Of a DNA stretch of 64,000 nt, positions 1 to 64,000 are shown one piece after another. This DNA comes from Porodaedalea pini (taxonomy: Eukaryota > Basidiomycota > Agaricomycetes > Hymenochaetales > Hymenochaetaceae). The notes beneath the pieces were generated by a model. It was not told the DNA's origin. It did not search any database and was given only the letters and a program-made list of their open reading frames with translations. Within the stretch, counting starts at the first letter, position 1, and each line of letters opens with the position of its first letter. The stretch is from NCBI GenBank assembly GCA_002794775.1, contig NBAY01000019.1:547077-611076 (forward strand), written 5' to 3'. The translations under genes were made by a program, and so were the position numbers.

Positions 1-848
1 ACATCCCTGCTCACCGATAGCAAGCAGTCCCTCTTCATACATACTGCTATGAGCTGATGGGAAGTAGAAGATAGGGAATTCGACAAAACCACTGTGCTGG
101 TAGTTCAACGAGAGGCGCGTTGACGATCCTGGCCGCCGTTTCGAAAGTCATTATGTAAGTTCGTGTAACTCGTTCCGAGATCCGGTATTCGCACGCGTGC
201 TCACTGCTGTAAGTCCTAACGTAATTTGCTCGTTACTTTTGCTTTACTTCGTTCTTCCATGGCGCTGAACACACGCGGCGAAGCATTCGCATTTGCAAAC
301 TCTGTTAGTAAAGAACTTTGGACTATCTCAGCAAACCCAGATGGAAAATACTAGCATTGTCCTTCAGCATAGGATATCTGGATTGTCAGTGCTTTTCCGC
401 AGCATACTTGAGCACTCTCATATCATTTCCAGCTTCGAAAAAAACACTGTGCTATCTGACTCGCGTTGCTGCAACTCTTTCGATGTCATTTTCGTATCGT
501 CTATTACAAACTATTTGAGATTCTAAGGAGGTTCTTTCTCCCGCTCACTCACGGCCATCCTTTTCCAGACTATTGAGCCCTACTTGTGCCGTTCCTTGAC
601 GGGAACTGACACTTACATGCTACGCTACAAGGCAAGACTTCTCCTTCACGTCGTGAGACTTTTACATCAGAAATGCTGATGCAAAGATGTTTTGCAGGCA
701 CTTCTAGCATGGCCGCTGCGCAGTGAAGCTCAACAAATAGCACTGTACCTGCAAATTTACATCAGGCATGCTGACGGAACACTGTAAGTACGAAGTCTTC
801 GTTGCAGCTGTATGCTATTTTTTCGCTGAAAGCAAGTTATCGACCGCT
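1..848. other. 5' flank of the P450 gene, no gene recognised
   Basis: No coding region could be recognised. The longest ORF here (77 codons) has no family features. Two copies of a short dyad stand about 95 bp apart: CATCAG-5 nt-CTGATG at 665-681 and CATCAG-5 nt-CTGACG at 760-776. Before the retrotransposon arrived, this stretch lay directly upstream of the P450 start codon, so it is probably that gene's original upstream control region. Confidence 0.5.
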
Positions 849-856
849 TATTTAAA
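849..856 (+). promoter_or_regulatory. Candidate TATA box of the original P450 promoter
   Basis: TATTTAAA lies about 45 bp before the retrotransposon junction. If the element and one target-site copy are removed in thought, the box is about 48 bp upstream of the P450 ATG. It is now about 4 kb away from that ATG. Confidence 0.4.
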
Positions 857-896
857 GACAGAGACAGGCCGCCTTATTCATCTCTCAAGCAGATCT

Positions 897-901
897 CCAA
901 T
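897..901. repeat. Left target-site duplication (CCAAT)
   Basis: CCAAT directly precedes the TG end of the element and is repeated at 4899-4903 directly after its CA end. Copia integrases leave 5-bp duplications, so this pair fixes both element ends. Confidence 0.85.
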
Positions 902-1077
902 TGTTGAGAGTGAAGATCGACATCGCTTAGTTTGGTAATAGATCGCTGTAGCATATAATCCGAACCTTCGTGTCTCTGCCACCTCAGTCTTTTACCACGG
1001 AAGACTGAGGTGAGTTTATTCTTATTTTCGTTTCTTTAATAGTACCTTAACATCATCATGTAGTTTATTGTTTTACA
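902..1077 (+). repeat. 5' LTR
   Basis: The LTR is 176 bp, starting TGTTGAGAG and ending TTTTACA. It contains a perfect hairpin (CCTCAGTCTT 982-991, 9-nt loop, AAGACTGAGG 1001-1010). A GTGAGT at 1010 and TTTTACAG ending at 1078, with CTTAAC between them, look like a 69-bp spliceosomal intron in the leader. Confidence 0.9.
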
Positions 1078-1139
1078 GGTTATGAGCCTTGTCCGCTCAC
1101 TTTGACCACTGCGTTACATTTTTGTTGAATACCGATTAT

Positions 1140-3023
1140 ATGGTACGAACTCGAGGAGAGTTGCATAGAAATCACGAAGTACTCCCGGATTTCGATTTGG
1201 ATCCGTGGTTGTCGAACTCGAGAGAGAACGTTCACGACCGAACACCGACCGACTCGAGTGGCACAACATCGCCATCTTCCGTTCCCAGCGAAATAGATTC
1301 ATTATTCAATGGGACTTTAACCCCTTTACTTTCGCGCACTGTCGAAATGTCTTCTTATTCTGGTGCTGAACCATACATGCTTGGAGGCGACTACTTTTCG
1401 CCTCCAATGACAGGTGCTGCTCCCACTCCGTCTCATTCTCGGATCCCTTCCCCAACGCTCTCCCGCAACCCGTTTAGAACACCTAGTCGACCTTCAACGC
1501 CGAACATACAGTTTCTGCTTCCTAACCCCTCGCAAACAGTCGTGTCATATACGAGTTATCAAGCCAAGTCAGAAGAGTACAAAATCGAGAAATTTACGAA
1601 AGAGCAAGTACTTAAACCGTCTGGTTCAAATTTCTTTGCATGGCGAAGCGTCCAAGAAATCATCCTAAAGAGCCACGACTGGTATGCTCACGCGATGGGA
1701 CTAGAGGCATGCCCGGAACCGTCCCAAGGAATCGACGAGTATCGTCGGTGGCACAAGATCGATCAGTTAACGACATCGCAATTGATGATGAACATGGACT
1801 TTACTTTATTTCATCAACTCAATATGAAATGCAAGTCGTCGGCTGAACTGTGGAAGACGTTAAACGAGCGTTTCGGTAGACGATCCGTACAGGCATCTGC
1901 TGACGCCAGCGAACGGCTAAGGTCAAAGAAGATCCAAGTTGGAGAATCAATGAGAACTCACATAGACGAGCTTAGAAAGCTCTGGAGCGAATACATTGAA
2001 TACGGTGGTGTTCTGAGTGACTCAGAGTGGCACGCGATCATTGTCAGATCCTTGGCCCAACACCCCGAGTGGAAACGGTCCATTCCACTCGCGAATATTA
2101 TTGTTGACCCGGAGCAGTTTATCTCCACCTTGGAACTCCAAGAAACGCAGGGATTCGGCGATAGTACAACATCTGAAAGTGCGCTACAAACGCAAAATCA
2201 GCCAAAGCGGGTCAATACGAATTCTGGAAGGCTGAAACTCACTTGCACGAACTGCGGTCGAACTGGACATACTGCTCCATACTGCTTCGCACCTGGTGGA
2301 GGGGCCACGCATCGTTGGCCTTCGACCTACAAAATTCCCCCGCACATGGTAGAAAAGGAACGAGCGAACCTTACTGCGCAGCTCAACGAGCTAGACAAAA
2401 ATGAGAACTCAACGACTCCGGATGTCGAGACGGCTCTAATGGCCTCCATCTCTCCGGAATTCGCTCTGATGACAGCGGAATCGAGACTCGACTCGACGTC
2501 TTGGCTACTTGACTCTGGCTCATCTTCTCACTTGACAAGCGCTCGCTCCAACTTCGTGAAATATTCTCCTATGCAACCGATCAATATTCGAACGGCTAGG
2601 AAGGGACTCACTGTTCAGGCCGTAGGTCAAGGAACCGTCTTGGTGCGATTCTGGGTCGGACAAAAGTCAGTCCTAGTGAATATTGAAGGTGTCCTCCATG
2701 TTCCTCTCCTTGCCCACAATCTCCTGTCGCTCGCTAAGCTTGATCAACGTGGGATCGAGTTTAGGTCTACGAAGGGGAAATGTTACCTTTCAAAAGACGA
2801 TGTTATTTTCGCTGAAGGGTCGACCGTCCAAAACCAGTGGGCCATGCGGGTGACCGTCAGTACTGTTCGTCAAGAAGCCACAAACCTCGTGTCTACCTGA
2901 GCAGACGTCCGACAACCGTTGCATGTCTGGCATCAACGCCTTGCACACTTGAATTCCAATCGCGTCAAAGAACTACACCGAGACTCGACAGTAAGCGAGA
3001 TTCATCTCAACAAGTCCTCTTAG
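1140..3023 (+). pseudogene. Copia Gag, protease and start of pre-integrase region (broken)
   Basis: The first in-frame ATG of the Gag frame is at 1140. The polyprotein begins with a Ser/Pro-rich stretch, followed by a Gag region with W-x-L and E-R-x-x-R type motifs. A CCHC zinc knuckle (CTNCGRTGHTAPYC) is near 2250-2290. The aspartic protease motif WLLDSGSSSH is near 2500-2530. A TGA at 2898-2900 stops the frame. Reading on in the same frame gives LHVWHQRLAHLN (about 2919-2954), the GAG-pre-integrase signature, and then a TAG at 3021. The integrase HHCC and DDE core that should follow is absent. It is a nonfunctional remnant by sequence, although the 5' part could still be translated as Gag plus protease. 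Confidence 0.85.
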
Positions 3024-4612
3024 CCGGTGCTCCGATCTACATTCCTCGATCTGCCGCCGACGCTTTTCGCTCCGTACAAGCTGATCAATGGGAGAAAGCT
3101 ATGCTCTACGAAGTAACAAAGCTCACCGAAATGGAATGCTGGGATGTCGTCGAGCGTCCGCAACAGGGTCACGTCATCAAGGGCATGTGGGTGTTTGCCA
3201 TCAAGGAAGAGGCAGATGGAGCTCTCGATTATTGTGCTCGCTGGGTTGCACGTGGCGATTCTCAGGTCCCTGGTCTTGAATTTGGTGAGACCTTCGCGGC
3301 ATGTGGTGATTTCGTCACCGCGAAAATAATCCTTGCGCTAAGCACGCACCCCTCTTCCTCTCTCCTTACTGCCAACATTACCTCTGCGTATCTCCACAGC
3401 CCTCTAGAAGAGAACAACCTAGTCGTAGATTATCCTACCGGCTTCACTGTCGACTCTTTCAATGACCCAGTCTGTAACCTCAAGAAGGCCTTATACGGAC
3501 TCCGTCAAGGTGCTAGGGCGTGGTCAGAACACTTCACTCAGAAGTTAGTTACAATGGGATTCAAACGCTGCGTGTCTGCTCCCTCTGTTTACGTTCGTTC
3601 TGACGCCGAGGGGGAAACTATACTGGGTACTCATGTAGACGACTGTACTGGTGCATGCAACTCGAAATCGGAAGACCAGAATGCAGAGGCTCTCCGCTTC
3701 AAGCGTGAACTAGCTGGCCACTTCAAATTCAAAGAAAAAGACGCAACTAAACGTGTCAATATGCTTGGTCTCACGGTCTTCTATAACAACGAAGAAGGCT
3801 ACATCAAGTTATCTGTCACCCAGAAGATAGATCGCACACTCGAACAGTACGGTATGTCTGACGCCAATACCTGCCGAACGCTGATGCACAAAAACGCGCT
3901 ATCACTTTTTGATGACGACAAGTCAGATTCACCATCTACACCCCCCTGGCCTTACGCACAATTGATTGGCGAACTCCTCTGGCTTGGTACAGTCCTACGC
4001 ATCGATATTGCTTTCGCTGTCAATCTCCTGGCTAGATTCACACAAAATCCGAAGCTTATTCATTGGGAGGCTGCTAAACGCGTCCTACGCTACCTTAAAG
4101 GAACTCGTGAGTTAGGAATCGTCTACCGTTCAGGGGGAGACGACCACCCTGTCGGATACTCGGACTCAGATTTTGCTGGGGACAGATCTGATCGGAAATC
4201 CGTTATGGGATATGTTTTCATGCTTCACGGTGGTCCAATAGACTGGCGCTCCAGAAAACAGACGGTTGTGGCCAAATCCACTGCTGAAGCGGAGTATATC
4301 ACTGTCTCTACTTGCGTGACGGAAGCGGTATGGCTCCGACATTTCTACGAAGAAATTGGCCGTCCGTTCGAAGCTAAGCCTGTCCTCATTCGTGTCGACA
4401 ACATGCCTGCGATAGAACTTACGAAGGACCCCGTCTATCTTTCTAAGACCAAACACATCGACATTCATGCGCATCACATTCGCGATGAGGTCGCAAACCA
4501 TCGAGTTCAACTCCTTCATATTCCGGGCGTCGAAAACCCTGCAGACATTCTCACAAAACCTCTAGAACCAGAGCTTCATGAACGCTGTGTTCGTCTTCTT
4601 GGAATGCTTTAA
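3024..4612 (+). pseudogene. Copia reverse transcriptase and RNase H (frame-shifted from Gag)
   Basis: This is an open frame in another phase than Gag (open from 2837; similarity starts near 3020). RT motifs are present: WVFAIKEEADG, the KALYGLRQGARAW segment, and the HVDD catalytic box. The motif-A aspartate of the usual DVxxAYL appears to be Asn (NITSAYL). RNase H follows with DSDFAGD, KQTVVAKSTAEAEY and a final HIPGVENPADILTKPL. Between the pre-integrase signature and RT the whole integrase core is lost, which also explains the phase change. With a mutated motif A the RT is probably inactive. The frame ends at 4612, about 50 bp before the polypurine tract. Confidence 0.88.
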
Positions 4613-4660
4613 CTTTCCGTCTCATTATTCTTTTCTCTATTTTTACCAAACGACTCGATG

Positions 4661-4668
4661 AGGGGGAA
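4661..4668 (+). other. Polypurine tract of the copia element
   Basis: AGGGGGAA directly abuts the TG of the 3' LTR, the normal position for the plus-strand priming site. Confidence 0.8.
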
Positions 4669-4844
4669 TGTTGAGAGTGAAGATCGACATCGCTTAGTTT
4701 GGTAATAGATCGCCGTAGCATATAATCCGAACCTTCGTGTCTCTGCCACCTCAGTCTTTTACCACGGAAGACTGAGGTGAGTTTATTCTTATTTTCGTTT
4801 CTTTAATAGTACCTTAACATCATCATGTAGTTTATTGTTTTACA
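4669..4844 (+). repeat. 3' LTR
   Basis: It is 176 bp and matches the 5' LTR except at one base. It is not directly followed by the target-site duplication: 54 further element-like bases come first. Confidence 0.88.
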
Positions 4845-4898
4845 GGTACTTTATAATAAGAGTCTTTTACCACGGAAGACTGAGTTTATTGTTTTACA
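4845..4898 (+). repeat. Extra truncated LTR tail after the 3' LTR
   Basis: After a 16-bp spacer (GGTACTTTATAATAAG) comes a shortened copy of the LTR end. It holds the hairpin region AGTCTTTTACCACGG/AAGACTGAG fused to TTTATTGTTTTACA, with the intron-like middle missing. It ends in CA, directly before CCAAT at 4899. A slipped or template-switched reverse transcription product fits best. Confidence 0.75.
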
Positions 4899-4901
4899 CC
4901 A

Positions 4902-7341
4902 ATGGCTGTCTCTCTCTTCGAAGTACTCGCAACAACCCTCGGTGCTCTTTTGCTGTGGCTTTGCCTGCGAACTGTCCTTGCAAAGTCTCCGCTATCTAAC
5001 ATACCTGGCCCTCGCAGTGCATCTTGGTTGACAGGTACGGATTTTCTTGAGGTTCATACGAGGCCGGCGCAGTTAACTGACTTTAAGCCCTTCAGGAAAC
5101 TTTAGACAACTCTATGATCCAAATGGCTGGAGCTTCCACCGAGAGCTCAGGGAAACTTATGGAGGGGTCTGCAAGCTTCATGGCCTGTTTGGTGTGCGTT
5201 CTTTCACTTTCAAATTTCTCGTTTCTTATACTCTCAGACACCATCTAGAGCGAGCAACTCTATACATTCGATCCTCTAGCACTACACAATATTTTTATCA
5301 AAGATCAGAACATCTTCGAAGAGACACAAACATTCCTAGTGTGCGTCTTAATCTGGTGTCCTATTTTCAGTCCTAATCTCACATTACGCTAACTGGCTCG
5401 CATGTCTGCAGGGCCAATAAGCTGCTTTTTGGCAGTAGCCTTCTATCCTCCCTTGGTAACCATCGACGCCATTTCATTAAAATGGTTTTATGGCTTACTT
5501 TGATTTAGGTGACAATCATAAGAGGCAGCGGAAGATGCTCAACCCAGTGTTCTCTATCAAGCACATGCGTGACATGCTTCCCATGCTCTATCCAATCGCT
5601 TATGAGGCAAATACAAATAGTTCCTCCACGTTTTATTTGCTTTTTCTGACAATATCATTTTTCTTAGCTTCGGGATGGAATCGCGAATGATGTGAGAAAC
5701 GGTACAGAATATGTCGACATTCTGGCCTGGGCGTCTCGCGCTGCTCTGGAGTACATTGGCCAGGGAGGTCTTGGCCACTCTTTCTCTTCGCTTGACAAGA
5801 ACAAGAAGTCCGACCCGTACAGTGACGCTTTGAAAATGGCATTGTGAGTCGACCTCTTCTATTGGTCTCCCGTAATCTCTATGTGGAAGCAGTCGCCATC
5901 CTTCCAATTTAATTTCGCTTCATGACTTCGTTAACCTGTTCACAACTTCAACTGGCTTTGATCTCGCAGCTAATTTTCCCGAAGTCCCTTGCTGTTTAGG
6001 TTATCTCTTATCCGCGAGCTCACTCCCTGGATGGTCAAGTTTGGTTCATCGGAGTTTCGAAGACGCATTGTGGATATGATCCCTGCTGGTTTGGCTAAGG
6101 AGCTCATCAATGTCTCGGACGTGTTGGAGGCTTCCTCTCAGGATATTCTTCGGGGAAAGCGAGAGGCACTGAAGAGGGGCGACGATGCTGTCGTTGCTCA
6201 GGTCGGGAAGGGCAAAGATATCATGAGTATTCTTCGTAAGTGCTTCTTTGTCCGGTCGCACGTCTTGTTGGTTTATTTTACTTTATAGTTAAGGCGAACT
6301 CGGAAGCTTCTCTGGACGAGGCAGAACTTCTTGGGCATATGAAGTGCGTACAATACCTCCCGAAGCAAGTGTATTTGTCTCAATAATTCTTGGATAACGT
6401 AGCACATTTGTCCTTGCTGGCCATGATACTACGACGAGCGCAGTCAGCCGCACCGTCCATTGCTTGGCTCAAGATCAGGCTGCGCAGTCGAAGCTTCGAG
6501 CGGAAGTCACGTCGGCTTACGAGAATGTGAAAGGAGGAGACCTGGACTACGACACACTGCAGGCACTTCCATTCCTCGACGCTGTCTGTCGTGAGACCTT
6601 GCGCAAATATGCGCCTGTAGCGATGGCCGATCGCGTGTGCGTCTCTTATTTTCTTTCATTCTAAGGCCTTATTGCATCTACCTATTACTGATTCAGCTGA
6701 AAACTATAGAGCATTAAAAGACGTCATGCTTCCTCTCATGTGGCCGATCAAAGCGACTGACGGAAAGACTGAGATCAAGGAGATTTTAGTCCCGAAGGGC
6801 ACAAGTGTCGTCTCGTCCATCTTGGGTGCAAACCAGAAAAAGATGATTTGGGGAGAAGACGCAGAAGAGTGGAAGCCATCGCGCTGGATCGATCCCTTGC
6901 TGGAGAGTGTTACGAAAGCCCGTCTGCCAGGTGTATATTCGCAGATGTAAGTTCTTCGGCATACGTATCCCGATCGTTAAACGCCTCTGACCACTGGCGT
7001 TTCATTAGGATGACCTTTGTAGGAGGTTCAAGGGCATGCATGTACGTGGCAGGCCCCAAGCTGATTGTAGAGAACTAACGTCTTGCTTCACCGCTGCAGT
7101 GGCTTTAAATTCTCTGAGATGGAATTGAGTCAGTCACTTCGACTAAGTCTCATTCAAATGTTCCTAACATCTTTCCCCCTCTGATTTATCAGAAATGGTC
7201 CTTTCCGTGCTTATCAGGGACTTCGTTTTCGAGCCGGGTCCTAGCGTTCGTTGGCACTTGGGTTTCATATCGACGCCTCATCCGGAATCTTCCACGGATG
7301 GCGTCCCTCGCCTTCCTCTGAAGGTGTCTCTCGTGAAGTAA
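4902..7341 (+). CDS. Cytochrome P450 monooxygenase (basidiomycete microsomal type)
   Basis: This is a heme-thiolate monooxygenase anchored in the ER membrane; substrate unknown. An N-terminal hydrophobic anchor (LATTLGALLLWLCL) is followed by the proline-rich hinge (NIPGP). Later motifs are the I-helix AGHDTTTS (near 6417-6440), ExxR as ETLRKYAP, WKPSRW, and the heme loop FVGGSRACIG split by an intron near 7041-7099. The model needs about 12 introns, for example 5035-5095, 5194-5248, 5339-5411, 5456-5508 and 5844-5999. A stop appears if intron 2 ends at the first AG; using the AG at 5248 restores the frame. The intron at 5607-5667 needs a GC donor. The ATG at 4902 is formed by the retrotransposon's CCAAT duplication plus the next G. 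By eye it looks intact, but its original promoter is 4 kb away. Confidence 0.9.
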
Positions 7342-8429
7342 ACATATGTTGAAGAATGCGATGACGAATTATGTCTCTCATGTGGTAGAACATTGTTGAT
7401 CATCCTGTGCAAGTTGCGAACCTTATAAAGTTGGTTATTTCTGTACATGTGCGAGGAAGGGGCCACAGAGAGCGCATCGACGATCATGCTCCGTTAGCAA
7501 AAAAATGTCATTCGACGAGAAATTGAGCTACACAGCAGTATACCGCCATGATACCATTATCACTTGCATCTGCTCCTGGATGATTGAGAAACTGCCTGGG
7601 CCTGAGTCGAATGCGCCTTCAGGAGAGCGTCGAGTACTGTTTGCTTAGACAGCGAGACTTGCGGCTCTCATCTTCCCTCTGCCATACTGCTTATAAGCGT
7701 TTTTGCTCATGCCTGTAAAGGAGTTTCTTGATCATGGCCAGTTCACTGCCTACAATATCTATCGTGAAGCTCGTTGAAATGAGCTCCAGTGCCTTGCGCG
7801 GTGTGGACCGAGTACTTTCCCTCATTGTCCCTTCTTTGACCGCCTATCCGTGGTGCTCTAACTGGACGTCAATTTGGATCATATGGAGTGATACCTTGGC
7901 TTATTTTATAGAGTAGTTTCGAGGCAGATTTGTGGTCGGATGCGCGACGGTGTGATTGTGAATGTGGTCTTTCAGAAGCGTCTTTACACATTTCGGACAA
8001 CGCCTCATCTAGTATCTTTCAATTCTTCCTTCTTTGATTTTGGAAATTGTAGATATGAGTGCTTGTATCACTCGCAGACAGTCATCCACCGCACCGCTTT
8101 CTCTATCTGTCCGGCAGCTGAACGGCAACCACAAAGTAGTCTCGTAAATACACAGAATTATCCTGATCTTGTCGATACACGAGCGTTCTTTGGGATTGAC
8201 GATCAGTTGCATTGGCTCAAACATACTAAATGAATTTCCACAACCGAATCTTCCGTGCTTAGTCGTTGGTCCCGTCGTAGGCACAATAACAACGTCCTGA
8301 TTAACTTCATATGTATCTAGAAAGCGATTATGTGTATCTTCCCTAGCTTTGTAGAATATGTGACAGGTTTGGAACAATGTTCTGAAGAGCTTTGGATTAA
8401 ATACAGAAAGATACAACAGCAAGTATAGA
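7342..8429. other. Intergenic region, no gene recognised
   Basis: This lies between the converging P450 and gene A1. The longest ORF is 137 codons on the minus strand (8009-8422). It starts just after the A1 stop and has no recognisable motif. I do not call it a gene. Confidence 0.4.
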
Positions 8430-10178
8430 TCACGAGAAGTTAAGGCTACGAAGTTTGGTCAGGACATTCTGCACGAATATCACACTTTCATCGCGTGCCT
8501 GGTATTCTGACTCTGTGACCTTCAGGACAGACTCGCTCAGAGTTGGCTTGGCTGGTTCCCCAAACATCAAGCAGGACACAACGACGTCTTTGAATTTCGT
8601 ACCCATAATGACCGGGATCTCCCTCTCCGCCAGTTCGATCAAGTCCCACTGCACCAACCATCCTCTATTCCGGTACTCTGGCTGACCCATCTCTGTAAAA
8701 ATCTTTTTATACTTCTCTATTGAGAAATCAAACCAAGAAAAATCAGCATCGTAACATTCCCTGTCGACCGACCAAGAAAACAGCGATCTCCAAAGTGCAA
8801 CCTCGATGAGTACGACTCCAAGGCTGTAGATGTCATCGCGCATCTCATATCGAACGTGCTCCGCGGATGTGGTGTGTACAGGGTGTGTGTAGACCGTTCT
8901 CATGTGCGCCGAAAATTTGAAGGGATTAATGACAGTGTCGGCGTCATCGGAACGCGCGCGATCGAAGTTGGCAAGATAAGGAGAGCCGAGCTTGTTTGGG
9001 AACAAGTCGTCGTCTTTAGCTCTGAGCGGTTCGAAGACAAGTATGGAATCTGGTCGTATGTCTTTGTGCACAACCTTTAGGGAATGGACGATAAGAACGG
9101 AAGTCGCGAGCTGGATAGAAAACTGGAGACGTGCATCCAGTGAATGGCGAGGCGCACCATCAAGGAGGAGCATGCGCAAGGTGCGCGGACGACGCGATCC
9201 CGGTGGTGGTCTGAAAACCAGATCGTGCTCTGTGCTTAAGAATTTGGACGACGTCTCTGCCCACCCGCAGCAGGGCAGGATCCCAACACTAGCGGAAGAC
9301 GCGATAGTCGCTGTCCCTGAACGTTCTTCAGCGAAGAGCCTGGCAATTTGATCCGTCTCGTTGACCGCCTGATCGCCTTTCTCCTCTGCATAAAGGTAGT
9401 TCACGTCGCGCCTATCAATAATGCATCCCATATACCGGCCCTCCTCTATCATGAAGAAGCCGGTTGGATGAGTGAAGTCGAGATCTTTGTATGAACTGAT
9501 CTCTGAAGCTTCGATACGCTGTACGGGTAAGTTGCGGTCCGTACGCTCTTTGGCCCGAGCAATGAACAGGACATCATCAGCAATGTCCTTAATGAGGTTC
9601 GGGTCCATGTGCAAATACGGGTCCCTGACATATCTCAGCTCCTGGGAAGACAGAAGAATGTCCCGCAAATTTCCAGTCCATCTCTCGAGCGTCTCCATAG
9701 CATCGTTGATTTGGCGACAGCCCATCGCAAGATATGCAATCTCTGTGGTTAGTTTTCCGATTGCAGAGCGGTTGAAACGCGTCAGAGTAACGCCATTTTT
9801 GCTTCGCATAAGTTTCTCTGCAATTGCGGCGGCAAGACGAGCCATGAACAGCCTCCCACTCGTTGCTGTATCAATTCGCAACCGCACCGTCCAATTCTCC
9901 ACAACACACGCCATCGTCAACATAGCATCGGATGCGTGGAACAAAGCTTCTTCAAGCAGCTGTTGCCGCTGAGATTCTGTGGTTGCTGGACCAGCTTGAG
10001 CTTTGACATCGATAAAACCGACGTAATAGGCAAGCTTTCGTGTCCCGAAGACAGCTTGATTGACCGCCAATGTGTGATTGGCCTGCAGGTTACGGTACTC
10101 CTTAACTGTTTTGCAAGTTTTGACGATGCCCTCGACGATCGCAGGAAAACCCAAGACTAGAGACACGAAGTCCGTCAT
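8430..10178 (-). CDS. Family A, copy 1: HeLo-like helical domain fused to pseudokinase
   Basis: This is a single-exon protein of about 582 residues. The Met at 10178 aligns with the starts of the two paralogues; an upstream in-frame Met at 10193 is possible. Residues 1-200 are predicted helical and open with DFVSLVLGFPAIVEGIVK, the hydrophobic helix style of fungal HeLo domains. Residues 290-580 are kinase-like: ASVGILPCCGW, RTLRMLLLDG, VHKDIRPDS at the HRD site, NFD where DFG belongs, then MRDDIYSLGVVLIEVALW. Loss of the DFG aspartate suggests a pseudokinase. HeLo is homologous to the MLKL four-helix bundle, so the layout resembles MLKL. It ends in LTKLRSL like its paralogues. Neighbours are the palindrome at 10305-11153 and gene B1. 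A role in cell death is inference. Confidence 0.85.
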   Translation of the reverse strand: MTDFVSLVLGFPAIVEGIVKTCKTVKEYRNLQANHTLAVNQAVFGTRKLAYYVGFIDVKAQAGPATTESQRQQLLEEALFHASDAMLTMACVVENWTVRLRIDTATSGRLFMARLAAAIAEKLMRSKNGVTLTRFNRSAIGKLTTEIAYLAMGCRQINDAMETLERWTGNLRDILLSSQELRYVRDPYLHMDPNLIKDIADDVLFIARAKERTDRNLPVQRIEASEISSYKDLDFTHPTGFFMIEEGRYMGCIIDRRDVNYLYAEEKGDQAVNETDQIARLFAEERSGTATIASSASVGILPCCGWAETSSKFLSTEHDLVFRPPPGSRRPRTLRMLLLDGAPRHSLDARLQFSIQLATSVLIVHSLKVVHKDIRPDSILVFEPLRAKDDDLFPNKLGSPYLANFDRARSDDADTVINPFKFSAHMRTVYTHPVHTTSAEHVRYEMRDDIYSLGVVLIEVALWRSLFSWSVDRECYDADFSWFDFSIEKYKKIFTEMGQPEYRNRGWLVQWDLIELAEREIPVIMGTKFKDVVVSCLMFGEPAKPTLSESVLKVTESEYQARDESVIFVQNVLTKLRSLNFS

Positions 10179-10304
10179 GTTGAAGTATGCCAACTGGCCT
10201 TTTGTCGGCGAAAAAGATTCTTCAGGCTATAAAGACAGATCGGATGAACTTGAAGTTTTGTCGATCAAGCTTGGAGCCGAACTAGCAATTGCCATTCTGG
10301 CGAA

Positions 10305-11153
10305 TATTACAGCCATTTTCATAAGTCCTGCGACACGTGCATGTCACGTGAAGTGAGCCGCGGCTGAGCCAACATGTCGAAAAATTAGAATGAATGTCTA
10401 TTTTCTCCGTAAATTCTGTGCAGCACCTGCTCATTAAGTACTCAAAAAAAAGGCATGGTTCTCAGGAGCAGAAATATGTAAAATAGAGAGCAATATGTTG
10501 ACTGTGTAGGTGGGTGGAGATCAAACAAGTGCAGCCAGTCTGTTCTCTCACCCATTTCCACCGAGATTCAAAAACTATGGCTCCCCTACATCTACCTGTA
10601 AAATTCTTTTCTGTATCTGTAAATTAAGTATATGACTATACCGACAGCTCCTGCAAGTTTGAAGCCAATCCATGCAGTATTCATGGTGCAGCAGCAAGGT
10701 TTGTGTTCCACTCTTGTTCATGCTGCAAGGATGGAAAGAGCTCAAAGTGGAACACAAACCTTGCTGCTGCACCATGAATACTGCATGGATTGGCTTCAAA
10801 CTTGCAGGAGCTGTCGGTATAGTCATATACTTAATTTACAGATACAGAAAAGAATTTTACAGGTAGATGTAGGGGAGCCATAGTTTTTGAATCTCGGTGG
10901 AAATGGGTGAGAGAACAGACTGGCTGCACTTGTTTGATCTCCACCCACCTACACAGTCAACATATTGCTCTCTATTTTACATATTTCTGCTCCTGAGAAC
11001 CATGCCTTTTTTTTGAGTACTTAATGAGCAGGTGCTGCACAGAATTTACGGAGAAAATAGACATTCATTCTAATTTTTCGACATGTTGGCTCAGCCGCGG
11101 CTCACTTCACGTGACATGCACGTGTCGCAGGACTTATGAAAATGGCTGTAATA
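10305..11153. repeat. Large perfect palindrome (two 407-bp arms, 35-bp loop)
   Basis: The arm 10305-10711 is the reverse complement of 10747-11153; I found no mismatch in the stretches compared, including the A8/T8 run. The loop is 10712-10746. Outside the arms the flanks are unrelated. The left arm begins about 125 bp upstream of the A1 start codon, so it probably contains A1 promoter sequence. Transcription across it would give a long hairpin RNA. The two identical 83-codon ORFs it contains are by-products of the symmetry. Confidence 0.9.
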
Positions 11154-11431
11154 GGCTCAAAGATCGTCAGATTCCACTCTATCTAATAAGTCTTCCAGAA
11201 TTCTTTTGTTTACTGTAAATTCTTACGCCCTGTTTGATACATATTATACCAGAATTAAAGAAAACAGTTTAATTATGCAGGCAGAGCACGAGCGGATTGA
11301 AATGCTAGGTTCCATAGTTTCCGAATATTGCACACAAATAAGAATACGAATAGTAAATGCATGAGAGAGGACAGACAAATCTAGCTAGTCCAACGAGATG
11401 ACCCTGATCAGAGAGTCAGGCATAGAATTAG

Positions 11432-12747
11432 TCAAGGGTTCAAAATATGGGCACCAGACGCACCGAGTAAAGATTTTAAGATGTGAAAACATTCCCGACG
11501 AACTGACCCAACATCCTGAACGAAGGATGCCAGCTTTCCTTTCCCAATGTCTCGGAGCCGCCACCTTTGCGCATATCCCGGAACACCAGAAACTAGTCCA
11601 TTAAACTGTGCTAACGCATCACTGATGGAAGGACGCTCCGTTGCTTCACGCTGCGTCATACTTTCAACGAGAGGAGTTAAGAACTTTGTATTCGTAAACT
11701 TCTGTCTGATAAATCAGCGGCAGGCCAACAAATAGAGAATAGTTCGTACCTCTGTAAAGTTTCGCTTGAAGACATTTCCGAGTATGAAAATATCAACTGC
11801 AAACGGATCGTACATGTCGAAACCCGAGAGTTCAGGGACTTCTTGGTCTAGACCATCGCCCCCCCTTACCAACCGCGATTCTCCTTCCTTAAATTGACTC
11901 GACAACCCGAAGTCCGTGAAGTAATATCTAACCGAATGAACATCTCTTCGACGAATGGGATAGGCCGGCATGCCAGTCGCATCGAGATTCCAGACACTTG
12001 CATGGAAACCTTTGGGGAACATTCCCGCTGCGTCGAACATAATATTGCTATCTGAGCAATCTCTTCAAGGCTTGAAACGTCAGTTTAATATCAAGGCCAC
12101 GGTAGATTGTAGTCTCTCACCTGTGCGCAACACCCAACCTATGCATAAATGCCAATCCCTGTCCGTGGTTCCTTATAGTGATGTTTGTGGACAGATAGTC
12201 AAAAGACAAACCTCCAAAGCTTGTTTCATGAAGTCTAGTACTTCCTCAACGCTGAAAAAAGGGGGGTCGTTGAAAGGTCGAAGAAGTGGCATAACGAGAA
12301 ATTCGAGAGACGGCAGTGATTCGTCCCTAATGATCTGCAGGACAGGGATGCAATGGTTCGTCGGGTCTTCTACCTGAGCCCCAGATGAAAGAAAAGAGGC
12401 GATATTCGTCTCTGTTGAGTTCCGTTTGACAGCTTTGATGACGACTTGCGTCCCATCGGACAAGCGCTTGGCATCGATGAGCATGGGCAACTGTTCTTGA
12501 GCTTAGCAATTGTGACTTATCGGGTTATGCAGAGACGCACGGGGTTGTACAGCGAGTCTTCGCAGAGTAGGACCTTCTTGTCGGTATTCAACCAAGAAGG
12601 AATCCACTCAGGTCGAAAACGTGGGCGTAGGAGATATCCGTGACGCTCGAGCATCTTCTGCCGATCTCTCCATACCATCTCACCGGGCGTAAGGTCGAAC
12701 TTGATTTTGACATTTTCTTTCCGCCATGCAGGACTTTCATCAGACAT
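11432..12747 (-). CDS. Family B, copy 1: basidiomycete kinase-like protein
   Basis: This is a kinase-fold protein coded by about five exons. Start chosen at 12747 (MSDES) by alignment with copies 2 and 3; an upstream in-frame Met at 12813 exists. The N-terminal signature is VWRDRQKMLERHGYLLRPRF followed by RPEWIPSW. No glycine loop is visible. VVIKAV supplies a likely ATP-binding Lys, and FLVMPLL precedes a hinge-like region. An exon near 12060-12150 gives GVAHR, spliced to DCSDSNIM (HRD catalytic loop). TDFGLSSQF is the DFG motif, followed by GGDGLDQEVPEL and YDPFAVDIFILGN. The C-lobe ends near the stop at 11432. It is divergent from C1 (219 bp between ATGs) and upstream of A1 in the same direction. 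Activity is plausible; substrate unknown. Confidence 0.82.
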
Positions 12748-12966
12748 CGAGTAAAGAGTAGGATGCGGAAAATTTGATGGGGATAGATGCAGAACAAGAC
12801 GCAGGGCCAACATGAGATGTGATGTACAAGTTGATGGGATTTTGTTACCTAATGCAGTTTTATTGTTTCCAAGATTTGCAATATTTTCGTTGTTCTCTTT
12901 AGCACGATGTGGTTATTCTGGTCCCACGCGCACCTTGGAAACGGCGTCGGCGACTTTTGTCCTACG
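12748..12966. promoter_or_regulatory. Divergent B1/C1 promoter region
   Basis: There are 219 bp between the inferred start codons of B1 (minus) and C1 (plus). The same head-to-head arrangement recurs in the other two modules, so shared control of the two kinases is likely. No clear TATA box is seen here. Confidence 0.5.
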
Positions 12967-15933
12967 ATGTCCACGTTCGAACCTATAAGTCCCAGTGCAG
13001 GTGATAGCGTTGCTCTTACTTTTGACTTCCGAAGCCCGCAACCCCGGGTGTCTCTTCTGACTCCACACAAGTGTCTGAAATCTTCAAAGCTCTGGATACT
13101 AAATGCCGGCCTCAGAGCGTACTCAGGTATGTATTATCATCTGTAACCATTTTTGACATTTCCTTCCAGACAGACCAATATTGTTTTCTAAACATTTGTA
13201 GAATAAAAAAATGGTCAGAGGGCTCCAAAAACTTGATCTCACTCGTAGAGAGATAGAGTCGTCAGTCATGTTCGGCGGTGAAGATCCGACGGACAAGATA
13301 TGTGCCGATCTCAGACTCCAATACAATGAGTTAAGCCTTTTCTTTTCTCTTCCGGTCTCACGTTATTAACCTGTCGTGTGCCATTGTTATATAGGTCAAG
13401 GGCAGAAACAGAGCTCCTATGCAATTCACATAGAGGCAGCTTCTTGCGTAGAGCCCTGAGCCGACTGCCGTGCAAATCAGATGCGGATATGACTGAGAGA
13501 GTTATCCTATTAGGCAGGTTACAACGAATTGAAATGGGCTATAAGGTGAGGGAGTTACTGTATCTACTATTTTCCAATAACTCACTAGTCCCTCGAAGAA
13601 CTCATCAAAGGTCCGATTATCTTTCGAAGTAATCACTACGCTTGCTTTCATGAAGTCGCCACCAGTTCCGACCGACACATACCGCCATGTTGCATCCACT
13701 AAATGGGCGCCGACCTTCAAATGTGAGTTGCTCTTGATGAATCATGTGATGACTCGAGATTCTAATTCACTACTTTGTAGTACTTCAGTTATCGGATCCA
13801 TCCGTCTGGAAAGTGTTAGGATATGTTGACAGCGATTTTCAGGCCTGGTGGAGGTCACGACAGAGTTTTGCTGAACTAAAAGACACAGGTCGATTCATTA
13901 ATTCCTTTCCAGACCATTGTTGAGCCTCTAATATCGCAATTCTAGTTGAACAAGAATGGAAGGATATGAAGGCTCTATGTGGAGGCATAGTATTTCTACT
14001 TGAGTATGCGGTCTCCTCTGTGAGTTCCCATGTCACCTCTTTAATCAAATGTCAATTAATGCGACATACAGGAGCTATCTGGAACATCACTAGATACCTA
14101 CTTCAATGATCTTTCTTACAAATTTCGTCTGCTAGGGTACAACCTTTTTCAGCTCATTGAGTATCCCGAGCACTTTGCTTCGGTCTCAGAGCTACTTGGA
14201 TATTCTGCCCCGTAAGTATTTCAGGCGTGACAGCTGGTGCTGTACCATGACTCACGTGTACTGGCATAGTATTGTCCATGTCGCACTTAAATGCCTGGAA
14301 AAATTACGCGCTTCATTTGACGAAGAGCGACGATCAGGCATAAGTAACTTACATCTGGCAGCGAAGTTTTATAAGCGACAGGTCGTCTGCCTGATTCGCC
14401 TTATCGATGCACTACTGGGGAAGAGCGAGGTTCGTCAATGCCTTCTCTCGATAAGACTGTGGTGCTGAAGGATTTTCAGGATCTTCTCCTTAAGGCAGAC
14501 TCGTCACTCAAGGACTCGACCACCGAGTCGGGCTCCCTAAAGACAATAACTGGTCTCTCAATAACCAGCCTGCATGGCACCGAAGATATCGAATCGCAAC
14601 GAGCAGCACTGTCTCTAAGTTCGTTAACAGCGTACAATCTCGAAGGTGTGATTGCAATTATGATCCCGTCCCCGCTTTCATCTCTGAGTGGTATGTGTAG
14701 CTCTTAAAGACCTTGGATTACAGGAAGTTCAGTTATCTGCTCATAAGGGGCGCCAGATCGGCTTTGGTTCTTTCTCAATTGTCTTTGAGAGGGTTACACC
14801 TGACGGAACACGCCGGGTAAGTGATCGCCTACCTGGCTGGGTTGGCTGACTTAAACTTCACTGCTTAGTTTGCCGTCAAGGAACCTACCGGAAAGGATGG
14901 ACTTGATCATGATGCAATATGGAATGTAAGTCTTCAGAATTACTCCTCCGGAAAACAGTATTTACGCAATTTCTGCATGGTACAGAGAGTCGCAAGAGAA
15001 GCACAGATATGGAGACTCTTGAAGCACGAGAATATACATCCACTGCATGGGGTTTGCTTACTTCCCGATGACCTTCCTGCGCTTGTGATGGATCCCTGTC
15101 ACTGGAATCTCAAAGAGTTTATCCAGATGTGCCCTGCGACTACCGAGAAGAAAAAGTTGGAGCTAGTAAGTTCCGGTTTGTGCAACAATATGCTAGTGTT
15201 GACACACTTGCAGCTTCGTGGGGTCGCTTGCGGACTTGCCCACAGTGCGTGTCATTGATCGGTGTCCCGTTGTTGGAGGAAGCTAACCAAGTCCTCTAGT
15301 ACATTCGCAGAAAATTGCTCACGGAGATTTACGTGCCGTAAGTCCCAGAATAGCGTAGACATTCGAATGCTGACACTAGGAACTAATACAGAGCAATGTC
15401 CTCGTGAAAGAAAATGATGCGAATTCCGCTCATAAAGCCGTACTGATCGACTTTGGTATCGCATACTTTGTGGATGGCGGATCTGACCCTGTGCTTTCAA
15501 GCCCTATGTTTGAAACAACCCTTGGGCAAGTGGGAAATCCCAATTGGCTTTCTCCTGAGCTCCTGAGAAAGGCAGGCTCCCGAGATAGGGGATCTGCTGC
15601 AAAACAGGACCGTGTGTGCATCTCGATTCCAGGTGACATTTACTCCTTCGGGTGTGTTTTTTTAGAAGTAAGTTCATATTTGGAGCGAAATGAGCGTATT
15701 GATTGGATAAACTGTAGGTTATCTTTGAGCGGGATCCTCATCAGTCTTTCCATACTGAAGAGCAGAAGAAGGCGAAAAAACTTGAGGGACACTTGCCGGC
15801 GACGCTAGAAGAAACTAATGCAACTTACTTCCCCTTTCTTTGTTCTTTATGGAATCCTGATCCAAATTGCCGGCCCTCCGCAGTATCTGTCATACGCCAA
15901 TTAGACGATTTCTTAGAAGAATTTACACCCTAG
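12967..15933 (+). CDS. Family C, copy 1: long helical N-terminus plus HGD-type kinase
   Basis: This is a multi-exon gene of roughly a dozen short exons. Start chosen at 12967 because that frame leads into a plausible donor at about 13130. The N-terminal part is probably helical and carries a conserved aromatic motif: DSDFQAWWRSRQSF, then WKDMKALCGGIVFLLEY. A linker follows, then a kinase: GFGSFSIVFERV (glycine loop), FAVKEP (Lys), REAQIWRLLKHENIHPLHG, IAHGDLRASNVLV, LIDFGIAYF, GDIYSFGCVFLE, ending at the TAG 15931-15933. HGD replaces HRD, making it a non-RD kinase, but Lys, catalytic Asp and DFG are kept, so activity is plausible. Divergent from B1. Exact borders in the first kilobase are uncertain. 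Confidence 0.75.
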
Positions 15934-16352
15934 TTTACTCTTTCCATGGATTACTGAACATATTAACGAAGATCCCTATTTCTATATACTACTTCACAGT
16001 CATTTCATGTATTTTGTCTGAAGAGTCGTTCAATGATGGTATGGAAGAGATTCTTGCCGTGAAAATGGTCGTGATTGAACCCTTGAACTTACAGGGTTTG
16101 AACCGCCGAGGAATGCTAAAATAACTCGTAGCTAGCTTGTAGAGCTATAGAGTTATCTATCTGTCTGCGAGCTCGGACTAAGATGTTTAAAACCGATTTT
16201 CGATGAACTCAGAATTGGAGTATGTATTTCTTACATGCTTATCTATCATATTAATTCAATTCTTGAATCAGACAGTCCGTCTCATACAGACAAAGCAATT
16301 AAAGCTTAGATAGGTATACCTCATATAAATAATACACAAGTAGCACGAGCAG
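15934..16352. other. Intergenic region between converging C1 and D1
   Basis: It is 419 bp and AT-rich. I see no gene. It presumably holds the 3' ends of both genes. Confidence 0.5.
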
Positions 16353-17710
16353 TCATTCTAATAGACGCTCGATGGCTAGAAGGTGTTTAATGAGTTGACT
16401 CGCGCCATGCCTCTTCACAGGATCCGCAAACCAGCAGACAAGCATCACATTCCAGCAGTTATCATCAACGAGGCAATTCTCGGGCTTCGGAGGATGTTTT
16501 CGCTCTAACAACTCCTTTTCGATGGCATACCCATCCCATGGGTTAGCGCTACGGAGCACCTTTCAGACATAGGCTAAGCTCGATCACCGTCTCAAAACTT
16601 GCAAACAATTACCTCAAGAAATGTACAACCGAAGGACCAGATGTCCCCCGCAGTGGTAGGATGCGTGTAATCGATCATTGGCTTTTTCGTCCAGCTTGAT
16701 ACCTTAACATATTCCGGCGGGGTCCACGAGAAAGTGACGGGCGCTGACGTTCCGCCAGTAACCTGAATATCAGTCTCCACCTCCGCCAGTTTTGTAGAGC
16801 CAAAATCTGCAATACGAGCATTGTATCGCGTACCGTCAAGTATCTCTATGACAATGTTGCTCTATAAAATGGGGAAATCGTAAATAAGACGTTCTGTATG
16901 AAGGAAGGAGGGCTTACGGCCTTTATATCACGATGAATGGCGGGAGGGTTAAACGAATGCACTGTAGGTACATTAATGTGGCTGAAAGACGAAGCAGGAC
17001 ATGCTACGGCGTACTGTGCTTCAATCCGGATGCGACATCCCGCATCTGCCGTATTGAGTGAAACTTTAAGGCATATATTTCGGATCGATATCGCAGACAC
17101 CTACTAGCTTAACCTTCCCTTTCAGACTGATCTTGTACTGAGATACAAACATACGCAGATTTCTCCCTTCGTAATAAGGCATAATCAAGGCAGGAAAAGC
17201 TTCCATTTGTAAGGGACGGACAAATCCCAGGAGAGGAGCGATGTTCGGATGGTCTCCGAGAGCCCTCCAAATTCGGCATTCACGCTTAAAGTACTGGGAT
17301 CGAAGAGGATTAGTGAGAAAGTCCAAGTTTATAATTGTGTACTTAACAGCTTACTTCGATGAGAAGTTTGAGTCGTTTTTTCGGATCGCTCGATTGTGCA
17401 GAATAGTCCGTGTTGACGATCTTGATAGCCACGTACCACTAGCATTTACAGCATAAGACTGGCAGTGCTCAAAAGAGACCCTGCGAAGGACCACCTACCG
17501 TGACATTTCCTTCAGCAGTGTGCGTTCCCTTGAGAATTCCGGTTCGTCTTCCGCCTTTAATCGCACGAAGTCGAACGATACTCCTTTCGCTGAACTCCGG
17601 AACTCGCCACTCATTTAGTACTGCAGACTATCATTATCTCTCAGTTATGCGCGTCTAAGGCTTGAGCACTCACATTGAGGAATATAAGTTCTAATGTTGA
17701 CCCTGTCCAT
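16353..17710 (-). CDS. Family D, copy 1: compact protein kinase
   Basis: This is a multi-exon kinase. Motifs in order: EWRVPEFSE (family D signature), VAIKIVNTDY with the ATP-binding Lys, FKRECRIWRALGDHPNIAPLLG, AIHRDIKA spliced to SNIVIE, ADFGSTKL, FSWTPPEYV, GDIWSFGCTFLEV, then a CW motif typical of the last lobe. Canonical HRD and DFG are kept, so it is probably active. No standard glycine loop is evident. The ATG at 17710 is the nearest Met in frame. Alignment with D2 suggests coding sequence continues upstream (HCRHLYNL preceding that Met), perhaps to a first exon near 18147, so the start is uncertain. It converges with C1. Confidence 0.78.
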
Positions 17711-18719
17711 TAGATTGTAGAGATGCCGGCAATGGAGTTGCAGAGGTTGAGTTAGTAAATTCGCATCGAACAAAGCGAGAGAAACGAGACTGCTTGTACG
17801 CAGTAGGTCGAGAAGTAGCTAAAGCCTGCCTTACTAAAAAGCACTTTGCTATAGCGAGATTGACTGTTGCTCAGGCATGTTATTGTGCAGTAGGCGCGCG
17901 CCTTTTGAACAGCTTGTTCTCTGAAAAGCGACCACGCGAACGATCGCCTTCGTACTTTCATGAATAGAATAGAGTCTGGGGCCTCTCCTGTTGACGATTT
18001 GACTGTGGAGTCCGTGGATGAACGTGATTGCTTCTTCGAGAGAAATAAACAAAGACGAGAGCAACGGACCTGTCCGCGAGATGCAACGATAACTAGGGTT
18101 TTATCGCGGCAGTTGATCAACGCGTTCGACAACAAAGGGAACACCATTTGAGGCCACTGCGTGCCGGGTTGCCAAGCGGATTACAAGGGACCCATGAGGA
18201 CCACCAATATTACGTTCCCTTTGTCTTCAAATTACGTAGACCCACCTACCGTTACTTTACCTCTTGGTGCTCTTGTTATAATTATTGTCTCACATTTTTG
18301 GTCTCAGCACTTTCCGGCGACCCTAGGCCTGCCTTTCGCTCGTGCCTTTCACATCACCAACGGAAGCTTCCTGACAAGATATCATTTTCTATTTACGTAC
18401 ACAAGGAGTGGGATCTACTACAAGACGTAAAGCCAAAAAAGGATGGTTCCAATTCGAAAGCAGTATGGAAATCTCTGCAAAGGCAACACGAGCCCAAGTA
18501 GAAGAGAGTCCAGGAAGAACTGGGACCAACAGAACAAAGCAAAAGAGTATTGAAATAGACATATAAAGTTGCGAGTTGAGCTAGAGGAATTGGGTGATGG
18601 GGCGTGAAATAAACGCAGTGGAATTTGAGAATATGGTAGTGAAAAGGAGCAGGAGCACAAGAAGATAGACATACGATAACCAGCTTGAAATTGATTCTGG
18701 ATAATGAAGGGTGGAAGGT
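17711..18719. other. Mostly unassigned; may hold the D1 first exon
   Basis: Overlapping minus-strand ORFs (17752-18147 and 17849-18064) directly upstream of D1 could contain its first exon, but no motif decides this. From about 18420 the sequence resembles the region downstream of the F-box gene (21290-21560), which suggests the duplicated block starts here. Confidence 0.35.
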
Positions 18720-19321
18720 TCAGAACAAACAAATCTCACTAGACGCTCAAGATCGCGTACAGACAAGCAGCCAACTGACTGTCAGCAAATGTAGTCACAT
18801 CAGATATATATCAGAGGATAATAAGTAAGTCAGAACGAGACGCACCTCTTTTCTACAAGCAGCCCAAGTACTCGACTTGCCAGCATCACCCTTTTCACAT
18901 CTCCAACCCGGATCCCATTCTCCTCAACCGTGTGAGGCGTGAACACGTCTCTACATCACTGATGTGCACACACGGGCCCCTCGTTAGTTCCCTCGCTCTC
19001 GATGATGACTGTCCCGAACCGACTCGGGTCGGCACGAGTTGAGATGGGCATGCTCGTGTAAAGATTCAGGGAGAGGTGGAAGTTGGAGCGGCAGGTCAGA
19101 CGCATGTCAAGCGGTGGCCACCTCAAAGACGACGAAGACCGTGATAGACACGCGCCTTCACTTTGATACGTACGGCAGGTACTGTCGGATGACATGTAGG
19201 GTCGCCTGACTTCTGGATTCTGCCGGGCAAGTATGGGGGCGGGAAGGACAATATATGCGACTCTCGGGGTATGTCGCCCATTCGCGAGTACAATATTCCA
19301 TATCTTGAGCAGATTAGTCAA
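18720..19321 (-). pseudogene. Truncated, broken copy of the F-box gene's 3' end
   Basis: The translation matches the last exons of the complete gene at 21576-26377. DPSRFGTVIIESEGTNEG corresponds to DPGWFGTVIIEIEGTNEG, SVRDLERLV to AVRDKERLL, and IWNIVLANGRHTP to the LDYTYSRTGEAP region. Only the C-terminal part is present, with frame breaks, and no F-box or N-terminal region is seen upstream. It lies about 2.3 kb from the parent in the same orientation, so a partial tandem duplication is likely. Confidence 0.7.
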
Positions 19322-20140
19322 CGAGTTCAGAGAATGAATTCGAGAAAGACGTGCCTACGGTGAGGCGAGTCCCCCAAGTCATCTACCTGTCGTTCGCCTC
19401 TTCTTCGACTGCCATCTCTTATATGACATAATGGGATGATGCTTGCGCGCTTGAAATCCATGCGACTCGATACTCGGGACACACATGCTGTCCGAGAGGA
19501 CAGCAGTGAGTTGGCTACCCGTTGAGCAACTTACATTCCTTTGTCATCGCTGATAGAGAAGTGCAAATCCCGCATTATTCAAAGCCTGATATCGTGACAG
19601 ATCTGTATATGCATGTGTTTCAGGGTATGCCCTTCGGCTGAAAAGATTCGTTTGACGAGTGACTGGCCATCCTCAGAACCATCCTCTCCGAAAGACGCAG
19701 ATGATAGAGGAGAGTCGGTCGCTTTGATGCTACGTTCCTATGACAGAAGCCTCCACGGTGCAAGGCCTCTCTGTCGCTTGTCAAGTTCTGCTTCCTGGGC
19801 ATGACTGAAGTTGTATGTACGTGTCAACTAGTGTTTGATAGTAAATGCCATTTTAGAACGGCTCTGAATCGCGAACGGTAAACCGCTTGTACTATTCAGG
19901 TAATTTACTCTCACGATAAAGATCTTTATTATGATGAGTCAGCAGATGTACTAGTTGATTTTTAACAGACTCTTTGTTAGATATTCATTGTGCTATCGTC
20001 TCACTCAGCTCTTGACTTGATGCCACGGTAATGTCGGGTAGTAAAATCGAGTTCGCTTAGCAAACTCTAGGAAGGGCTCTAGCAAAAGCATTAGTAGCTT
20101 TGTGCTATCCTCGGGAGACAAGCTGCAGGCGAAGGAAACC
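19322..20140. other. Intergenic region, no gene recognised
   Basis: Short overlapping ORFs on both strands (near 19613-19804) have no recognisable features. The 3' half is presumably the upstream region of the APH-like gene. Confidence 0.4.
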
Positions 20141-21184
20141 ATGCTAGACTCCCTTCTCCAGCTTCTTGAGGCAGCTGCTACTCGCTCAAGAGAACCCTTG
20201 TCAATTAAGGTGAGTCTTCCAGAGGACCTACTCTATCCGAGTTTGGTAACAAGAGCGTGAGCTTTATAGGCCGAGCGAGGTGAGCTTGATGAGCGGACTG
20301 ATGCCCAAATCGTCGAACTGCGCCGGACTGCACCAAAGCTTATGACGATCCTTGACTGGCCTGATAGTCTACAACTACCATTCCGAATGCTTGCTCCGAA
20401 CATCATCTGCAAATCAGGATACGATGTTTGTGCATGGGAAGCGCAGACAATGGAATTGGTCCGCAGTCAAACGAACATCCCGGTTCCCCGAGTGCTGCAA
20501 TTCTTCTCTGTTGAAGATGATTATGACCTCATCATGGAATTCATCAGAGGGCGTCTCCTCAGAGACTGCTGGTCGGACCTTATCCTCTGACGGAAACTCA
20601 TAATTGCTTGGGGACTCCGCGGTTACATTCGAACTCCTCAGATTGATGCCCAGGTTCCCGGCCCGTACACAGAGGATCTAACCAAGCCCATACGGTGCTC
20701 CGGACCTTTGCTAGGTGAATATGACGCTGGTCCCTTCGCTTCTATGGCAGAATTGGCCGCGTGGTACAATCTCGCGCACCAGCACGCCATACATCTGAAT
20801 CCACACCATCGGCCCGCTCTTCCCTTCGACGACTCTGAGCCCCTCGTGCTCACTCATGGAGATCTTACGATGCGGAATCTTATCCTGGACGATGACGAGA
20901 AGTTATGGGTCATCGACTGGGGCGCCTCAGGTGTCTATCCACGGTGGTTCGAGGTGTGTGCGATGCTTACTTATAGCCCGCCGTTGTCTTGGAAGTGGGC
21001 GAGCAGAATTGCTGCCGGATGGTACAGATCGCAAGAGGTTTTCTTCTCTGTGGTGTATAACTCTCTTTCAGTGTTGGGTGGTCTCACCTTGCCCCAGACT
21101 GATCCTTCAGTCTGGGAGCTTGACCCTAAGGACTGGAACGTTTTTCGTTTCACTCCGGCGGAGAACACTCTTGCAGATACTTGA
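20141..21184 (+). pseudogene. APH-fold (aminoglycoside phosphotransferase-like) kinase with one nonsense codon
   Basis: Fungal APH-family proteins are small-molecule or protein kinases of mostly unknown substrate. Exon 1 (20141-20209) and a GT-AG intron (20210-20269) keep the frame. Motifs include WEAQTMELVRSQTNIPVPRV, DYDLIMEFIRGR, PGPYTEDLTKP, the catalytic loop LTHGDLTMRNLILDD (Brenner motif HGDLxxxN) and VIDWGASGVYPRWFE (the DFG equivalent). A TGA at 20588-20590 interrupts the frame, which reads on in phase with RKLIIAWGLRGYIR. The family usually has a Trp at this point, so a single TGG to TGA change is likely. Otherwise the gene looks full length. A sequencing error or a small undetected intron could also explain the stop. 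Confidence 0.72.
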
Positions 21185-21575
21185 TTGATTGGTTTTTGTA
21201 TCAACGTTCACAATGCATTCATTCTACTACGACATTGTCAGTCCAGAGAGAACAGCGAGTCATTTTGGGGAGCAATAAGGAAACATGGATCGAGTGTACG
21301 GGCGAGAAAAGACAGGAAATCCATAAGGAACAACAGTGGTAAACATAACAGCAGTAGAGTCTTGAATAAACGATGACAAGTTAAAAGTAGTCAGAGGCTT
21401 CCAAGAAGAAAGGTATGAGTTATACGATTCGAAGGTATCGCAGTGAAATATGAAGGTATGATGGTAATGAAAGTAAACAGGAGCACAAGGAGCACAGCGA
21501 GACAGGCAGACGATAAGGTAGAAGGTCCCGGATAAACGGAATCGAGGAAAGTCCAAGACAGAAACAGAACAGAAA
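21185..21575. other. Intergenic region between converging APH-like and F-box genes
   Basis: No gene seen. Part of it resembles 18420-18700 next to the truncated F-box copy, consistent with a block duplication that included 3' flanking DNA. Confidence 0.45.
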
Positions 21576-24500
21576 TTACAGCAGGCGTTCTTTATCGCGG
21601 ACAGCACGTAACCAGATCTCCCCAGGTCGACTGTCGCATCAATCATGATCGCGTCAGAGACAGTGTGCCAACTGAAGAAGAGCAAAAAGAAAGAAACGCA
21701 CCTCCGTTCCCTAAGTAGCCTAAAAACTCTACTCGCCGGTTTCATCCTCATCGCATTCCCATTCTCACCACCAACTGCACGTGGAGGGAACCCCGACCGA
21801 CATCTCTGCTGCAGATCTGCGAGCCCCTCATTTGTGCCTTCGATCTCGATGATGACCGTCCCGAACCACCCAGGATCCACAGCGAGGCTCGTGTCCGGAA
21901 TCGCGATGGGTGCGTTTGTGTATGGGTTTGGCCGGATGCGGAACTTGGAGCGGTGGATCCAGCGCACGACCGTATGGTGTCCGCCTTGGGGGCTATTCGC
22001 ACAATTGCAGATCAGCGATAAGAACGGTAGGATATGGTAATGAAGAACGCCTTACGTCTCGGCTTTGATACGATCTTGCAGGAGCTGTAAGTTGGCCGCG
22101 ATCTCCTCGCCCCAGGGTGATATATCAATATAGCAGATAGGATTGCCCGACGTGCGAATGACGCGGTGGAAGTACGAGGGCGGGAAGGACAACGTGTGGA
22201 GGTACTGCGGCGCCTCGCCCGTGCGCGAGTAAGTGTAGTCCAGGTCCTATACGACAGGTAAACCAACAAACTCTCTCAGAAAGACAAATTGACAGAAAAG
22301 GCACTTACTATGAGGTAATTCCCATCCCAGACCATCCGCCCGACGTTTCCCTCATCACCGACGGCGATGTCCCACACGACGTCCCCAACGCGTAGCAGCG
22401 GGACGATGCCCGCGCGCTTCAGCTCCCTCTCACACTCAAGGACACTTGCGTCAGACAGCCAGACTCCCTCGGGGCTCGGCACGCACACGCGCAGGCACGG
22501 CGCGTGGCCCAGACGGAACAGCGGAGACCGGAAGCGAGGCCCTAAAGCAGCGAGCGCAGCGCGTTCATACCTGTTCACTTTCGTATGACCATTGCTGTTG
22601 CCGTTGAGATGGTGCCCATGCTGCGAGTGCGAGATGGACGACGCAGCCGGGGACGCTGGACGACTTGGCGTGCCCGTGCGCACACGCGATACCGAACGAT
22701 GCGCCTGCATCTGTACCTGCGCGTGCGCCTTTGCATTGACCGAAGTCGTCGACTGCGGCGGCGTAAACTGATATACCGGCTCCTCCCCTTCCCCATCCCT
22801 TTCAATAGCCTCCGCTTGTGCGCGCAGCCGCAGCACAACACGCGAGTAGGCGCGACATGACGATGCCAACAAACTCTTCTGCGCGGTCGCAGCCTTGAGA
22901 TTAAATTTGATGTATTCATCCGCGGGAAGCTTCTGTGCCTGTTGCTTCGCGTCGAGCCATGCCTTTCCGTAGACTGCGTATTGGTGCGAGGGAATTGAGA
23001 CACCGCGCATATAGGAGTTGAGATCCTATGCGTGTTTTTTTTTCATTAGCCTATGCTACCGAAGTAAAGGAACAAGAGGCAGAGACATACCCGGAAAGTC
23101 AACATAATATGTTCCTTCGTCGACCACCTCCACCGCATATATCCAACCATACGCAGAAAATGCTCGAGCACGGCCTCACGCAGCTCGCGCTTGTGCTCGA
23201 CCGCGCGTCGCATAGCGTCATTCACCGCAACTAGCGCGCACCAGTCGCGGAACACGAGGTGGGGCAGCAGCGCAGCAAGCAGGTCTGCATGCATCAGGTG
23301 CTTTTCAAGTGGGTAGAACGTCGGCTCCGCCGATTCGGGTTCAGGCTCCAGTTCCATCTGCTCATCTCCCCCAGCTACAGAGCCAGAGACGATGGGTCGC
23401 GGCGTCTCCTCGCCCTCCATCCCCTCACGCATGTTCGCAAGAGCCTGCGCCGTCTCCCGGGGCTTCGCATCCAGACGCTCGCCTCTCCTTCGTGCACGCG
23501 ATGAGAAATAATCACCAGAACTCGCAGGACTGGGCGGACCCGAGGTCGTCCCCGATCCTTGCGCGAACGGCGGAACGGGCGGCGTCATCGACCCTACCGA
23601 CGCAGAGGCAGTCATAGCTTCCCCCGCCAACGGCGTGCGCACTATCTCATCCTTCGCGAACGGGTCCGCATCGACGAGCATGTCCACATTTTCAGGCGAT
23701 TCAGTTATCTGGCGCTGATGCTGATGCCGATACTGTTCAGCTACGCTTGCACCCTCCGTCATTATGCGCGCCGAGAGAGGTGGTGTCTTCGTCAGCTTCC
23801 GAGGACTTGAATTTCCAGAACTAGAAGAAAACGAGACGAGAGCCGAGAGAGCGGAGGGCGAGCGCCCGGGACCGTCAGAAGAGGACGCGGATGAGGGCGG
23901 CACGTAGTTTTGACTATGCGCACTCGAGCCCGTACCCGGTCTGTTGGATCGCGTACGAGATTTGCTGCGCGCACGCGAGCGGGATTGTGATGGCGAAAGC
24001 GCGGGAGCGAGAGGTTGAGGCGGTGACTGCGGCGGGGAGAGCGGCGCGTGGTGCTGGCCTTGGTGAACGTGATGGGAGTTGACGAGCGAGGGGAGGTCCT
24101 GAGTGTGTACCTTCGGCGTGGGCTTGCCCTGCATTCTGTAAACAACATCCGCGCTAGAAGACGAAGACGAAGCAGACATGGAAGGCGGGAGCGTAGTTCG
24201 CTCGGCCATCTCGCTCGAGATGATGTCACCGTGCGATTCTCCTTGTCTTGCGCGGCCGTTCGCCTCTGCGTCGGCCGAAGGCAAGGACAAGAAGTCGGGG
24301 ATCAGACGGCGGGCGGAACTCGTTTTATGGACGCGTCTGCTGTCTAGGGAGGAGGAAGAAGGAACGTCGGGACTGCGCTCTCCTTCGAGAACGCTGGCGA
24401 TGGTCAGACGCTGGTTCTGTCCGTGTCCATCAACAGATGTCGGTGGTGTCGGAATCTGACCCCGCATCACTGTCGGCGGCGTCTGCGGCTGATTCTGTTG

Positions 24501-26377
24501 GACAGTCGGCATACTGGGCACGTCTTCATCGCCAAATTTCGTGTACACCGTCGCCCGCCTTCGCGCGCTCCCCGCACTTGACGCACTTGCGGACCTTTTC
24601 CTCCCAAGTCCGTTTTCTCCACTTTCCTTCTCTGAATCGTGAAGCATTGATGGCTGAGGGGCAGGCGGCGAGGGCGGGGTCGGGGGCATCTCTACCTCCA
24701 TCTTCGCGGGAGAGACTACGGTTGCCACGCGGCCGCTCCTCTCCCTCGTCCTGACCTTTATACGATCTCCTTCCTCTTCCCTGCCTGCATCAGTTCTTGC
24801 ACCGAGGAAGGCCGTCCGCCCATTTGAAGGCATTACAGCGGTGACATTCCTTAGACTTCTGTTGCTCGGTTCCCCCATCGGCTGTAGCTTCGGCTTGACA
24901 TGAGTCCCCATGCCATTGCCGTCATCCTGTCCATGTTCTTCGCTGGAACGTGCACCGAAGCCAGCACCGAACAGCGGCGAATGGAACGTCTCCAGCTCGT
25001 CTGCGCCCAGTCCGACACGCAGCTCGACCGATGCTGTCTTCAACGGCTGTTGCGGTCAAAACAATTATCCGTTTTTAAGCATGGTTTAATTTGTATTTCA
25101 TTTCATTTCAGCAATTGAATGTAAAAATACAAGGGAAAGACGAACCTGGAGGGAAGCATGCCGGTCCGAGTTGGAGAACGAGTCGAAGGACGGACGGCCC
25201 GCTGACAGATCCGGAGCTGGGTCGGGAACCGGAGCCGAATCGGGCTGTGTAAAATCCAAATCCGGGGTCAGTCTGAATTTAAATACTCATCGAAACCAGC
25301 AGATTAAACACATACAGGGTAAGATGAATTGATAGTGAAGGTGGGAACGGTAGGCGAGGCGACAGACGTCGTCGGCTTGGGCGGCGTAGGCGGCGGTGCA
25401 TCTTGCGAGGTAGGTATAGAAGAGGAAGAGCCTGTCGATGCCGACATGGATGTGGATGGGCCAAAGGCGGCGAGCGGTGAGTACTTCGTCTTGCGTGGGC
25501 CATGCCGCGTCTCGAGCGAGTTGCCAAGGCTCGGCGAGCTCTTCAGTGTGCTCCCACCGGAGAGGAGACCGGATTCATCGGTAGTTGGGGAAGAGGGCGA
25601 GGGCGAAGGACGAGCGAACGAGGAGGGCGGAGGAGGGACAGCTGCTGAGCGGAGAGGTGTACGGGATGGTGACGGCAAAGGCATTGAGCCAAGGAGGGAG
25701 TCAGACGTTGATGAATTGGTCGGTGGTGGTGATGGTGGAGTCAGCATCCTCGATAATTGCGTGTCCACTCTCTCTGCCTTGACAACTGTGCGAGGTACGC
25801 TCATCTTCTCCGGCTCACGCTCCCGAATTACACGATTACTTTTGCTGAGCAGACGCGTTGGCGGCGGCGGGTCGTCAAGCGCGTGTTCATCTACGTTCGG
25901 CATCGGCCTCCGGTCCAGGTTCGGAGCTGCGTTTGCCCTAGGGAGGGTCGGCGACGTGGGCGGGGACAGCTGCTGCTGATGTCGATGCTGCGCAAACCGG
26001 GAGTCCTCTTCCCGCGACGGAATACTATTTCCCGATCCCGCGCGCTCTTCGGCCCTCGATGCTTGAGCTCCAGATTTCCCGGCACCGTGTTGTTGAAGCC
26101 GTTGTCCACCGTACTCTTGCCGTACCTCCGATCTCTTCATCGAGCCCTCTCCGTCCGCCAGCCGTGTCCGCGCACTCGACGCGCTCCTCCTTGCTGGTCC
26201 TGCCACCATGCTGACGTTCGTGTTGGTCGTCTTTGCGAACCGCTCGTACAGCGGTGCCGCTGATGGAGATAATGGCGGGTGCGGCGCCTGCGCCGCGATG
26301 CGCATCGGTCCCGAGATGCTTATGGCGGCCGTCCCGCGCTGCGCGATGTCCGTTGTCGACTTTTTGCGACGGAACAT
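21576..26377 (-). CDS. Large proline/serine-rich F-box protein
   Basis: F-box proteins recruit substrates to SCF ubiquitin ligases by binding Skp1. The ATG is at 26377 (MFRRKKSTT). Exon 1 (26377 to about 25320) and most of the long exon 25043-23046 are low-complexity Ser/Pro/Arg-rich sequence, probably disordered. The F-box-like segment is near the end of that exon (LLAALLPHLVFRDWCALVAV). Exon 22312-23021 and later short exons encode an ordered C-terminal region (GKAWLDAKQQ, VGDVVWDIAVGDEGN, PGWFGTVIIEIEGTNEG). The last intron plausibly joins at about 21640-21690, giving a final RAVRDKERLL and stop at 21576. Total is about 1,250-1,300 residues. No substrate-binding repeat (WD40, LRR) is seen. 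A broken copy of its 3' end lies at 18720-19321. Confidence 0.75.
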
Positions 26378-29300
26378 TCTCTCCTGGGCCGGGTTGCGTT
26401 ATGCGTAGTATGTGCAAGGAAATGAAGGAGGGGATTGGGGAGAGGCAGACACGTTGACGAGAGCTCAAGTGTCGAATTTTGTTTCCAGCGAGCGAGAGAC
26501 ACGTCGAGTAAAGAGTAGCTTCAAGCTTCGGTTCGAGAGCGAAGAAAGAAAAGATGAGAAGGGAAGACGGTGCGAGTGGAATGGAGAGGAGGGTGTAGCA
26601 ACGCAAATTGAGCTAAAGTTATGTGCAGGGTTGATCATTGACGTGCATCTACCGACGTCGAGCCGGGTGCAATGCTCTTCTCGATCGTCGTCGTCGTCTT
26701 CGATGTTGAAGGCAGATTTCTCTGCTGCCGTCGCCGTTGTTGAGAGCGTCGAGGGTCGTCAAAATTAGTGAGCAAGTGAAGGTTGGAACGGACGAACCTC
26801 CGAGTCGCTGAAGCCCGTCGATGAGCACAAGCACACAATAAATCAGCACGTGTGCCTTACATAAAACAATCCTGTGCCTGATTTGCATTCGCCTTTCTAA
26901 GCGACGGCGATCGGCTCAGCCGAGTCGAGTTTCGTTCCCCTTGTACTTCTCATCTTCTGCTCGTCTCGCTTCACATAGGACTCGCACGCTGGGCCTTTGA
27001 ATCCCAGTCTACGAAAGTTAAAGGCAAGAAAGAGCAGACTGTCGACGACTCCGGTCTCCGCAGGAAACGACGGCACCGCAGTAATATTAATGCCGACGGG
27101 TTCGCACTCAATCTGCCTATCCATGACCCTCGTTTTTCGTACTGATTGATCACGGAATGGAGGGCCGAGGCCTGAGCTCACAGCCAGCGGGTACAATTAG
27201 ACAAGTTTGGCATTGAAGGCACCTCTTCAGTCGTTCGGGCGCGATATAAAAGGAAGGTGGATCGCCAATTCGTCCCAGTATTCAGCAAAAGTACCGCCCG
27301 CGTGTGTATCAGCGTCAACATGCTAATGACTACCTGTTGGAGTCGTGATGAAGTCTATGGTGGATGCTCCCTTCCCTTCCTTGTCACAGACAAACTGACG
27401 TCAAAGATGCGGACTGAGTCAATCAACCATTATTCGCAGAATGCTTATTCATGATCTCTGCCTTCCTTGACAGCAATGGATGTCCAAGGCAGCTAATGAA
27501 TCAACCAGACTTGAGGCATGTAATATACCCTTTTTCTATATCACTATAAAGTTGGTGAACAGACCTTCTGTGCACGTGTAGCAGAGCCCCACTACCGTTC
27601 AATAGCTGCGAGGAGGTGAAATTAACAGATATTGTTTCACTCATAGTTATGCGGCTTCTTTAATCTGTCAACAAATTAAAACGTCTTCAAGTGTTCTCGC
27701 CGCCGAGAACATACACAGGTTACACCTATGCGAGGGAAACCTTTAGGATGGAGATGAGCCATGTCGTCCGGGAAAGTAGCAAGGTACGGCGCGGTACAAC
27801 GTTCATTCCCCAGCGAATGCTGGGACCGGGCTCAAAGACGAATATCCTGATCAGTACAGAGAGGGCCATTTTCCTTGAAGTATTTGTTAGAGATCAATCT
27901 AGATGGTGTTGAATGAAGACGACTAATATCTAGGGGCTAACTAGGATCGACTGACACACGCTCGAAGAGCAGGTTAATCAAAGAAGTGAAAGAGGTTCAG
28001 AAGCAAGACAAAAAGACAGGAGCCTCAACTTAGGAATGGACGTGCAAATGCACAGTATTCGGATCCATATCTGGATTATAAAACGCGGTATGCATTTCTC
28101 AATGGCTCGGAGACACTTAGGGAGGGAAGACCTTCCTCCATCCACTGATACTACCTCGAATTGCGAAGCACGGTTCCTCTCTCGAGACTCGAGTCACAAA
28201 AGGCGCATATTTTCGGGCTGTTATCGGTCCTTATATCTCGGGTAGTAGGGCCTGCTTTTGATTGGCTTGATTGACCCACAAACTGCTCGGACACCAGGAC
28301 ATAACAGACGAAACACGTCGCAAGGATCATTTCTGCGCCAGTCAAAGCGTCGGCCAAAGATCGCCAAGGGTAGTTTCCCTCTCCCTTTTACTTCTCTCGC
28401 CCGTACACGCTCCATTGGCTCAAGCTAGAAATTAGATTATGATTGAACGCGCTTCATCTCCTACTAGAAAGTTAAATGAGGCTCAGTGACGGTCCCGAGC
28501 TCGCTCGGACCCATTTGTCTGTCAATATGACTCTAGGGTCGCGAAGATTTTGACATCATATGACGAGCTTCGGGTGTATTTAAGCAGATGTGCGAAAGAT
28601 ATCAATATTGTAGCTGAGCAATCTTCACTCTCCCATCGAGATTGAAGAGAACAGACTTCGCGAGCATAGTCAACCACTTCGACGATGCGTCAAGCTCCGG
28701 CAGTACCTGAGCTCTCGATTACCATTCATGCGATTCCTCAGTGGTTTTCTGTCTTCATGCCAGGAAATACCACGAGCTCGTGGAGTCAAGGGTTGAAAAC
28801 ATAGAGGTGAAAGCATTCTTCTTATGCGTTTGAATAGCAGGACACTGCAGCCAACGTCTTTAGGGTTGGCTCCTTATATTGCTGTAATCCCTGATCCTTT
28901 ATGTTTTAGGAAATGTTGAGGGAAATAGCAGAGGCCTTCCACGATCTCAGCGAAGATGACAGTCGAAAGATACAAGCGTGCCTTGAAGTGGAATGATAAA
29001 TTTTGTCACGCATACTAGTTTGCAGAGATGGGTACCTTAGCCTTCGACAATAAGCAAAGTAAGATGAGATATCCATGGTACGTGAGCAAGGAAACGGCCA
29101 GTGGCTGACTTGACGACTAGGATAGGAAGAAGTTTTTGAGCCAAGCACGAAGGCAGGTGAATTTGTGGCGGACCCTTTGGGCACTCTCCGAAACCAAAGC
29201 CGATGCACATATAAATCATTCTGATCGCATATATGCAAAGAGATTTGGGTTCGAAGTTGCTATCCCAATGACGGGCGAAATGGAGATGGACAAACAGGCG

Positions 29301-31516
29301 TCGGTCGACTGTATGCGAGCAGCAAGTAGTCAACTGTGACCAGGCCTTTATAACATTTATAAAGAAAAATGAAAGCAGAACGACAAGTCATGGGAGAGGA
29401 GAGAGTTTTTGGATGATAAGTGGACGTCCTTTAGGGGTTTGGGAAGGGGGGAGGCAGATCTTAGAAACACTCACATCATCGCCCATCCAAGCACAAGACT
29501 ATCATTAAAACCTTCATAATTCCAAACCAAGTCTTCTTCCCTTCTAACCCTATGTCAGAACTGAGCTTGAAGTTCATGTGAATGTGCCCCGCAGAGGGGA
29601 ATGGCGAGAAAGCAATGCATTGCTCGAGGCTCGGAGACACGAGTCCTTCCCCAAAGCAGCAGCTCCACCGGTAGCAGATAGCAGTCCAGCCAGCACGAGA
29701 TTCCTTGCAGGCTCAGGGAGAGCGGGTATCAGCGTCTATGAATATTACGGCAGAGGGGAGGTGAGAAACGCTGTCAACATCATAGGAGCCACGTTGGTTC
29801 TTCTTGTCTGTCTCAGATACCCCTTTTGGACACAATGTTCATTCTAGTTTCCCACCATACTGATCAGGTCCGAAATAGCGGCGAAGGATCGTCAACACAT
29901 CTCAACCGACCACCAACACAATGCTGTCGTCAAACCTTCCACGTTATCACCGGCTCTTTTTTTGTTGTGAGGCATGGCCGCTTTGTTTTGGTGGGCACAG
30001 GACCCATCGAAATATGCTATAGGCATTGACCAGTGTTCCTACTTAGAATTATCATGGCACCCACATGCCTAGAGTCAGCACCTCTGCGCTCTAGCTAAAC
30101 TTTGCTGGATAGAAGCTTTAAATAGGCCGTAGTTGCCTACCAACTCTATGGAAACTGTCTCGTGACCTCAAGGGATTTGGAGTTGAATCTTTGCGTCAGC
30201 ACAAGAAAGACGTGACGAACCATACTGTATGCCCTGTTTACTGCCGTTAATAAGTTTACGCCTCTGGTCCTCAGTAACGCCACAAAGTCGACAACCGACT
30301 TTCTACAAGAGAATGTGGACGGTAGGAAGAGCTGGATGGACTTTTGCTGTTGAGAAGGACATGTCAAAGGCGACGAACGGTGCTTGTCGTGTCTGTAATG
30401 CGCTGCAGAGTGTTGTAAGTTTTTGCTGCGCTCTAGATACAACGTGGTGGGAATCTGAGATTGACCAGGATATAGAATGCAACCACTAGCTCTCATTGTT
30501 TCTGCTGAAACAATCCAGCTCTGTCGCCCTCTATGCAAAGGGAAAAAAGACAAGAATACGGGCCACGATCATCTGCCACCGGCTAGGTCATGTCAACTAT
30601 AGCCCGTTCCAACATCTGACTCCTTGGAGACCTATGCGTCAAAGGCCAGACATTTCGCCTGCATCTTTGTGATTAGCTGTATAAACTGATACTAGTTCGA
30701 CATTGTTCTGGATCTAGATTATTGACTCTTCTGGGTGTACCATATAGAAATATGGTGATGTGGAATATGCTGTCGCACAATTGTATGTGTTCGTCTTTTC
30801 TCCTCACTTCTTTGGATATGTTCTGACGCTCGGACCAGAACTGCTTGTTTTGAATCTCGTCATTCGCGGCCGCTCCTTTAGACCAGTTACTCATCTGATT
30901 TCACCTACGCGTTTCCGAACATGTCTTTGCTAGCATGAGAGCAAATGTCTTGGGAGCCTCGACATTGGCCTGAGCTCGTACCGCAATGTGACGTATAAAT
31001 GGGCCTCGGATACATTGCTTGCTACAGCGAGCTGAGTCTCTCGAAATTTCCACTTCTATTCGCACAACAACAACGATGTGTTGTGCGGGCTCGTTTGAGG
31101 TGCTCCGATGACCCGCTCCTCTTAGGCCACTTTTGAGCTGTAGCTTCAGCTCCTGTCGACTTCGGTGAGTGCTACGTAATCTTCTTCTCTCGTTACTTGC
31201 ACTATTCTTGACATCGCTACTTTTGATAAGCTCTGTAGTGCGGAGGCCGTATCAACCTATTCCAGCCTTCGAGCAAGGAGCCCGTCAGGGAGTTGCTCTC
31301 AGGCCGTCGCGAGTAGTCGGAGCATTTGCTTGGCTTTGCGACAGAGTGAGCTTTGGCAATGTATGAATAGAACATTTCATATCACGCTTGACTTTGTACT
31401 TACAATCCTCTATTGCCCAGCTTTCTTTGACTTGAGTCCTCCGAAAAGTTATGTATAGGATGAATTGCGATAACGAAGACATGGATGTGCATACAACAGC
31501 TTAATTATGTTGGCTT
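26378..31516. other. 5.1-kb stretch without a recognisable gene
   Basis: No ORF exceeds 135 codons and none shows family motifs. Three TATA-like boxes each precede a short ORF: ATATAAAA near 27243 with an ATG in the 27320 region (about 45 codons); TATTTAAG near 28577 with an ATG at 28685 (about 39 codons); TATAAATG near 30994 with an ATG at 31076 (about 11 codons before a stop). A 99-codon minus-strand ORF (26897-27196) is also unassigned. These could be small secreted or regulatory genes with introns, or chance. Confidence 0.4.
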
Positions 31517-34433
31517 TCAAAAGTCCGAATGATAGAGGAGATTACCAAGCTTAGATAAAACCCAACTTGAAGTCGCCCTTTGGTTCCTCTCATATTTCCA
31601 GCACTCCTCCACGATCGGCCAGAACTTGTCATTCACGTCAGCTCTCTTCGCGGGTAGACCTCCAGCTAACTTAATATCCCTAACTGTGTTGAGATGGTAC
31701 AAAGCGTAAGGCTTTTTTCCAAACATGACCTGGAAATGTCATTAAAATCATAAATGTGTGGAACCTGAACGAATCGCACCTCAAGGATCACACAACCAAA
31801 CGCATACATATCACCCTCTTTGCTCACTCGTACGACAATACTTTCATGAGCGAAAAGTAGCTCAGGAGCTAACCAGTTATCGCAAGTCCTCTGCTCTGCG
31901 GATTGCTGGTACAGCCGTTCCTTCACTTCTATGGTGATATCAGAGATCCCAAAGTCACAAAGTACCGCACGAGTCTCTCCAGATTCGAGCCTTTGAACCA
32001 GAATGTTCGCCTGCAGAGTTATAAAGGTAAAACAGATGACGGAGTGGGAAAGCAGAAGGTGATTGAACTGACAGCGCGAAGGTCGCCGTGAGCAACATCC
32101 TCGGAATGGACTAGATTGTTTCTTGAATATACAAAGTGGGTACGGAATTGCGACACTCACGATGTTGTATGCCAGATGCCACATCATGAAGCTTTACAAA
32201 GGCGAAAGAAGGAAGTCAGCTCTTCACTCTGGTAGTGTCTACCGGATAACTCACGAAACTCAGCTTCTTCTTTTCAGACGAGGATGGGTGTTCCTTCAGA
32301 AAGCGTTCTAGGTTTTTATCGAGACAAGCTGGAGTAACAAGCGAAGGAAAAGTATCCTGAGGGAGTATACAGTATCCAAGAAGAGGTAGAACATTGTCAT
32401 GCTTCAGATTGACCCAGATAGAGGATTCTCGTTTTACGAGCTGTGATTAATCAGAGAGTCGAGTTACGAAGAATTATGGATACGACTCACGTTTCCTATA
32501 GCTGAAGTTTTCTTCTTATAACTCTTCACGGCATACTGGATGAAACGATCTCAGTGTATAGAACCAGATAAAATTGGACAAAGTTAGTACGTACGAGCTC
32601 GGAACGATCTTTCGAATTACGAGCAGAGACGACAGAGAACGCTCCTGACCCAAGTATTTTCAATGGCTTAGGCTGGACATCTATCTTCTTCAGCCCGGAC
32701 TGCTTCAGTCCTAAATTACAACTTGTGTTATCTTCTTGCGACGTCACCAACGTTTTGGATATACCTTCGAAATCGAACTCAAAATCTGCCTCGTCACAGT
32801 TCGTTGCAATGATCTCAGCAGCCTTCGTAGATTCCATTTTTTGGATGTCGCTACAGGCATTGTCAAGATCAGACTCGCATCCTAGTAGCCTTGAGCCCAA
32901 AACTAAAGCCTTCGCTTTCTCCGAGAAGTCTTTCGGATTAATATCAAATAACTGTGACACTGCAGGTTTCGGTACATCTCACAATCATCGTTACAATGCG
33001 CTCTTTCAACAAGATAAAGCTTTACTCACAACCAGACTGTGCCTCGTCCTCTTTTGCAGCGATCAAATAAGGGTCCGCTAAGAGCACGCCACCAAAAGCC
33101 TGCGTAGTTTGTAAATGTTTTGAAACAATGTCTGAAAGTCAAGAAATGAGTGGATAGTGTAACCCACCGAAACCAGGTGCTGGATTTGCTCCATTAGATT
33201 TTCTAGCTCCACCAGAGCGGTGGATAGAACTGTTGCTTTGAGGTTTTGGATGACTGCAGATTCCTTATATACACTTTTTGCCCTTTCTATCATTTTCCAT
33301 AGAGAGAAGATAATACTTATCAGCGTAGTCAGCTTGAGTTGAGGTGCAAGACAGATCGGTGACGACGTACGGAACAGTGAGTCCAAATAGCATTGAAACG
33401 CCGTAATCCTGATCAGGATGCTTTGCATGGAGATGAACAAGCTCGACGACGACTACTCTGGCCTTTTCAGCAATAATCGAAAGGCGGTCAAACGAGGGAA
33501 AGCGATACAAGTACTGGATTTGTCTGTGGTTACCGCACAGTCTTTTGTAGAGTGAAGACATTTGAGAACGGACCTCAGAGGTAAGATCATCAAGCACAAA
33601 TACGACACATTTGCAGAGCGCTTTCAGATCTGCCCAACCATCTGTACCTGGGTAGAAAACTTGTGATTCTGTGATGATTACTTAGGCTGAAGACTGATGG
33701 CAATCACGCACTATGACATTTCGACGGAAGCTTCTCTGCCCACCACTCTTGGAATTCGGCCTCGGTGTACTCCAACGTTATTCTCCAAGTCGTATCTGAG
33801 TTTGTAGTTGCAAGCACTAGACAGGCAAATGTACATATTAGCTACGTCGATTGATAATAAGCATGCTGCCTACAGTTGAATTCTACGTTCCAGGGCTCGG
33901 AAGGCACCGAGGCAGCTCCGATTGAACGCAGAAACTCCTCCGAACGAAAAGCGAAGGTACTAACATCGAGATACTTTTCTCGTTTAGCCGTAGATTCCTG
34001 AACTTCACTGTTAGCCTCTTGTCAAGAAGCGAAAACGCGTACGAGCCTTCACAGATCTCTTCACAAAATAAATGCGGTCTAAAGCTACTCTTCGTGTCTT
34101 AATGGCTGATAGAAAAGGTAGAAGGGGTATTTTGCTAGCTGTCCGGACAAAGAAGTTCTTGCCATTCGTAGCAGTCAAGATATCGCATATATCTCTAATT
34201 CTACGGAGGGCTCGTTAATGTTGTGAAAGCAGCTCGAGAACGAAACGCTCACGTCTGAACTGAGTTTTTTATACCAACGGTTTGCTTATCGCTATCGTCT
34301 TGCTCCTCCATATACGTTCCCATTCTACTTTCTATCTCCGCATCGAGGCTTTTTCTCTCCTCCACGAGCAATTTGTTCTGCGAGCTCGGCTGTGTCACTA
34401 TTGCCCAAATACTGCATGAATATGACCAACCAT
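31517..34433 (-). CDS. Family C, copy 2: helical N-terminus plus HGD-type kinase
   Basis: This is a multi-exon gene. The N-terminal region includes EERKSLDAEIESR, the aromatic motif EFQEWWAEKLPSK, WADLKALCKCVVFVLDDL and SALVELENLMEQIQHLVSV, all matching copies 1 and 3. The kinase follows: LKILGSGAFSVVSAR (glycine loop), YAVKSY, ESSIWVNLKHDNVLPLLGYC, VAHGDLRA spliced to ANILVQR, LCDFGISDI, GDMYAFGCVILEV. HGD replaces HRD, while Lys, Asp and DFG are kept. The stop is at 31517. The start is uncertain: a Met at 34433 is the first candidate, but a short leader intron is needed to reach the conserved frame. It is divergent from B2. Confidence 0.75.
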
Positions 34434-34813
34434 CGTGTAAACGGATAAAAAAAGGATTCGTCGGCGCCTCTGAGGGGATCCGCTATCTGTTATGTGCATG
34501 ACAGAAACGTCGAAGTAATGCCAGGAGCTTCAGGATTTCTAGCTGTTCAATGCTTCGGGAAGGAAGGGGTTTTGGAAGTTAGATCGAGCTACCATGCTGA
34601 ACTATATGGATACGATAGATCGCCCTTGACAACGAGCAAGTGAGAAGTGTGTGAGCCAGGCGAGTTGCAGACAATTGTTTTTGGCACTCCTTGTTCGAGT
34701 TTGACAGTCGTCGTTGTCGTGACGAATCAGGTAGTTTATGTAATTGATTAACGGCCACGTTCAATCAGTCGCCATGCGAAACGCTGCTCGTCTTCTGCGT
34801 TCATGTCTGTCTA
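34434..34813. promoter_or_regulatory. Divergent C2/B2 promoter region
   Basis: About 380 bp separates the candidate C2 start from the B2 ATG. Head-to-head arrangement as in modules 1 and 3. No gene or clear TATA box identified. Confidence 0.45.
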
Positions 34814-36094
34814 ATGGGTAGGACGAAGAATTCGACAAAGCGCGACCCCTATGGACTCGGGGAAGATGAGCAATGGTGGCGCGATCAATACGAGCTGTTA
34901 CAAAAGCACGGATACAAGCTTCGTCCGAGGTTCCGACCAGGCTGGACACCTTCGTGGACTAACAAGAAGAGAGCTCCAGAACTCTGCGAAGACGGTCATG
35001 CAAATCGAGTATGTGATTCCATCTTATGCTCATGCTCAATATCATGCATAAGTCTTCCGTACAGCATCCAAAAACGATTGATGCAAGACGCATCTCTGAC
35101 GGAAAACGCGTACAAATCAAGAAACTCGTCAAGGGAAGCAAAGAGGTGGAGATTGCGTTGTTTCTATCAAATGGGCAGCTCCGTGAAGATCCACGTAATC
35201 ACTGTGTTCCAATCCTTGAAGTTTTCAGCGAGGAAGAGGACCGCTTGGAATTCATGGTTATGCCCTTGTTGATGACGTATGAGAGGCCTCCGTTCTCTTC
35301 CGTTGACGAGGTCGTGGACTTTATGAAGCAAACACTCGAAGTTTGTTTCCTGTTTGCTTGTCCTCGAGTCCTGAAGCGAACTCCGTTTTACAGGGATTGT
35401 CATTTATCCACGGGCAAGGCGTGGCTCACAGGTAGGCCTTCATTCATCGGACCACAGCCTTGATTGTAGCTAACCGGCATCCTAGGGATTGCTCAGTTCT
35501 TAATATTATGATGGATGGAGAGCCTCTATACCCTAAGGGTTTTCATCCCTCTATGCCACTACTTGACGTGTCTGGAAAGTTTGCCAGCCCGCGTCGACGG
35601 CGCGATGTTTCTGGTGTGACTTATTACTTCACGGACTTCGGCATCTCTACCCGTTTTGATGGAACTGAACAGAGCCGACTTGTTACTGGAGAGGACGGGC
35701 AAGATCAAGAAGTTCCGGAACTCCATCGACATGAGCCGTACGACCCCTTCCCTGTCGACGTTTTCATCCTGGGAAACCTTTTTCGAAAGGAGTTTACAAA
35801 GGTGTGGATCATTGGTCTTTTCGCCACATATGTATTTCACCTGCGTAGGTATATGAAAACCTTAGCTTTCTCGAGCCACTTGTCGAAAGAATGACGCAGC
35901 AAGAGCCGAAGGATCGACCAACTATCGAGGAAGCACTGCAACTATTCAATGACCTTGTTGGGCAACAGCCCCCTCGGTCATTACGGTGGGCCCTTGTTTA
36001 TTATGATGGTAGTAGGTTCGAAAGATTTCTTTGGAATGCCGACTCCGTGAAGCGTGAAGCTATGCTCCTGGCAAGGACCTTTCTGCGTGAGTGA
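34814..36094 (+). CDS. Family B, copy 2: basidiomycete kinase-like protein
   Basis: There are five exons. Exon 1 (from ATG 34814) carries WWRDQYELLQKHGYKLRPRF and RPGWTPSW. After an intron, KTIDARRISDGKRVQIKKLV aligns with the B1 Lys region. EFMVMPLL is followed by a short exon GLSFIHGQGVAHR joined to DCSVLNIMMDG (HRD loop). YYFTDFGISTRF is the DFG motif, then TGEDGQDQEVPEL and YDPFPVDVFILGN. The last exon gives VYENLSFLEPLVERM and ends at 36094. All splice joins I tried keep the frame, so it looks intact. Orientation C2 minus, B2 plus, A2 plus matches module 3. Role unknown; it probably acts with its module neighbours. Confidence 0.85.
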
Positions 36095-37180
36095 AATATC
36101 GCAGTCCGTAAGTAGCAACTTACAAATTCTTCTCAATAGCTTTCACGTCGAAAAGGGGGCGATAGAGAGCGTGTGCTAGGCTCTACTGGGCTCAGTGGGA
36201 CTCTTTCCTCTTCAGCTCATTCTTCGTGCTAAGTCAAAGTTATTAGGCATACTATTTTGTTATTTTCTACATACTCGGAAAACGGAATGTTTGGTGCGCG
36301 GGATACGGATCAATGGTGCCGGCCTCACTGCAATTATACAGAATACTTTTGAGCTAGAGTCTGCTCATACTCAGAGCTTGCCGAAGAGACGAATGCCATA
36401 CTTGAGTGAAACAACCCTCAGAACTTGACACATGACACGATACCGAATAAGAGACACAGTATACGAAACGGGAAGTGTCAGGCATGTACCAATATGTCTA
36501 CCGCACTGGCTACAGAAAGCAAATTGACTATTCTGCAATTGTGTGGGCAGTCTTGTTATGCAGCAAGCGGACGTGCCAGTCCCAATAGTGTGGCACGATG
36601 TTTGAAAATATTAATGAACGGCCTTAGGAAACCTGATAAGGTTCTCGAGGGCCAATACGCATGCAACTTGCGAACCAATGGTTAATAAAACCGACGATTT
36701 CAACAACACTTTTCGATCTTTGTTGGAAACGAGGCGACCTTGTTGAGCATTAAAAATAGAACATTGTGATACCCCTAGCTCCGTAGCAATCCCCGAAGAC
36801 AAGCTGTCAAAAGAACAAGAGCTCTGCGGCTATCCGGGCTGATCGGCGATCGAATAAAGTTCAAAGCTTAGTACGTAAGATCCTCTGTGGGATGTTATGT
36901 TCGTTTATGAGTCCACCCGCCTGCTTTGCGGTCTCGTCTATCGATCCAGCCAACTCATCGCAATTCTGCAGAGAATCAGGTTAGTTAACGCACTTATGTT
37001 CTACCTACTTCTCACTCATAGTCTATGCATAGTTATCATTTTGATCCACCCCCCCTTCAAGATTTGTTTTGTCGAACTTCTATCTGTAAAGTTTTCTGAA
37101 TCATAGTGAGCTCGCTACTGTCGCTACTAGATTCGCTGCTGACCATGTGCTTTTTCAAAGCTACCTCAAACAGTCTCGCC
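36095..37180. other. Intergenic region between B2 and A2
   Basis: About 1.1 kb with no recognisable gene. It is presumably the A2 promoter plus B2 3' flank. No palindrome comparable to that of module 1 was seen. Confidence 0.45.
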
Positions 37181-39019
37181 ATGTCTGACCTTGTGGCTCT
37201 GGTCGTCGGAATACCAGGCATTGTTGAAGGTTTCGTGAAGACATGCCGGACCATCGAAAGTTACAAAGGCGTGGAGCAGAAGCATCGAGAGACCATCGCC
37301 GACGCGGTCCATTACTCTAAAAAGCTCGAGTACTATGCTCACTTTGTCGATCGATCTCCCTTAAAGGAAACCGGAATGCAGGCCGGGTCGGAAGGTACGA
37401 AAGAAACTACGTCCGACGTATCACAGGCAGCGGATACTGCGAGTATGGAAGTTGGAGACCGTATGGCGATTCTGCGAGACTCTCATCAGCTTTTAACCGA
37501 CCTCTTCGAAAAGTCTCTCATGTCTCTCAGTACTGCTAGGAAGGTTGTCGATGAATGGACCCTGCGCCTTGGATTGGACGTAGATGATCAGAGTCACAGC
37601 CGCCTTTACATCGCAAAGCTTGCGCTGGCGATTTGTGATCGCTTGACTGGGAAAGATCGTTCCACAGGTCATAGAAAAGAAAATGGGCCGCTCTCTAATT
37701 TCCGCAGCAAGACAGCGCTCCTGGTTATCGGGTGTCAACAGATCGAGGACGCGATGGGTAGACTGAAACACTGGCTGCGCGAATTACATGACATACTCAT
37801 GGCTTCACCAGCACTGCGCCATCATCTTCCAAAGCTGGAAGCTGTCGTCTTGGAGCACGGAAAAGGAACTAATGATGATGTTCTATTTGTCGCAGTGGCC
37901 AGAGAGAGGGAGGGTGGTACGCAGACGATGGAGACTGTTAAGCCTGATTTGATATCATCACTTCGTCCGCTGGATGACCGGAAAGCACATAACTTTATGC
38001 TCGTCGACTCGCAGGATAGTCCATACCATGGCTGTCTTGTGGACCGCAGAAACGTTCTTCGTCTTTTGCAAGAGGGAAAGGAGAGTCAGGCTGTTAAGGA
38101 TACCGAGCTCATCGCTCGCCTTTTTGCTGAGGAACGTGACGAACTCGGACATGACATTTCGGCAAGTGTAGGCGTCCTCCCGTGCTGCGGCTTCGCGAGA
38201 CCTATTCGCGAGCACCACGATCTCGTCTTCCGCCTTCCTGAGAATACTCGACGGCCACGCACCCTCCGCAGTCTTCTTTTGCAAGGAAATCCCCGACATT
38301 CCCTAAACGATCGCCTCGACTTTTCTATCAAGCTTGCGACCACCGTCCTAATTGTACATTCACTAAAGCTTGTCCACAAGGATATCCGCCCGGATTCTAT
38401 CATTGTTCTTGAGCGGTTTAGTACGCTCTCTGAGGCATTTGATAGCCCTCGAACCCTTGGTGAACCCTACCTCGTCGCTTTCAACGAGTCACGATCGCTG
38501 GACTCAGCTACAGTTCCTATAACAGAGGCTCAAGACGATGAGGTCCGCTGGGCGTCTTTATATCGCCACCCGCGACATCTTGCAAGCCATCTTCATCGCC
38601 CTTTTGAGATGCGCGACGACATTTACAGCCTAGGCATTTGCCTGCTTGAGGTTGCAATATGGAACTCGCTCTTTTCCTGGGACGAGACGCGGAAGATTTA
38701 CGTCAACAACACTTCCGTATGTGACCTTTCCGAAGAAAGGTATGACAGGATGCTTGAAGAAATGGGCGAGGATTTGAATCGTAGCCAGGCGTGGTTCAGA
38801 CAACTGGATTTGGTGAAACTCGCCGAGGAAAAGGTCGCTGTGACTATGGGAAATGCTTTCAAAGACGTTGTCGTCGAATGCCTCACTTTTGGAACGGGAA
38901 AGAAGTCGCTGAAAGAGGTACTTGAAGGGAAAGACCTGGGTCGGACTCATCTCCAAAATCAGAGTGTCGCATTCATAAATAACATTCTGTCTAAACTTCG
39001 TAGTCTAAAACTGTCTTAG
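37181..39019 (+). CDS. Family A, copy 2: HeLo-like helical domain fused to pseudokinase
   Basis: This is a single-exon protein of 612 residues. Start at 37181 (MSDLVALVVG) chosen to match copy 3; the frame is open further upstream. The helical N-terminus opens with LVALVVGIPGIVEGFVKTC. A central stretch has ASVGILPCCGFARP and RTLRSLLLQG. The kinase-like part has VHKDIRPDS, AFNES at the DFG position (DFG lost), MRDDIYSLGICLLEVAIW, MGNAFKDVVVECLTFG and the terminal LSKLRSLKLS. By motif loss it is a pseudokinase. An MLKL-like function (membrane permeabilisation released by phosphorylation of the pseudokinase) is an inference from architecture only. It converges with D2, 79 bp between stops. Confidence 0.87.
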   Translation: MSDLVALVVGIPGIVEGFVKTCRTIESYKGVEQKHRETIADAVHYSKKLEYYAHFVDRSPLKETGMQAGSEGTKETTSDVSQAADTASMEVGDRMAILRDSHQLLTDLFEKSLMSLSTARKVVDEWTLRLGLDVDDQSHSRLYIAKLALAICDRLTGKDRSTGHRKENGPLSNFRSKTALLVIGCQQIEDAMGRLKHWLRELHDILMASPALRHHLPKLEAVVLEHGKGTNDDVLFVAVAREREGGTQTMETVKPDLISSLRPLDDRKAHNFMLVDSQDSPYHGCLVDRRNVLRLLQEGKESQAVKDTELIARLFAEERDELGHDISASVGVLPCCGFARPIREHHDLVFRLPENTRRPRTLRSLLLQGNPRHSLNDRLDFSIKLATTVLIVHSLKLVHKDIRPDSIIVLERFSTLSEAFDSPRTLGEPYLVAFNESRSLDSATVPITEAQDDEVRWASLYRHPRHLASHLHRPFEMRDDIYSLGICLLEVAIWNSLFSWDETRKIYVNNTSVCDLSEERYDRMLEEMGEDLNRSQAWFRQLDLVKLAEEKVAVTMGNAFKDVVVECLTFGTGKKSLKEVLEGKDLGRTHLQNQSVAFINNILSKLRSLKLS

Positions 39020-39098
39020 TACTTACTATGAATGCAATACCATCTCGCTGCTAAATGCTGAGTCTGTCGGGAAAACGGGTCGATTTGAAGGTAACAGG

Positions 39099-40569
39099 TT
39101 AATCTAAAAGCATATTCATATAAAGTGCAATGCCAGACGCATCAATACGTGCTTCAGGTTCGTCATTCCAGCAGTGTTCCATAATAGACCAAACGGCATC
39201 ATCAATGACTAACTCTGACGGTCTTGGCGGATGTCTCCGTGCCTTGAGTCGAGATAGAGTTCTGTCATCCTGTCCCCAAGGGTCGCTTCCTTTCAGCGTC
39301 TGCAAGTAAGATTGCCGATCTGTGAGTACAAATATACGAAGCTAAGAAAGAGACATACAATTCACCTCAAGCAGAGTACAACCGAACGACCATATATCAC
39401 CGTAGGGAGTTGGGTTGGTATAGCTGGGCTGCCCATTTATGATAAACTCTGGCGGGGTCCATTGTATTGAGGTCATCATTGTTGTGTATGCCATGTCTAT
39501 TCCAGTTTGGTCTAGGAACTTTGCGGAGCCAAAATCCGAGATGCAGGCGATGAATGTCTTGCCACTCTCTTTCACAAGTATATTAGACTGAAGAAGCCAA
39601 AACTGTCAGATGCTATGAAAAAGCAGATCAGTTGATCCACGTACGCCTTTGATGTCTCTATGAACCACTTGCGGAGTAAGCGAATGCACTAAATGATGGA
39701 AAGTCAAGTCATGTTACAAAATCAACTTTGAGCGCGTACGGTACTCTAGTCCACGTGCGACATCTCGTGTCTGAACATAGGAGCAATCAGCTTAGAAAAG
39801 CATTACTGCACGAGACGAAATATCATCGTACTAGGCTCAGGCGAATCGCAACGGTTATACTCCTATCATTCTCAACAAATCGACGCAGATCCCTTCGTGG
39901 ATAATAGGGCGAAACTGTAGCTGGCAGAATACTTCCATTGAAGCTCTCCATGAATGCAGAAATTTCCGCAATGTTCGGGTGGCTGCCGATCTTGCGCCAA
40001 ATGCCAGCCTCGCGCTTAAAATACTGAATAACACTTTTTATATCAGAATACCGTGTGTCATAGAAGATAAAGGTTTTACCAGAAGCAACTTTTTCTTCCT
40101 CTCTTCATCATTGAGAGCTTGCTTGGCAGTATCCGAGTTGAAGGTCTTTACTACAACGGTCCTCTTAAAGAAAGAAGTTAGTAAGAGCTATTGCTACGAG
40201 TTAAAGAGCACCTACCGGACTGTGGTCAAGCTCGGATTGGGATGCCATCGATGCTAGGATGATGTGTGAACGCCATCCATGTGTAAGAGTATCGATATGC
40301 GTAAGCTGAGACTCTTTAAATTCGGGAACGGCCCACTCCTCGCGGATACCTGAAGAAGAGAAGACCTGAGTAGGGTCAAAACACTGCACCTTTTCACGGA
40401 CCTGAAAGGATTTTTTGTTTCACTTCTTCTACGGATGCCGATGTATCTGATGACATCTCAAGGAGCCAACCGGGAGTAAAAATATTGATGTTACGAGGTC
40501 TGTCTCAACCAGCCGATTATATAGCGTATGAAGCGGTGGCAAGGAGTGGGAAGCACTACCAAATGTCAT
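39099..40569 (-). CDS. Family D, copy 2: compact protein kinase
   Basis: This is a multi-exon gene. Start at 40569 (MTFGSASHS) inferred because HTLYNRLVETDLVTSIF aligns with D1 upstream sequence. EEWAVPEFKES is the family signature. A VVVKTF-type segment supplies the ATP-binding Lys near 40140-40160. EAGIWRKIGSHPNIAEI lies near 39965-40010. VVHRDIKG is spliced to SNILVKES, then SDFGSAKF, IQWTPPEFI, GDIWSFGCTLLEV and HPPRPSEL in the C-lobe. HRD and DFG are intact, so activity is likely. It stands downstream of A2 on the opposite strand, unlike D1 and D3, which flank C. Confidence 0.78.
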
Positions 40570-41261
40570 AGAACCCGTTAAACGTCATGGGCGGTGCGTG
40601 AAGTCCTTCAGGATGGGAAGTGATACGATACAGTGGTTGAGAGGCTTCACTCCATGAAGCCACGTGTGCACCAACGAGGTATCACAGGCATAGCATAATC
40701 ATAAATAGTGATACACTTCTTGATCGAGAACAATTGACAGCTTGTGACCAGCGGACTCGAAGGGAAGAGTTTCCAGAATGTTCATCTATTCATCATAGAG
40801 AATGGAAGCAGATGGGGCTTGAACAAAATAGCACCAGTCTTACGATAATCAATATCGAAGGAGTGGTATTGAAGATTAATTATATGCGGCTGAGAAGAGA
40901 TAGGCCGCGAGATGCACACAATTTTGATAGATAGACGTCTACAAGGGGAAACAACTGAAAGTGGAACATGAGAGAGATCGATGTAACTTGAAGCCGATGT
41001 GCGACCCGCAACATGATGTTCGCATCAGCGTCGGAGAACTGTCTAGCGCTGAGTGGCCGTTTGCCTTGTTAAAATCCGATTGACGCATTGACGTACAGCC
41101 CTTTGGCTGCGCACGTCTGTCCGGAATGGATTATGTGTAAACGTGCGGTGTAGGAGCTTGTCAGGCGACTCGGCCTAGCGTCGTACTGAATCTGCGTACT
41201 AGAGACAGGTGAACTGAAAATAAGAGACTAGTACTGCAAAAACCGATACCTTCGAATAGGA
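40570..41261. other. Upstream flank of D2, no gene recognised
   Basis: Short ORFs only; no motif. Presumed D2 promoter in the left part. Confidence 0.4.
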
Positions 41262-42120
41262 TCAATAAACACTCGGACACGGAAGGCACACCCGGGGTCC
41301 CTGACTAGAGGCCAACCGCGGCTGTCGCATGTCGCTGAGTTCCCCGATCAAAGGAATTAATACAAGGCCCTCATTTTTATTTTTGTTTTTGAGTTTCGCG
41401 TCCTTACTTTGTGCGACGGCAACTGAGAGTTCACTGAGTCAATTCCGGGGATGAAGTCACGCGTCGGCAGAGATTTGCACGCTTTCCATATTGGGCGCAA
41501 AGTTCGTGCCAGGTCCCCGTCCGGATCCCTTTGTTCTCGACTCTCCCTTTGGCATTGCCAAACCCATGTCTTTTGCCTCCGTATCGCGGCCTGGTTTTTA
41601 ATTTACGTGCGTGAGCAGTAGCCTTTCAGGCGATTATGCGCATGTATACCAATGACGATTTTAATGCAGGCGCGTCGACGATGTTGGTCTCGTACGACTC
41701 CTTTGGAAGTCTACTGAACACGTTCTGTTTGCGAGCTTGACCTCCCGTTGGTCGGGATACCAAATAAAAACAAACCTATGTTCATTTTGTACGTGAATGA
41801 GCGTTGTTACCTTATCCCGCACAGACTAAATTTTAATATTTCCTGAGCAGAGTGTCGCTTGAGGTGGCAAAATGGTGCCCTAAAGCTTTCACCGTACAAG
41901 CACTGCGGTCGGCACAGCGTTGTTCATCGTGTCCGACATCGATGTCATTACAGTCGAGTAACTAGGTCGCCTATATTCGTACCAGAACTGTAAGTCGATA
42001 TCAATTCTCCAAGTACTCGGTGGCGATGAATTTACATTGTACTTAGTGCCGATGGTAGTCCGGTGCCAGTTACCGACCCCGTCACCAAGACGCTCTATCA
42101 CCTTGCTTAGACTCCAGTCT
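41262..42120. repeat. Dispersed repeat R1, copy a
   Basis: The stretch from the ACTCGGACAC motif to about 41885 matches 43658-44290 with scattered mismatches, and shorter blocks match up to 42120. It contains no convincing ORF. It is possibly an old transposon remnant or segmental duplication. Confidence 0.75.
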
Positions 42121-42491
42121 AAACACTATCACGTTCCACATCTTCTGCTCGATTTGGAATCCATGGAAGGGCGAAGTTCTTGTTGCCATGCCGAGTAGCG
42201 GACTCAATCTTCGGTGAGAAGCCTGTGATGGTCAATGTGTGTCTTTGAGTCGCTGACTATTACCAGTGCGTGATGAAATTTCTTGACTACTTTGGAGACG
42301 GCCGTCGCTCTGGATAGAATTCAGGTCGTTGTAGTATATATTTGCTTTCCAGTACGCCTCATTCGCCTTTGCTAAGTAACCACTCATTTGACGACTCGTT
42401 TCAGCTTTTGCAGACTTCCATCAGCGCGATCGGGCACAACATATTTTCATCACCTTTCTAGCACTCAAATATGAAGCTCCATATCGGGATC

Positions 42492-42949
42492 CATTTTTGA
42501 ACCGCGCCCTCTTGCTGAGCTAACTGTACACTGTATATGGTGGAGCAAATTCTCAATAAACTGCACATTCCGCATGCGTTGTATTTCTCTGAACACGGCT
42601 TATATTTGCTTAGAAGATGGGACTCTGGCATTGGCTGGCTGCACGTCCGGTAGACATTCAGTCGACGTGGAATTAATGATCATGAGGTTCCTCGCCTCCG
42701 AGAACGCCAGGTCCGACGTTGATCGGGATCGCGAAGAAAGAATCGTCCCTGTTACTGTTGATAAGTCATTTTCATGTCACCCAAACGGAGGCCTTCTTGT
42801 GCGTAAGCTTTGCAATGACAAAAGGATGGACAAGCATTAATATTGCACTTTGGCAGAACCGAATTCTTGTCGTCTATGATTAGCTCATAATGAGCATTTG
42901 CAAATTGGGCCTGTCCGTGAGCCGCAAGCTACTGAAGCAGGTCGTCAAG
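42492..42949. repeat. Dispersed repeat R2, copy a
   Basis: Direct repeat of 55281-55758, sharing long identical runs (for example around TTAGAAGATGGGACTCTGGC and ATTAATGATCATGAGGTTCC) with small indels. The two copies bracket module 3. No intact ORF common to both copies. Confidence 0.8.
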
Positions 42950-43657
42950 CGTCAAGACTCTGACAGTTATCGTTCTGTCACTGTGTCAGGTCTCAATTGT
43001 CCTTGTGCGTTTGCGCGATCGCGGATCGCGGAAGCAAATCTCTGTAGTGGACCCCGGACACTCGAACCTTGTGGGACGGCGTAGGTCCATAATGGTCCTA
43101 GGTGGTTGCCACGGCCAAAGGTTGGTTTGTCATTCTGCTTGTTCTCCCATCTACCGTTGCAAAGCCTGCACAAGGAGTGTTTTCGAGAAGCTGGCCTTAG
43201 CAGGCGAGGAAGCAATGAGCGTTGGGGGTCATGCATTAGGATAGACATGCATGGCTAGATCCTGGTGATTATAAAAAAGGCTCGCAAAGAGCAGAAACAG
43301 CGAAGAATTAGTCATACAGAAGGTCCGAAACTCCGATATCACGATTTCTGTCCATAGAACTTAGAAGTCCGTATACGATATAGATCCTGATCAACTTACT
43401 TCCTCAACAGCACTCAACATTTCTCCATTCTGAGATGACGTGCGGCTATGAATACTATCGCCGGGGGAGCTTGCTTTGCTACTTGTGCTGGTGTTGGAAC
43501 TTCGTGCTCGAGGCCCTACAGGCCTGTGAATGCGCAGTAGCTGACTAGGTCCCTAGGAGCTCTCCGCGTCGATGATGAGAGGTTCCCGTTTCATGCACTC
43601 GGAGGTCCATCGGGCCACACGTTCTCAGGCACCGGTGGTACACTCTGCGTGAGTCCG
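42950..43657. other. Spacer between R2a and R1b, no gene recognised
   Basis: Overlapping short ORFs on both strands near 42967-43248; none recognisable. Confidence 0.4.
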
Positions 43658-45308
43658 ATCGATAGACACTCGGACGCGGATGGCAGCCACCGCGGCTGTA
43701 GGCCTGTCAGTGTCATGTCCGTGGACGTTCGTTACTCTGGCTGAGTTCCCCGATCAAAGGAAATAATACAGGGCCCTCGTTTTTATTTTTATTTTGAGTT
43801 TTGCGTCAATACATTGTGCGGACGGCAACTGTGTGTTCAATTCCGGGAATGAAGTCACGCGGCGGCAGAGATTTGCATGCTTTCCATACTGGGCGCGAAG
43901 TCCGTGCCAGGTCCCCGCCCGCATCCCTTTGTTCTCGACTCTCCCTTTGGCATTGCCAAACCCATGTCTTTTGCCTCCGTATCGCGGCCTGGTCCTTGAT
44001 TTACATGCGTGCGTAGTAACATTTCAGACAATTATCCATGTATTCCAATGACAATTTTAATGCAAGCGCGTCGACGATGTTGGTCTCGTACGACTCCTTT
44101 GGAAATCTATCGAACATGTTCCCTTTGTGAACTTGACCTCCTGTCGGTCGGGATATCAAATACAAACAAGCCTATGTTCATTTTGTACGTGAATAAGCCT
44201 CGTCGCCGCCTCATGTATACGTGAGAATTTTAGCATTCTCTGACCAGAGTGCCGCTGGAGACTCGGATGGCAAAAAGGTGCTCTAAGGCTTTCAATGTAC
44301 GTCGTGTTCTTATCAATGTGAAGTATCCGTTTTCTGACTTTATAGATAAAGTATTTGAAGGAGCGTTGCAACATGCGCGAACAATGCCGTTGGTACGGCG
44401 GTGTGAATCGCGTCCGGTGTCGATGTCATTGCAATTCATGCCAGAAATGTGAGTCGACACAGAATTGAGAATATAGATTTTTTCACGGTCCGTATACATA
44501 TAGGCTGTACATGATACTATAATCTGGTCGCCACTAAACTTCCGGCGGAGAAACCAGTCTATGGGCTTTCATCCTTCTTCCTCCCGCCATCACACCTACA
44601 CTCACCCCTCACGCTCGTCACCCACCGCCTAGTGTGCGCCGTTAGTTTGTCGAAGGAGGGTTTGGAAACATGATCGCACTTAGTTGGAAGGCGTCTCAAG
44701 CGAGGCAAGCGGGTTGTACCGAGACTTCTGTACGTCTGATAATCCACGCTATTCCTGCCTTCTCCCCTTTCTTCTTCTCATCACAACGCCCACGACAGAC
44801 AGCAGCTAAAGGCCATTCCCGGCCAGCGCATTTGATGTTGTTCGCGTCGATACGTTACATTTCTACAAGAACATCCTTGCATTGCTCAGATACCGTGATA
44901 GTTGTGCAGCACGTGAAAGTGCCATGGCTATTCTACTCTTATGTCTTCCCAAATTGTCTTCTTGCAAAGGACACTGACGCGGAATGGTTTCTGCAGGTTC
45001 AAATACATCGAGCGCATCGTCGGCGCCTCTTCACATCCCTTTCATCTACCATCTCTAACCGTTTCAAACCTCCCTCAATCGATGCGAACAGCATCAGTTT
45101 CTCCTTCACCTTCAAGCGCTGGCACATCCCCGGTATCATTCTCCCCGTCTTCTACAATGGCAGTTTCGCAGAAACAGCAATTTACGACGCCTAATTCGCA
45201 CCGTACTTAGTGCCGTTGGTTCTCTAGCGCCGGCAACAAAGCTCCATCGCCGGCCCCATCGCCAAGACCCTATGGTCGTGCCGTCTCCGTGCTTAGACTA
45301 CACAGTCT
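43658..45308. repeat. Dispersed repeat R1, copy b, with about 720 bp extra
   Basis: It matches R1a at both ends (43658-44467 and 45190-45308). About 720 bp at roughly 44468-45190 has no counterpart in copy a, so copy b carries an insertion or copy a a deletion. A 174-codon ORF (44670-45194) falls almost entirely in the extra part but shows no recognisable motif. Confidence 0.7.
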
Positions 45309-46057
45309 CATCGCTTTCATTGGCTGCCGTATCTGCATGAATTAAGAGTCATGGAGGAGAAAAGTGTGCGTCGTCGAGTCGAGCAATGGCTTCGACTTCC
45401 TAACTGATTACACGAAGGTGGTGCTGTTACAAATTCTTGCTCCGTCGGCGCCTTCCTCTCAGTTCCTCGTTGACAATTGGCTTTCTTTGCAGATGGCGGT
45501 GCGTAATACATAAATCATTATTGCTCGCTGTCTGACTTTCTGTACAGTGATGGTCTGTGGCGTATTGAAGTTTACTGTGAGCAGAGCTAAATTCCTGGTC
45601 GTGCATCAGACCTAATATGATTGTTATTTAGGAGGACTACGTTCATTTTTTGCGAGTAGGCCTCCCACCAGAAAGAGTTTGCGTTTGGTGTTTCTGTAGC
45701 CTCTACTATTGAGGGGGGAAATGGTTTGTCTGGCGTTTTGCGAATCGTTTATACATGTATCTCTTACGAAAGCGGTTATCGCTCTCTTGATGCCGGGGCG
45801 GAATGATTCTAAGGGTGTTTCTGCGTCTAGCGGTCTAACGTTGTTTTTTGCTTGTTCGAGTTATTCGATAGCCATGTATACTGAGAAATAAACTTCTTAA
45901 ATCACTTCATCTGGTTGCACCAAGTCAAAAGATTATGCACGTCTGATAGACTATCGTCTCTCGGATCGATCCACAAGTGTGCCGGTATCATTTCATATAA
46001 GCAAGGAGAATTGACCCAAAGAGATCAAACACTATGCTATGCAGTTTCACCGATATG
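45309..46057. other. Intergenic region, no gene recognised
   Basis: Downstream of D3; only short ORFs. Confidence 0.4.
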
Positions 46058-47414
46058 TCATTTCTCCTCCATAACGAATCGATCCATGCATGCCACTACT
46101 TTCTCTGTAGGATACCGTGACGTTGGGCGTAGCTTCCAACATCCTTGAAGGAACTTCCAGTGCTCATCCTTGAGCTCTACGTCGCGAGGTCGTGGAGGGT
46201 GGTGCCCTTTCTCAAGTTCGCGAAACACATCAAGATTCGTGGGCCATGGATCACTTCCAGTCAGGACCTATTAAATCGAGCTCAGTAATGAGTCAAATTC
46301 AAATACAGTAGGAATGCTTACTTCTAGAAAGACGCAGCCGAATGACCATATATCGCCGGACGGCTTCGGGTTCGTATAGCTTTCCAGAAATGTCTTCGAT
46401 TTCACATACTCTGGGGGCTCCCAGGCAAAGCTGCACGATTTTGAAGAGCTGTACACAACATTCACAGCCGGGTCCATCAACTTGGCAGAGCCAAAATCGT
46501 TTATGCAAGCGATAATCCTCGTTGGGATAACTTTCAGAAGAACATTTGACTAGAGACCCTTAATAAGAAAAGCGTCATTTTCTCCATTTTAACACAAAAT
46601 ACGAACCGCGGTCAAGTCTCTATGCACGATAGGGGGCTGAAGGCTGTGTACTTGGATAGATATTAGTGATGTTGCTACTTCAGAAGAGGGACACTCTTAC
46701 AATGCTCCAAACCGCACGCGATGTCTCGAAGCTACGAAAATGTTAGAACTGTTTCCAAAACAGACACTGTTATATCAGGTACTCACAAACTGTAGCTTTG
46801 TCTTGTCGTTTGCATCGGCACCCTCGTTTGTAATGTAGTATCTCAGGTCACCCATCGGAAAGAAGTGGAATACGAGTACCGGAAAGGTATCGTCTCCAAA
46901 GGAAGGCATGAAGCCCATAATCCCCGCTATGTTTGGATGGCTGCTGGCACGCATCCAAATATCAGCCTCTCTTGTGAAGTACTTTCCGGAGAAATGGTTC
47001 GTCAGACATGGGTCGTCTAAATTCGATGGTATCCACATACCGCAAGTAATTTATCTTTGTACTTTTGCGTCTTCATTTCCTCCAGTCTTCCAACTGCGAA
47101 AGCTTTGTTGAGAGATTTGACGACAACGCTCTTAGAAAAGTAAGGTGCGTAAGCTCTCGTGGAAGCTGAAGCGTCTATCATGGTACACTCACGACTTTTC
47201 CAGCCTCTCGCGTTGCAAGTATACCCTCGGTTAGAGTTGATCGACCGGAATTATGAAAAACACGTTTTGAAGCTGTAAACTGAACGTCTCTGTATTCCGG
47301 AACCTTTGCGATGCGGAACTCTTTCGAATTCAAGTGGATCAGTTGTCGCGATCATGATCAATTAAGAGAGTGCCACTGACTTTCAATAATTGATGTATTC
47401 ATAGCCACGGACAT
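46058..47414 (-). CDS. Family D, copy 3: compact protein kinase
   Basis: This is a multi-exon gene; the stop (TGA) is at 46058-46060. A Met at 47414 gives a short first exon (MSVAMNTSIIE). FRIAKVPEYRDVQF aligns with the family D signature. Then come STLTEGILATREAG, VVVKSLNKAF (Lys), FTREADIWMRASSHPNIAGI, IVHRDLTA spliced to SNVLLKV, NDFGSAKL, FAWEPPEYV, GDIWSFGCVFLEV and HHPPRPRDVEL. HRD and DFG are intact. It is in tandem with C3, on the same strand and downstream of it. The start is moderately certain. Confidence 0.78.
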
Positions 47415-47951
47415 CGTTAGAAATGTTGTACCTCGAAAACCTTCGAGAATTGTCAACGATAGCAGTCGATGAGGTGGATTAAATGGACTGTTGTAGATGA
47501 ATGAAGTAATGCTTAAAAGGCTTCACGGACGATGGTTGGCGTCATGCTAGGACCCCAAGTCCTTGCCGATAGCAACAGACTGCAAAAGTATAGCCTCTCT
47601 GTTTATCGAGCACAAGGCAGAGACAAGTCATCTTGGCATATTATTGTCGCGAGAATCAAGCCGGATGTGGTGAATACAAAGGGACAGGTCGCTGCTAAGC
47701 GCTTTGGCCTCTTGAGTTACGTACACCTGGTGCCAGCCAGCTCATCATAAGCTAAGTCAGACCGAACGCGCTGGTACAACAAGCTCGACATTTTTTTTTC
47801 CGGCATCTCGGTTCTCTATAGGATGGGACACTGCATTTTTGTGCATTCAGAGACATTCCAGAGATTAAATTTGTCGGGGACACTACGTGCATTGCCATAG
47901 AATGTAAAGACAAATGATACAGATAAGACGGATAAACAAAGTTAATCGGGA
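47415..47951. other. Intergenic region between D3 and C3
   Basis: 537 bp. A 72-codon plus-strand ORF (47532-47750) is unassigned. It presumably holds the C3 3' end and the D3 promoter. Confidence 0.4.
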
Positions 47952-50852
47952 CTAAGAGACATGCGAGAGTCGGCTTGCTACGACAAGCTCTGCTAGAGTA
48001 CTACGTACGACAGACGCATTAGGACGCCTATCTGGCCTGGCGTTCCACAGCCTGCGTAGCAAAAGCCAATGCTTTGTGTTAGTAACCTTGTCCGATGCAA
48101 CGGGAAATACACCGTCTTCCTTGAGCTTCCTCAGTGGCTCCTGCACGTTATTGTAGAGGAGAGAGCCATATACAATCTATGACAAATGCATTGGGATAAA
48201 GCAATGTGAAGTAAAGAAAAACTCACTTCAGCGAAAACACAACCGAAAGCATAAATGTCTGCCTCCTTTGAAACCATTATCGTACTGCTTGGTCGGTTGG
48301 TGTAGAACTCAGGTGCGCGATACGCTTCCGGGGCCCTTTGGCCGTCTGTTCTCATAGAAATGCGGTTGAAAGTGCTCTTCGTCGCATCAGCAAGGCCGAA
48401 GTCGGTTAAAACTGCGATATCACGATCAGGGACTTGCGACTTTTTGATGAGAATATTTTCCTAGAGTATGGATTAGATAACAAAGGTCAACATCGTCGCA
48501 AGTATCACTGACCGGTCTGAGGTCCCCATGTGCGCATTTATTGTCGTGGACTGTAAGGTTTTGAACTGTGTGTACGTGACGTAGGATTAACAACAACTTA
48601 CGGTACTCAAGCCCAGAGGCTACATCGCAAATCTGAAAGTGAAGAGTCGAGTCATAAATAAAGTCAATACTCCATGCGGAGCTATACTCACAAGATTGAG
48701 CCTATCTTCGATCCCTAATGTCCTTGCGCTGCAATAATCGATAAGATTGTCCTCACAAACGTCCATGACCAGACCTGGGTACACGGAATCCTCAAATGTA
48801 CAGAACCCGACTAGCTTGTTGATATTCTTATGGTCCGCCTTGTTCCAGAACTCAGCTTCACGTATTATATGCTACAGACGAAAATAAGTGAGCTTCAAAT
48901 TCTGGTGCAGTAAACCAAGGAAAGCTCACATTCCAATGTCGCTTTTCGTCAAAATTCGTGTTATTGAGCTTGAAAATCTTCACAGCATACTATATATGCA
49001 ATGTCATGAGTCACGGGTAATTGTTGCTAACGTAAAAACTGACCTGTCCACTGCGATCATATGAGTTATACCTTTTGACAAAAGCAGAAGATCCCGATCC
49101 AAGTACTCCGCAATGCTCCCGTTCGAGCTCGATTTTGTCCAGTTGAAATCGTTTCAGCTCTGTTAGGATTTGTTCATCATTCAAGCTATCTAACAACTAG
49201 AATATTCACCTTGGACTGAGAGAACAGATGCGTCTCGCTCTCTTCGCCTCGTGATGATTTCGCACGCCTTCATGGAGATATCATCGTCTACTCTTTTCAG
49301 AGATTCATCAAGTTCCAAAGAGTCCCGAATAAGACCTGATGCCATTAACGCGAGTCTCCCTTGTTCAGAAATCGAGCGAACAGTATCTGCATCTAAGACT
49401 GCAACAGAGCTCAATAAAGAAGCCGAGTGAAGAGCTCTCTAGACACTTGCCTTCAGTCAAATCACTGTCTTGCGCAAGTACATTCGAGTGCTGACCTGCC
49501 ATGAGTTTTCCGCCCAAGTTCTGTGAAATAGGAGAGTAAGAGATAAATCTATCAATGCAAAGGTGATGATGAGAAAGAGATGATTACATCAACAAAGTTC
49601 TTCAAGTCAATGACAATATGACCAATTACGTCGAGTACTTCAGATCGACGAGCTTTCAGAGCTCTGGTACATTCGGAAAGCATGAAAAGTACTCTGTGTT
49701 GGTTAAGCGGGTAAAAAATCATGAAATGATGCGGAAAAACGATTGGACGTACGGAATAAAAAACTCCATTGAGGGTCGTATTTTCTCGACTTTGTCTGGG
49801 TATCGGTCAACGAGCCTTATGATGGCTATTGCGATCCTCTGTCCTTCTGCAGTACAATCACTTATGATATCGAAGTCCGGTTCTGCCAGATTCTCCTGAG
49901 ATGATGAGTGTTGTAAGAAACATAACACTCAAAACGAGCCGTAGAGATGCACTCACGTCATCAGCACAGTAATCCAACATGAAGACCATTTTTCTGGCCA
50001 TCGCCCTCATATCATTCCAGATAACAGTTTCTGCGAGATGAAGTAGCTTTCAGAATGCTTCTACAGAAAATACTTAACAGGAACAAGACCTGGACTACGC
50101 TTGTCTAGATGATGGTCACGCCACCAGTCGAAGAGAGCATGATCTACAAGACCGAATTCTGCCAAGAGGGAAGCGATGGCTTTAGAAATCGCATCTTCCC
50201 CAGTAGTATGAATCGAATCAGTCGGCAGCTTTCTCGGAGCGTTGCATCCTTGACTGAGGTTGATTATCCAGCTTCCTGTGAAATAATGGGCAGTCGACAG
50301 CTCATCAATTGAGGCGAGACTCGGATGAAAAGCGAGCGGAGACAGAATTTTGTGCTCTATGCGTTGATGAGTCGTTTTCTGAGCAGTTCAAACCTCAGTA
50401 AAAGTATAGTCCCAGATGTTATGAAACTTACTACAAGGAGGGACATAACCTCTGCAATGTCCTCGGCAAGCTGCTTCACCTGGAGCTTTATGCCACTCCT
50501 CCCTGCTAGACGTCTAAGCCTTGCAGTTGCGCTCGACTTGCACGAAGCCAAGTAACAATTATAATCTAATTCAAGTCTGGTCATATGTGTAAACGCCTCA
50601 TAAGTAGCTGCTCGGCAGGGGCAGACTGTGGGGCTTACTTTCGGAGACGGCGGACTAGCTGCTTGGTCTTTGGATCATCCGAATCAACCAGGAGTTTGTC
50701 GATTGCGATGCCTTCTGCTTTTTTGCGAAGGCTTATCAGCTGTTCATATTGTTCGAATGCAAGATCCTCATTACTCTAAGAGAAGACATGATTATCAGTG
50801 AAAGCACCATCGTATGGCTTAACACACGTACAATGCCGAGTTTCATTGGCAT
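47952..50852 (-). CDS. Family C, copy 3: helical N-terminus plus HGD-type kinase
   Basis: This is a multi-exon gene. The Met at 50852 gives a short first exon (MPMKLGI) and a GT donor. N-terminal exons have EQYEQLISLRKKAEGIAIDK, LELDYNCYLASCKSS, the aromatic motif HALFDWWRDHHLDKR, and WNDMRAMARKMVFMLDY, all aligning with copies 1 and 2. The kinase has VLGSGSSAFVKRYNS (glycine loop), YAVKIF, REAEFWNKADHKNINKLVGF, CAHGDLRPENILIKK, LTDFGLADA, APEFYTNRPS and ADIYAFGCVFAE, and stops at 47952. HGD replaces HRD; Lys, Asp and DFG are kept. It is divergent from B3, 247 bp between start codons. Confidence 0.78.
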
Positions 50853-51099
50853 TGACCTTGAGGCACTATGCTAGGGCGAAGGTGGAGAGGAGCGTGCTTT
50901 CTGCGGATATAGGAAACAAAGGGAAGGCATTGAGTTTTATATAAACACTGCATCAGATAGCAGAAGAAGCTAACGACGACAGAACAAGGAGGTGCTTATT
51001 GTCCCTTGGACAGCGTGAGAGTGTATACATCACGTGGAAAAAGTGACATTTGCTTGAAGTTTGGCGACGTGCAGCAACTTCATACTGCCTCGCCTCTCC
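50853..51099. promoter_or_regulatory. Divergent C3/B3 promoter with palindromic TATA box
   Basis: The perfectly symmetric TTTATATAAA (50936-50945) lies 83 bp from the C3 ATG and about 155 bp from the B3 ATG. Being its own reverse complement, it could serve as a TATA box in both directions. The region is only 247 bp long. Confidence 0.5.
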
Positions 51100-52452
51100 A
51101 TGACTGACGACCTGGTCACCAAAGAAAATTCCATGCAAGCCACAGATGAAGATCCAGATGATCTCCTCGAGTCCGAAAAGTGGTGGAGAGATCATTACAA
51201 CCTGCTGGAATCACATGGCTATCGTCTACGCCCTCGGTATCGTCCAGGTTGGACGCCACCATGGAAAGTCACGGGGAAAAGCCGAATGCTCTATGAGGAC
51301 CGCATCTATAGCAAAGTATGGTGGCTTCTTTCTTTGTATATATATGCTATACATAACATCTTAGGTGGATTATGTTATGGACGCGACTCGGATTTCAGAT
51401 GATACAGTCGTCTCCATCAAGCGCATCAGCATGAGATCTCAAGAACTGTCCATTGCGCTATTCCTTTCCAACAACGAAGACTCGGATGAAGCCATGAATC
51501 ACTGCGTCCCAGTTCTAGACCATTTCAACGATGCGATTCTCCCCCAGTTTTCATTCCTCGTTATGCCTCTATTGCGTTGGTTTGATAACCCACCGTTTTT
51601 TTCTGTTGATGAGGTTCTTGAGTTTCTTCAACAGACGTTAGAGGTCAGAAGTTCGTCTTTCACTGGCAATCTTTATGCTTACATACTCTTAAAAGGGTCT
51701 CTCGTACATGCATAGTCGAGGCGTGGCTCATAGGTGAGTCTATGATCACTTTTTATTTACTTCACCTTTACATCTAATAAATCTACAGGGACTGTGCTGC
51801 GCTCAATATCATGCTAGATGCCTCCTCACTATATCCACAAGGCTTTCACCCCGTTGCTAAGACGCTGGACCCATCGGGAACAAAGAGCGCGCCCGTTCGG
51901 CGCCGTCGCGATGTGCAGGGTGTTAAATACTACTTCATTGACTTCGGCATTTCTTCTCGCTTTGAGAAGGACGTGAAGGCAGAGGACAGATTGGTGACTG
52001 GAATCGATGGCCAAGATCGTGATGTCCCAGAACTCTCTGCTCACCTCTCATATGATCCATTTGCAGTCGACGTTTTCATACTTGGAAACGTGTATCGAAA
52101 AGTATTTCTCGATGTTCGTGAGCCTATATATCCACCACTTGTCTCCAATGGCTGACCTTCCCATTATCACTAACAGGTCTACATCAACCTCGCATTTCTT
52201 TCAAGCCTTGTAGAGTCCATGACAGCTCCTATACCCGAGGATCGGCCATCTGCTGATAAAGCGCTTGCTCAATTTCGCGACCTTATTGCTGACCAACATG
52301 GTGTTCGACTTCGGTGGAGACTGAAGAAAAAAGACTCAGGAATAGTGTTGCGTGTTCTGCAGGATATCGGATCTATTGCGCGAGAGGGAGCTTACGTGTC
52401 GACGAAGATTATTAGTAAGATACTTCGTCGTCAATCGAGTATTCACACCTGA
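51100..52452 (+). CDS. Family B, copy 3: basidiomycete kinase-like protein
   Basis: The ATG is at 51100 (MTDDLVTKE). Exon 1 has WWRDHYNLLESHGYRLRPRY and RPGWTPPW. The next exon has MDATRISDDTVVSIKRIS with the likely ATP-binding Lys, then FLVMPLLRWFDNPPFFSVDE. A short exon gives GLSYMHSRGVAHR joined to DCAALNIMLDA (HRD loop). YYFIDFGISSRF is the DFG motif, followed by TGIDGQDRDVPEL and YDPFAVDVFILGN. The last exon covers FLSSLVESM to the stop at 52450-52452. All parts keep frame and align with B1 and B2. It is upstream of A3 on the same strand (711 bp) and divergent from C3. Confidence 0.84.
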
Positions 52453-53163
52453 CTCATTTTGTACTACTTTGTCTTCCAGAGCTCCCTCTAGGATTGCTGC
52501 GGAAGTAAACATGCATACTCTTTTAGGTACTCAGGATGGATGTTTTTGCTTTGTTTTCTTACACTTATGGTATCGATGGTCCTTTTTTTGCGTGGAAGCA
52601 TGTAATCGTTTCTACGTGCCCAGTAAGAAGAAATGTATGCGCCAGTGGCGATAAGGCCCAGCTTTCTCGTACGCCTTCTCGTTGTCAAAAGATTCTGGAC
52701 TGCAATCGCTACATATCTGTTGACGTGTTGACACCTTATTTCACGTCGCGTCAGGTACTGAGTTTCATGACTCTGAGGCCAAAGCTTGACTGATCTCGTT
52801 CGCTGTGCACGTCGTCTCCCCTATTCGGCAAGCTGTGGGACCGTGCGTTGTTCCTAAAATTTGAAATAGGCAATCGGGCGGCGACTCGAAGACGACACGA
52901 ATGTCTTGTTTGTGCTTTTTTTTTGTACTCGTTTCTGTGCAACAAAGTTCCGCCTTTGCACGTGTCATCCCGAAATAGCAATGTGGGAACATATAGAAGT
53001 TTGTAGGACCAAATGTTGCCGATCAAAAATTAATTTTATCAAGACGCCGTGGAAAAGCACGCATCCCGTTCTACGCAAACTCGAGTCTCGCCGTTCGTGA
53101 GTCGATCTCCAATTCACAAAAAAAATCACACTGACGAGTCGGACCTGACCAATTCAGGTTCCA
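52453..53163. other. Intergenic region between B3 and A3
   Basis: 711 bp, no gene recognised; presumed A3 promoter. Confidence 0.45.
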
Positions 53164-54891
53164 ATGTCGGATCTTGCTTCGCTGGTCTTGGGCATCCCTT
53201 CTTACGTGGAAGGTTTTGTCAAGGTTGGTAGAGCTGTGATAAAATACAAGTCGCTGGAACGAGATCACATCGAAACTGTTGAGGATGCCATCTTCTGTGC
53301 CGGCACACTCAAGTACTATGCCGGGTTCGTGAACGCGAAAGATCCGGGTACTCTCAACCATCCATCTCGTCCACTCTTGGAGGAGGCTCTCGGCCATGCA
53401 TATGATGCCCTTTATACCGCCGAAGGGATTCTACAGAGTTGGACGTTAAGGCTTAGTCTTAAGCCTAAGGCTCACGGACGCATGGTCTTAGCCAAGCTGG
53501 CGAACTCGGTTGCCGAGAGAATCATCCGCAGTAAAACCAGCGGGCTCGAGGATATACCAAGTCGAAGTCGCATGGGCCACTTAAAGATGGTTTCAGAAGC
53601 ATCGTACCTCGCCTTTGGATGCGTGGAAATCAAGGAGGCTATGACGAGGCTCAACAAATGGACAACGCGTCTTGGCCAACTCCTCCTCACGTCTCCGAAC
53701 CTGCAACTGCGGAGAGACAGCTCGGGCACAGATAATGTGCATGACGACATGTCGGATGATGTCGCATTCGTTGCATGTGCGCGCGAGCGCGCTACCATGA
53801 AGCGAGATGTCTTAATTGTGGACATATCACAGTTGGATTCGAAATTCGACATCGATCCTGATCACAAATCCGGAATGTATCGCTTATCAGGCGGCGACTA
53901 TGCTGGCTACATCGTCGATGTCCGCGATCTCGCTTTACGACGTGGAGCATCACTCGAGGCAGAGGCGCGCGATTCCGAGTACATTTGCAGACTATTCGCC
54001 GAAACCCAATCTGATAGCGAGCATGGGGCTCGAGCGAGCGTTGGAATACTACCATGCCTTGGTTACGCGATTGGAGATGAAGGAAAGAAACATTTCCTCT
54101 TATTTCGACTCCCGACTGGTACAGGAACACCCAGAACACTCCGCAGCCTATTACTTACCGGGCCTGCCCAGCACCCACTTAACTCACGTCTCGAGTTTTG
54201 CGTCAAGCTCGCGACATCTGTACTCATCGTCCAGTCGCTTGGCCTTGTCCACAAGAACATTCGCCCGGAATCCATCCTCGTTACAGAGCTACTCCGCTCG
54301 GATTCGGCATCCGCAACACTTGGAACACCCTACCTTGTTTCATTTGGACAGGCTCGCATATCCGCCGGCCCTTCTGACTTGACGTCTTATCTCGGAGCTG
54401 CGCTCGCTCGAACTCTGTACGTCCATCCGCGCCACTTGTCTTCGAGAAAAAGGAGGAAGTTTCAGATGCGCGATGACGTCTACAGCCTCGGGATCTGCTT
54501 CCTAGAAATTGCAATTTGGAAGTCCTTGTTCAAGTGGGATGCTGAGAAAGGTGGCTTCGTATGCGATTTCGACCTCCTGCAGATCTCGGACGATCATTAC
54601 GATGAGGTCTTGCAGATGAGAGGGCGATCAGTTCAGCAAGACAAAAGTTGGCTTCGACGCTACGACATTGTAGAGTTTGCGAAGAAACACGTGCCTGCTG
54701 CGATGGGCAACACCTTTAAAGACATCGTCGTTGACTGTCTACTTTTTGGAGAAGTCGATACTCTATCGTATGACGCGACCATGGAGAAAACTCACGAGGT
54801 AGATACGCACGACGACAAAGCCGATCTACAGAGCGTTATGTTCGTGCAAAATATACTGACAAAGCTTCGTAGTCTTGTATTTACTCTCTGA
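53164..54891 (+). CDS. Family A, copy 3: HeLo-like helical domain fused to pseudokinase
   Basis: This is a single-exon protein of 575 residues. Start at 53164 (MSDLASLVLGIPSYVEGFVK). The helical N-terminus is residues 1-200. ASVGILPCLGY is near residue 291, RTLRSLLLTG near 324. Kinase remnants are VHKNIRPES near residue 362 (Asn instead of the catalytic Asp), SFGQA at the DFG position (Asp lost), MRDDVYSLGICFLEIAIW, and MGNTFKDIVVDCLLFG, ending ILTKLRSLVF. Both catalytic aspartates are gone, so this copy is the clearest pseudokinase of the three. Same strand and order as in module 2. An MLKL-like executor role is inferred from layout only. Confidence 0.88.
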   Translation: MSDLASLVLGIPSYVEGFVKVGRAVIKYKSLERDHIETVEDAIFCAGTLKYYAGFVNAKDPGTLNHPSRPLLEEALGHAYDALYTAEGILQSWTLRLSLKPKAHGRMVLAKLANSVAERIIRSKTSGLEDIPSRSRMGHLKMVSEASYLAFGCVEIKEAMTRLNKWTTRLGQLLLTSPNLQLRRDSSGTDNVHDDMSDDVAFVACARERATMKRDVLIVDISQLDSKFDIDPDHKSGMYRLSGGDYAGYIVDVRDLALRRGASLEAEARDSEYICRLFAETQSDSEHGARASVGILPCLGYAIGDEGKKHFLLFRLPTGTGTPRTLRSLLLTGPAQHPLNSRLEFCVKLATSVLIVQSLGLVHKNIRPESILVTELLRSDSASATLGTPYLVSFGQARISAGPSDLTSYLGAALARTLYVHPRHLSSRKRRKFQMRDDVYSLGICFLEIAIWKSLFKWDAEKGGFVCDFDLLQISDDHYDEVLQMRGRSVQQDKSWLRRYDIVEFAKKHVPAAMGNTFKDIVVDCLLFGEVDTLSYDATMEKTHEVDTHDDKADLQSVMFVQNILTKLRSLVFTL

Positions 54892-55280
54892 TCGTACGGA
54901 AGCGACTTGTCTTTAGCACATTGTTTCAGCGAGAGGATGTGCAATTTAGGTCACTACTAGTCAAAACTCTGTAGGATTACAGACTTTTTTTTAGTTCTGC
55001 AAGGGCGTGAGTTAGCTAATAACAAGAACTCCAGCTCCTCCCTGTTGATCCGTAATCTGCTGCTGCCTTGTTTCGATGTGCACAAAAAATGATGCTGTAC
55101 CCTATCTAAACTCTATGGATGCCATGATCTCCTTGCAACCAACTCATCTCCGTTTTGGGTACCGAGTTGTCTTACGATAGCATCTCCACGGCCACCATTC
55201 GATCGTATACAGGAGCGTCGCAATCGTCTCCTCGTCATCTATTTTTGGGAGACTGTAGAAATGCAAGTATGTCATGTTTG
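54892..55280. other. 3' flank of A3, no gene recognised
   Basis: Short ORFs only. Confidence 0.4.
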
Positions 55281-55758
55281 CATTTTTGAACTGCGCCCTC
55301 TTGCTGAGCTAACTGTACACTGCATACGGTGGAGCAACTTCTCAATAAACTGCACATTTCGTATGCGTTGTAATTCTCTGAATATGGCTCGGAGCTTATA
55401 TTTGCTTAGAAGATGGGACTCTGGCATTGGCTGGCTACACGTCCGGTAGACATTTAGTCGACCTGGAATTAATGATCATGAGGTTCCTCGCCTCCGAGAA
55501 CGCCAGGTCGCCGTGATCTACATAGTCCGACGTTGATCGAGAACGCGAAGAAAGAGTCTTACCTGTCACTGTTGACATGACATTCTCATGTCTTTCAAAC
55601 AAAGGCCCTCTTGTGCAAAATATTTGCAATGAACAAAGGGATGGACAGGCATTGCACTTTGACAGATCCGAATTCTTGTAGTCTATGATTAACTCATACT
55701 GAGCATTTGAAAATTGGGCCTATCCGTGAGTCGCAAGCTACTGAAGCAGGTCGTCAAG
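55281..55758. repeat. Dispersed repeat R2, copy b
   Basis: Direct repeat of 42492-42949 with small indels, including about 19 extra bases after GCCAGGTC. Together with copy a it brackets module 3. Confidence 0.8.
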
Positions 55759-55908
55759 ACTTTGACCGCGCGGTTAGGTTTAGGGGGTTCTGTCAGATTT
55801 CAGTTGTCACGCGATCGTGGAGGCCGGCACTTCAGGCCACCCCTTCAAGGAGACCTAATAGGGCAATTTGTACACGCAACTAATTGACCTAATAGGTATC
55901 ATGACTGG

Positions 55909-56089
55909 GAGTGCCCAAATCTGCTGGGTACTCCCAATTGGGCATGCCCAAATCTGCTGGGCACTCCCAATTGGGCACACCCAAATCTGCTGGGCACTCC
56001 CAATTGGGCATGCCCAAATCTTCTGGGCACTCCCAATTGGGCACACCCAATCTGCTGGGCACTCCCAATTGGGTGTGCCCAAATGTGTC
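55909..56089. repeat. Minisatellite 1 (33-bp unit)
   Basis: About five tandem copies of a 33-bp unit built around AAATCTGCTGGG, CACTCCCAATTGGG and CATGCCC. The unit contains palindromes (CCCAATTGGG, GGGCATGCCC), so each repeat can fold. Its core word TTGGGCACTCCCAA is the reverse complement of the core of minisatellite 2. Confidence 0.9.
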
Positions 56090-56419
56090 ACTGTCACTGA
56101 CTGTCTGGGGGACTTTTGGGCACACCCAATTTCATTTTTGCCATAAAATCTGGGACCATTAGAGGCTGTATTTTATTGTTTTTAGCCTTACAATTTAGCA
56201 CTCTTGCTGTTGATTAGGTTGCAAACTACTGGCTGCATGAATTGACCTTTGATCTGAGTTACAGTCATTTGCTGAAGTATTTACAATCACCTTTTTTGCA
56301 TCTCAGAAAGTGCTCCTTTGGCTTCAAGAATCAACATTTCACTCAATTCTTCACTAATTCATGTCTAATAAATTGCTAAATACATAGTTTAATTACTGCC
56401 AAATATCAATGAGGCAGCA

Positions 56420-56850
56420 AGTGACATGAGAAGATAAAGAGCCTATTCTGTGAAGATTAGGTGTTCAGACAGGCTATATTCTTCCATAATTCTTCCTGAG
56501 TTCAAATCTGAAGCTAAAGACATAAAACTTGCTAAATAATGATTTATGTAAGCTATTATGATTTTTAGATGTTTCTCTTGGGTGCAGAATAAATACTTAA
56601 AGACAGTCAATGCTAAGTAAGTTTGGCAGAGTTTTAGAGTTTCTGAAGCTAAGACAAACAAGATAGGAAATATACATTTCTATACACAGTCACTGCTTAA
56701 AATCATAATAAATCATATAGATCATCCTTCAGTAAGTTTTATGCCTTTAACTTCAGATTTGAACTAGGGAAGAATCAGTGAAGAATATTGCCTGTCTGAA
56801 CACCTAAAATTTACAGAATAGGCTCTTTATTTTCTTACTTCACTCTTTAA
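56420..56850. repeat. Imperfect inverted repeat (about 150-bp arms)
   Basis: The segment near 56420-56572 is the imperfect reverse complement of about 56698-56850 (for example AGGTGTTCAGACAGGC versus GCCTGTCTGAACACCT). The loop is about 125 bp. It may be a fold-back MITE; no clear target-site duplication was found. Confidence 0.65.
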
Positions 56851-57239
56851 TAACCTGTTTAGGAACATTTTTAATAGTATAATAATATGCTTGTACTTGG
56901 CTATCATGACATTAGTTATTTGTGTGTTTAGGTTGTGCTTGTCTTCATAAGAGTGTTACTGAGGTTGTATCACCCTACATTGGCTGCTTGGGTTGACTTG
57001 ACTAAATGCATATGACATTTTATGATAAAATAGTTAATTATTATAGCACTGAATTAGCTCTGTAACAACATCTTCTAGTTATTAGCTGTGCTATTACAAA
57101 AGCATTAGCATGTCATTAAAAATGTTGCTAAAACATTGCCTAAGTTCATAATTATTGCTATTAGTCAAATTATGAATTTAGCTACTTTTCTGACAAGAAT
57201 TGAGATATTAAAGCCAAAAGAGCACTCTGTACTTTCCTA

Positions 57240-57569
57240 CAGATGGTTTCAAAAAGTGTTTGGCCCCTCTGCTTTTGGAATTGATTGACATGGCCTAAGT
57301 AGGAAGGTGATTTGTATGATCCAAACCTCCATTCTGTGCATTCTGACATCTGTCTCCTCATCCTTCAAGCAAAATCAGTCTAGAAAAAAATTATACAGGT
57401 ATCAATTATATACATACACTCAAGATACATTATTTCCTGTCAAATAATGGAAGAATCATGTATATTCAATGACCAGTGTTTTCTCCCTCATGCTAATCAC
57501 CTTCCTGCTTAGGCCATGTCAATCGGTTCCAAAAATGGGGAGGGGCTGAACACTTTTCAGAACCACCTG
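57240..57569. mobile_element. MITE with Tc1/mariner-like inverted ends and TA target site
   Basis: The 330-bp element has inverted ends of about 73 bp. The left end CAGATGGTTTCAAAAAGTG and right end (reversed) CAGGTGGTTCTGAAAAGTG continue to a shared GATTGACATGGCCTAAG. It is flanked by TA at 57238-57239 and 57570-57571. No transposase is encoded, so it is non-autonomous. TA duplications and this end style are those of Tc1/mariner elements. Confidence 0.75.
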
Positions 57570-57951
57570 TATATATGATATAATATATAATCTTCTATAC
57601 CATATCATAGGGCTTGTAATACAGACTGTACTTTGAGCTAGAAGTTTTAAATATGATTATACTATATACAGTACAGTGCAGAGTGCAAAACTGAAGAGAA
57701 CAAGAAAAAAAATAGATCTGAGGTCCAAAAAATAGCTAAGCTTGACCTGTGCTCAAATATCAGGTACAACATTTAATGTTCATAAATTTGACTGATGCTT
57801 TAGAGACAAGTGTGACAGTATAGAGACTGCATTCTCAAGTTTATAACTAGAACTGTATATGATAATAATATTGTATATTCTTCTGAGACTAGGTATTACT
57901 GAGTGAGACAGAGAAGTTTGATTTAGTGAGCCTAGAAAACTAGTTTATGGC

Positions 57952-58356
57952 CAGTTGGGAGTGCCCAGTTGGAAGTACCCAGTTGGGAGTGCCCAATTGG
58001 GAGCACCCAACTATTGGGAGTGCCCAACTATTTGGGAGTGCCCAATTGGGAGTGCCCAACTATTTGAGAGTGCCCAACTATTTGGGAGTGCCCAACTATT
58101 TGGGAGTGCCCAACTATTTGGGAGTGCCCAACTATTTGGGAGTGCCCAACTATTTGGGAGTGCCCAATTGGGAGTGCCCAACTATTTGGGAGTGCCCAAT
58201 TGGGAGTGCCCAATTAGGAGCGCCCAACTATTTGGGAGTGCCCAATTGGGAGTGCCCAATTAGGAGCGCCCAACTATTTGGGAGTGCCCAACTATTTAAG
58301 AGTGCCCAACTATTGGGAGTGCTCAGGAAGTGCCCAATATTTGGAAGTGCTCAGTT
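57952..58356. repeat. Minisatellite 2 (18-bp and 14-bp units)
   Basis: About 20 or more tandem copies of GGGAGTGCCCAACTATTT (18 bp) mixed with a 14-bp variant GGGAGTGCCCAATT. Units near the right end are degenerate. The core is the reverse complement of minisatellite 1. Long ORFs through it (LGVPNY repeats) are artefacts of the repeat. Confidence 0.9.
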
Positions 58357-59044
58357 GGGTCTCCTTTTTATTCCTGCCCAGGAATCTTTTTTATTTTATT
58401 TTTGAAATAGAAATCATTATGTCATGAAAATTAGAATATGTCTAGAATAGAAGCCTTGGTAATTCTACAGAGAATTTCTCAATCTTTCATTCTAGACTCT
58501 TATGTCACTGCCTTGCTTTCACTGGTGGCAGGTGGTCTTGACTCATGCATCTCTTAAGAGGCTAACCCAACTGCTTATATCACAATGTCAAAGCAACTGT
58601 TTCACAAGGCCTATTCTCAAGACCACCTGTGGAGGGCACCTGCACATACTACACAACTGGGTCTGACACATCGGTGGCTCTTTGCTGCATTTCACCATAA
58701 GCTGTGATAGCTCTGCCTCATCCATCTCAGGCATCACCTTGAGCTGTACAAGCCAAATGGCTGGTACAAGGTAGAATAATAAAGTAGTTGCATGCATAAA
58801 ACCTGCCTTCATTTCATTTTGATGATGAGGTTGCTGCCCTGCTCCTCAATAGTGCTCTGTATCTTCTCAATTGCACACTCAAGATGCTCAGTTGCCATGT
58901 AGTGCAAACTCAAAATAAGTATAAAGTGAGACAATTACAACAAACACAGTGTACCTTGTCAGTAGCATGTGTACCCAGCATATAGAGAGGTGGCACAATG
59001 AGCCTTTGACGAGAGAGACACCTTGCCTTCCCTCTTATCCAACT
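58357..59044. other. AT-rich stretch downstream of the XPB remnant
   Basis: No gene recognised. The XPB similarity stops at about 59045 (after VITHL), and the expected C-terminal 100 or so codons are not found here. Confidence 0.45.
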
Positions 59045-61720
<2,676 letters not shown>

Positions 61721-62299
61721 TGTTCACCTGCCGTTGTCTGTGACCGATTCTGACTCAGTGGTAGCTCACGTTTGAACGTTCTTCGTTAAAAAGTCAGTTC
61801 GCCGGCTCGCCCCTCACTCCCGTGCTGAGCTTCTTCTCCGCGAGCCCCGTCACCTTCCCTCGCACCACCCCGATGTAGCAGAGCGCCGACTGCAGGACGC
61901 TACGTCTCGTGCATGAACGGCGAGGCGAGTGCGATGCAACGCGTATGCGACGAAGTGCGCAAGCATATTCGGTATCACTGGTGCCCCTCCTGATCCTGCT
62001 GTTGCGGTAGCGGGGGAACGCGAGACGACTGCGGTCGAGGACGATGTGGAAGAGGTGGAGGACGACGGAGGAAGGATCTCGGGGCAGTTGAAGGTATGGC
62101 TGACGAAGCGCGCGCAGAGCTTGCTGGTGTCTTCGTGCCCGTAGTAAGTGTCGATTGCCGGTGGGGGTGCTGCCGGCGTGGGGTGGTGTGAGTGGTGTGC
62201 GCGCGGGACTGCCGATGACTGTTTTTTTGTCGAACGTTTTCGGCGCAGTCGGAGGAAAAAAACGTGATAGAGAAAAAGACAGCGATCAACAGCCGCTCA
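61721..62299. other. Upstream flank of XPB remnant, unassigned
   Basis: GC-rich compared with the flanks. Plus-strand frames near 61914-62144 (for example MQRVCDEVRKHIRYHW) could be an exon, but no family was recognised. Confidence 0.3.
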
Positions 62300-62750
62300 T
62301 CACTCAAGTATCAGAGATCGGGGGGAAAGAGGGGGGATGCTTACAAAACTCGAGGTAGTCGCTGCGGCAGCGGCGGACACAGAAGACGATTTCGCAGGTG
62401 GAGGGGGGCGTACGTCGCACCACGCGGCGGAAGGGCGAGTGGTTCGAGCTGGCACTCGATGATGATATCGAATGCTGATGCGGATGGGGGTGGGGATGGC
62501 GCGGTGCGTGGACGATGGCCATATTCGCTGCGGCGGGCTCTCTGGCTCTGGGCGTTGACGAGCATCTGTGAGCGTCGAAGGACAGGTGGAGTCGATGCGT
62601 GAGAAGAGGTCGCTGCGAATGTTTTTGATCGGAACGAGATCCTTCTCGGACACAACGGTTGCGTCGCGTTCGCCGAAGTACTCAATGAGAAGGGCGGATG
62701 GGAAAACGGCTGACGTCGATGTTGAAGAGCGTGGATCGTCAAGGGGGGCA
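62300..62750 (-). pseudogene. Unassigned coding-like fragment (PWWP-like?)
   Basis: A minus-strand frame reads ALLIEYFGERDATVVSEKDL, which resembles the end of a PWWP-type domain, followed by Pro/Arg-rich sequence. It continues in the same open frame as the tail of the eS6 remnant, so the two seem fused by rearrangement. The identification is weak. Confidence 0.25.
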
Positions 62751-62799
62751 GGAGGAAGAGGCGAGGAACGCGTGCTGTGTGAACAGGGTGAGGGAAGTT

Positions 62800-63062
62800 G
62801 AACCGCACCAGTGCGGCAGAGATGGAGGGAAGAATGACCAGCAGAAAGGAGCACCCTGCTTCATCGGGAAGCCCTGCTTGTCGTTTCCGCCAGAGAAGCG
62901 AAAGACGTAGCCCTTGGACTCATCACCGAGCGAGTCACCGGGGATGCCTGGGACATCTTCTTGCCGTGGAAGATGCGGTAACGACGCTCATCGTCGATGT
63001 CGATCGTCTTTTGCTGGCCCGTCGCCGGGTCAGCGATGTCAACACTTCATGGCCGGTGGTGT
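62800..63062 (-). pseudogene. Ribosomal protein eS6 (RPS6) fragment, frame-shifted
   Basis: eS6 is a small-subunit ribosomal protein. The frame reads [20 protein letters not shown], then after a frameshift [13 protein letters not shown] and [14 protein letters not shown], then after a small deletion [13 protein letters not shown], degraded relative to the usual eS6 sequence. Frame breaks occur just after the start Met and near 62945, and everything beyond about 100 codons is missing. It is a dead partial copy; the functional gene should be elsewhere. Confidence 0.75.
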
Positions 63063-64000
63063 CTTGAGGAGCTCGTCGTGTTCTGTCCCTTCAGGCAAGC
63101 AAAAAAATGCTGAAAAGTAGTTATTAGTATATTTAGATGGGTTTTATGAATATTCTTTTTGCTTACCTTGAGTGTGTGGCTAGTGGGACACTTGAGCTCG
63201 TCGTCGATGGTGAAGACGAAACGATACGAACAACGACGACGCGTTGGTTGTGTTGCCTGATTTGGCCGATCGACACGTCTTAAACAAGCAATCAAAGCAT
63301 TCCGAGTCTTTCGGACATCTCGAAAGACTTAGCTGTCTAGCTCAGAACATTTCTACAGACGCGTTTAAAAATACAAAAAAATATGGGATAGTTTATTATG
63401 TATGTATCTCTAGAATAGCCAGAGTTACGCGTCCAACGCGTTTTTTTATGGTGTTATAAATACAACAGTAATCCTCACATGTAGCACTAGGCCTCCAGAG
63501 GCATACACCAAAGTAAAATATATTCTGAAAGGCCTGACAACCTATTCTGTCATGAAGTAAGTTATTACACTTTGTATGTATGCAAGGGTTCAAGCCAATC
63601 AGACAAGAATTGACTTCATAATAGAGAAGGAGGTGACTTCATGAGATTCTCTGAATCTGAGTGTTTTGTTATATCCTGTTCCCATTTTTTTACTTTGATG
63701 GCACATAAAATATTGGCATATCCAGAATAGATATTTCTATGTTTCTGTAAATTTACAAGTTTCCAGCCTCAGTGGTTGGAGCTGGGTGAATTGCAAAACA
63801 TCGAAAATCTTGGGTTTAAGAGGTTCAGAGAAAGCATATATTCATGTTTTTGGTTGGTTCAAAGTATGAGAAGCTCAACAAATTTAGTTATTTGTATTTA
63901 AGTATGGTCCAAGAAAGATATCCAACCCTTAGTTTTGTGGGTGAGGGAAAAGTTCGGAATGGGGAGTGAAATGAGAGGTGATACAGTTCATGTTTGTGAA
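63063..64000. other. AT-rich end of window, no gene recognised
   Basis: Low-GC sequence similar in composition to 56.1-59.0 kb. Only short ORFs. Confidence 0.4.

What the first reader, a model, noticed from the sequence alone, without database searches (positions are those of the whole stretch)
8430..54891. A four-family kinase module present three times with conserved order
Families A (HeLo-like plus pseudokinase), B, C and D each occur once at 8.4-17.7, 31.5-40.6 and 46.1-54.9 kb. C and B are always head to head and A always follows B in the same direction; module 1 is the mirror image. D is adjacent but mobile. The copies are diverged at protein level, with no long nucleotide identity noticed, so order was kept over a long time. 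Fusing a helical, potentially membrane-active domain to a pseudokinase beside active-looking kinases suggests a phosphorylation-triggered regulated cell death or allorecognition system. Function is inference.
Basis: partly seen in the sequence, partly recalled or inferred. Interest (0 to 1): 0.9.

Follow-up and report, generated by a model that had tools for sequence, protein, structure and literature searches.

The report
Hypervariable kinase gene modules in fungi
A wood-decay fungus carries a repeated block of four kinase-type genes in which, in half of the blocks compared, only the central head-to-head kinase pair differs strongly between the two copies of the genome while its neighbours stay nearly identical, the pattern expected of a self/non-self recognition system.

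Summary
Twelve spliced genes of four families form three D-C-B-A modules in the window; genome-wide I find seven modules with all four families, one decayed and one partial. In all seven, C and B are head to head and A follows B. Gene trees mostly group whole modules, and A, B and C relatives co-cluster in Sanghuangporus. New and decisive: the assembly holds a second haplotype of the cluster (contig C92). Mean identity outside the genes is 97.8%, but in modules 2, 5 and 6 it falls to about 55-85% over the C/B pair (in module 2 only C's N-terminal half plus B), with silent divergence 0.4-1.7, while neighbouring A and D proteins stay 95-100% identical (dS 0.005-0.15). Modules 1 and 4 show no such island; module 3 only a dip within background range. 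Divergent alleles are constrained (dN/dS 0.06-0.20). A is a pseudokinase in all 14 copies; most B, C and D copies keep catalytic motifs. A's N-terminus is predicted helical but matches no HeLo model. Best reading: a multi-locus allorecognition system, C/B setting specificity, A an MLKL-like executioner. Recognition and cell death are inferred from one individual's haplotypes.

The parts
8430..10178 (-). A1: N-terminal helical domain + pseudokinase, 582 aa, single exon
   Evidence: identity to the other haplotype 99.9%
11432..12747 (-). B1: kinase with HRD and DFG, 5 exons, 368 aa
   Evidence: 99.9% between haplotypes
12967..15933 (+). C1: long N-terminal domain of unknown fold + kinase (HGD, DFG), 16 exons, 714 aa; first exons uncertain
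   Evidence: 99.5% between haplotypes
16353..17710 (-). D1: small kinase (HRD, DFG), 8 exons, 320 aa
   Evidence: 99.6% between haplotypes
31551..34323 (-). C2: variable N-terminal domain + kinase, 14 exons
   Evidence: first 350 codons 59-81% aa identity between haplotypes by 70-codon windows, the rest 99-100%
34814..36170 (+). B2: kinase; last exon uncertain
   Evidence: 78% DNA identity between haplotypes, dS 1.04
32850..36150 (.). Hyperdivergent island between haplotypes: 5' half of C2, shared C2/B2 promoter and B2; mean identity 71.7% over 3046 aligned bases (32950-36050) against 97.8% for 27394 aligned bases outside module genes and island
37181..39019 (+). A2: N-terminal helical domain + pseudokinase, 612 aa, single exon
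   Evidence: 99.6% between haplotypes
39099..40456 (-). D2: small kinase, 8 exons, downstream of A2 instead of beside C
   Evidence: 99.7% between haplotypes
46058..47414 (-). D3: small kinase, 8 exons
   Evidence: 98.6% between haplotypes
47952..50852 (-). C3: variable N-terminal domain + kinase, 16 exons
   Evidence: 96.2% between haplotypes
51100..52452 (+). B3: kinase, 5 exons, 377 aa
   Evidence: 97.0% between haplotypes
50100..51300 (.). Dip over 5' C3 / promoter / 5' B3, 93-95% identity in 400-base windows; a non-module stretch near 20.3-21.3 kb dips as low, so this is within background range
53164..54891 (+). A3: N-terminal helical domain + pseudokinase (HKN in place of HRD), 575 aa, single exon
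   Evidence: 98.7% between haplotypes

Best explanation
The window holds half of a six-module array that most likely works as a multi-locus allorecognition (somatic incompatibility) system of a Hymenochaetaceae fungus. SHOWN: each module joins a head-to-head pair of kinases (C with a long variable N-terminal domain, and B) to a second small kinase (D) and a pseudokinase with an N-terminal part predicted to be helical (A); in three of six modules the two haplotypes carry very different C/B pairs, while A and D are nearly constant. INFERRED: the co-inherited C and B alleles set a self specificity, as writer and reader of a phosphorylation mark or as matched activator and inhibitor. When mycelia with different C/B alleles fuse, the mismatch is relayed, perhaps through D, to the pseudokinase domain of A, whose helical N-terminus is released and damages the membrane, killing the fusion cell, much as RIPK3 activates MLKL. 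Having several modules raises the chance that two strangers differ somewhere. Likelihood: the module and its C/B-specific hyperdivergence about 0.95; allorecognition as the cause about 0.5; MLKL-like killing by A about 0.45.
Against: Only one individual's two haplotypes were compared; M1 and M4 are nearly identical between them, and the dip in M3 is within background range. No phenotype, expression or interaction data. The N-terminus of A matches no HeLo-type Pfam model and no PDB family, and it is modelled with low confidence (block means of pLDDT 36-85 over residues 1-210). The MLKL match ranks 11th, below ordinary kinases. A of M5 has an in-frame TAA in both haplotypes, and D of M4 an unexplained in-frame stop in my model in both. 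Trans-species allele sharing could not be shown cleanly. That C92 is the other nucleus's copy rests on collinearity and assembly size, not on read depth.
Confidence: 0.5

Rival explanations
1. The modules are polymorphic immune sensors against other organisms or viruses. C/B diversity is kept by parasites, and A kills infected cells; allorecognition would be a by-product or absent.
For: The same polymorphism and effector anatomy would be expected. Fungal non-self genes are discussed as part of immunity (passages of PMC10197012 and PMC12881547).
Against: Both head-to-head partners diverge together with their shared promoter in the same haplotype, as expected for a matched recognition pair rather than for a single receptor; in the B1, C2 and C3 proteins scanned, Pfam shows only kinase domains above its cut-offs apart from an overlapping kinase-like (Kdo) match.
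Confidence: 0.22
2. Contig C92 is not the other haplotype but a recent segmental duplication, and the C/B islands were overwritten by gene conversion from unsampled modules.
For: No read depth was available; modules do duplicate. The one control locus tried, a kinase on C7, occurs once, so the assembly is not doubled throughout.
Against: C92 and C19 are collinear at about 98% also outside the window (C92:1501-4500 = C19:535105-538117). The assembly is 53 Mb, against 33-34 Mb for monokaryons of Sanghuangporus (starts of the abstracts of PMC8537844 and PMC10803629 in a search listing). Allelic C pairs are sister in trees, B pairs in M2 and M6; M5 B is unresolved and sister at SH-aLRT 92.
Confidence: 0.13
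3. The modules take part in mating or nuclear pairing in the dikaryon, a third mating-type-like system, rather than in somatic rejection.
For: The head-to-head pair with divergent 5' ends resembles homeodomain mating-type pairs in layout (the comparison is recalled).
Against: No homeodomain or pheromone receptor match on the module contigs. M1 and M4 are nearly identical in the two haplotypes, which a strict mating factor at each module would not allow. Linkage to a pseudokinase with a helical part suggests killing.
Confidence: 0.1
4. Ordinary signalling kinases in a fast-evolving tandem family; the divergence reflects relaxed selection or chance old haplotypes.
For: B-type kinases are abundant in Agaricomycetes (529 proteins matched, 120 listed), and the decayed module M8 shows turnover.
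Against: dN/dS of 0.06-0.20 shows constraint. The same two genes are affected in three modules while the neighbouring A and D genes are not.
Confidence: 0.05

Closest known systems
MLKL / necroptosis executioners and plant MLKL-like proteins
   Same: Pseudokinase behind a part predicted to be helical; profile match to MLKL 4btf over positions 97-413; active-looking kinases encoded beside it.
   Different: N-terminal 4-helix bundle or HeLo not demonstrated; encoded in a polymorphic four-gene module; activation untested.
Fungal HELL/HeLo proteins with kinase or pseudokinase domains (mentioned in PMC12881547; passages and one section read)
   Same: Overall architecture of A; mentioned there for fungi in general terms.
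   Different: No sequence match of A to HeLo-type models; no kinase-pair partner or hyperdivergent locus is described in the passages that I saw.
Fungal kinase-like proteins with DUF7580 (PF24476)
   Same: Distant relatives of the kinase part of A (P0013-P0040; those named are ascomycetes; four carry PF24476 in the table, and P0013 matches it).
   Different: They match 25-50% of the query; A itself shows no PF24476 match.
Reader/writer model of basidiomycete somatic incompatibility (PMC8229728)
   Same: Tightly linked, co-diverged gene pair of potential modifying enzymes; both alleles present in the one individual examined; several loci.
   Different: The model is theoretical and names no genes in the parts that I saw; here the genes are kinases joined to a pseudokinase.
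Basidiomycete homeodomain mating-type pairs
   Same: Head-to-head gene pair with deep allelic divergence ending sharply at conserved neighbours (comparison recalled).
   Different: Kinases, not homeodomain proteins; on other contigs than the PF05920 and STE3 matches.

Membership tests
MLKL-like executioner (gene A) | Kinase fold lacking catalytic residues | tested here: met
MLKL-like executioner (gene A) | N-terminal four-helix bundle homologous to MLKL 4HB / HeLo | tested here: inconclusive
   Helices 4-53, 67-100, 108-123, 139-176 and linking helix 193-214 predicted with modest confidence; the N-terminal profile's only PDB match up to E 10 is a ribosomal protein at E 5.1; the full profile aligns to MLKL from position 97; fold search covered only residues 210-582
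MLKL-like executioner (gene A) | Phosphorylated by a partner kinase, permeabilises membranes | not testable with these tools
   needs biochemistry
Fungal HeLo/HELL family | Match to a HeLo-type Pfam model | tested here: not met
   0 of 11 N-terminal sequences list a HeLo-type model at E up to 10, with HMMER's filters on
Fungal allorecognition (het) locus | Deep allelic polymorphism restricted to specificity genes | tested here: met
   C/B in 3 of 6 modules compared between two haplotypes, A and D in none; one individual only
Fungal allorecognition (het) locus | Trans-species polymorphism | tested here: inconclusive
   12 of 14 listed S. baumii B genes are closer to another species than to listed genes of the other S. 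baumii strain (tree), but 90% clustering hides near-identical copies, orthology in arrays is uncertain and strain labels may be wrong
Fungal allorecognition (het) locus | Genotype difference causes rejection or cell death on fusion | not testable with these tools
   needs pairings
Reader/writer incompatibility locus (PMC8229728) | Linked, co-inherited pair able to modify and check proteins | tested here: inconclusive
   C and B are linked, co-diverged and mostly catalytic by motif; which is writer or reader is unknown
Mating-type locus | Homeodomain or STE3 genes at the locus | tested here: not met
   PF05920 matches only on C2 and C10, PF02076 only on C1
FunK1 fungal kinases (PF17667; name recalled) | Score above the Pfam cut-off 24.1 | tested here: not met
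   C3 12.2 and P0041 12.0 bits; not listed for B1, C2 or D1; other copies not scanned whole

The most novel reading that the evidence does not exclude
This is the molecular basis of somatic incompatibility in a major family of mushroom-forming fungi: an array of independent kinase-pair loci, each a self-contained writer/reader of phosphorylation marks with many ancient alleles, wired to an MLKL-like pseudokinase, that is, a phosphorylation-coded allorecognition system unlike the NLR, HET-domain or gasdermin systems of ascomycetes.
Probability: 0.38. Interest if true: 0.96.

Novelty: categorically new. Interest (0 to 1): 0.88.

Why it matters
In basidiomycetes individuals reject each other after hyphal fusion, and the process is described as poorly understood, with all current models taken from ascomycetes (start of the abstract of PMC8229728). 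If C/B pairs are the determinants, this gives genes to name, clear allele classes and a simple test (do C/B genotypes predict rejection?), links fungal allorecognition to kinase signalling and to an MLKL-like architecture, and offers a new case of old allelic polymorphism comparable with mating types. Even if the function proves to be immunity against parasites, it would be a repeated, hypervariable kinase system with a pseudokinase partner that I did not meet in the listings of my ten literature searches (open-access full texts only, no preprints, most listings capped).

Tried and rejected
HeLo assignment: N-terminal profile against the PDB up to E 10 (only a ribosomal protein at E 5.1) and 11 N-terminal sequences against Pfam up to E 10 gave no HeLo-type match; the label is not used as a finding. 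Structure of C: the only database relative taken as a true C (P0041) folded alone gave pLDDT 34, discarded. C and A N-termini show no relation by profile comparison (hhalign probability 0.4%). Fold searches with the A model returned kinase structures (50 rows shown each, model range 210-582); MLKL is not among the rows shown, which is not evidence against it. Idea that an essential XPB gene flanks the cluster: rejected, the helicase-like segment is a repeated element. Idea of linkage to mating type: rejected. Trans-species test: inconclusive. Gene models: the first automatic runs were unusable and ended in an error. In the models behind the short third exon of B was mis-spliced in M3h and M6 (in M6 the DNA reads as a GC-donor intron that restores HRD), so dN of M3 B and M6 B is overstated; the DNA identities do not depend on it. 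Two apparent stops in M6h C look to me like unspliced introns. Motif rows short of a full set: B M3h, M6, M8, M9; C M7, M9; D M7, M8. In the trees I left out M8 A (no real match) and M9 C (113 aa), and used 7 of the 40 A homologues and 1 of the 105 C hits (the others look like general kinases); the program flagged long-branch joins, among them P0009 with M3/M5 and M9 A with M6 A. In one search I used 39 of the 120 listed B relatives, chosen by name from Hymenochaetales, and left out M8 B and M9 B. The folding alignment used 21 of the 40 homologues.
Full report
What was checked. The window is G000:C19:547077-611076 of a 53.3-Mb assembly in 201 contigs and ends at the contig end. I built spliced models for the twelve genes. 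A genes are single-exon; B has 5 exons (B2 perhaps six), C 14-16, D 8. Within-family identities are 27-52% and the copies share no long near-identical DNA, so they are old.

Domain content. B, C and D are protein kinases by Pfam (B1 37 bits, C2 133, C3 122, D1 105, these four of the twelve window proteins plus P0041; C1, B2, B3, D2 and D3 were not scanned whole). At the motifs, a full set of Lys, HRD/HGD and DFG stands in 11 of 15 B, 13 of 15 C and 13 of 15 D rows; the rest are decayed, partial, mis-spliced or misaligned copies. A has Arg at what I read as the beta-3 Lys, HKD/HKN/HKG/HKR for HRD, and no DFG Asp in all 14 copies: a pseudokinase throughout. The first 215 residues of A are predicted as helices followed by a linking helix (mean pLDDT 76.6 for the whole protein, block means 36-85 over residues 1-210). 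A profile of A and relatives matches MLKL (4btf, E 3.5e-6, profile 97-413), ranked 11th behind ordinary kinases of the PDB, but the N-terminal profile alone matches nothing useful. So 'HeLo-like' is a plausible guess, not a result.

The module in the genome. Searches with one protein of each family and spliced alignment found D, C, B and A together in modules M1-M3 (window and contig C92), M4 and M5 (contigs C65 and C92), M6 (C170 and C92) and M7 (C29), that is seven modules in thirteen copies, not all with clean reading frames (M5 A, M4 D); M8 (C25) keeps D, C and B with many stops and no A within the 10 kb fetched, and M9 (C21) is partial. C-B is head to head and A follows B in all seven; D sits on C's side in six (about 15 kb off in the C65 copy of M5) and beyond A in M2, and its strand varies. 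Of 17 A places, 14 have B within 5 kb; the three exceptions are on C25. All six of M1-M6 lie on C92, so they form one cluster.

Descent. Trees of A, B, C and D recover {M3,M5,M8} in B, C and D (M3 with M5 in A, where M8 has no copy) and {M2,M4} in A, B and C; D of M2, the displaced one, does not join M4. Modules were therefore mostly duplicated as blocks. Fomitiporia mediterranea has A genes related to M1 (FOMMEDRAFT_160243, 73% identity) and, on a branch flagged as long, to M3/M5 (160236), with B genes 112858, 127977 and 127984 on a contig of the same length, 2,247,744 bp. In Sanghuangporus baumii, C (ACEPAG_3780), A (3782) and eight B genes (3755-3792) share one contig; S. sanghuang, S. weigelae and S. 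vaninii show similar B arrays (tags 88-146, 4396-4442, 4143-4180), the first two with an A inside the array. Ten of 40 A hits cover at least 85% of the query; the five of them with a named organism are Fomitiporia or Sanghuangporus (only the 7998 best candidates were scored). B relatives are common in Agaricomycetes (529 matched, 120 listed).

The key result: haplotypes. Contig C92 (141 kb; 130 kb fetched) is collinear with the window and beyond it at about 98% and lacks the copia insertion, the palindrome and the helicase element that the window has. The assembly is larger than the 33-34 Mb of monokaryotic Sanghuangporus (starts of abstracts), while the one control locus tried is present once, so I read C92 as a second haplotype retained where divergence is high; this is inference. 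Between haplotypes, 27,394 aligned bases outside module genes and outside the island are 97.8% identical; the lowest 1-kb window outside the M2 island is 92.9%. Inside 32,950-36,050 identity is 71.7%, with sharp edges: 100% at 32,800-32,849, 90% from 32,850, 78% from 32,950; and 98-100% again from 36,150. The island covers the N-terminal half of C2, the shared promoter and B2. In M5 (C65 against C92) C and B are 55-79% identical and A 97-100% apart from the window at its start (91%); in M6 (C170 against C92) C and B are mostly 57-84%, D 99% and A 92-98%; M4 is 97.7-100% throughout. M3 dips to 93-95% at the same place, but non-module sequence near 20.3 kb dips as low, so I do not count it; M1 genes are 99.5-99.9%. 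Silent divergence makes the point best: C/B dS M2 0.42/1.04, M5 1.14/1.64, M6 1.66/0.95; A/D in the same modules 0.009/0.005, 0.028/0.054, 0.150/0.006. Taken at face value the C/B alleles are about ten to a few hundred times older than their neighbours. dN/dS of 0.06-0.20 says that the alleles are constrained. The most variable part is the C N-terminus (41-59% aa identity in the first 70 codons of the three pairs; the M6 C model lacks its start), then the first 140 codons of B (71-82%).

How it most likely works. A tightly linked, co-diverged pair with nearly invariant neighbours is what theory expects of a recognition pair under balancing selection. The authors of PMC8229728 argue that basidiomycete somatic incompatibility cannot rest on direct interaction of allele products, because dikaryons are heterozygous, and propose linked reader and writer genes acting through post-translational modification (passages, one section in full). 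A pair of kinases fits 'writer', and the pseudokinase A with a predicted helical N-terminus fits an executioner like MLKL, which RIPK3 switches on by phosphorylation (PMC12881547, passages and one section). In this reading C and B alleles are matched; foreign C/B after fusion produces or misses phosphorylation; D or C/B phosphorylates A; A attacks the membrane. Shown: genes, motifs, order, descent, polymorphism. Inferred: every functional step.

What speaks against it. One individual; three of six modules show no clear allelic difference (as expected if alleles are shared, but also if those modules are monomorphic); M5 A carries the same in-frame TAA in both haplotypes; A's N-terminus is unassigned; different C/B alleles are tolerated together in this individual, so a threshold or reader/writer logic is needed. 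Immune sensing of parasites would leave the same footprint and is the main rival.

Novelty. Pseudokinases joined to HELL domains are already mentioned for fungi. I met no description of a kinase-pair recognition locus or of this module in the listings of ten searches of open-access papers. In Trichaptum, also Hymenochaetales, a scan for balancing selection reported mating genes and a few others, including two kinase genes (passages of PMC8970355); I could not tell whether they are related. I call the system categorically new on the strength of its composition and polymorphism, with function unproven.

Noticed in passing
window 55828-64000; C65:1-17865: A helicase-like segment (ERCC3/XPB C-terminal domain, 176 aa) is part of a repeated element: 65 matches in the genome, many as inverted pairs about 9.65 or 8.6 kb apart. 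One copy, split between the end of C19 and the start of C65, appears to sit between modules 3 and 4 in this haplotype; C92 has no match.
   Followed up: partly
window 902-4847: Copia-type LTR retrotransposon (LTRs 902-1080 and 4669-4847, 99% identical; gag and reverse transcriptase domains) present in this haplotype and absent from C92.
   Followed up: partly
window 10305-11153: A perfect 408-bp inverted repeat with a 33-bp spacer lies between A1 and B1 and is absent from the other haplotype; a recent palindromic insertion or an assembly artefact.
   Followed up: partly
C65 61278-62999 and C92 109659-111381: The A gene of module 5 has an in-frame TAA after 195 residues in both haplotypes, which would leave only the N-terminal part if it is translated that way.
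   Followed up: no
L030 (C25:68001-78000): Module 8 is decayed: 3 stops in B, 6 in C and 3 in D, and no A within the fetched 10 kb.
   Followed up: no
C65 55328-59205 and 37130-52516: In the C65 haplotype module 5 has about 3.6 kb of extra sequence between the head-to-head starts of C and B and about 15 kb between D and C; in C92 these genes are adjacent.
   Followed up: no
window 55881-56110 and 57951-58354: Two arrays of short tandem repeats built on TTGGGAGTGCCCAA-like palindromic units.
   Followed up: no
proteins QCA50_004816 to QCA50_004844 (Cerrena zonata): B-type kinases also have near-consecutive locus tags (five listed) in a fungus outside Hymenochaetaceae, so B arrays may be wider than the A-B-C-D module.
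   Followed up: no
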